Source: an uncultured Flavobacteriales bacterium (GTDB lineage: Bacteria; Bacteroidota; Bacteroidia; Flavobacteriales_D; Sanyastnellaceae). From it: a stretch of DNA of 33,583 nucleotides. Made by a program: the position numbers and the translations under genes. Location: NCBI GenBank assembly GCA_905479395.1, contig CAJQMI010000040.1, forward strand, positions 1-33,583. The letters are read 5' to 3'. Of this stretch, positions 1 to 33,583 are shown piece by piece; the first letter of the stretch is position 1, and each line of letters opens with the position of its first letter. The notes beneath the pieces are model-generated. The model ran no database searches. It was given only the letters and a program-made list of their open reading frames with translations, and was not told the DNA's origin.

Positions 1-2183
1 TCATCATCGCATACGTGACGAGCGGACAAAACAACGTAATACGTGCCTTCCGTGATTTCTGGTGCTGGCCGCCATGACTTACCGGCCTGAGAAGACTCAA
101 AAACGGCGGTTCCCCAGCGGTTGTATATGCTCAAATTATAGGTGAAAAAATCACCTGGATTCAGCCCCGAAACTTCATCATTGTTGGTGTTTACGAGCAC
201 GGCTGAGAAGGAATCGTTTTGACCATCGTTGTTCGGAGAAATAACATTGGGAACTTCATAAGTCACTCCAGTCAATGGCTGAGGAACATCCGCTTCGATT
301 TCAATCACAGCAGTCAAGTCACACGTCGCGTTGTACAAAGTCAATGTCCCTTGATAAACACCGACGCCGGGAAAGTCAGCCTGCACTATGCCATCATTTG
401 ATGTGAGAACTCCTGGAAAATCCCAAGTCAGTTCATCCGCACCTAAGCCCGAATGTTGCAATAAAACAAACCCCGTCTCATCGCATTCAGTGAAAGGTTG
501 AACAGAATAGGTAGAGTCGAATGGAAATTCAGGTAGGATGGTGATTTCTAGAGATTGCACATCGGCACAATCCGTCCCTGGTCCTGCCGTCAAAACAACA
601 TCGTAAGTGCCGTAAGATGGATAAGTAAAGGTCGGGCTTACCTCATCCGTAGAAGTAGCAACTCCACTATCAAAATTCCATAAAAAAGGTCCTGTACCAG
701 GAGACAGGTTGATGAAGTTCACATCAAGACCACTGCAAGGCTCATAGTCCACATCAAAATTGGCGAGAGGTAAGTCAGGTAGTTCAACCAAAAAGTTTGA
801 GGACTCAGTGCAAGTAAAAGCGGAAGACTCCAACTGCACATTGATGTCAGCGCCAGACGCAAAGAAAATTTCGTTCGGCGTCATATTCGAAACTTGAGCA
901 GGGTTTGATTCACCTCCAAAATTCCATGCCCATTCCATATAGGGAGTCCAATTTGAGTCGTCTACGACCAATTGTCCTAACCACCCTCCATCCTGACAAA
1001 CCAGGTCAATTACTTCAAATTCCGTGTTCCAAGTATCATGCACAACGACTTCGAAAAACAAGGAATCAGAACATGAACCTGTTTCGAAAAATAAACTGAC
1101 ATCATAAATTCCCGGCTCTTCGTAGGTGAACTGGGGCTCAGCTTCAGCACTTTGATCGTCACCTGAATTTGTAGCTCCAAAATCCCAAGCGTACGTGTCG
1201 CTCGGGTTCATAAACTGATCGAAATTAACCGTAAGTCCGCTGCACGGATCTGGTGCATCATAACCAGGCGAAAGGATATTACACGTCACCACATCCATTG
1301 TAAAGTCACGTAAAATCGAACCAATGGACTGACCATCCCTCCATTCTGTGACGACAACACCCAAGACAAATTTCCCAATGATTCCCGGTGTGGCACTCAT
1401 TATCCCGGTTACAGGGTCAATCGCAATTCCACTGCCTGCGCCAAGTGGAACTTGGGGGGCAAAGCCAGGAGCCCAATTGACCTGAGTGAATGGAGGACCT
1501 GTCGGTGGATTAGGAATGGGAGCCATAGGCGTTCCTCCGAGGTAAATGGGACTGATCGAATAGCTCAATGAGTCCCCATCTATATCGCTTGCACTATTCT
1601 CAATTGAAAATGGATAATTGCTGCAGACAAATGCTTGAGGCAGTTCGTCAAAGACAGGCGTTGAATTCACAAAATTGGCTGAAGCACTCGCAGGTATTGT
1701 AGCAATCAACGAAAATCCCTGATCGTCTGGAATTGTCAAATTGATGATCGCGGGAGAACGGCAACAACGCTGATGAACCAGCGTATACTCCTGCTGGCTC
1801 GGGGGCAATGACAAGCTTATGATGTATTCTGCTCGTTCAATGCAGAGGTCTTCAGGCAAGAAAGCACAGTTGTTTGGGTTTTCCGGAATGATTTCTATCA
1901 CCAAGGAAGGATTGAGAGATCCCGATGCACTGGTGATGAAATTGTTTCCTTGATACACCCCGATGACCGCTGAATTGTCGAAGTCTGTGCCTAAGGTATT
2001 GTTTGAGCTGCAATCCCGATAGATGTAGCAATGCACCTCATATTCATTTTCACCTTGCGCATTGACCCCGGTGAATTCGTATGTCAGCTCACCTCCAACA
2101 AGATGTGTGGCGGTCATTTGCAACGCGCATGACAGCAGCAACATCAATATCGACAGGGACCATAAAGGTTTTGGATTCACCAT
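1..2183 (-). CDS. PKD-repeat surface protein with T9SS type B C-terminal sorting domain (3' end missing)
   Basis: Large exported protein, read on the minus strand from an ATG at 2183 and still open at base 1, so about 727 residues are visible. It starts with a signal peptide (MVNPKPLWSLSILMLLLSC) followed by a THLVGGELTYEF segment, a common mature N-terminus of Bacteroidota gliding-associated proteins. The middle holds several PKD-like beta-sandwich repeats, recognisable from WDFG/WNFG-type strands followed by FTYxxxGxYDV. The last visible part (VISPNNDGQNDSF, then LSIYNRWGTAVFESS, then EGTYYVVLSA) is the CHU_C or T9SS type B domain, which directs secretion through the type IX system. Only the last few residues can be missing. 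The cell-surface or secreted location is inferred from the family. The ligand or role is unknown; adhesion is plausible. No convincing promoter was seen in the 216-base divergent gap upstream. Confidence 0.9.
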   Translation of the reverse strand, partial: MVNPKPLWSLSILMLLLSCALQMTATHLVGGELTYEFTGVNAQGENEYEVHCYIYRDCSSNNTLGTDFDNSAVIGVYQGNNFITSASGSLNPSLVIEIIPENPNNCAFLPEDLCIERAEYIISLSLPPSQQEYTLVHQRCCRSPAIINLTIPDDQGFSLIATIPASASANFVNSTPVFDELPQAFVCSNYPFSIENSASDIDGDSLSYSISPIYLGGTPMAPIPNPPTGPPFTQVNWAPGFAPQVPLGAGSGIAIDPVTGIMSATPGIIGKFVLGVVVTEWRDGQSIGSILRDFTMDVVTCNILSPGYDAPDPCSGLTVNFDQFMNPSDTYAWDFGATNSGDDQSAEAEPQFTYEEPGIYDVSLFFETGSCSDSLFFEVVVHDTWNTEFEVIDLVCQDGGWLGQLVVDDSNWTPYMEWAWNFGGESNPAQVSNMTPNEIFFASGADINVQLESSAFTCTESSNFLVELPDLPLANFDVDYEPCSGLDVNFINLSPGTGPFLWNFDSGVATSTDEVSPTFTYPSYGTYDVVLTAGPGTDCADVQSLEITILPEFPFDSTYSVQPFTECDETGFVLLQHSGLGADELTWDFPGVLTSNDGIVQADFPGVGVYQGTLTLYNATCDLTAVIEIEADVPQPLTGVTYEVPNVISPNNDGQNDSFSAVLVNTNNDEVSGLNPGDFFTYNLSIYNRWGTAVFESSQAGKSWRPAPEITEGTYYVVLSARHVCDD

Positions 2184-2387
2184 ATTCAAGGATTCAATAC
2201 TGGCAATTTACATGAGAAACCATCGACTTTAAATCAAACGCTTCATGCGTGTTACTCCTATGCAAAATAAAAATGTGACAGCCTGCATGAAGTTTTTCAG
2301 AGCCAATTCGAACCTCTTCCAAGCAATCGCATCTCATAAGAATGCACAAGACCGTCCAAAGGCATAGGTCGAAACACAAATTGAGAA

Positions 2388-2395
2388 TAACTTTG
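2388..2395 (+). promoter_or_regulatory. Bacteroidota -7 box (TAACTTTG), leaderless spacing
   Basis: TAACTTTG is a perfect match to the Bacteroidota -7 consensus TAnnTTTG. It ends 4 bases before the ATG at 2400, which would put the transcription start at or next to the start codon. No TTG is found 19-21 bases upstream. The remaining gap back to 2184 shows no other clear signal or gene. Confidence 0.5.
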
Positions 2396-2399
2396 ACGC

Positions 2400-3884
2400 A
2401 TGAATAACCAGCGGCAAATTATAATCGGCATTGCGGCAATGCTCACACTGGTCCTCATCGACAATGGGCCATGCAAGGCTCAAGACGATGGCGTTTGGAT
2501 TGACTTATTGCGCTTTCAGAATGAGAATGCCCCTTATTTCGAAATCCAACTGGAATTCCAGAGCAATGCACTTACCGCTCAAAAAGCCGATTCCGGATGG
2601 CAAACAACTGCACAATTTGAAGCAACCCTGGAAAGTGCCGATGGAATCGTCAATTACGCGAAAACGGTGATTGCTGGTCCCGTTGAGCTCGACTCTTTAA
2701 CCGCCATGACGGGCACCCAACTGCACATTGAGCGAATGGAAGCTCCTCCGGGAAATTATCGCATCAACATGATGTTGAACGATGCCGTCGGCACTTTTTC
2801 AAGTGCATCTTCCTTGGATTTCAAAGTTTCTCAGACCGACGCTCCTAGCTGGTCAGATGCGTTTGTCGTTGAAGCTTATGCGCCCACGGACGTGAACAGT
2901 CCGAGCCCATTGTCACGCTCTGGATTTGATATGCTCCCTGTTGTCGGTGGTCGACTGGGCACAGAAGCCGATCGCCTTCAATTTTACGCTGAGCTTTACA
3001 ACGTTCAAGATGTCGTAGACTCCTTGTTTCTTGTGAGTTGCTGGATCGAAGACGGTCGCGGACAAATCACATCTGGATCCCAACGTTATTTTCGAAAAGT
3101 CGCACAAAAGGTGGTGCCACTATTCACTTCAATTCCCATGTCAGACGTCACCTTGAAGCCTCAATCAAAACTGATCATCCAAGCTGCAACGAAGGAAAAT
3201 CAAATCATCGCTCAGACTGAGCTTCCCCTCGACGTGCAGCAGTCGTCTCCTCAGGAACTTGCTTGGAACGGTCCTGATGGAAATTACCTGCGCGACTTCA
3301 CAGACTCATTGGCTTTGATTCAGCATGTGCGAGACCATCGCCCTCGCGCAGATGCCTCTCAACGTCATACCATTGAGGGGTTTTTGGATGTGGCCACTGT
3401 AGAGCAGATGCAGGCATTTTTATTGTCTTTCTGGGAAGAACAGGCTCCGCAGAATCCTGAAATGGGTTGGCGCAATTACACAACAGCCATTGCATATGCC
3501 GACTCCTCATACGGCGCATGTAGAAAAGGACATGGAGCAGAGACAGAAATGGGTTCCATTTACCTTCGCTACGGACCTCCAAACACCGTTGTGAAACGCC
3601 ACAACGAAACGGACTATTACCCTTATGAAATATGGCATTACCACAGGGCTGGAGCCTTCACCAACAAACGATTCCTATTCTTTTCTCCGCATATGGTGGC
3701 CGAATGCTTTGTGCTGCTCCATTCCGATATGCTTGGAGAAATACAAAATACCGATTGGCTGCATCAATTGCGTAACCGTGAGAACCGTTTGCGCGTAACA
3801 GATAGTCAGTTGAATCGGTTGAATCCTCGGAGAGATACATTCTCTGGAGAGGAACCTGAAGATCTTTTCTTCAACCCAAGATGA
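2400..3884 (+). CDS. GWxTD domain-containing exported protein
   Basis: A 494-residue protein with an N-terminal signal sequence (MNNQRQIIIGIAAMLTLVLI). The C-terminal third carries the GWxTD-domain pattern: a Trp-rich FWEEQAPQNPEMGWRNY stretch, then GSIYLRYGPPNTVVKR, YYPYEIWHYHRAG, RFLFFSP and LLHSDMLGEIQNTDWLHQL. This domain is widespread in Bacteroidota as a secreted or periplasmic module of unknown function; the N-terminal two thirds look beta-rich. The reading frame overlaps the next gene by four bases (ATGA), so the glycosyltransferase is translationally coupled and in the same operon. The start is chosen because it gives a proper signal peptide and lies 4 bases after a -7 box. The function is not known and I do not assign one. 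Confidence 0.88.
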   Translation: MNNQRQIIIGIAAMLTLVLIDNGPCKAQDDGVWIDLLRFQNENAPYFEIQLEFQSNALTAQKADSGWQTTAQFEATLESADGIVNYAKTVIAGPVELDSLTAMTGTQLHIERMEAPPGNYRINMMLNDAVGTFSSASSLDFKVSQTDAPSWSDAFVVEAYAPTDVNSPSPLSRSGFDMLPVVGGRLGTEADRLQFYAELYNVQDVVDSLFLVSCWIEDGRGQITSGSQRYFRKVAQKVVPLFTSIPMSDVTLKPQSKLIIQAATKENQIIAQTELPLDVQQSSPQELAWNGPDGNYLRDFTDSLALIQHVRDHRPRADASQRHTIEGFLDVATVEQMQAFLLSFWEEQAPQNPEMGWRNYTTAIAYADSSYGACRKGHGAETEMGSIYLRYGPPNTVVKRHNETDYYPYEIWHYHRAGAFTNKRFLFFSPHMVAECFVLLHSDMLGEIQNTDWLHQLRNRENRLRVTDSQLNRLNPRRDTFSGEEPEDLFFNPR

Positions 3885-4954
3885 ATTTAGAAACGCAGAA
3901 ACATAGCACAGCAGTGGCCATCCTCAATTGGAATGGCCTAAGGCATCTACAGGACTATTTGCCATCCGTGGTTGAGCATTCCGAATCGGTTGCGCAAATC
4001 ATCGTGATCGATAATGGAAGCACCGATGACTCTGTTGCTTGGTGCCGCAAAACATTTCCTGAAGTTGAAATCATCGAGTTGCCAGAAAACTTAGGATTCG
4101 CCGGTGGCTACAACGCAGGTCTCAGACAAGTCAGAGCAGAAAACTATGTTTTACTCAACAGCGATGTCCGCGTGACTCCTGATTGGATCTCGCCCGTGCT
4201 CACAATGATGGATCAAGAAGGTTTTTCCGCATGTCAGCCAATCATTCGAAACGACTCTGACCCGGAACTCTTGGAATACGCTGGTGCAGCTGGAGGATTC
4301 ATTGACCGAGATGGGTTCACCTTTTGTGCTGGTCGCATTTTTGAAGTTTTCGAAACAGACACTGGCCAATATGAAGCCAGCAGGGAGGTCTTTTGGGCGT
4401 CTGGAGCGGCCTTGTTTATCCGCGCGGAAGCGTTTCATTCCGTAAACGGATTGGACGATGACTTCTTCGCGCACATGGAGGAAATTGATTTGTGCTGGAG
4501 GCTTAAAAATCGAGGGCATCGAATCGGTGTTTGTGGATCATCAGTCGTTTTTCATCTCGGTGGTGGAACGCTTCAAAAAGTAAGTCCCTTCAAATCCTAC
4601 CTGAATTTCAGGAATAACCTCTTCCTTTTGGTCAAGAATCATCATCGTGCTGCTCTTTACCCTTTGGTACTGCGCCGTATGATTTTGGACGGTGTGGCAG
4701 CATTGAAGTTCTTGTCTGAAGGCTCAACGCCTCTGTTTGGAGCTGTGTTAAAAGCACACCGAGACTTCAGAAAGGAGTTGCCTGCAATGCGAAAAAAGCG
4801 CCAAAAAGAGATCAAAGTTTGCAGGGACTTAAAAGCTGCTGGCGTTGACGGAATCCATAATTACACAGGGTGGTACCATCGCAGCATTTTGGTCGACTAC
4901 TTCATTCTGAAACGTCATACGTTTCACGCACTGAAGCACGGTAAAATCGAGTGA
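3881..4954 (+). CDS. Glycosyltransferase family 2 (rhamnosyltransferase/WbbL-like)
   Basis: A 357-residue inverting GT-A glycosyltransferase. Visible motifs are the N-terminal nucleotide-binding strand AILNWNG (about residue 13), VIDNGSTDDS (42-51), the LPENLGFAGGYNAGL loop typical of the rhamnosyltransferase-like branch, LLNSDVRVTPDW with the DxD-equivalent SDV (94-96), and the catalytic-base region HMEEIDLCWRLKNRGHRI. The family transfers sugars from nucleotide donors to surface polysaccharide or glycoprotein acceptors at the cytoplasmic face; donor and acceptor cannot be read from the sequence. The start overlaps the GWxTD stop by ATGA. A 97-base gap follows before comEC, with no convincing terminator, so the three genes may be one transcript. 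The basic C-terminal tail has no obvious membrane span. Confidence 0.93.
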   Translation: MNLETQKHSTAVAILNWNGLRHLQDYLPSVVEHSESVAQIIVIDNGSTDDSVAWCRKTFPEVEIIELPENLGFAGGYNAGLRQVRAENYVLLNSDVRVTPDWISPVLTMMDQEGFSACQPIIRNDSDPELLEYAGAAGGFIDRDGFTFCAGRIFEVFETDTGQYEASREVFWASGAALFIRAEAFHSVNGLDDDFFAHMEEIDLCWRLKNRGHRIGVCGSSVVFHLGGGTLQKVSPFKSYLNFRNNLFLLVKNHHRAALYPLVLRRMILDGVAALKFLSEGSTPLFGAVLKAHRDFRKELPAMRKKRQKEIKVCRDLKAAGVDGIHNYTGWYHRSILVDYFILKRHTFHALKHGKIE

Positions 4955-5051
4955 AGCTGTCCAGCTTTCAAAGTCTGTCATAGAAATTACACAGGCGCAC
5001 ACAAACTTTCCAGATTGCAGAGGCTACTGAGTCAGACTTTTGGCTGTGTGC

Positions 5052-6911
5052 ATGGTCTGGAACATTCCGAAATTACAGGCTCCCCTATTCATTCCTGTCC
5101 TTTTCTTGGGGTTGGGCACGAAGGCTGTCGAACAGCCGCAGCTGCTCTTGGTTTGTATTTTGGCCCTTGGAGTTCTTTTCGCTGCAAAGCAAAGAGGCTT
5201 TGCCTATGCCCTGCTCCTTGTTACTGGCCTAGGCGTTGCGCGCCAGAGTCTGAACCTTCGGCATCATCCTGCAACAATCTCCTCAAACTGCTCAGTTTGG
5301 AAATGCTCCACTGCGCAAGCAGAACCTTCTTTCGGTTACTTATGCTTGTGCTCATCCCGTTCGCATCCCATGGGGACACTGATCGAGTGGAACGAAGCAT
5401 ATCCACCTGTTATGAATCAGTTCTTCCTCGCAACTCTCAAGCCCTTTCGATCCAATGCTCAATTCAATCGAGCACAATGGAAACAGACCCAAGGAATTTC
5501 TGGGGAGCTGTGCCCTATTCCTTTAGCAAATTCGAGTGAACTAAAACTCATAGGACGCATCCAATCTGAACACGTTGCAAGCAGCATCGCACGACGCATT
5601 AAGCATCTAATCAAACGTGCAATTGACCAATCATTTTCAGGTGAGGCACGTGGGTTTTTATGCGCAATTGCCACAGGGGATAAATCAAATCTTGATTTCA
5701 AAGTCAAAGCATATTTTTCGAATGCTGGCCTTGCACATTTACTCGCAGTTAGTGGATACCATGTCGGACTCGTATGCTTTGTTCCCTTGATGCTATTGCA
5801 TACCCGACGTCGGTTTGTCCGAATGTTTTCCGTGGCCCTTATTATCACAATGTCCTGGATGTTTGTGGCTGTATGTGAATGGCCCACATCGGGGATAAGA
5901 GCAGCAACCATGATTTGTTTATACAGCCTGAGCTGCCTCTTCGGTCGTCGTATCAATTCCATTCAAATTTGGGCCGTCACTTTGGCGCTCATGTTATTAT
6001 ACAATCCAAATATTGCCATGAGCCTGGGCGCACAACTCAGTTTTTTGGCTGTACTGGCCATCCTGTTGTTCTTGCGTATCTCTTCTGCATTTCATCGTTT
6101 TCAAAAAATAGCAATCGCTATGGGCATCCCCGTGGCCGCGCAATTTGGAACAGCTGGCATCGCCATTCCAACCTTTCATTCATTTCCCTACTTTTTCTGG
6201 CCATTTAACCTCTTGGCACAACTCGCTATGACTGGAATTGGCGTCTTGTTTGCCACTTGGGGAATATGCTTCGGAATCGGGATTAGAATTCTCAAACCAC
6301 TTCAAAATTTCTGCAATCGCGCGCTATCAAACGTTATCAAACAGTTATTTGATGGACTTCATTTGATACAGCAAAATTTTACATTGGCAATCAACCTTGA
6401 GCAAACTCCCGCTTTTATCTGGGGAATTTTTAGCGCGATCTATTTCATAAGCGCGCTCTACAGCATTCAATTCAAAAGCAAAACAGGCGTGATTTTCATC
6501 CGATTGGTAACATCTGTGCTCATCCTCTTGCCTTGGGGAGTTTTGGTCCCCATCCAAAGGAACTCTGTGGTTATAAAGCAATACAGAAAACCGGTGCTTC
6601 AGCTGCACGAACGGAATGCCCTGCACGTATTCACATTTGACAGCCGTGACTCTGCGGCAGTGCGACGGCATTTAATTTTAAAGGGTACGACCAATCCTGA
6701 AATAACGTACCTAACACCCGGTCAAAACTGGTTCAACTCACAAGGCGACTTCATGCTTTGGATGTCCAAGTTTGAAGCCAAAGGTTGCATAGCAAAACGC
6801 CCATGCAACTATCGTTGCACAGGCGAGGAAAAAGGAACTCTAAACTTGGGAGACCGCAATATTATGTGGCGGTCCTGGGGCCAAAATCAGTTTTTAATTG
6901 AGGTGGAGTAA
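5052..6911 (+). CDS. comEC: ComEC/Rec2-type DNA-uptake channel protein
   Basis: A 619-residue polytopic inner-membrane protein. The diagnostic competence domain is clear: GEARGFLCAIATGDKS, then FSNAGLAHLLAVSGYHVGLV, then SGIRAATMICLYSLSCLFGRR and GAQLSFLAVLAILL. N-terminal membrane spans and a small soluble segment (DUF4131-like) precede it. After the last spans only about 110 soluble residues remain, with no metallo-beta-lactamase HxHxDH motif, a short form common in Bacteroidota. ComEC carries single-stranded DNA across the inner membrane in transformation. The ATG at 5052 is preferred to an in-frame TTG at 5040. GACTTTTG (5035-5042), one mismatch from the -7 box, lies 9 bases before the ATG. 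The 3' end overlaps the convergent small gene by 18 bases. Whether this organism is competent is unknown. Confidence 0.92.
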   Translation: MVWNIPKLQAPLFIPVLFLGLGTKAVEQPQLLLVCILALGVLFAAKQRGFAYALLLVTGLGVARQSLNLRHHPATISSNCSVWKCSTAQAEPSFGYLCLCSSRSHPMGTLIEWNEAYPPVMNQFFLATLKPFRSNAQFNRAQWKQTQGISGELCPIPLANSSELKLIGRIQSEHVASSIARRIKHLIKRAIDQSFSGEARGFLCAIATGDKSNLDFKVKAYFSNAGLAHLLAVSGYHVGLVCFVPLMLLHTRRRFVRMFSVALIITMSWMFVAVCEWPTSGIRAATMICLYSLSCLFGRRINSIQIWAVTLALMLLYNPNIAMSLGAQLSFLAVLAILLFLRISSAFHRFQKIAIAMGIPVAAQFGTAGIAIPTFHSFPYFFWPFNLLAQLAMTGIGVLFATWGICFGIGIRILKPLQNFCNRALSNVIKQLFDGLHLIQQNFTLAINLEQTPAFIWGIFSAIYFISALYSIQFKSKTGVIFIRLVTSVLILLPWGVLVPIQRNSVVIKQYRKPVLQLHERNALHVFTFDSRDSAAVRRHLILKGTTNPEITYLTPGQNWFNSQGDFMLWMSKFEAKGCIAKRPCNYRCTGEEKGTLNLGDRNIMWRSWGQNQFLIEVE

Positions 6912-7148
6912 GTTCGTCACTACTTGATCAACGTATCCTTCCCACTCTGGCAAATCAGCTATGGGGAGAATCGCATTTACGCGGTTGTTCCTCCGGCTAT
7001 AAATCGCTTCGACATAAAACCCATTCAGATCAAAGATGCAGAGGATGTAACGGTTTTCGACGATGCGCTGCGCAAGGCAGATTCCATGGTCCCACATATA
7101 GTTTGTCTTCTCATCAAGTGGAAGTCGGTTAAAAGCTGTCAAGTCCAT
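6894..7148 (-). CDS. Small conserved-looking hypothetical protein (84 aa)
   Basis: An 84-residue soluble, acidic-to-neutral protein starting MDLTAFNRLPLDEKTNYMWD and containing a strand-rich core (RYILCIFDLNGFYVEAIYSRRN). It resembles small uncharacterised Bacteroidota proteins that begin with an FNxLPLDEK segment, but I cannot name a function. Support for being real: it fills the gap between comEC and the HMG-CoA lyase gene, its composition is protein-like, and its end overlaps comEC tail to tail by 18 bases, as other convergent pairs here do. There is no signal peptide or membrane span. The start at 7148 is the only ATG giving the full frame. No -7 box was seen upstream. Confidence 0.7.
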   Translation of the reverse strand: MDLTAFNRLPLDEKTNYMWDHGICLAQRIVENRYILCIFDLNGFYVEAIYSRRNNRVNAILPIADLPEWEGYVDQVVTNLLHLN

Positions 7149-7222
7149 GATCGTTGGGTATAAGTCGTTTGGCTTGAATACGTCTGTACCTGCGAAAAGG
7201 TTACAAAGCCCCTCCTCTTCTT

Positions 7223-7230
7223 TATCTTTC
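7223..7230 (+). promoter_or_regulatory. Probable -7 box (TATCTTTC), leaderless spacing
   Basis: TATCTTTC matches TAnnTTTG at all but the last base and ends exactly 4 bases before the HMG-CoA lyase ATG at 7235. The 86-base divergent region 7149-7234 holds nothing else recognisable. No TTG is present at the -33 position (GTTA occurs there). Confidence 0.4.
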
Positions 7231-7234
7231 GGCC

Positions 7235-8104
7235 ATGAACGCTGTTCAACTCATTGAATGTCCTCGGGACGCAATCCAAGGATGGCCGCACGCCATAAGC
7301 ACAAGTGATAAAATAGCTTATTACAAAGCGCTACTCGGCGTAGGATTTGACACCATCGACATTGGCAGCTTCGTCTCGCACAAAGCCGTGCCGCAAATGG
7401 CTGACACGCGTGAAATATTGAAACGGCTGCACGATGAGGGAATGCTTGAAGTCAGTTCTCGCATCCTCACGATTGTTGCCAATGAACGCGGTGCAATCGA
7501 CGCAACGCAAGTTCCCGGAGTCACCGACATGGGATTTCCACTCAGCCTTTCTGAAACGTTTCAGCAACGAAACACGGGTGCAAGCATCAAAGAAGCTTGG
7601 CAACGTCTCGAACGCGTCAAACACCATTGTGAGAGACATGACAAACAACTGGTTGTTTACTTGAGCATGGGCTTCGGAAATCCTTACGGAGACGAATGGA
7701 ATCCAAATGTACTTTCGGACTTTATCGGACAGCTTGATGATCAAATTCAGCCTCAGATAATCGCACTAAGTGATACGGTCGGCACAGCAAGTCCAGAAAT
7801 GATTTCAGCAGCTTTTGACATGGCAATACCATCGTTCAAAAGCATTGAATTTGGAGCACACCTTCATGCACATCCCCAGCAAGTTGAATCAAAATTGGCA
7901 GCTGCTTTCGAAAGCGGCTGCAGAAGATTTGATGGAGCAATCAGAGGGATCGGTGGCTGCCCAATGGCCCAAAATGAATTGGTTGGGAATATTCCAACCG
8001 AACATATGATGGCCTATTTCGAAAACCTCGATGCATGGAAACTTCAGAACAAGAGAGCATGGCAGCATGCAATGAGCATCGCTGTTGATCTCTTTCAATC
8101 TTAA
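7235..8104 (+). CDS. Hydroxymethylglutaryl-CoA lyase
   Basis: A 289-residue TIM-barrel enzyme of the HMGL-like family. HMG-CoA lyase cleaves HMG-CoA to acetyl-CoA and acetoacetate, the last step of leucine breakdown. The catalytic set is visible: R11-D12 in ECPRDAIQGW, the metal-binding HLH at 209-211 (GAHLHAHP) and the signature cysteine C242 in GIGGCPMAQNELVGN. Length fits the cytosolic bacterial form. The N-terminal ECPRDAIQGW replaces the textbook EVGPRDGLQN and is, as far as I recall, usual for Bacteroidota members. The gene is monocistronic, convergent with the methyltransferase-ZIP operon and separated from it by a hairpin. With 3-hydroxyacyl-CoA dehydrogenase and methylmalonyl-CoA mutase elsewhere in the window it suggests branched-chain amino acid or acyl-CoA catabolism. 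Confidence 0.93.
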   Translation: MNAVQLIECPRDAIQGWPHAISTSDKIAYYKALLGVGFDTIDIGSFVSHKAVPQMADTREILKRLHDEGMLEVSSRILTIVANERGAIDATQVPGVTDMGFPLSLSETFQQRNTGASIKEAWQRLERVKHHCERHDKQLVVYLSMGFGNPYGDEWNPNVLSDFIGQLDDQIQPQIIALSDTVGTASPEMISAAFDMAIPSFKSIEFGAHLHAHPQQVESKLAAAFESGCRRFDGAIRGIGGCPMAQNELVGNIPTEHMMAYFENLDAWKLQNKRAWQHAMSIAVDLFQS

Positions 8105-8114
8105 AATTTTGGGC

Positions 8115-8140
8115 AAAAAAAATTGCCTCAATTGAGGCAA
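8115..8140 (-). terminator. Intrinsic terminator for the minus-strand ZIP operon
   Basis: A perfect palindrome TTGCCTCAATTGAGGCAA (8123-8140) is followed on the minus strand by eight consecutive T (8122-8115). This is a good intrinsic terminator for minus-strand transcription from the methyltransferase-ZIP genes. In the plus direction the sequence after the stem is TATTCAAA, so it would be a poor terminator for the HMG-CoA lyase gene. Confidence 0.8.
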
Positions 8141-8229
8141 TATTCAAATAGGTTCACTTCGAACTTGTGACGGTGCATATAAATCTGTTCGAACTTATTG
8201 ATGTCGATGTGGATGCGATAATGTTTCAT
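8128..8229 (-). CDS. Possible 33-residue peptide ending inside the terminator hairpin
   Basis: An ATG at 8229 opens a 33-residue frame (starts MKHYRIHIDINKFEQIYMHR, ends FEYCLN) whose TGA lies in the terminator palindrome. The frame stays open upstream without an ATG to a TGA at 8316-8314, which overlaps the end of the ZIP gene, giving about 61 open residues. Composition is protein-like (charged and aromatic, no rare-codon runs). It sits downstream of the ZIP gene on the same strand, where a short third operon gene or the remains of a longer gene would be expected. I do not recognise it. It could equally be a non-coding 3' untranslated region. The rest of 8141-8305 holds no other signal. Confidence 0.3.
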   Translation of the reverse strand: MKHYRIHIDINKFEQIYMHRHKFEVNLFEYCLN

Positions 8230-8305
8230 AGCATAGGTTAAGTAACCTCGTATACGAATCTTGTCGCTTAAATGTTTCGTTTCATCGAAGCTAAAAAGGC
8301 TGTCG

Positions 8306-9076
8306 TCAACCCGTCACAACAAAAGCAAGTGCCAGCCCAGCCACGGTAACAATCATTTTATTCCGGTTAAATCGATGACCATCTCCTGTTTCGAATAAAA
8401 TCGTCGTGCTAATATGAAGCAAGATTCCGATCAACAAACCTCCCGCATACTGCGGCAAAGCTGACGCAAACGAAGAACTTGAGTGTAAAATGGAATCGTA
8501 AATAAGCATCCCAAACATTGGTGTCAAACCAAAAAAGATAAGTGCACCCCATTGCTTTGCCCGGCTGACACCAAATGCATCGAGCATGCTCATCAACACA
8601 AGCGCGACAGGAAATTTATGAAGAATGAGACCTACCAGGAGAGTTGAATCAATGGTTTCAATTCCCGTAAGATGCACATGCCCCGCATGATCATGGTGCG
8701 AATGGCCTTCATGGTCATGGCTGCTCAAAGGCATGGATTCTATGAAAGCGTGCAAACACAAACTAAAATACATGGCCCATGGCATCTTGCCATGTGAATG
8801 GTTCGCGTCATCGTGATGAGCGTGTCCATGTTCCACTCCCTGAGACAAATATTCAAGGATACCCTGCAGCAGAAAACCCAAAACCACGATGTAACCCGCG
8901 TTGGGATTCAATGCATAGGCTTCAGGCACCAGGTGGTTGAATATAATTCCGATCAAAAAAGATCCACCAAAAGCCAAAATCAGGTTCAAATGGCTTCGCA
9001 AAATCGATCCGAAGCGATCGTAAACAAAAGCGCCAGCTATGGCAATGAAAAACAATATTAGGCTAGCAATCCACAT
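8306..9076 (-). CDS. ZIP family divalent metal transporter
   Basis: A 256-residue inner-membrane protein with about eight membrane spans. The family-defining metal sites are visible as LCLHAFIESMPLS in the fourth span and LILHKFPVALVL in the fifth. Two histidine-rich loops are present, one before the fourth span (HGHAHHDDANHSHGK) and one between the metal-site spans (SSHDHEGHSHHDHAGHVH). ZIP proteins import Zn2+, Fe2+ or similar metals into the cytoplasm; substrate cannot be decided here. The start is set at the ATG at 9076, only 5 bases after the methyltransferase stop, rather than at an in-frame ATG at 9103 that would overlap that gene and add polar residues before the first span. It is the second gene of the operon and ends before the 8115-8140 terminator. 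Confidence 0.88.
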   Translation of the reverse strand: MWIASLILFFIAIAGAFVYDRFGSILRSHLNLILAFGGSFLIGIIFNHLVPEAYALNPNAGYIVVLGFLLQGILEYLSQGVEHGHAHHDDANHSHGKMPWAMYFSLCLHAFIESMPLSSHDHEGHSHHDHAGHVHLTGIETIDSTLLVGLILHKFPVALVLMSMLDAFGVSRAKQWGALIFFGLTPMFGMLIYDSILHSSSSFASALPQYAGGLLIGILLHISTTILFETGDGHRFNRNKMIVTVAGLALAFVVTG

Positions 9077-9081
9077 GGCTC

Positions 9082-9849
9082 TTAATGGGCGACAATGATA
9101 CACCGGGGACTGCTCTTCGCCAAAGGAAGCAGCTGGTAATTGCCGAATTTTTCTATCAAATCAAAACCTGCTAGCGTCAGCATTTCGGTAAGATCCTCAG
9201 GAGAAAAAGCCTTGACGCGTTCAACATGATGATGCCGCACTCCATTTGCATCTTTGAATTCGATGGATTTCTGTATCCACCCCCCTGCTATTCTTCGGTT
9301 GATGTCAAACAAAACGCCACCTTTTTCGATTCGTTCCGAAGGAATCAAATTCTGCTTCACATGGTCCAGATTCAAAAAATCCAGAATGAAAGTTCCGTTT
9401 GCGCTTAACACACGCCGCACGGATTGAAGCGTTTTCGAGTGTTCCTCATCAGATTCAAAATAACCGAAACTGGTGAACAACATGGTCACGACTTCGAAGG
9501 AATTTGAATCAAAATAAGAATCAATATTTCGCATATCACCCTCCCTAAAGTCAAGCCAGTCCCGTAAGTCTGCGTGCATCGAACGAGCACTCGCTATGCT
9601 ATTGTTGCTCAAATCCATTCCTATGACGCGATTGCCATGCGAAGCCATTGCAGCCGCATGACGCCCAGCTCCGCAACCCAAGTCCAATATGCGTTGACCA
9701 TTGTCGCCTAGAACTGTCTGATTCACCAAGGTTTTTATAAAGTCATTTGCCTCAGTTTGAGAGCGATCTCCATACAGAACGTGGTATTCTGGCCTGTTAA
9801 ACCAAGGCTCAAACCAATCAGGGTCGCTTTTCCACAAGTTTTTACTCAT
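9082..9849 (-). CDS. Class I SAM-dependent methyltransferase
   Basis: A 255-residue Rossmann-fold methyltransferase. Motif I is ILDLGCGAGRHAAAMASHG (about residues 55-75), followed by an acidic ribose-binding position in VIGMDLSNNSI, then motif II-like FREGDMRNI and the strand-4 region VVTMLFTSFGYF. The N-terminus (FEPWFNRPEYHVLYGDR) belongs to a Bacteroidota-common subgroup of unknown substrate. It is probably cytoplasmic. It starts at 9849, divergent from siaB across a 53-base gap, and is the first gene of the operon with the ZIP transporter. No clear promoter box was found on its strand. The substrate (small molecule, protein or RNA) cannot be read from the sequence. Confidence 0.88.
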   Translation of the reverse strand: MSKNLWKSDPDWFEPWFNRPEYHVLYGDRSQTEANDFIKTLVNQTVLGDNGQRILDLGCGAGRHAAAMASHGNRVIGMDLSNNSIASARSMHADLRDWLDFREGDMRNIDSYFDSNSFEVVTMLFTSFGYFESDEEHSKTLQSVRRVLSANGTFILDFLNLDHVKQNLIPSERIEKGGVLFDINRRIAGGWIQKSIEFKDANGVRHHHVERVKAFSPEDLTEMLTLAGFDLIEKFGNYQLLPLAKSSPRCIIVAH

Positions 9850-9890
9850 TACTATCTCCGTATAGGTCAGCTAAGGTCGTATCTATCGCG

Positions 9891-9898
9891 TTACTTTG
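9891..9898 (+). promoter_or_regulatory. Probable -7 box (TTACTTTG) of siaB, leaderless spacing
   Basis: TTACTTTG matches TAnnTTTG in seven of eight positions and ends exactly 4 bases before the siaB ATG at 9903. No TTG lies at -33. It is the only promoter-like signal in the 9850-9902 divergent gap. Confidence 0.4.
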
Positions 9899-9902
9899 AT
9901 AC

Positions 9903-10466
9903 ATGTCCTTGGCAAACCCTTCTGAAATCGGCGCACGTCCCTTGCGGACGGATTTTGATTTGGAAGCAACGATACTAGATAACATGGAGTTTCGGTGGCG
10001 CGGAGCAGTCGAAGAATCATCCACTTCGTTCATTTTGGATTGGGTTGAGCAGCGCCTAAATGCCATCGAGTCAAGTGCTCTGCAAAAGAAACGCATCTTA
10101 CGTGTTGCCATCGAATTGCTCCAAAACCTGCATCATCATGCAGGCTATCCAAAGTCCAATGTTTCTTTTGAAGTCGTTTCAGACCAATCAACCCATTGGT
10201 GGATGCGCACAGAAAATCCTGTTTCTATGGAACAGGAAACCTACCTCAAGGAAACTCTGCGTAAATTGAATGGATCAGATCTGAATCAGTTACGGGAAAT
10301 CCAGCGGAACAAAATAGCGCATCAAAAGCGCAGCGAACATGGTGGCGCTGGTGTTGGCTTGAATGAGCTCATTCGGAAAAGTCAAGGGCAAGTTTTTGTT
10401 GAATTCCTCAATATGAACAATGATCAGCGGCACGTTGTTTTTTTAACCAAACTAGAACTGAAATGA
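9903..10466 (+). CDS. SiaB family protein kinase (GHKL fold)
   Basis: A 187-residue protein of the SiaB/DUF6272 type. Its GHKL ATP-binding fold shows an N-box-like helix (ELLQNLHHHA, with E71, N75 and H77-H79) and a glycine loop (GGAGVGLNELIRK, from about residue 147). In Pseudomonas, SiaB phosphorylates SiaC on a threonine, SiaA removes the phosphate, and the switch controls a diguanylate cyclase and aggregation. Here the next gene is the SiaC homologue and overlaps by four bases (ATGA), strong support for a working pair. No SiaA phosphatase is in the window. The start at 9903 is supported by the -7 box 4 bases upstream. What the pair controls in this organism is unknown. Confidence 0.85.
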   Translation: MSLANPSEIGARPLRTDFDLEATILDNMEFRWRGAVEESSTSFILDWVEQRLNAIESSALQKKRILRVAIELLQNLHHHAGYPKSNVSFEVVSDQSTHWWMRTENPVSMEQETYLKETLRKLNGSDLNQLREIQRNKIAHQKRSEHGGAGVGLNELIRKSQGQVFVEFLNMNNDQRHVVFLTKLELK

Positions 10467-10834
10467 GTGACATCTTACTAGACGGTACAGCGAAAACCCC
10501 AGCAGTAAAGTTCGCGAAAGATCCCATTTCGATGTCCTTAAGTGGACGCTCGATCCCTGAGAATTCCATTGAATTTTACAAACCGCTGTTGGAATGGATC
10601 GATTTAAACGCCACGAGTATGGACAAAGATGTGTCCATTTCTGTGAAGCTTGAATATTTCAACACCAGCAGCAGTAAGTGCCTTATGGACCTTTTCAAAC
10701 GCATCGAAAAAGCCGCCCCTCATGCCAGTGTTCACTGGTACTACGAAGAGGAAGATGAAGACATGTTGGAGGCAGGCGAAGACTATGACGCCATTATCGA
10801 CATTCCCTTTCGGCTAATCGCCACCTCCTCTTGA
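10463..10834 (+). CDS. SiaC family regulatory phosphoprotein (DUF1987)
   Basis: A 123-residue acidic protein. Family landmarks are TAKTPAVKF near the N-terminus, LSGRSIPENSIEFYKPLLEWI (26-46) and EYFNTSSSKCLMDLF, in which the expected phospho-acceptor is T68 by my count, in the conserved NTSSSK context. The negatively charged EEEDEDMLEAGEDYD segment lies before the last strand. SiaC is the substrate of SiaB and, when unphosphorylated, a partner protein that activates a downstream enzyme in Pseudomonas; the partner here is not identified. It is translationally coupled to siaB (ATGA overlap) and ends 5 bases from the end of the convergent ABC transporter gene, with no hairpin terminator between them. 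Confidence 0.88.
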   Translation: MSDILLDGTAKTPAVKFAKDPISMSLSGRSIPENSIEFYKPLLEWIDLNATSMDKDVSISVKLEYFNTSSSKCLMDLFKRIEKAAPHASVHWYYEEEDEDMLEAGEDYDAIIDIPFRLIATSS

Positions 10835-10839
10835 GGGTA

Positions 10840-13767
10840 TTAACTCATTCGTCTTCCCCAACCCAAGCGTTCAGGCATACGATTGACCAAAGCGACGTAC
10901 ATCAATAAGATCATCACCCACAGCACGAATCGGTTGAACAAGGAAGTTGCAATCGACAATGAGCCTATCGATTTCATGGGTGCATAAAACGGTGCATTCC
11001 AAGCTTGTCGTCCCAACGGTAGTTGGTGGATAAAGGAGGTCTCTTGTACCAAACCTCGGCTGGTCATTGAGACCCGCCTCGTTCGGTCAGTTTGCATGAC
11101 CCAAGAATGCAAGGACGCGTTGTGATGCCTATCCTTCAACAATTGCAGATCGGTCGATTCTGCTCGTCCATTCCTTATCGAGTCGCGCTGTCGAAAAGCT
11201 GTCTTGTAAGAATCCTTGAAAGCATTGCGCATTTCTTGATCGCTTTCAATCAAATGCGTGTCATAATCCCAAGAGTGCAATTCTGATAAAGCACCCTCCC
11301 ATTCTGCCATTCGCAATTCTTTGTCCTCAATCAATTGAAAAGACTTGAACCAAAAGTCTCTCCTCCATGCGGATCGCTCCAAACGGTCTTCACAAGCAAT
11401 GAAGGGGGCATCCGATTCATTGTTTCGTGCGAGATCCACCGCAATGCCTTCAAACCCCCAGCGAGAAGCCATGATATTTCCAATCCAAGGAACTCGGTCT
11501 ACTTCCGTAAACACAGGATTGAAGCGATCAAACCGAATGATTGCTCCTCCAAAAATAATTTGAGGAATGATCAACAATGGGATCATGATGTAAATCGTCT
11601 TCGCCGAGCGCATGGCAGAAGAAAGGTTCAGGCCAAGCAAATTGGCAAAGGCACTCAAACTAAACAGCGTCCAAAACAACGTGCCGAATGCATTGGGAAT
11701 CTTGAGAATCAAGATAGAAATGGTGGCATACATCAAACTCTGAATCGCTGAAAGACTGAACATTAGCGCTATTTTGGATGTCAAATAGGCATTCCAATTC
11801 AACTTTAGGAATCGCTCCCTTTTCAAGAGTGGCCTATCTCGAAATATTTCTTCAGCGCTAAAACTCAAGCCCAAGAAAAGAGATACGATGACAGAAATGA
11901 ACAAAAATTGTGGCAAGTTCTCGCTCAATCGATAGCTGTATGCAGCACCGCCGTCTTGAAAACGCGTGAATGTGGCTAGAAATAGAGCTAGAAGCGGAGC
12001 TTGCAGAAGATTCATCAGGATGTACTGCCGATTGCTCCGTTTCGATTTAAAATCGCGGGACCAGTAAGTTTTCCATTGCTTCAGCCAGGATGGAGCGACC
12101 AATGCCGTTGGCATATCCTGCAAAGCTTTATCTGGCTCAATTCCATTGGCAATAAATACATTGTAAAAGTCAAACCATTCTTCCGGAGAAACCCTCCGAT
12201 TGGATGTTACCTGACCATACTCATCGACCATGCATGATTCGATGATTTCAAAGATTGACTCAGGGTTTACGGTCCCACAATCACGGCAAACCAAATCTGT
12301 TGATTGGACTTGATTCGAAAGCTGCTTGAAGTAAGCCAAACTCTGCAATGGATTCCCTTGAAATACCGGGTAACCACCAATATCCAACAATAGCAATCGA
12401 TCAAATAACTTGAAAATATCTGAGCTCGGTTGGTGAATCACGACAAAAATCAATTTTCCACGCAGTGCCAATTCTTTCAGCAAATCCATGATTTGCTCGC
12501 TGTCTCGGCTGGACAACCCGCTCGTAGGCTCATCGACGAATAAGACCGCAGGCTCACGGATCAATTCCAAAGCAATGTTCAAACGTTTTCGCTGGCCACC
12601 TGAAATGGTCTTATCCATGACAGAACCGGCGCGCAAATCTCGAATTTCCCACAGGCCCAAACTCTTGAGCGTCTCGTCCACATGAGATTCAATGGCACCG
12701 CTTTGCCAATTCCCCAAACTTAACTCAGCGCTAAAGCGCAAGTTTTCTTTGACCGTTAACTCAGAAATCAGGACATCATCTTGTGCGATATGTCCAATGA
12801 GACCCGAGGCACATTCTTCTTCATTGTATATGTCACGTCCATTGAGTAGTACCCGTCCAAAACTAGGCTCTTGCGATCCGTTGAGGATATTGAGAAGGGT
12901 TGATTTACCTGACCCGCTTGAACCCATAATGCCGATGAGTTGTCCGTCCTGAGCCTCAATGGTCAAAGGCTTCAAAGCAGGCTCTGCAGGATACTTAAAG
13001 AAATGTGCTATGTCCTGGACGACAAACGATATGCGGTCACTTTCTGAAGAATGCACCGCTGAATGCTGAAGAATATCACTGAAAAACAGCGAATGTCCTG
13101 CTGCATCTTTCACAACACTTCCCTGTGTCATGGGAAGACAACAACTTTGAACAATGGGAACACCATTCAATCGCAAATCTCCTCGTGCAACATCCTTCAC
13201 AAAAAACATGTCTTCCATGCTTGTTCGGCATAGCAGAAGCGGTTCCTCTCCATGCCCCTCGCCTACTGGCATTGCAAAAATAGATCCGCCAGTCATCTCA
13301 TAAGGAAGGGTTTCATCCCTTGAATTAATCTTGACAAACTGTTTGAGCACATCCAAATCGTTTTCCAACAAATTCAATGCATTCCCAACGGCATTCAGAA
13401 AGCTGTCAGAATCATCTATTGTTCCAGTTGACTTGGCCAATTCAGCCAAACGAATGAAAACAACTAGGCGGTCTTTCGCAGTGAGCTCTCCTTTTACTTT
13501 GTTGCACAACACAAGCAGCTTAACCGAAAGTTTCGACTTGCGCTTCGCGAGTAAAACCGGGTCTGTAGAGGGAGGCATCTTGCGATTCAGCTTCACAAGG
13601 GCTTCATCGTAACGCTTTAAATAGTCCTCCGTTACCGAGCGTGATAACCGTCCCAAGAGATACCTGCTTGCAACTTGACGGCCCACCATGGCCTCACGCG
13701 CACTTCTGCCAGAGGCAAAAAGGGCGAACAGTCGCATCAACGCATCAAGGATTCCTGTGGTCATCAT
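10840..13767 (-). CDS. ABCG-type transporter with TerB-like and FHA-like N-terminal parts
   Basis: A 975-residue fusion. Residues about 50-140 form a helical segment resembling TerB (KGELTAKDRLVVFIRLAELA). About 160-235 resemble the C-terminal half of an FHA domain (LRLNGVPIVQSCCLPMTQGSVV), somewhat degenerate. The ABC domain follows: Walker A GSSGSGKST (282-290), signature ISGGQ (388-392), Walker B AVLFVDEP (407-414), H-loop H445. A CRDCG pair (C494, C497) follows in a linker. The ABC-2 permease has spans near 582-605, 619-640, 665-690, 692-715 and 722-745, then a soluble loop of about 190 residues and a last span near 938-962. The order (ABC before permease) is that of eukaryotic ABCG half-transporters. 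Related large proteins occur in Bacteroidota; substrate unknown. It lies 49 bases downstream of the beta-helix lipoprotein gene. GGGGGA 4 bases before the ATG is Shine-Dalgarno-like, unusual here. Confidence 0.88.
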   Translation of the reverse strand: MMTTGILDALMRLFALFASGRSAREAMVGRQVASRYLLGRLSRSVTEDYLKRYDEALVKLNRKMPPSTDPVLLAKRKSKLSVKLLVLCNKVKGELTAKDRLVVFIRLAELAKSTGTIDDSDSFLNAVGNALNLLENDLDVLKQFVKINSRDETLPYEMTGGSIFAMPVGEGHGEEPLLLCRTSMEDMFFVKDVARGDLRLNGVPIVQSCCLPMTQGSVVKDAAGHSLFFSDILQHSAVHSSESDRISFVVQDIAHFFKYPAEPALKPLTIEAQDGQLIGIMGSSGSGKSTLLNILNGSQEPSFGRVLLNGRDIYNEEECASGLIGHIAQDDVLISELTVKENLRFSAELSLGNWQSGAIESHVDETLKSLGLWEIRDLRAGSVMDKTISGGQRKRLNIALELIREPAVLFVDEPTSGLSSRDSEQIMDLLKELALRGKLIFVVIHQPSSDIFKLFDRLLLLDIGGYPVFQGNPLQSLAYFKQLSNQVQSTDLVCRDCGTVNPESIFEIIESCMVDEYGQVTSNRRVSPEEWFDFYNVFIANGIEPDKALQDMPTALVAPSWLKQWKTYWSRDFKSKRSNRQYILMNLLQAPLLALFLATFTRFQDGGAAYSYRLSENLPQFLFISVIVSLFLGLSFSAEEIFRDRPLLKRERFLKLNWNAYLTSKIALMFSLSAIQSLMYATISILILKIPNAFGTLFWTLFSLSAFANLLGLNLSSAMRSAKTIYIMIPLLIIPQIIFGGAIIRFDRFNPVFTEVDRVPWIGNIMASRWGFEGIAVDLARNNESDAPFIACEDRLERSAWRRDFWFKSFQLIEDKELRMAEWEGALSELHSWDYDTHLIESDQEMRNAFKDSYKTAFRQRDSIRNGRAESTDLQLLKDRHHNASLHSWVMQTDRTRRVSMTSRGLVQETSFIHQLPLGRQAWNAPFYAPMKSIGSLSIATSLFNRFVLWVMILLMYVALVNRMPERLGWGRRMS

Positions 13768-13816
13768 GGAGTCCCCCTTACGACAAAGCCAGATGAAAAG
13801 TTACACGCTAAACGTG

Positions 13817-15319
13817 TTAAAACTGTCTTTCATAGCACCCTTTGTCAGGATTACCGATAATTCTTGGATTTCCATCCAAATCGACAGGAATTGAAAATTG
13901 ACCAAACGAACCATCCCAAAGCGCGTTATTTGATTCGATGTGAAAATCTCTTGAAGTGATGGAATTAAACGGAGGAGCATCATCGACCGTGCAGTCTTCA
14001 AGAATGCTCAAAGGAAAGTCAACGTCTTGAACATCAACAGCGGTATGACGAATAAACGGCTCAGTGGGCGGGTTCAATAGGCTGACCACAAACTCATCAA
14101 AATCTGTCAAAGAATGGTTGTTGCCCCAAAATATGCAGTTGTTGAAAGCGCTCCCCTCGAAGCTTCGAAGCTGAATTTGACCATTGATGTCTTCGTACCA
14201 ATCTGTCATCAAAACAGAAGGAGCCTGCCTCACACCCTCAGACCAATAATTCAAGAAAGAACAATGATCCATCTGATAAATCCCTCCGAGGGTAAAGGCC
14301 GCAGTGGTTTGGCCACAATCATAAAACAAATTATTGTAGCCATCAATCGTGGCGCCTTGCGCTAGCATTCCAATGGCACTCATATTATAGATTTGAGTAT
14401 TCTGTATTGTCAATGCAGCGGCATCAGATGTTCCTGCTGTATCTACTTGCAACCCAATGGTGCCGTTTTTCAAAATAGCATGGCGGATTTCACATTCTAC
14501 TCCGCCGCGAAGCCAGATTCCACCGCGCTGGGCTGTCACCTCTTCAATACCGTATTCTGTTTCAAATTCAAAGTCAAGCTCAATTCCCCACTGTCCGGCA
14601 TAATCTTCATAATTCTCATCCAATCGGTCGCCTTGAAAGACAACTTCTTGTCCCAATTGACCTGCAATATTCAATGTAGATTGGTATACCAACAGCCCTC
14701 CACCGTTGTGGACGTGAACTTGGGTGCCTGGAAGAATGGTCAAGGAGCAGCCCGGCTCAACTTCAACAATTCCATAAATCACGTGGGGCAAATCCGCGGC
14801 CCAAGTTTCATCACATGATGGTAAAATGGTGATTTGGTCCAGTCCACCGTGAAAACGCGCATTTTGTCCCCATGCCGCCAAGGTTACGCGTTGCTCATTG
14901 CCATTTGTGACAAAACGAATGTAATCCTCAATAACAAACGGCGTGCTTCCTTGCGTTGGGTCCACTGTAACCTCAATGAAAATCCACAAACTGTCGTTTG
15001 CCAGAATAGGCCAGTCTGTTACGCTCGGTCCAATGGCTCCATCCACGTTGATTCGAAACGGTGAATCCAACCCTTCCGACAATTCAATCGCATCAATACG
15101 CACTGCACTGTTGTTCGGATTGAACACCTTCAGGGGAAGCGTGACAGATCCAATTGTCGTAAATACCGTGTCAAACAGAACAGTGTCAGCTGAGAATTCC
15201 AATGTTAAACTTGAATCCTCTGAATAACTCACTTTCCCGCATCCAGAGCTCATTACAAGCGCTGTAAAGGCACATCCAATCAATGCGGCTAACGTGAGGT
15301 GAATAGATTTTGACATCAT
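13817..15319 (-). CDS. Lipoprotein with right-handed beta-helix region
   Basis: About 500 residues. It begins with a lipoprotein signal peptide ending MSSGC (C27), so the mature protein is probably anchored in the outer membrane or periplasm. The N-terminal domain is beta-rich (LTLEFSADTVLFDTVFTTIG, then LKVFNPNNSAVRIDAIELS), resembling conserved Bacteroidota exported proteins. A parallel beta-helix follows, with repeated short strands such as GGIWLRGGVECEIRHAILKN and LTIQNTQIYNMSAIGMLAQG and an early ILPGTQVHVHNGGGLLV coil. The family is known from annotation but has no assigned role. ATGs at 15319 and 15316 are both possible; an in-frame TTG at 15325 is less likely. It is the first gene of a two-gene operon with the transporter, so it may serve as that transporter's envelope partner; this is inference from position only. 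Confidence 0.82.
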   Translation of the reverse strand: MMSKSIHLTLAALIGCAFTALVMSSGCGKVSYSEDSSLTLEFSADTVLFDTVFTTIGSVTLPLKVFNPNNSAVRIDAIELSEGLDSPFRINVDGAIGPSVTDWPILANDSLWIFIEVTVDPTQGSTPFVIEDYIRFVTNGNEQRVTLAAWGQNARFHGGLDQITILPSCDETWAADLPHVIYGIVEVEPGCSLTILPGTQVHVHNGGGLLVYQSTLNIAGQLGQEVVFQGDRLDENYEDYAGQWGIELDFEFETEYGIEEVTAQRGGIWLRGGVECEIRHAILKNGTIGLQVDTAGTSDAAALTIQNTQIYNMSAIGMLAQGATIDGYNNLFYDCGQTTAAFTLGGIYQMDHCSFLNYWSEGVRQAPSVLMTDWYEDINGQIQLRSFEGSAFNNCIFWGNNHSLTDFDEFVVSLLNPPTEPFIRHTAVDVQDVDFPLSILEDCTVDDAPPFNSITSRDFHIESNNALWDGSFGQFSIPVDLDGNPRIIGNPDKGCYERQF

Positions 15320-15322
15320 CAA

Positions 15323-15330
15323 CAAAGATG
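15323..15330 (-). promoter_or_regulatory. Probable -7 box (CATCTTTG), near-leaderless spacing
   Basis: On the minus strand CATCTTTG (seven of eight matches to TAnnTTTG) ends 3 bases before the ATG at 15319 and 6 before the one at 15316. No TTG is at -33. The remaining 15331-15413 gap shows no gene. Confidence 0.35.
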
Positions 15331-15413
15331 CAGAAGTTTGATACGGAAACGATCACAGCAATCGATAATTGTGTGTAAAAGTGCGGATGTGCCTGAGTCG
15401 AACTGCAGAAAAC

Positions 15414-15455
15414 AAAAAAGCCATGTGATCCGCAGTTGGATCACATGGCTTTTTT
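15414..15455 (-). terminator. Strong intrinsic terminator after rpoD
   Basis: The arms AAAAAAGCCATGTGATCC (15414-15431) and GGATCACATGGCTTTTTT (15438-15455) are perfectly complementary over 18 pairs with a 6-base loop. It begins 22 bases after the rpoD stop and ends in T6 on the minus strand. Because the A-tract is mirrored it can also act on plus-strand transcripts and insulates the rpoD operon from the lipoprotein operon, which is transcribed the same way downstream. Confidence 0.93.
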
Positions 15456-15477
15456 CTTCATTGCAAATGCTCTTGGA

Positions 15478-16347
15478 TCAGCCCAAGTAGCTTTTGAGAA
15501 TTCTACTTCTGCTCGTATGCTTCAGTCGTCGAATGGCTTTCTCCTTGATTTGCCGAACACGTTCCCGCGTCAAGTCAAATCGCTCGCCAATTTCCTCGAG
15601 GGTCATTGGGTGCTCTCCGTTCAAACCAAAATAAAGTCGAATAACATCGCCTTCCCTTGGAGTCAAGGTGCGCAAAGAACGCTCAATCTCCTTCCGAAGA
15701 GATTCAGTCATCAAATCCGTGTCTGGTGCAGGAGTATCCCCTGTTCGCATCACGTCATACATGTTGCTCGAAGACTCATCACCATCCTTCAAAGGTGCGT
15801 CCATGGATACGTGACGTCCAGCATTTTTCATGCTTTGTTTCACTTCATCCAAGGTCATGTCCAATGTTTCAGCCAATTCAGCAGCAGTAGGCGGTCGTTC
15901 GAATTCTTGCTCCAAGCGGGCAAATGCCTTGTTGATTTTATTGATCGAACCAATTTTATTCAACGGCAAACGCACAATTCGACTCTGTTCTGCCAGTGCT
16001 TGCAAGATGCTTTGACGGATCCACCAAACAGCATATGAGATGAACTTAAATCCACGAGTCTCATCGAAACGCTGCGCTGCTTTGATCAAACCGAGGTTGC
16101 CCTCATTGATCAAGTCAGGCAATGACAAACCCTGATTTTGATATTGCTTCGAAACTGAAACCACAAAACGGAGATTGGCTTTGGTAAGTTTTTCCAAGGC
16201 TACTTGGTCACCCTTCTTGATCCTTCGTGCCAACTCTACTTCCTCTTCGGCAGTAATTAAGTCGACCCGTCCAATTTCTTGAAGGTATTTGTCCAACGAT
16301 GCTGTCTCGCGGTTAGTTACCTGCTTTGTAATTTTAAGCTGCCTCAT
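15478..16347 (-). CDS. rpoD: Primary sigma factor RpoD/SigA
   Basis: A 289-residue housekeeping sigma-70 factor in the short form typical of Bacteroidota, lacking region 1.1 and the large non-conserved insert. Region 1.2 is [19 protein letters not shown]; region 2 contains [19 protein letters not shown], then [18 protein letters not shown] and the -10-recognition helix [16 protein letters not shown]; region 3 includes [10 protein letters not shown]; region 4.2 is the helix-turn-helix [19 protein letters not shown]. It recruits RNA polymerase to the TTG/TAnnTTTG promoters noted in this window. It lies 61 bases after pnp on the same strand, without a terminator or recognised promoter between them, and ends at a strong terminator. 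The order rpsO-pnp-rpoD is, as I recall, common in Flavobacteriia. Confidence 0.97.
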
Positions 16348-16408
16348 TTATTGGATCCCTTAGTTATCAATTCTAATTCTGCGTTTTACTCCAAGTTGCT
16401 TCAAAAGG

Positions 16409-18673
16409 TTACTCCGAATCCGAAGATGAACCTTCCTCTCGTCGTGGGCCACGATCTCGTCCGCGGTCGCTTCGAGGTCCGCGGTCACGACCACGATCAC
16501 CACCACGATCACCACGTGATCGCTCTGGGCGCTCCACGTAGCCTTCAGGCTTTGGCATCAAGGCTTTGCGGCTTAACTTAATTTTGCCCGTCTTCTCATC
16601 ACGTCCAACAACTTTGAACTTGACGACCTCGCCTTCTTTGAGGATATCCTCAACGCGGTCAACGCGTTTCCAATCCAATTCAGAAACGTGCAACAGTCCA
16701 TCTTGGCCGGGGATGACTTCGACAAACGCACCATACGGCATAATGCTCTTGACCTTTCCTTCGTATTCCTCACCAATGTTTACCGTTGGAGGGAATGCGA
16801 TGGCCTTGATCTTCGCCACAGCCGCTTCAATGGCTGACTTGTTCGATGCAGAAATCTCTACAATTCCTTTGCCGTCCACATCTTCAATGCTGATTACGGT
16901 CTCCGTGTCCGCTTGAATTTCTTGGATTATTTTTCCACCTGGGCCAATGATTGGACCAATGGATTCACCTGGAACTTCCAAAGCAACAATTCGTGGGGCG
17001 TGGTCTTTGTAGTCCTCGCGTGGCTCCGGAAGGCTGTGCAACATCTCACGGCGAATGTGATGGCGTCCTTCACGAGCTTGTTCCAAAGCTTCACGAAGCT
17101 GTTGGAAACTCAACCCCTTAATTTTGATGTCCATTTGGCATGCTGTGATGCCTTTCTCAGTTCCAGTGACCTTAAAGTCCATGTCCCCAAGGTGATCCTC
17201 ATCTCCCAAGATGTCTGAAAGCACAACGTACTTGCCTGATTCCTTGTCTGTGATCAAGCCCATTGCAATTCCTGAAACAGGTGCCTTGATTGGGATACCG
17301 CCATCCATCAATGCCAACGTGCCTGCGCAAACAGTGGCCATGGATGATGATCCGTTTGATTCTAGAATTTCACTAACCAATCGAATGGTATATGGACATT
17401 GATCAACCGGAGGCAAGATGGGTTTCAACGCTCGCAATGCGAGGTTTCCGTGTCCCACTTCGCGACGGCTCGTGCCTCGCAATGGACGTTCCTCACCTGT
17501 AGAAAAAGGTGGGAAGTTGTAGTGAAGCAAAAACTTCTCTGTCTTGCGAACAAGCGCACCATCGATGAGTTGCTCATCGAGCTTTGTACCGAGGGTAAGT
17601 GTTGTCAAAGACTGTGTCTCACCTCGCGTGAAAATTGAACTTCCATGCGTTCCGGGGAGGTAATCCACTTCCGTCCAAATCGCTCGGATGTCAGTTGGCT
17701 TTCGTCCGTCCAAACGGGTGTTCTCATTGAGCAACAAATCGCGGATGGCTTTCTTTTGAACTGCTCCGATGTATTGGCGCAACATGAACCCCTTCTCACT
17801 TCGCTCTTCTGCAGAAAGTGTCTCCAAGAAAGATTCTTTGATGGAATTGAAAGATGCCTTGCGCTCCTCCTTCGTCTTTCCGTCTTGCGCTGCTTTGTAG
17901 AACGTATCTGTCAATGCAGCATTTACGCGTGATCGCAAATCCTCGTCATGATTCTCATGCGAGTACTCGCGTTGAACGCCGAAATGTCCCGTGCTCTTGG
18001 CCAAAGCAATTTGAGCTTCACATTGCGCTTGAATGGCCTTGTGAGCTGCTTCAATAGCGTCGACCATCTCGCCTTCACTGACTTCAGACATCTCGCCTTC
18101 AACCATGACAATGCTGTCCATGCTTCCGGCAACCATCATGTCCATGTCTGCACTTTCCAACTCAGTTCGGTGCGGATTGATGACGAACTCGCCATTGATC
18201 CGAGCCACTCGAACTTCAGAAATTGGACCGTCAAATGGTATATCGCTTACTGCTAAACAAGCCGAAGCCGCCAAACCAGCCAAGCTGTCAGGCAAAACTT
18301 CAGCATCGGATGACATCAATTGAATCATCACCTGTGTACCAGCATGATAATCTGAAGGGAACGTTGGGCGCAGAGCGCGGTCAACGAGTCGCATGACGAG
18401 AACTTCCGTATCAGAAGGTCGCGCTTCACGTTTGAAAAATCCCCCTGGGAATCGTCCTGCTGCTGCATACTTTTCGCGGTAGTCTACCGTGAGTGGCAAA
18501 AAGTCCATGTCATCTCGCACTTCGTGCGAAGAAACCGCTGTTGCCAGCAACATTGTGTCGCCGCATCGAACGACGACTGAACCGTGCGCTTGCTTTGCAA
18601 GCTTGCCGGTTTCTAGTGTGATCTCGCGCCCGTTGCCGAGATCAATGGTTTGGTTGTGTACCGTATAATTCAT
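16409..18673 (-). CDS. pnp: Polyribonucleotide nucleotidyltransferase (PNPase)
   Basis: A 754-residue 3'-to-5' phosphorolytic exoribonuclease acting as a trimer in mRNA decay. There are two RNase PH-like halves: the first begins [20 protein letters not shown], the second has [21 protein letters not shown] and the catalytic-region [22 protein letters not shown] domain follows ([15 protein letters not shown]), then an S1 domain ([19 protein letters not shown], then GLLHVSEL). The last 40 or so residues are a low-complexity tail of RGD, RGR and RGP repeats ending in an acidic serine stretch, beyond the usual family end. The ATG at 18673 follows an ACAGGAAAG stretch. It is downstream of rpsO, separated from it by a terminator-like hairpin, so expression may depend on read-through as in the enterobacterial rpsO-pnp arrangement. 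Confidence 0.97.
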
Positions 18674-18724
18674 CTTTCCTGTAAATGCATCTTCGACCTT
18701 GAACCCCCTTGAGCCAAGGCATAT

Positions 18725-18770
18725 AAAAAAAACGAAAAAGGCAATGGTTTGTTACCAATTGCCTCTCTCG
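18725..18770 (-). terminator. Terminator or attenuator hairpin between rpsO and pnp
   Basis: On the minus strand CGAGAGAGGCAA (18770-18759) pairs with TTGCCTTTTTCG (18744-18733) over 12 positions including G-T pairs. The stem extends inward through TGGT/ACCA with a bulge, and eight T follow (18732-18725). It begins 16 bases after the rpsO stop. It should end most rpsO transcripts and let a fraction continue into pnp. Confidence 0.85.
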
Positions 18771-18786
18771 TTTTAGAATTTAATAA

Positions 18787-19059
18787 TTAGCGGCGCAAAC
18801 CGAGTTTGGCCACGATTTCACGGTAACGCGTGATATCTTTAACGTAGAGATAATCCAACAACTTTCGTCGCTTGCCCACTAGCTTAATCAAAGCACGTTG
18901 GGTATGGAAATCTTTGCGGTTCTTCTTCAAGTGCTCAGTCAAGTGAGCAATTCGGTAAGAGAACATGGCAATCTGCGCTTCGGAGTTGCCTGTGTCCTTG
19001 TCATTTGCCCCATGATCGGCAAAAAACTCTTTCTTTTTGTCTGCGTCTAAATAGTACAT
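18787..19059 (-). CDS. rpsO: 30S ribosomal protein S15
   Basis: A 90-residue protein of standard S15 length. S15 binds the central domain of 16S rRNA early in small-subunit assembly. The family signature is clear: GSAEAQIA-type GNSEAQIAMFSYRIAHLTEHL, then KKNRKDFHTQRALIKLVGKR and RRKLLDYLYVKDITRYREIV. The ATG at 19059 follows a short AT-rich leader of about 35 bases from the promoter at 19099-19129. It is first in the cluster rpsO-pnp-rpoD and followed by a strong hairpin. No separate leader structure for S15 autoregulation could be recognised by eye. Confidence 0.97.
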   Translation of the reverse strand: MYYLDADKKKEFFADHGANDKDTGNSEAQIAMFSYRIAHLTEHLKKNRKDFHTQRALIKLVGKRRKLLDYLYVKDITRYREIVAKLGLRR

Positions 19060-19098
19060 GTCGAAATCGTTTAGATGTTCGTGATGTGAATAAAGGCG

Positions 19099-19129
19099 CG
19101 AAGATAGACCTTACGGCTTTGGTTAGCAA
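19099..19129 (-). promoter_or_regulatory. Bacteroidota promoter of rpsO (TTG-N20-TATCTTCG)
   Basis: On the minus strand TTG (19129-19127) and TATCTTCG (19106-19099, one mismatch to TAnnTTTG) are separated by exactly 20 bases, inside the 19-21 range of the Bacteroidota -33/-7 promoter. The start site would fall near 19094, giving a leader of roughly 35 bases. The intergenic stretch is 19060-19180; no accD terminator was found in it. Confidence 0.65.
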
Positions 19130-19180
19130 CGCTCGCGTTCTTTTTAATGGCTATCATGAAACACCAAAGGCATATATTTC

Positions 19181-20047
19181 TTAAGACCTTGAACCTTCAG
19201 GTGCATCGTACATAGCCCTCAGGCTAAATGCAATCTGGGACTTGAGGTCTTTGCGCTCCACAATGGCATCAAGAAAACCATGTTCCAACAAGAATTCCGA
19301 TCGCTGGAATCCTTCAGGCAAATCTTTGCCAATTGTCTCTTTCACAACACGTGGTCCAGCAAAACCGATGAGTGCATTGGGCTCTGCAATGTTCATGTCT
19401 CCGAGCATGGCAAATGAAGCCGTAACGCCCCCAGTAGTAGGATCTGTAAGAACGGATATGTAAGGAAGACCCGCCTTTGCCAAAAGGGACAATTTTGCGC
19501 TTGTCTTTGCCATTTGCATCAAGCTCAATCCCGCCTCCATCATGCGTGCACCGCCGGATTTACTGATGCAAACAAAAGGACAACCCTTTTTCAATGCCAA
19601 ATCAATTCCACGAGCAATTTTTTCTCCAACAACACTTCCCATCGAACCTCCAATGAATTGAAAGTCCATGCAACTTATGACAACTGGAATTCCACCCAAG
19701 TCACCTGCAGCGGTTCGCAACGCATCAGTAAGACCAGTCTTTTTCTTTGCAGCCTCGAGTCGGCTAGCATATGTTTTCGTATCGCTGAAAGTCAATGGGT
19801 CCTCACTTTCAATCTTGGGAGCAATTTCTCGGTACTTGCCTTCGTCGAAAAGCAACGCAAAGTATTCTTCACTGCCGATGCGATCATGATGACCGCAATA
19901 ATTGCAAACATGAATGCGATCAGCATGCTGCTGCGAAGTCACAACTGTCTTGCAATTAGGACATTGGTGCCATGCACCTTCGGGAATCTCTTTCTTCTCC
20001 GTGCTCTTGGTTGTGATTCCGTCTTGTATTCGCTTAAACCAGCCCAT
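19181..20047 (-). CDS. accD: Acetyl-CoA carboxylase carboxyltransferase subunit beta
   Basis: A 288-residue subunit that, with AccA, transfers the carboxyl group from biotin on AccB to acetyl-CoA, making malonyl-CoA for fatty-acid synthesis. The N-terminal zinc ribbon has four cysteines (C29 and C32 in HQCPNCKT, C48 and C51 in HVCNYCGH), followed by the crotonase-like carboxyltransferase core: [21 protein letters not shown], then [20 protein letters not shown], then [18 protein letters not shown] and [13 protein letters not shown]. Length is normal. It lies 48 bases downstream of tamL on the same strand; TAACTTAG in that gap is a possible weak -7 box (one mismatch), but an operon with tamL is equally likely. 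Confidence 0.96.
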
Positions 20048-20095
20048 ATTGTGTCAAATTTCTCGGCTAAGTTAAAGCAATCCTGAAACTGATCA

Positions 20096-22378
20096 TCAAA
20101 AAGGATAACCAATGCCCAAGTGGACGGCACCGTTCGGTTTCCCCTCTGAAATCCAACGTTGGCTTTGCGGCTTAGAAGGATCATGAATGCGCAATGCAGC
20201 ATCCACTCGAAAGACAAAAAACTCCAAATCCAATCGCATCCCCAATCCGGCACCCCAAGCCAATGATTTCAAGTTGAATGTTCTTTGAGGGTTGATGTCG
20301 ACGGCACCTGAACCCTGAAGCCAGACATTTCCGAGGTCAGAAAAAACTGCCATTTCAAGAACATCGTTCAGTGATTTCCTGGCTTCAACGCTCAACTCCC
20401 CTTGAACATCACCAAGGCCAGATATGAAACCACTATTGAAATCGTCGGGGTCAGCAAAACCTGGTCCAACATCACGGGCACTCCATCCCCTCAGTCCATT
20501 TGCACCTCCTGCAAAAAACGATCGATCAAATGGAATGCCATTGAAGTTGGCACCATTGACTGACCAGCCGCCCCTGAGCCTTCCGTGCCACGAAAACCCA
20601 GAAAATCTGAGTCCCTTTAACTCCCATGTCCATGCTGCTTCACTTCTGAAATAATGAGCAAAAGGGATGTTTCCGAGCAACAACTGCCCCGAATCGTTCG
20701 CGTTCCAGTTTCGACGTTTCCCAATTGCTTCAAGCCCCCAACCGGTCCATTCTGCTTGGATTCTAAACGACCCCCGCAATCGATTCAACAAGGACCAATT
20801 CGTCCTCCAATCCACTCGTGACAATATGGATGCGTAATCCTGAAATCTTGCCGTTAAAAACGGATTCGATTGTTCTTCTAGCCATTGCTGAAAACCCACT
20901 CCACTCTCAACTTTCAATCGCCTGAATTCAAAGAGGTCTATGCGGATTTCGCTTCTGCGGGCTGGATTCTCGACAAAGTGAAAACCCCATTTGAAAATCA
21001 AAGAATTCTGCGCGTACTCTGGTCGATTCTCTCGAGCCCAAGTGAAAGCAAACTCAGAACGCGCGTGATTCGAAGGACGCAAATTGCCGAGTGAAAACGG
21101 AGGGATCCCCAACGTTGAATAATGAGCTTCCACCGACCAAGTTGCGCTATTGGGTACGAGATAATCACTCGAATACGTGAATGGTCGTGTGGAAGTCAAT
21201 CCTCCGGACAAGTGAATGTCCCATTCGTCTCCTCGTCGTGTTGCAAGTCGGTCCATCAAAGACCAACTCAGGATTGGGCCGTAGCGCGCATCTGTGCGGG
21301 TCATGTCAAGGGCTGTTGTCATTCCGAAACGCTTGGCGGGGTGAATGAGGACATTGACATCATAGACCAATTCTTCGTTTTTTAAGCCGTTTAGCGACCC
21401 AGGTATATCGACCCTTGAAACACATGGCAATTCCGTTAATCTGCGCTGGGTTTGTTGCAAAACACCTTCGTTGTAACGCATACCAGGTTCAATGGCCATT
21501 AGGAAATCAACCACGCTTGCTCGAAGCAAAGAATCGCTATCAATCCCGTCGATGGACCATGATACGTTCCCAAATCGAGCTTGCTTGTGCGCCCTTGGAG
21601 TTTGATCATCTGCCCAACCCTCGGGAGATAGTTGAATCAGCATGTGCACCTCGTGGCTTCCATTCAATGAAAGCGTATCTGCAAGAAAATTGATGTGGGA
21701 GGCTTGAATAGAGGCGAAACCCCTGTCCCGAAAATCCTGTGCCATCGAATTCCGGGCGTTTTCGAGTTCTTCGACTGAGAAGGCTTGCCCAGCTTCAAGG
21801 CCCGTGTTTATCTCAAACGTAGTTTGCCCCAAAGCTGATCCTAAATCCCGCCATTCTATATCAGCGATCGTCCAAAGACTGCCGGGACTCAGAGCATACC
21901 GGATGCAGACTGTTCGCTGTTTTATGGTATCTATCACTGCGAAACACTCAGCATCTAAATAGCCCATTTGCTTGCAAATGGCCTGAATATTCAACGCCGT
22001 TCGTTCGACTTTGTAAAGGTCCAACGACGCCGGCACCTCTCCCACTTTCTGGGACAACCACCACCGCAGTCCACCGACGGGCTTATTCGATTCTGTCCTC
22101 CTCTTGATTGAGCGCTCGAGTGCTTCAGGTCGAACCATGCCGTGCAGGAGCATTGGAACCCGGATTCCTAAAAATTTGGAATTGGACGATATCCGCATTC
22201 CCGAATCAAAAACCGATTCATCCACTGCGCTTTTTTGAGCGTCCGGCCATTCAATTTCTTGTTCTGCAACGAATACAGCTTCATCATCCAATAATCGAAG
22301 AGGCGAACATCCGGAAACAACAATCAAGCAAACAGCAGATAGATATGCATACCTTCGTCCCACCCATTTAGAGCCCAT
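20096..22378 (-). CDS. TamL-type BamA/TamA-family outer membrane lipoprotein
   Basis: About 760 residues. An N-terminal lipoprotein signal (AVCLIVVSGC, C24) is followed by POTRA-like domains (for example GSLWTIADIEWRDL, then INTGLEAGQAFSVEELENARNSM with a DRGFASI segment) and a C-terminal 16-strand Omp85 barrel. Barrel landmarks include FFAGGANGLRGWSARDVGPG, the L6-loop VRGY-like element (here LRGW), and a last strand ending in aromatic YPF. Lipid-anchored TamA relatives (TamL) are characteristic of Bacteroidota and function with TamB in envelope biogenesis; no tamB is visible here. The start at 22378 is chosen because it gives a clean lipoprotein signal. It shares the bases CATG with the divergent start codon of the next gene. 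Longer versions starting at 22450 or 22471 would add an arginine-rich extension. Confidence 0.88.
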   Translation of the reverse strand: MGSKWVGRRYAYLSAVCLIVVSGCSPLRLLDDEAVFVAEQEIEWPDAQKSAVDESVFDSGMRISSNSKFLGIRVPMLLHGMVRPEALERSIKRRTESNKPVGGLRWWLSQKVGEVPASLDLYKVERTALNIQAICKQMGYLDAECFAVIDTIKQRTVCIRYALSPGSLWTIADIEWRDLGSALGQTTFEINTGLEAGQAFSVEELENARNSMAQDFRDRGFASIQASHINFLADTLSLNGSHEVHMLIQLSPEGWADDQTPRAHKQARFGNVSWSIDGIDSDSLLRASVVDFLMAIEPGMRYNEGVLQQTQRRLTELPCVSRVDIPGSLNGLKNEELVYDVNVLIHPAKRFGMTTALDMTRTDARYGPILSWSLMDRLATRRGDEWDIHLSGGLTSTRPFTYSSDYLVPNSATWSVEAHYSTLGIPPFSLGNLRPSNHARSEFAFTWARENRPEYAQNSLIFKWGFHFVENPARRSEIRIDLFEFRRLKVESGVGFQQWLEEQSNPFLTARFQDYASILSRVDWRTNWSLLNRLRGSFRIQAEWTGWGLEAIGKRRNWNANDSGQLLLGNIPFAHYFRSEAAWTWELKGLRFSGFSWHGRLRGGWSVNGANFNGIPFDRSFFAGGANGLRGWSARDVGPGFADPDDFNSGFISGLGDVQGELSVEARKSLNDVLEMAVFSDLGNVWLQGSGAVDINPQRTFNLKSLAWGAGLGMRLDLEFFVFRVDAALRIHDPSKPQSQRWISEGKPNGAVHLGIGYPF

Positions 22379-23129
22379 GAACCGCGAAGAGATCCTCCTA
22401 ATCAAATCCTTAAGCAAACGAAGCGAGCGCAGCCTGCGTGGACAATTCATTGTTGAAGGTGTGAAAAACATTGCGGAGTTGACCTCAAGTCCTATTGGGA
22501 TTGAGCGAATTTACTATACACAAGGTATGGACGAGTACATTCCAGAACAACTTATCGAAAGTTCCACTTCCGTGAGTTCAAAGGAGATGGAGCGGATGTC
22601 ACAAATGAAGACGCCCCCAGGACTCTTGGCTGTCGCTCACATTCCCACTCATGACGCCTCTTTAACTTTTGATGAATTGCCAACGCAAAAAGCACCATTT
22701 GTTCTCGTCGCCGATGGGATCCAAGACCCCGGAAACCTCGGCACCTTGATTCGTTCTGCCGACTGGTTTGGAATGGCAGCAGTTTTTGTCACTGAGCATA
22801 CCACCGACCCTTGGTCCAACAAATGTGTTCAGGCTTCGATGGGTTCCATTTTTAAGGTTCCAGTCCTGAACTGGACCGCTGACTGCATTCCCAATACTGA
22901 ATCCTTGCAGCACTATGCAATGGATCTAGATGGAACAACGTATGACAACGTAGTATGGAAGCCGGGACTGATCTGGATTGGATCAGAGAGTCATGGACTG
23001 CAAGAGGCAAATAACGTTTCGCATGAAAAGATAACCATCCCTCGTTTCGGGCGAGCAGAGTCCTTGAATGCGGGAGTTGCAGGTTCGATTGCGTGTGCTG
23101 AAGTTGCTAGAAGCTACAGAGGAGCTTAA
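22377..23129 (+). CDS. TrmH/SpoU-family RNA 2'-O-methyltransferase
   Basis: A 250-residue SPOUT enzyme. The N-terminal substrate-binding domain (KSLSKRSERSLRGQFIVEG) resembles the rRNA-binding part of RlmB/TsnR-like members. The trefoil-knot catalytic domain has motif 1 DGIQDPGNLGTLIRSADWFG with N120 and R126, motif 2 WIGSESHGL (200-208) and motif 3 IPRFGRAESLNAGVAGSI (221-238). It transfers methyl from S-adenosylmethionine to a ribose 2'-OH; an rRNA target is likely but the position is not determinable. The ATG overlaps the divergent tamL start. TACCTTCG (22350-22357), one mismatch from the -7 box, lies within tamL 19 bases upstream. The 3' end is 12 bases from the convergent acyltransferase. 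Confidence 0.92.
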   Translation: MNREEILLIKSLSKRSERSLRGQFIVEGVKNIAELTSSPIGIERIYYTQGMDEYIPEQLIESSTSVSSKEMERMSQMKTPPGLLAVAHIPTHDASLTFDELPTQKAPFVLVADGIQDPGNLGTLIRSADWFGMAAVFVTEHTTDPWSNKCVQASMGSIFKVPVLNWTADCIPNTESLQHYAMDLDGTTYDNVVWKPGLIWIGSESHGLQEANNVSHEKITIPRFGRAESLNAGVAGSIACAEVARSYRGA

Positions 23130-23141
23130 CGATCAATCGCA

Positions 23142-24305
23142 TCATGCCCATTCCTGATGGGCTGAGTGAGCACGATTGCACAATGGTGCAGCGGTGATTT
23201 CGCACCACTTCAAAATAATTTCATCCCGTGAAAAGGGCAAATCTCCCATCATCTCAACGATGGTGTCCAACCTTCTAATGCAGCTTTGACTGACCTCCTC
23301 AGTCACCGCATCAGGTTCCCAGCCTTCAGGCCATTTCTCATCAGTCGTAGCTCGAACTTGCATCAACTGCCGTGCGGCCCAATGCTGAGAAGGCCATTCC
23401 TTCATGCCGGCATGAATTTTTTGATCCATTTGATTGGCCATATTGACCGCAGGTCTGACACCTTCTGGAGGTGCCTCCCATTTCAAGGGAGCCGAAAAAG
23501 CGATGTGCACCGACCCCTTGGAACCAAAAAGTCCTTGCTTCATGCTCCTTTCATCCTCGCCTAACTTCTTTTCATATTCTCCGTCATTGACATCACGAAG
23601 CAGTAGTTCTCGAACTTTCATTCCATCGCAGGGATCCCATTCGTAACTCAGCGTCACAGGATGCACCCGCATGGCATTCCAATCCTCTCCGTCTTTGCTG
23701 TTGACGAGCATCCGAATCAATGCAGGCGATGTGCGGTCATCTCCGTCTTTTGCTCTTCCTTCACGGTGCGCTAACCACAAGCTTGAATGTTCGGTTAAAA
23801 TTACGTGTCTGACATATTCTGCCACTTCCGCGCTACTCATCAGCTGCTCTCGTGGAGTTCCACCTCGGCTGATGATGAAGCTTTTATTCAAACGAACCAA
23901 CGCTTCCACCCAGGGAGTTGATAGCAAGTTGCTTCCGATTCCAATTTGAGTGGTTGGGTGACCTAGTGACAATAGGCCCATGTTGATGAGCGACGGATCC
24001 AAAACAATGTCACGGTGATTTGAAATGAACAACGCTCCATGAGAATCAAAGTCTTCCGGAAAAGAAAATGTGACTTCATCAGCTGTTTTATCCAAGACCA
24101 ATTGAACAAAAGGCTTTGACACCTCAGATTGGAATTCTTGGACACTTCGAATCTTCGCTATGCCCTCCAGAATCTCCGCAGATGCTTGGTCTCCGATAAA
24201 AGGGGTCAGCTGCGCCGACCAATCCAATGATCCAAGCAAGGTTTGAATCGCCGCGGGAACTTCCTCCTCTAAAAAAGGCCTCATATGAGCAAATGTCTCC
24301 TGCAT
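23142..24305 (-). CDS. Glycerol-3-phosphate/lysophospholipid-type acyltransferase
   Basis: A 387-residue member of the PlsB/PlsC-like acyltransferase superfamily. Block I is ISNHRDIVLDPSLINMG (catalytic His in NHRD), block II is LNKSFIISRGG and block III is WLAHREGRAKDG. After the core there is a long C-terminal region (EWDPCDGMKVRELLLRDV onward) typical of the large Bacteroidota members. It likely acylates glycerol-phosphate or a lysolipid at the cytoplasmic membrane face; the exact substrate is not clear. ATG 24305 is preferred because FAHMRPFLEEEVPAAIQTLL then aligns with the usual family N-terminus (a FxxIRPYxxxEVP-like segment). ATG 24284, with GACATTTG 5 bases upstream, is an alternative, and 24374 would overlap the helicase gene. 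Monocistronic and divergent from the helicase gene. Confidence 0.85.
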   Translation of the reverse strand: MQETFAHMRPFLEEEVPAAIQTLLGSLDWSAQLTPFIGDQASAEILEGIAKIRSVQEFQSEVSKPFVQLVLDKTADEVTFSFPEDFDSHGALFISNHRDIVLDPSLINMGLLSLGHPTTQIGIGSNLLSTPWVEALVRLNKSFIISRGGTPREQLMSSAEVAEYVRHVILTEHSSLWLAHREGRAKDGDDRTSPALIRMLVNSKDGEDWNAMRVHPVTLSYEWDPCDGMKVRELLLRDVNDGEYEKKLGEDERSMKQGLFGSKGSVHIAFSAPLKWEAPPEGVRPAVNMANQMDQKIHAGMKEWPSQHWAARQLMQVRATTDEKWPEGWEPDAVTEEVSQSCIRRLDTIVEMMGDLPFSRDEIILKWCEITAAPLCNRAHSAHQEWA

Positions 24306-24329
24306 CTTTCGAGCGCAATTTAGGCAACC

Positions 24330-24337
24330 TAACTTTG
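24330..24337 (+). promoter_or_regulatory. -7 box (TAACTTTG) of the helicase gene, leaderless spacing
   Basis: TAACTTTG is a perfect TAnnTTTG and ends exactly 4 bases before the ATG at 24342, the same arrangement and the same octamer as upstream of 2400. TTT, not TTG, is found 20 bases upstream (24307-24309). The divergent gap to the acyltransferase start is only 36 bases. Confidence 0.55.
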
Positions 24338-24341
24338 TAAC

Positions 24342-25628
24342 ATGACATTTTCTGAGCTCAAGCTTACCCGACAATTCCTAAATGCGATTAAAGACGCCGG
24401 CTACACTGAGCCATCTCCAATTCAGATCAAGGCGATCCCGCCCCTCCGTTCCGGGCAAGATGTCATTGGGATTGCACAAACCGGGACCGGAAAAACAGCT
24501 GCTTTTCTTTTGCCGCTGCTCCAAAACCTCAAATATGCCCAACACAATGACCCTCGTGCGCTGATTTTGGCACCAACGAAAGAACTGGCACTTCAAATTC
24601 ATCAAGAGGCTCTTAAATTTGCGGCATACACGGATCTTCGAATTTTGGCGCTTTACGGTGGCATTGGTCCAAAAACACAAATTGAGAAGCTGAAAACGGG
24701 ATGCGACTTGGTCATCTGCACTCCTGGTCGCTTCATTGAACTTTACAGCCACGGACACATTCAGACCAAACACATCAAGCAATTGGTTCTGGATGAAGCA
24801 GATCGAATGATGGACATGGGATTCATGCCTCAACTTCGACAAATCCAAGAAATCATCCCAAACAAGCGGCAGAACATGCTCTTCTCGGCGACATTTCCCG
24901 CTCGTGTTGAAAGGCTTGCTGATGAATTTCTCCTCTGGCCTACGCGCATAGAAGTAACGCCTCAATCCACTCCTGTTGAGACGGTTCGGCAGATGAAGCT
25001 GGAACTTCCAAACCTGCGAACGAAGATTGCTTTCATCGAATGGTGGATAACACACCACCTCAACGACAAGCGATTGTTGATTTTTACACGCAAAAAAGAA
25101 GAAGCTGAAAATCTTGCTCGCTACCTGCAGCGATCATTTGATTTTGAAATTCGTACAATTCATAGCAACAAAGGGCAGAATTCTAGAATCAATGCGATGG
25201 ATGACTTTCGCTCTGGATTGGTCAAAGTGTTGGTGTCGACGGATGTTGCAAGTCGAGGAATTGATGTGCCCGAAACAGAAATGGTGATCAACGCTTCCGT
25301 ACCACGTGATCCTCATGAGTACGTTCACCGCATTGGACGAACTGGTCGAGCTTTTCGCGATGGCACTGCACTTACGCTGAACGACCCCGCTGAGCGCTAT
25401 GCCCTGGAACGAATTGAAACGCTCGTTGGTGGGCCACTCGAAGAAATCACAGCACCTGAGTCACTCGAAGAGTTTGAGACCCCGAAATACGAGCGCCAAA
25501 TTCAAGCGCGTGAAATTGATGGTGAACTGCGAAAACGAGACCCCAATTACAAGGGCGCATTTCACGAGAAAAAAAAGAAGGGCAGCAAAGGCAAGTCGAG
25601 TCGGTCAAAGCGGAAGCCGCGAAAGTAA
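24342..25628 (+). CDS. DEAD-box ATP-dependent RNA helicase (RhlE-like)
   Basis: A 428-residue superfamily 2 helicase with both RecA domains complete. The Q motif is EPSPIQIKAIPPL, Walker A AQTGTGKT (45-52), Ia PTKELALQ, Ib TPGR, II DEAD (151-154), III SAT (182-184), IV LLIFTRKK, V STDVASRGIDVP and VI HRIGRTGR (329-336). The C-terminal tail of about 60 residues is very basic (KKKKGSKGKSSRSKRKPRK) and probably binds RNA non-specifically. The likely role is RNA duplex unwinding in ribosome assembly or mRNA decay, often cold-related in this family. The start is supported by the -7 box 4 bases upstream. The stop overlaps the convergent zinc-ribbon gene by 24 bases. Confidence 0.94.
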   Translation: MTFSELKLTRQFLNAIKDAGYTEPSPIQIKAIPPLRSGQDVIGIAQTGTGKTAAFLLPLLQNLKYAQHNDPRALILAPTKELALQIHQEALKFAAYTDLRILALYGGIGPKTQIEKLKTGCDLVICTPGRFIELYSHGHIQTKHIKQLVLDEADRMMDMGFMPQLRQIQEIIPNKRQNMLFSATFPARVERLADEFLLWPTRIEVTPQSTPVETVRQMKLELPNLRTKIAFIEWWITHHLNDKRLLIFTRKKEEAENLARYLQRSFDFEIRTIHSNKGQNSRINAMDDFRSGLVKVLVSTDVASRGIDVPETEMVINASVPRDPHEYVHRIGRTGRAFRDGTALTLNDPAERYALERIETLVGGPLEEITAPESLEEFETPKYERQIQAREIDGELRKRDPNYKGAFHEKKKKGSKGKSSRSKRKPRK

Positions 25629-26003
25629 TTTCTCCGGCATATCTGACCACGAGATCAAGCCTTCGCCGTGCAAAATGTATCCTTCTTCAAAGCACATAAT
25701 TGCCAATCGCCCGTCCTCTAATGGCTGAACATGCGTATGGAAGTTAAAATCAAATCCATTCCGACGCAGCCAAACAAAACGTCCTTCTTCGGTCATTTTG
25801 ATCTCAGCTCTATGCTTTAACGAGACCAGCAATGAACGATTTCGAATCAAAACCTTTTCAACGCGCTTCACCGTTTTTGCGCGATCACTTATTCTCCGAT
25901 GGTTGCGGACACGGCATACATCATTGCAGAATTTCTTATCCATCCTGCCTTTCAATGGACTGTTACAATCCAAGCAACGAGTTGTGGGAATTCTAAAGAT
26001 CAT
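25605..26003 (-). CDS. Small zinc-ribbon protein of unknown function
   Basis: A 132-residue protein. An N-terminal four-cysteine zinc finger (TRCLDCNSPLKGRMDKKFC, then NDVCRVRNHRR) matches the DUF2116-like pattern CxxC...CxxxC followed by a basic RNHRR stretch. The rest is a mixed charged helix and a strand-rich domain (FVWLRRNGFDFNFHTHVQPL, then RLAIMCFEEGYILHGEGLI). The finger suggests nucleic-acid or protein binding. It resembles small uncharacterised Bacteroidota proteins, but I do not know a function. ATG 26003 is used; an in-frame TTG at 26021 is less likely. The 3' end overlaps the helicase gene by 24 bases. It is transcribed in the same direction as purine nucleoside phosphorylase, 109 bases downstream of it. 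Confidence 0.8.
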   Translation of the reverse strand: MIFRIPTTRCLDCNSPLKGRMDKKFCNDVCRVRNHRRISDRAKTVKRVEKVLIRNRSLLVSLKHRAEIKMTEEGRFVWLRRNGFDFNFHTHVQPLEDGRLAIMCFEEGYILHGEGLISWSDMPEKLLSRLPL

Positions 26004-26004
26004 A

Positions 26005-26019
26005 GTGCAATAAATGCAC
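26005..26019 (-). promoter_or_regulatory. Small hairpin directly before the zinc-ribbon start codon
   Basis: GTGCA (26019-26015) and TGCAC (26009-26005) form a 5-bp stem with a 5-base loop. The hairpin ends one base before the ATG at 26003. It could influence initiation, or be an operator half-site pair; it could also be chance. The surrounding 26022-26112 holds no gene and no clear -7 box. Confidence 0.25.
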
Positions 26020-26112
26020 AAGCAAGACCGCCAAACCCCATTGTTTATATCTGTATATCAGCACTTTATAGCTGAAAAGAGTGGTGCCATTAATTTCAAG
26101 CACTTTTTCGCC

Positions 26113-26943
26113 CTATTTCAATTGGGGCATCTGCGCGACTAACTGAACAAAGAGTTTCGTAAGAAGAGGCTCAGCCAATTGCGCCATGGAAATGACTTCA
26201 TTCAAATCAAATGGTTCCAATGCTTCAGGATTGCACTCATCCGTCAAAACGCTCACTGCAGCGCAAGGCATTCCCATGTGCACCGCCGCAATTACCTCAG
26301 GCACGGTTGACATCCCCACAGCATCTGCTCCAATCGTTTTTAAGTAACGGTACTCCGCCTTTGTCTCCAATTGGGGACCTGCCACGCTGCAGTATACTCC
26401 TTCAGAAAGGGCAATTCCGCAGTCGGAAGCTATTGCCTTTAGAAGGTTTCTCAGAGCCAAGTCGTAAGGCTCGCTCATATCTGGAAAACGATCCCCAAGG
26501 GAAGGGAAGTTGGCTCCACGAAGCGGAGTATCAGGCAACAAGTTGATGTGATCTTCAATCAACATCAATCCGCCTTTCTTAAAAGCAGGATTCAAACTCC
26601 CTGAAGCATTGGAAATCAAAAGAGCTTTTGCGCCTAACATCCGGGAGATCCGAACAGGTTTCACCACTTGCTCCATGCTATATCCTTCGTAGAAGTGAAA
26701 CCGTCCTTGCCAAGCCAAAACCTTCTTGCCTTCAAGCAAGCCGTAGATCAGTTTGCCAAAATGCTGTTCTACCGTTGCCACAGGCAAGTGCGGAATTTGG
26801 CTGTAACTCCACGAGTGTTTTACATCGATCGATTCCACCAATCCACCCAAGCCTGTCCCAAGAACAATTGCTACGTCAACCTCCTCGATTCCTCGTTCTT
26901 TTAAATAATCAGAGGATTCCTGTAATTCTACCAATGCGTCCAT
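26113..26943 (-). CDS. Purine nucleoside phosphorylase (PNP, trimeric type)
   Basis: A 276-residue enzyme that phosphorolyses inosine and guanosine to base plus ribose-1-phosphate in purine salvage. Landmarks are AIVLGTGLGGLV (phosphate loop), GRFHFYEGYSMEQV, LLISNASGSLNPAFKKGGLM, IEDHINLLPDTPLRG and the base-binding SVAGPQLETKAEYRYLK with GADAVGMSTVPEVIAA (glutamate and methionine contacts). Length and motifs match the PunA/type I family rather than hexameric DeoD. The ATG at 26943 lies 13 bases after a perfect -7 box. The gene is divergent from 3-hydroxyacyl-CoA dehydrogenase across 71 bases. The zinc-ribbon gene lies 109 bases downstream. Confidence 0.94.
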   Translation of the reverse strand: MDALVELQESSDYLKERGIEEVDVAIVLGTGLGGLVESIDVKHSWSYSQIPHLPVATVEQHFGKLIYGLLEGKKVLAWQGRFHFYEGYSMEQVVKPVRISRMLGAKALLISNASGSLNPAFKKGGLMLIEDHINLLPDTPLRGANFPSLGDRFPDMSEPYDLALRNLLKAIASDCGIALSEGVYCSVAGPQLETKAEYRYLKTIGADAVGMSTVPEVIAAVHMGMPCAAVSVLTDECNPEALEPFDLNEVISMAQLAEPLLTKLFVQLVAQMPQLK

Positions 26944-26956
26944 ATCTACTTTTTCA

Positions 26957-26964
26957 CAAATCTA
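26957..26964 (-). promoter_or_regulatory. -7 box (TAGATTTG) of the purine nucleoside phosphorylase gene
   Basis: On the minus strand TAGATTTG matches TAnnTTTG perfectly and ends 13 bases before the ATG at 26943, implying a short leader of about 8-9 bases rather than none. No TTG at -33 was seen. The opposite strand of the same gap carries GACCTTTG (26981-26988), one mismatch, facing 3-hydroxyacyl-CoA dehydrogenase. Confidence 0.5.
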
Positions 26965-27014
26965 TAAAAACAAGATTGCCGACCTTTGGCACATTCGATA
27001 GAACACCAAAACGC

Positions 27015-28199
27015 ATGACCAAGACAGACAATCTTCATTCAATTGCCATCATCGGTGCAGGTTCCATGGGCTCTGGGATTGCTCAAGTTGCTGCTCAAGC
27101 TGGACACTCCGTCATTCTGTTCGACACAAATAAAGGTGCGCTTGAACGAAGTCAGAAAGATTTAGCCAAAGTTGCAGAGCGCCAGGTGATCAAAGGTCGC
27201 TGGACGCAAGAAAGCTCTGATGCACTGCAGGAACGAATCAAGCGGACAGATAATTTGAAGAAGGTTACTGGATGCGCCTTGATCATCGAAGCCATCGTAG
27301 AAAATTTTGAAGCGAAGTCGTCCTTGTTTCAAAAGCTCGAAGAAATAGTCGATTCAATGACGATTCTCGCTACGAATACATCTTCTCTTTCGGTCACCGA
27401 GTTGGCCGGCAAATTAAATCATCCAGAACGTTTCATTGGCCTTCACTTTTTCAATCCAGCTCCCTTGATGGCACTGGTAGAAATTGTCCCTGCCCTCCAG
27501 ACGGATTCATCTGTTGTTGATCAATGTCAAATTTTGATGGCCCAATGGAAGAAATCTGCTGTGATTGCAAAAGACACGCCCGGATTCATCGTCAATCGGC
27601 TCGCAAGGCCTTTTTATGGTGAAGCACTTCGCATTGCAGAAGAGGGCGTGCATAGCATTGAAACCATTGATGCGGCCATGAAAGCAATTGGATTTCGAAT
27701 GGGGCCTTTTGAATTGATGGACCTTATCGGCAATGATGTGAACTATGCTGTTACTTGCACGGTGTTCGAAGCTTTCTACTTCGACCCGCGTTACCGCCCG
27801 AGCCTCATCCAAAAACAGCACGTTGGTGCCGGTTGGCTTGGTAAAAAAACAGGAAGAGGATACTACGTATACGACGGAAAGCCTGCAGAAGAAACCGCAG
27901 ACTTAGCAACTGCCGATTCAACTCAACTTATGATCATTTCAAATCGCATTCTCTCCCTTTTGATCAATGAAGCCGCTGATGCGCTGCGTTTGAACATTGC
28001 AAGCGCAACGGATTTGGAGACAGCCATGACAAAAGGTGTGAACTACCCCAAAGGATTGCTGCAGTGGGCCAATGACTGGGGCATTGAAAAAGTCCTCGGA
28101 ACACTCGAAACCATGCAGCAAGAATATGGGGAAGAACGTTACCGCCCCTCTCCTCTCCTCAAGCTGATGGACCGAAAAAACGCTAGCTTCAATCTGTAA
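27015..28199 (+). CDS. 3-hydroxyacyl-CoA (3-hydroxybutyryl-CoA) dehydrogenase
   Basis: A 394-residue NAD-dependent dehydrogenase oxidising (S)-3-hydroxyacyl-CoA in beta-oxidation or ketone-body and aromatic-acid routes. The NAD-binding P-loop is IAIIGAGSMGSGIAQVAAQ near the N-terminus; the SSLSVTELA and RFIGLHFFNPAPLMALVEIV segments follow, with the catalytic His in the latter. The C-terminal domain has DTPGFIVNRLARPFYGEAL and MGPFELMDLIGND. A second C-terminal domain copy (LLINEAADALRLNIASATDL, then AMTKGVNYPKGLLQWAND) gives the long PaaH-like form. The reading frame extends upstream without a stop but antisense to the divergent gene; the ATG at 27015 starts exactly where family similarity begins. 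It ends 4 bases before the convergent mutase gene. Confidence 0.94.
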   Translation: MTKTDNLHSIAIIGAGSMGSGIAQVAAQAGHSVILFDTNKGALERSQKDLAKVAERQVIKGRWTQESSDALQERIKRTDNLKKVTGCALIIEAIVENFEAKSSLFQKLEEIVDSMTILATNTSSLSVTELAGKLNHPERFIGLHFFNPAPLMALVEIVPALQTDSSVVDQCQILMAQWKKSAVIAKDTPGFIVNRLARPFYGEALRIAEEGVHSIETIDAAMKAIGFRMGPFELMDLIGNDVNYAVTCTVFEAFYFDPRYRPSLIQKQHVGAGWLGKKTGRGYYVYDGKPAEETADLATADSTQLMIISNRILSLLINEAADALRLNIASATDLETAMTKGVNYPKGLLQWANDWGIEKVLGTLETMQQEYGEERYRPSPLLKLMDRKNASFNL

Positions 28200-28203
28200 T
28201 GGA

Positions 28204-30237
28204 TTAAGCGTATGCGTCCAACAAAACCTCTAAAATCTCTGAGGCTGACTTGGTGATCGGAGTTCCCGGTCCGAATACACCGACGGCTCCCGTGGCAAAC
28301 AAAGCGTCGTAATCTTTTGCGGGAATGACGCCTCCGACGACTACCAATATGTCCTCGCGGCCCAATGATCTCAAAGCGCCAACCAAAGCAGGCACAAGCG
28401 TCTTATGTCCCGCCGCAAGGGTACTTATGCCAACCACATGGACGTCATTGTCGACAGCTTGTTGAGCGACTTCCTCAGGCGTTTGAAACAAGGCGCCCAA
28501 ATCAACATCAAAGCCCAAGTCAGCAAAAGAAGAAGCCACCACCTTGGCTCCTCTATCGTGGCCATCTTGTCCCATTTTGGCAACCAATATTCTCGGTTGA
28601 CGACCCACCTGTGAAGCAAACTGCTCTGCCCTCTTTACGACTGCTTGATATGCTTCTTGGCCTTCCATTGCTCGGGAAAAGATACCACTCACCTTTTGAG
28701 TTTTCGGCTTGAAACGGCCATAAACCATTTCCAACGCCAAACTAATTTCTCCCAATGTGGCACGAGAACGAGCTGCGGTTACCGCCAATTCAAGTAGGTT
28801 AGCGTCCGTCGCCGTTCCATCCGTGAGGGCCTTCAGTGACTCCGACACCCTAGACGCATCGCGCTTCTCCTTTACTTGATTGATTCTATTGATCTGATCA
28901 GCCCTTACCACCGTCTGATCAATCTCAAGTGTATCAAGGTCTTCTTCCTCCTCAAGCGCAAATAAATTCACACCGATCAATCGATCTTGGCTTCGGTCTA
29001 TTCGCGCCTGCTTCTCAGCCGCTGCCGCCTCAATTCGCAATTTCGGGATGCCTTGCTCAATTGCAGATGACATTCCACCTGCATCTTCAATTTCTTGGAT
29101 CAGCGCATCAGCCCTTTCAACCATTTGATGCGTGAGATCTTCCATCATTCGAGAACCGTGCCACGGGTCAACTGATTTGCACAATCCTGCTTCATTCTGC
29201 AAGAAAATCTGGGTGTTCCGGGCAACTCGAGCAGAGGCTTTGGTCGGCAGCGCAATGGCCTCATCCATGGAGTTTGTGTGCAGAGATTGAGTTCCACCAA
29301 AAACTGCAGCCATTGCCTCCAAGGTCGTCCGTGCAACATTGTTCCATGGATCTTGAGCTGTCAGCGACCAACCGCTGGTCTGTGTATGGGTCCGAAGCAT
29401 CAGTGACTTTGGATTCTCAGCTCCCAACTTGAGCATACAATCTGCCCACATGAGCCGTGCAGCTCGCATTTTGGCAATTTCCTCAAAATGATTCATTCCA
29501 CTCGCCCAGAAAAAACTCAACCTCGGTGCAAAAGCATCGATATCAAGGCCAGAACGAAGGCCAGTCTTGACATACTCCAATCCATCTGCAATGGTATACG
29601 CTAGCTCGAGTTCTGGGGTAGCACCTGCCTCCTGCATGTGGTATCCAGAAATGGAAATAGAATTGAATTTAGGCATGCGTTTCGCAGTATACCGGAAGAT
29701 GTCCGCTATGATCCGCATCGAAGGCTTGGGTGGATAGATGTAGGTGTTTCGCACCATAAACTCCTTCAGGATATCATTCTGAATCGTTCCTTTGAGAGCT
29801 TTCAAATCGACACCTTGTTCTTCTGCCGCTACGATGTAAAAGGCGAGGATTGGAAGCACGGCGCCGTTCATGGTCATGCTCACAGACATTTCTCCAAGAG
29901 GAATGCCCTCGAACAAACGCTTCATATCATCAACCGTATCAATCGCCACACCTGCCATCCCAACATCACCCGAGACCCTCGGATGATCACTGTCGTATCC
30001 TCGATGCGTTGCCAAATCAAATGCAACACTCAGTCCTTTCTGACCTGCCGCCAAATTAGCGCGATAAAAAGCATTGGACGCTTCAGCCGTTGAAAACCCC
30101 GCATACTGACGGATCGTCCAAGGACGAGAGGTGTACATACTTGCATAAGGACCTCCCAAAAAAGGAGCTTGACCTGGACCGAATTGCTCGTGCTCTTGAT
30201 GATTGCTTGCAACGGAGTAATGTGCCTTCAATTTCAT
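28204..30237 (-). CDS. Methylmalonyl-CoA mutase large (catalytic) subunit
   Basis: A 677-residue adenosylcobalamin enzyme that interconverts (R)-methylmalonyl-CoA and succinyl-CoA. The N-terminal barrel has [20 protein letters not shown] and [55 protein letters not shown] and [20 protein letters not shown]. The C-terminal B12-binding domain shows the DxHxxG motif in [18 protein letters not shown], plus [18 protein letters not shown] and [12 protein letters not shown]. The start at 30237 overlaps the small-subunit stop by four bases (ATGA). Family length is usually near 700-720, so this is slightly compact. A propionyl-CoA or odd-chain/branched-chain acyl-CoA route, or propionate production in reverse, is implied. 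It converges tightly with the dehydrogenase gene. Confidence 0.96.
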
Positions 30238-31292
30238 GCTTTTGTATTGAGGTAAGAAGACCAAGCCGCTTCGAGCATGTTTGATGACCACGTATCCAGC
30301 GTCCGACTCCCACCCATTGGGTCAAACGTGCGATGAAGACCTGCCTCTTCACGCATCAAGTGTTGGATGTTTCGGGCCCAACGAAGCGGTGAATCTCTGG
30401 GGGTTTCATTCCCTTCCTTTGCCAAGTGCGGCAGCGTCTCTAATCCATCGGCTCCTCCGATGACAGCTGCATATGAAGCAGCAGTTAAGTCAATCAGGTG
30501 ATCCGATTCCAACTCGTCTCGAAAGGAAGCAATTGACGTCGTTGCATCAATCCAGATTGGTCGATCCTCAAGCTTATGTTCTTTCAACCATCTCGACCAC
30601 AAGGCACGCAATGCGCGCAATGCTGCTACTTCTTCCATCACATCAACAGATGTCCACCAACGCCATACGAATCGATTAAGCTCTTGTTCTAGCGGGGCAT
30701 TTGACGCCATGCATTTTTGCAGCCATACATCCATTGACGCGCAATATTCCACCATTGCCTGCACGAGATTGAGCGCGCGGTTTCGATGGTCTTCAATTCC
30801 AAATTTCCAAATGCGCAGATCAGGAGCATCGGCAAAAAGACGTTGGTGGTCGTTCCATTCCTTGTCTGTGATTGCCTGACCAACCTCCAAGCAACATGTT
30901 CCGCACCACCCCGAATCCAGCAGAGATAGAACATCCAGAGCGCCATTTTGAAACAAGACGGGATCAATATGAAGTTCCACCATATCGAGGTGAACTCCTT
31001 CTAGCCAATTCATATCGCAACCGCTGCTTTCCAAATCAAGTCGCAAACCAGACGCACCATGCATAAGAGCCGGAATGATTTCCCGATGCGATTTTATGCT
31101 TTGCTGGAGTTGCCATGGATTTCCTTCCTCAGGAGGGGCAATTCCACGAGCAGGCAAGGCAAATGGCGCCAAATTGGCACTCCAAATCGGTTGATCCCAA
31201 GTGGCGTTTGGCACGTTCCTCGCGTCTCCAACGGCTTCGAGCCATTGCTCAGAGTCAAAAGCTTCAAAAGACTTCCATCTACTTTCTGGCAT
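30234..31292 (-). CDS. Methylmalonyl-CoA mutase small (non-catalytic) subunit
   Basis: A 352-residue protein forming the heterodimer with the catalytic subunit encoded next. Recognisable segments are [50 protein letters not shown], and the C-terminal [23 protein letters not shown] that mirrors the barrel end of the large subunit. It has no B12-binding domain and lacks the DxHxxG motif. It is shorter than many small subunits (often 450-620 residues), so it is reduced essentially to the barrel. It overlaps the large-subunit start by ATGA, which ensures equal synthesis. It starts 4 bases after a perfect -7 box. Confidence 0.92.
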
Positions 31293-31296
31293 GGTT

Positions 31297-31304
31297 CAAA
31301 TTTA
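31297..31304 (-). promoter_or_regulatory. -7 box (TAAATTTG) of the mutase operon, leaderless spacing
   Basis: TAAATTTG on the minus strand matches TAnnTTTG perfectly and ends exactly 4 bases (AACC) before the ATG at 31292. TTC, not TTG, lies 19 bases upstream. Confidence 0.55.
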
Positions 31305-31342
31305 CAACACCTTGAACCGACTGGAATTCACGATTCATTCGC

Positions 31343-31350
31343 TAATTTTC
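31343..31350 (+). promoter_or_regulatory. Probable -7 box (TAATTTTC) of the csaA-like gene
   Basis: TAATTTTC matches TAnnTTTG in all but the last base and ends 5 bases before the ATG at 31356. The whole divergent control region between the two start codons is 63 bases, so the two promoters must be interleaved. Confidence 0.4.
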
Positions 31351-31355
31351 GAGTT

Positions 31356-31697
31356 ATGAAACCACCGATTGAATGGGATCAATTCGAATGCGTGCAAATG
31401 CAGGTTGGACGAATTGTCCAGGTCGAGCCATTTCCTGAAGCAAAGATTCCTGCATACATCATCACAGTCGATTTTGGTGAAAAGCGCGGAACCCTGAGGA
31501 CTTCTGCCCAGCTCACGGAGCGTTACAATCCCGATGACTTGATTGGAAAGCAAATTGTCGGCGTCACGAATTTCCCGAAAAAACAGATTGGTCCCATGAT
31601 GTCCGAATTTTTGATGCTAGGGGCATTGGATGCTGACAACGGAACTGCTATCATTCAGGTCCATGAAAATGTCCTCCCCGGCACTTCCATTGCATGA
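31356..31697 (+). CDS. csaA: CsaA-like tRNA-binding OB-fold protein
   Basis: A 113-residue stand-alone tRNA-binding domain of the CsaA/EMAPII type. Visible segments are DQFECVQMQVGRIVQVEPFP (the FxxVDIRVG region with MQVG), PEAKIPAYIITVDFGEKRG, LRTSAQLTERYNPDDLIGKQ and VGVTNFPKKQIGPMMSEFL, covering the whole family with normal length. CsaA was described as an export-related chaperone in Bacillus and binds tRNA-like structures; the role here is not certain. A longer frame upstream exists but is antisense to the mutase gene, and family similarity begins at residues 5-10 of the chosen start. The HAD phosphatase follows after 38 bases with its own promoter. Confidence 0.92.
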   Translation: MKPPIEWDQFECVQMQVGRIVQVEPFPEAKIPAYIITVDFGEKRGTLRTSAQLTERYNPDDLIGKQIVGVTNFPKKQIGPMMSEFLMLGALDADNGTAIIQVHENVLPGTSIA

Positions 31698-31700
31698 TGC

Positions 31701-31731
31701 TTGGGGGATTCCGTGAAGGGGCGTAGCTTCG
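31701..31731 (+). promoter_or_regulatory. Complete leaderless promoter (TTG-N20-TAGCTTCG-N4-ATG)
   Basis: TTG (31701-31703) is followed after exactly 20 bases by TAGCTTCG (31724-31731, one mismatch), which ends 4 bases before the ATG at 31736. Both Bacteroidota promoter elements are thus in register, and the start site is predicted at or next to the start codon. Confidence 0.6.
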
Positions 31732-31735
31732 CTCA

Positions 31736-32245
31736 ATGGCTTCACTGAGCAAAGCAATATTTCTAGACCGAGATGGGGTGATCAACCATGATCCTGGTGA
31801 CTACACTAAAAGCATCGAAGAATTCACTCTTTTACCTACCGCTCTGGATGCACTCAAAGAATTGCACTCCCTCGGTTACAAGTTGATTTTAATCACCAAT
31901 CAAGGAGGAATAGCCAAAGGATTGTATTCCCACGAAGATGTGAACACCATCCACGCATATTTCAGATCAAAATGTGCTGAAAAGGGAATTGAAATCACAG
32001 ATATTTTCTACAGCCCACACCATCCGGATTTCGGTGAAAGTTTGACACGTAAGCCCGGCGGTCTTATGATTGAGAAGGCCTGTGCCAAACATCGCATTGA
32101 TCCTGCTCAATCATGGATGATTGGTGACAAAGCACGCGACATCGAAGCTGGCGAGACTGCAGGTGTTTCAGGATTGCAAATACCCGTCAATGGCGATTTG
32201 ATGGATTATGTCCCTATGCTCAAACAACAACCCGTAGCCCCATAA
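31736..32245 (+). CDS. HAD-IIIA phosphatase, GmhB-like, without the zinc cysteines
   Basis: A 169-residue haloacid dehalogenase phosphatase most like D-glycero-D-manno-heptose-1,7-bisphosphate phosphatase or histidinol phosphatase. The catalytic FLDRDGVIN has nucleophile D11 and acid D13; motif II is ITNQGG (T54-N55), motif III K106 in TRKPGG, and motif IV GDKARDIEAG with D131 and D135. In GmhB the loop CPHHP...CxCRKP binds zinc. Here the equivalent positions read SPHHP (S93) and ESLTRKP (S102, T104), so all three cysteines are replaced while the histidines stay. A sugar- or other small-molecule phosphatase is likely, but the exact substrate is open. It is followed after 5 bases by the aminotransferase gene, so the two are co-transcribed. 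Confidence 0.85.
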   Translation: MASLSKAIFLDRDGVINHDPGDYTKSIEEFTLLPTALDALKELHSLGYKLILITNQGGIAKGLYSHEDVNTIHAYFRSKCAEKGIEITDIFYSPHHPDFGESLTRKPGGLMIEKACAKHRIDPAQSWMIGDKARDIEAGETAGVSGLQIPVNGDLMDYVPMLKQQPVAP

Positions 32246-32250
32246 TTGGC

Positions 32251-33129
32251 ATGCCTCAATTTCAATGGCAACCAACAGAGCGTCAGTGTTATCTGATCAA
32301 TGGTGAAATCACAGCGATTTCCGAATTGCCCAACTCCATGTTCAATCGTGGATTTCTTTATTCCGATGGTTTTTTTGAAACGATCCGGATTTGCCATGGA
32401 ATTCCACAACATATGGATCTCCATTGGAACCGAATTACAGCGAGTCTATCCGCCCATCGCATTCACAATCAGCAAGGATTGACCGTGGAAAAACTAGCTC
32501 ACTCGCTGATCGCGTTGTGCACGCGGAATGGAGTTCAAAACGGCGGAAGGGTGCGCATCACGTTTTTCAGAGACGGAGGCGGACGTTACCGTCCTGAATC
32601 AAATGATATGGCATGGCTCGCCACTGCTGAGCCGCTCACGGATAATCTTTGGAACTCCCCAGACAAAGGGCTCAGTGTGGATGTGTTCAACGACATGAAA
32701 AAATTGGTGGGTCCGTTTGCCAACTTTAAAAATTTATCATCGGCACTCTACATCCAAGCTGCACTTTGGGCCGAAGAAAAAGGCTTGGACGACGCACTGA
32801 TTCAAAACCATCAATCAAGCATTGTTGAATCATCGCATTCCAACCTTTTCTTGGTCAGCAATCGCGTCTTGTATACACCCAGCCTTGACTCAGGTCCTGT
32901 CGGAGGAATCATGCGAGCCTCGGTCATCAACGCTGCGCTCGAGCATGGCTTTAAAGTCTACGAATGCACCATCACTCCGAAGGAAATGCTGCAAGCCGAC
33001 GAAATGTTTTTAACGAACACAATTCGAGGAATTCAATGGGTCGCCAGCTACAAGACCAAGCGGTATTTTCATGAAACGGCCAAAGTGCTCACGCAAATCA
33101 TGAATGATCGTACCGTCAAGAAGTTCTGA
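32251..33129 (+). CDS. Fold-type IV PLP-dependent aminotransferase (class IV)
   Basis: A 292-residue enzyme of the BCAT, D-amino-acid aminotransferase and aminodeoxychorismate lyase family. The N-terminal part has MFNRGFLYSDGFFETIRI with the usual GDGxFET-like pattern, followed by RITASLSAHRI. The PLP lysine is K160 in ANFKNLSSALYIQA, then E193 in IVESSHSNLFLV, the PVGGIMRASVI phosphate-binding segment (Gly-Ile-Met-Arg) and EMFLTNTIRGIQWV. The sequence does not separate ADC lyase (PabC), branched-chain aminotransferase and D-amino-acid aminotransferase; the size and SDGFFETIR start favour a PabC/Dat-like form. It starts 5 bases after the HAD gene and its end overlaps the convergent permease gene by 14 bases. 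Confidence 0.9.
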   Translation: MPQFQWQPTERQCYLINGEITAISELPNSMFNRGFLYSDGFFETIRICHGIPQHMDLHWNRITASLSAHRIHNQQGLTVEKLAHSLIALCTRNGVQNGGRVRITFFRDGGGRYRPESNDMAWLATAEPLTDNLWNSPDKGLSVDVFNDMKKLVGPFANFKNLSSALYIQAALWAEEKGLDDALIQNHQSSIVESSHSNLFLVSNRVLYTPSLDSGPVGGIMRASVINAALEHGFKVYECTITPKEMLQADEMFLTNTIRGIQWVASYKTKRYFHETAKVLTQIMNDRTVKKF

Positions 33130-33583
33130 CACGAGGGTCCAGAATGCGATAGACCTGATCAACGAGCACATTGATGAGCACGAACGTCAGTGCCACAGCT
33201 GAAACGCAACCCATGACCATCGGCAGATCGCTGCGCTCGAGGGCACGAAACATAAGCATTCCAAGACCCTGCCACCCAAAGACGTACTCCACGAATACGG
33301 CGCCTGCCAGCATGCTCGCAAACCATCCAGAAGCTGCTGTGATGACAGGGTTCAATGCATTGCGCAATGTGTGCCTTATGACAATGCGAATCGGTGACAG
33401 CCCCTTGGACTTCGCTGTGCGCACATAGGATGACGCCAGAACTTCTGCTGCACTATAGCGCGTCAACTGAAGAACCACCGATAAGGGACGCACTCCGAGT
33501 GTCAATGCTGGAAGGATGGCGTTCTTCCAAGACAATTTGGGACCGCCGAATGGATCAACTTCCCAAAGCCCACCCGTCATTGA
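33116..33583 (-). CDS. DppB/OppB-type ABC transporter permease (5' end outside the window)
   Basis: The visible C-terminal 155 residues of an inner-membrane permease of the peptide/nickel importer family. The conserved EAA-type coupling loop is SYVRTAKSKGLSPIRIVIRH, followed by TLRNALNPVITAASGWFASM, then LAGAVFVEYVFGWQGLGML and the last span ending RILDPRVRT. The upstream part (PFGGPKLSWKNAILPALTLG) is the usual DppB periplasmic-to-span segment. The frame runs off the window's right edge with no start seen (the residues before the first visible ATG continue in frame). The substrate is unknown (dipeptides, oligopeptides or nickel). Ends overlapping the aminotransferase gene by 14 bases. Confidence 0.92.
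   Translation of the reverse strand, partial: SMTGGLWEVDPFGGPKLSWKNAILPALTLGVRPLSVVLQLTRYSAAEVLASSYVRTAKSKGLSPIRIVIRHTLRNALNPVITAASGWFASMLAGAVFVEYVFGWQGLGMLMFRALERSDLPMVMGCVSAVALTFVLINVLVDQVYRILDPRVRTS

Follow-up and report, generated by a model that had tools for sequence, protein, structure and literature searches.

The window analysed here, a 33,583-nt stretch of a 2.29 Mb assembly (the genome under study), raises the question of why an octamer resembling TAnnTTTG should recur at an almost fixed distance before start codons, and whether the corresponding messages begin at the start codon itself. TAnnTTTG is the -7 element of sigma-ABfr promoters (-7 TAnnTTTG / -33 TTTG), which have been mapped in Flavobacterium johnsoniae (PMC6847099), F. 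psychrophilum (PMC9723704) and Bacteroides thetaiotaomicron (PMC7366714). In published work on Bacteroidota, leaderless mRNAs are reported as uncommon and form a minor class: leaders exceed 10 nt in 87% of F. johnsoniae transcripts (PMC6847099), 3.7% of 5′ UTRs in B. thetaiotaomicron are shorter than 10 nt (PMC7366714), and leaderless mRNAs make up 5.5% in F. psychrophilum according to the consulted part of PMC9723704.

It is very likely, in our assessment, that the octamers are -7 boxes of the primary sigma factor which selection holds at the start codon, giving rise to leaderless mRNAs. The Bacteroidota primary sigma factor would read the octamers as -7 elements, and in a large minority of transcription units (TUs) selection would maintain a distance of 4, sometimes 5, bases between them and the start codon. 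By analogy with F. johnsoniae, RNA polymerase would initiate 4-5 bases beyond the box, either at the A of ATG itself or at the base preceding it, and the mRNA would begin with AUG; as for leaderless mRNAs in general, translation would proceed from the 5′-AUG, and ribosomes would have to initiate on this terminal codon. Leadered promoters in the same genome would give leaders of about 8-29 nt, with few intermediate lengths.

The eight octamers of the window

Re-reading of the sequence confirmed the recurring octamer at fixed spacing before ATG: all eight octamers are present where the sequence-only reading had placed them (Table 1), at spacer 4 for the genes starting at 2400, 7235, 9903, 24342, 31292 (minus strand) and 31736, and at spacers 3 and 5 for those at 15319 (minus strand) and 31356, respectively. 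Three of the eight match TAnnTTTG exactly and five carry one mismatch. In 2000 Markov-1 resamplings of the upstream regions of the 27 called window genes, the mean number of boxes at spacer 4 was 0.007 for exact and 0.195 for up-to-one-mismatch boxes, compared with 3 and 6 observed, and no resampling reached the observed count in either case.

Table 1. Promoter-related features of the window; spacers are bases between box and start codon.
Feature	Coordinates	Strand	Description
-7 box TAACTTTG	2388..2395	+	exact, spacer 4 to ATG 2400
-7-like box TATCTTTC	7223..7230	+	one mismatch, spacer 4 to ATG 7235 (HMGL-like, Pfam)
Variant box TTACTTTG	9891..9898	+	one mismatch, spacer 4 to ATG 9903 (DUF6272, Pfam)
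Box-like CATCTTTG	15323..15330	-	one mismatch, spacer 3 to ATG 15319
Sigma-70-family factor	15478..16347	-	Pfam regions 1.2, 2, 3, 4
-7 box TAACTTTG	24330..24337	+	exact, spacer 4 to ATG 24342 (DEAD-box helicase)
-7 box TAAATTTG	31297..31304	-	exact, spacer 4 to ATG 31292 (MM_CoA_mutase family)
-7-like box TAATTTTC	31343..31350	+	one mismatch, spacer 5 to ATG 31356 (tRNA_bind domain)
TTG, possible -33 element	31701..31703	+	20 bases upstream of 31736 box
-7-like box TAGCTTCG	31724..31731	+	one mismatch, spacer 4 to ATG 31736 (HAD hydrolase)

The sites are unequal. Those at 2400, 24342 and 31292 are exact and conserved; those at 7235, 9903 (a variant box), 31356 and 31736 have one mismatch each, with comparative support; the site at 15319 is the weakest of the eight. 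Neither the 15319 nor the 2400 gene product has a Pfam match. The 31356 and 31292 promoters stand back to back, and the 9903 gene adjoins a SiaC-family gene. The TTG that had been noticed at N20 spacing before the 31736 box is present and may be due to chance, since boxes at spacers 3-6 are not preceded by TTTG or TTG at any clearly preferred spacing near -33; in F. johnsoniae, too, the -33 element is described as far less conspicuous (PMC6847099). The sigma-70-family product encoded at 15478-16347 is probably the primary sigma factor that reads the boxes. It has no Pfam match to region 1.1, and sigma-ABfr is likewise described without this region in the consulted part of PMC6847099.

Spacing across the genome and its relatives

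The distance d was defined as the number of bases between TAnnTTTG and the start codon. An unselected sample of 796,980 bases (797 kb), not picked for hits, contained 409 TU-first and 172 internal starts, and a second set of stretches, mostly from contigs with hits, added 184 first and 114 internal starts, giving a pooled set with 593 first and 286 internal starts. Because the second set came mostly from hit-bearing contigs, rates were taken from the unselected stretches and the window.

A genome-wide peak at distance 4, set as a test beforehand, was found, and all 22 genus genomes examined were enriched in the pattern over its control (lowest, 63 vs 19). The genome under study contains 76 occurrences of TAnnTTTG-N4-ATG (TANNTTTGNNNNATG) and 10 of the reversed pattern. 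When every ATG in the unselected bases was counted without gene calls, 27 boxes were found at d=4 and 3-13 at each other distance within 0-40. At unselected TU-first starts the d=4 box occurred 15 times in 409, compared with 0.16 expected from mononucleotide shuffles (Poisson p 8e-20 relative to the rate at d=41-100), and at unselected internal starts it occurred in 0 of 172; the close fixed spacing is thus a feature of first genes and not of operon-internal ones. The hit-chosen stretches had 13/184 at first starts and 3/114 at starts labelled internal, and pooling, hit-chosen stretches included, gives 28 exact d=4 boxes among 593 TU-first genes. Boxes of up to one mismatch at d=4-5 were found at 54/284 divergent vs 31/309 codirectional first starts.

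The distances are bimodal, with 24 boxes at d=3-6, 2 at d=7-11 and 37 at d=12-33. After background correction, the excess in the unselected 797 kb for d=3-6, 7-11, 12-33 and 34-60 was 23.0, 0.7, 31.3 and 6.0 for exact boxes and 56.0, 2.2, 66.3 and 33.5 for boxes of up to one mismatch. The same bins gave exact excesses of 16.2, 2.0, 14.6 and 2.6 over 182 starts of a genome of the same genus (G305), and of 5.0, -0.3, 16.3 and 1.0 over 185 starts of G338, where the d=4 peak is weaker than in the genome under study. Detectable longer-leader promoters in the latter outnumber the leaderless-type ones, which, judged by motif, would represent about one-third of detectable near-start promoters.

Individual genes keep the spacing while the flanks diverge. 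The 31292 gene has TAnnTTTG at spacer 4 in all 20 genus loci with upstream sequence, its own included. In G305, the ortholog of the 2400 gene carries TATCTTTG at spacer 4, its flanks being different, and that of the 7235 gene an exact TACTTTTG, also at spacer 4. The 9903 gene is matched in 22/22 genus genomes, and, judged by eye, 13 of the 15 extracted genus loci (own included) have TTAnTTTG at spacer 4. In all five genus loci checked for the 31356 gene (L090-L094), TAnnTTT with C or A as the eighth base stands at spacer 4-5. For the 31736 gene, TAnnTTYG stands at spacer 4 in 10 of the 19 genus loci having the gene and TAGCTTCG at spacer 7 in seven others; for the helicase gene at 24342, a script rule applied to 79 Bacteroidota loci found the exact box at spacer 4 in 27 and spacer 5 in 15, and five helicase loci have spacer 8. 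In many strains of cultured Mucilaginibacter or Pedobacter, too, the box stands 4-5 nt ahead of the helicase ATG. Spacers of 7 and 8 would imply leaders of about 3-4 nt, so leaders of 3-7 nt are not strictly forbidden; their scarcity appears to be a tendency. Among ortholog pairs shared with G305, 12 were leaderless-type in both genomes, 15 in one only and 70 in neither (p=4.6e-6, or 1.4e-5 without one likely paralog pair), so that 15 of the 27 informative pairs were discordant; conservation of the leaderless state was not significant in pairs with G338 (p=0.07).

Judged by sequence, the promoters of many genes seem to be positioned for a leader-free message whose first bases are the start codon. 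The distance-4 peak and the conservation support the leaderless interpretation that had been proposed from the window, with the start position borrowed from F. johnsoniae.

Competing accounts of the pattern

Leaderless-type genes might be no commoner here than in cultured Bacteroidota, if motif counts favour near-consensus promoters lying by starts. The printed values of 4-13% rest on RNA-seq (PMC7366714, PMC9723704, PMC6847099), whereas the share given here is from motifs, and enrichment is spread through the phylum, with 27 of the 296 genomes surveyed enriched at Bonferroni level across 12 family labels; low ratios in this survey do not indicate absence, because the reversed pattern makes a poor control where genomes are AT-rich. 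However, the pattern-to-control ratio of the genome under study is the second highest of the 296 (the top one has counts of 7 and 0), the genus is consistently enriched, and the identical pipeline gives a lower share in G338, all of which make this account unlikely, although it deserves some weight.

The octamer could instead be a translation signal within a leader, either ribosome-binding or Kozak-like, with transcription starting further upstream. Bacteroidota starts do show upstream base preferences, as the consulted part of PMC6847099 reports, and internal genes, too, have an enrichment of A around -12. Such a signal should also appear at internal starts, where the exact d=4 box is missing from the unselected sample, and the excess of boxes at d=12-33 is impossible for a signal of fixed position. 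Moreover, G is avoided at position 4 of the octamer, as it is in the sigma box (PMC6847099), and we regard a translation signal as improbable.

Even less credible is the proposal that an ATG four bases after the box reflects a transcription-start preference, the true start codon lying downstream and the genes being leadered. The gene caller relies solely on coding score and start-codon priors, and some of its starts may lie too far upstream. However, of the 28 d=4 proteins outside the window (25 first and 3 internal; Pfam start positions taken by reading), 17 have a Pfam match that starts no later than residue 10 and close to the beginning of the profile, and the helicase match begins at query residue 1-3 in 79/80 loci. 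GTG replaces ATG, as expected of a start codon, at 2 of the 28 exact d=4 first-gene sites (26 ATG) and in helicase loci L141, L142 (one-mismatch box) and L144. The d=4 ATGs therefore look like true starts. That the pattern is an artefact of base composition or ORF calling, arising through T-rich upstreams and the in-frame TAA/TAG at -12 contained in 16/28 d=4 boxes, has a negligible chance of being correct, given the 12/45 starts with TAC/TAT at -12 that have TTTG at -8 vs 11/512 without TA (a control by which the stop-codon artefact was rejected), the peak in counts without gene calls, the reversed-pattern counts and the spacing kept with diverged flanks.

Start position, ribosomes and known systems

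The preferred reading, -7 boxes locked to the start codon, takes its transcription start from mapped promoters. The sequence-only reading had put the Bacteroidota start site a few bases past the box, in agreement with the 4 or 5 nt found in F. johnsoniae (PMC6847099), and the F. psychrophilum box covers -12 to -5 in the consulted part of PMC9723704; we infer by this analogy that the mRNAs here should begin on or beside the AUG. After 57 leadered boxes, the fourth base shows a pyrimidine excess (C 0.49, T 0.28), and the fifth shows no clear bias toward purines (A 0.30, C 0.37, G 0.18, T 0.16), so that these sites do not fix the start independently. The promoters resemble those of sigma-ABfr in the octamer, the lack of G at its fourth position and, apparently, a -33 element that is weak or not visible, and a start 4-5 nt after the box is a feature of the mapped Flavobacterium and Bacteroides promoters. 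The F. johnsoniae consensus was revised to have no G at either n (PMC6847099); G is absent from the fourth position at the 28 exact d=4 first-gene sites and has a frequency of 0.14 at the third, in partial agreement with the revised form. The promoters here differ from those species in that a box 4-5 nt before ATG, counted by motif, is far more frequent here than leaderless mRNAs, counted by RNA-seq, are there.

C occupies -1 at 24/28 exact d=4 first-gene sites vs 227/552 other first genes (p=4.5e-6). Leaderlessness had also been said to fit the lack of SD sequences. The lack itself was borne out, with GGAGG at -16 to -4 in 0/593 first and 1/286 internal starts (4 and 4 at control positions), but the link is weak: leadered and internal genes are also without SD, so leaderlessness does not explain it. 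In F. johnsoniae, leaderless translation had been discounted as the reason for the missing SD because most of its transcripts are leadered. The absence of SD enrichment, C at -1 and A-rich -12/-11 at internal genes, and a tyrosine at residue 54 of bS21 recall the non-SD, Kozak-like initiation with an occluded anti-SD described in the consulted parts of PMC6847099 and PMC9976891, although that system concerns leadered mRNAs. No SD is visible before the bS21 gene itself, whereas many rpsU genes of Flavobacteriales have one, as reported in the consulted part of PMC9976891. No 16S match was found in the assembly by a search that was positive in 9/14 control genomes.

In the consulted part of a 2011 survey (PMC3160421), which sees only Pribnow-like promoters and thus probably missed TAnnTTTG, percentages of leaderless genes were high in Actinobacteria and Deinococcus-Thermus, and 1 of 37 Bacteroidetes/Chlorobi genomes had such genes (2.4%). 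As in that survey, a box stands shortly before the start codon and leaderless and leadered genes share one genome, but the box and sigma type differ here.

Bacteroidota do without Shine-Dalgarno sequences. There is perhaps an even chance that two largely separate initiation modes operate on SD-ignoring ribosomes in this genus and, probably, in several more families of Bacteroidota, with the leaderless mode at about one-third of promoters. Most promoters would either be tied to the start codon, with a leader of 0-2 nt, or have leaders of at least 8 nt, few lying in between, and the leaderless mode would include housekeeping genes (secA, clpP, smpB and an mnmA-like gene) and persist at the same genes across long evolutionary spans. 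Such a lock at many housekeeping genes would provide a natural test of leader-free start finding by Bacteroidota ribosomes, and the scarcity of 3-7 nt leaders is a testable prediction. TAnnTTYG-N4-ATG could also aid gene-start placement in uncultured Bacteroidota genomes. TTCG boxes are not special to leaderless starts, as they did not differ from TTTG boxes (p=1.0 in G000, 1.0 in G338 and 0.32 in G305); TAnnTTCG is a frequent variant in the genome under study, and the TANNTTCG variant has its own peak at spacer 4.

Spacing of the -7 box across the genome

An excess of the Bacteroidota -7 box (TAnnTTTG) 4 bases before start codons, which the sequence-only reading had predicted, was found in the genome of this bacterium (assembly of 2,294,200 bases, 144 contigs, 90% complete; the window is contig C40), both among all ATGs and among starts that come first in a transcription unit. 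The pattern TANNTTTGNNNNATG occurs 76 times, compared to 10 for its reversed form. In an unselected sample of 796,980 bases (contigs taken by number order, irrespective of hits), 27 ATGs have the box at a spacer of 4, and each other spacer from 0 to 40 has 3-13. Genes (968 in 1,183,524 bases) were called by coding score and start-codon priors with the upstream motif unused, and were considered first if the upstream neighbour was on the opposite strand or at least 25 bases off. The exact box lies at spacer 4 in 15 of 409 unselected first starts (0.16 expected from shuffles) and in none of the 172 internal starts of that sample. Hit-chosen stretches, mostly contigs with hits and counted separately, gave 13/184 first and 3/114 internal starts. 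By this rule, 28 of the 31 genes that carry the exact box at spacer 4 are first and 3 are internal; the former include SecA, Clp protease, SmpB, tRNA_Me_trans (MnmA-like), DHBP synthase/GTP cyclohydrolase II, CinA, transaldolase, and aspartate decarboxylase families, and the latter include a TatC gene.

Among the 409 unselected first starts, exact boxes number 24 at spacers 3-6, 2 at 7-11, and 37 at 12-33. Subtracting the rate at spacers 61-110 leaves an excess of 23.0, 0.7, and 31.3 in these ranges and 6.0 at 34-60 (56.0, 2.2, 66.3, and 33.5 if one mismatch is permitted). Of the promoters detectable within 60 bases of the start, 38% by the exact box and 35% by the one-mismatch box are thus at the leaderless position. 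Such genes make up approximately 14% of first genes (56/409, one mismatch allowed), and the corresponding promoter shares are 46% and 33% in the same-genus genome G305 (182 starts) and 23% and 28% in G338 (185 starts), all of these being motif estimates and not transcript measurements. G338 (Cryomorphaceae RI_182, the genome of locus L141) was taken to belong to the same family, as its pattern counts equal those of the same-family genome G045. A second frequent form of the box, TAnnTTCG, has its own peak at spacer 4 (15/593 first genes), and its leaderless-to-leadered split equals that of TTTG.

From box position to probable leaderless initiation

Transcription in Flavobacterium johnsoniae begins 4-5 nt past the box (PMC6847099), and the box of F. 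psychrophilum is reported to span -12 to -5 (PMC9723704). With the box-to-start distance of Flavobacterium relatives, a spacer of 4 would place +1 on the A of the ATG and a spacer of 5 would place it one base earlier. The spacer of 4 therefore suggests leaderless mRNAs, with a start position borrowed from relatives; the leadered boxes of this genome alone do not fix the transcription start. A C at -1 was observed at 24 of the 28 exact spacer-4 first-gene sites, compared to 227/552 other first genes. Because a TAA or TAG at -12 would be a stop in the reading frame of the ATG, ORF calling could generate part of the pattern; this explanation was rejected, as TTTG at -8 accompanies TAC or TAT at -12 in 12/45 starts and is found in 11/512 starts without TA. 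In addition, 17 of 28 non-window proteins with the spacer-4 box have, by our reading, a Pfam match that begins in residues 1-10 and close to the profile start, suggesting that the called ATGs are true starts. The pattern is real, and the leaderless interpretation is most likely right.

The Shine-Dalgarno (SD) motif GGAGG precedes 0/593 first and 1/286 internal starts. The genome encodes a bS21 protein whose residue 54 is tyrosine, and changing the counterpart of this tyrosine in F. johnsoniae was reported to raise translation of SD reporters (PMC9976891). An exact box precedes the start of the bS21 gene itself at spacer 18, and no SD is visible there.

Leaderless mRNAs and the -7 box are already known. 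Leaders over 10 nt were reported for 87% of F. johnsoniae transcripts (PMC6847099), leaderless transcripts for 5.5% in F. psychrophilum (PMC9723704), and 5′ UTRs under 10 nt for 3.7% in Bacteroides thetaiotaomicron (PMC7366714). A 2011 survey, whose method sees only Pribnow-like boxes, listed leaderless genes in 1/37 Bacteroidetes/Chlorobi genomes (PMC3160421); a 2017 study discussed possible leaderless signals in Bacteroidetes and cited earlier reports that the leaderless fraction is high in this group (PMC5397173); a 2024 survey mentioned leaderless mRNA in some Flavobacteriia (PMC10783764), and StartLink assigned AT-rich non-canonical sites to the FCB group (PMC9581028). Searches of open-licence PMC papers retrieved no description of a Bacteroidota lineage in which the -7 box peaks genome-wide at start codons. 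What is new is the frequency of the combination of box and leaderless position in this lineage, the rarity of leaders of intermediate length, and conservation of the arrangement gene by gene.

Conservation across genomes and at individual genes

Both TANNTTTG-N4-ATG (lowest 63 vs 19) and TANNTTCG-N4-ATG exceed their controls in all 22 genus genomes examined. In a phylum-wide draw of 296 genomes, whose control is weak in AT-rich genomes, 27 genomes with 12 family labels were enriched at the Bonferroni level, and 10 reached a ratio of 3 or higher on no fewer than 20 matches. The ratio of this genome (7.6) ranks second, the first having counts of 7 and 0. The 9 genomes of family label f24 together have 360 matches vs 117 in the control, and no excess is seen over the 65 genomes of the largest label, f17 (775 vs 1059).

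The eight octamers and spacers of the sequence-only reading, as well as the TTG upstream of the 31736 box, agree with the letters printed at each coordinate, and its caveat that some are one mismatch off is true for five of the eight.

Features in the window and opposed box pairs elsewhere
Position	Feature	Box	Homologues
2400	Gene start	Exact TAnnTTTG	G305 ortholog: exact, spacer 4
7235	Gene start	One mismatch	G305 ortholog: exact, spacer 4
9870-9902	Upstream of DUF6272 gene (9903)	TTAnTTTG, not TAnnTTTG	Also L243-L256; spacer 4 in 13/15 loci cut (our reading)
15319 minus	Gene start	One mismatch	
24284 minus	Gene divergent from helicase; absent from first list	One mismatch, GACATTTG, spacer 5 to called start	
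24317-24335	Inverted repeat		
24342	DEAD-box helicase	Exact TAnnTTTG	
30234-31292 minus	MM_CoA_mutase family	Exact TAnnTTTG	
31356	tRNA_bind domain	One mismatch	Spacer 4-5 in 5/5 loci (L090-L094)
31724-31731	Upstream of HAD hydrolase (31736)	TAnnTTCG	
C3:35876-35929	Opposed pair, own genome	Exact, N4-ATG	
C131:8205-8259	Opposed pair, own genome	Exact, N4-ATG	
G314:C30:12254-12292	Opposed pair	Exact, N4-ATG; 9 bases apart	
G299:C25:100311-100348	Opposed pair	Exact, N4-ATG; 8 bases apart	

Of 188 reciprocal pairs between this genome and G305, 97 were used (upstream sequence was missing for 20, and 71 did not have a first gene in both genomes): 12 are leaderless-type in both, 15 in one only, and 70 in neither (odds ratio 15, p=4.6e-6). 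The helicase pair among the 12 (37% identity) is probably paralogous, and p=1.4e-5 without it. The 26 pairs with G338 gave 3, 6, and 17, respectively (p=0.07).

Upstream of the mutase-family gene, TAnnTTTG at spacer 4 was detected in 20/20 genus loci that have sequence before the gene, this genome's among them (no match came from G311; L108 was left out as its contig ends). The protein is poorly conserved (33-66% identity to the query within the genus), with constant spacing. For the helicase, whose closest named matches are uncultured Flavobacteriales MAGs (UBA7443 top, 89% identity) with sample names that hint at a possible marine origin, a scripted rule found the exact box at spacer 4 in 27 and at spacer 5 in 15 of 79 Bacteroidota loci (L134, with its start missing, excluded), including Mucilaginibacter and Pedobacter. 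Four more (L170, L174, L176, L177) were recognised by eye, five loci have the box at spacer 8, and no box was seen in the nine Pontibacter loci. In the 19 genus loci of the 31736 gene (absent from L107 and L108), TAnnTTYG lies at spacer 4 in 10 and TAGCTTCG at spacer 7 relative to the aligned ATG in 7 (L096, L099-L102, L104, L105), and two have neither form beside the aligned start. Spacer 7 would predict a leader of approximately 3 nt, counter to the general scarcity of such leaders.

Variant starts and promoter surroundings

In helicase homologues L141, L142 (one mismatch in the box), and L144, GTG replaces ATG 4 bases past the box, just before position 3001, suggesting leaderless GUG starts. 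In L122-L127, the helicase box overlaps an inverted repeat, AATTTAGGT-A-ACCTAAATT, that resembles an operator; L120 and L121 differ from this form by one change and the window by two. Several other helicase relatives instead have GCAAGATA in common, lying 7-10 bases before the box. The variant box of the DUF6272 gene may be read by another sigma factor, and an AAGTTCG-like block lies further upstream in many genus loci. Back-to-back opposed pairs also occur, and the box distances in G314 and G299 imply that the two predicted promoters must overlap.
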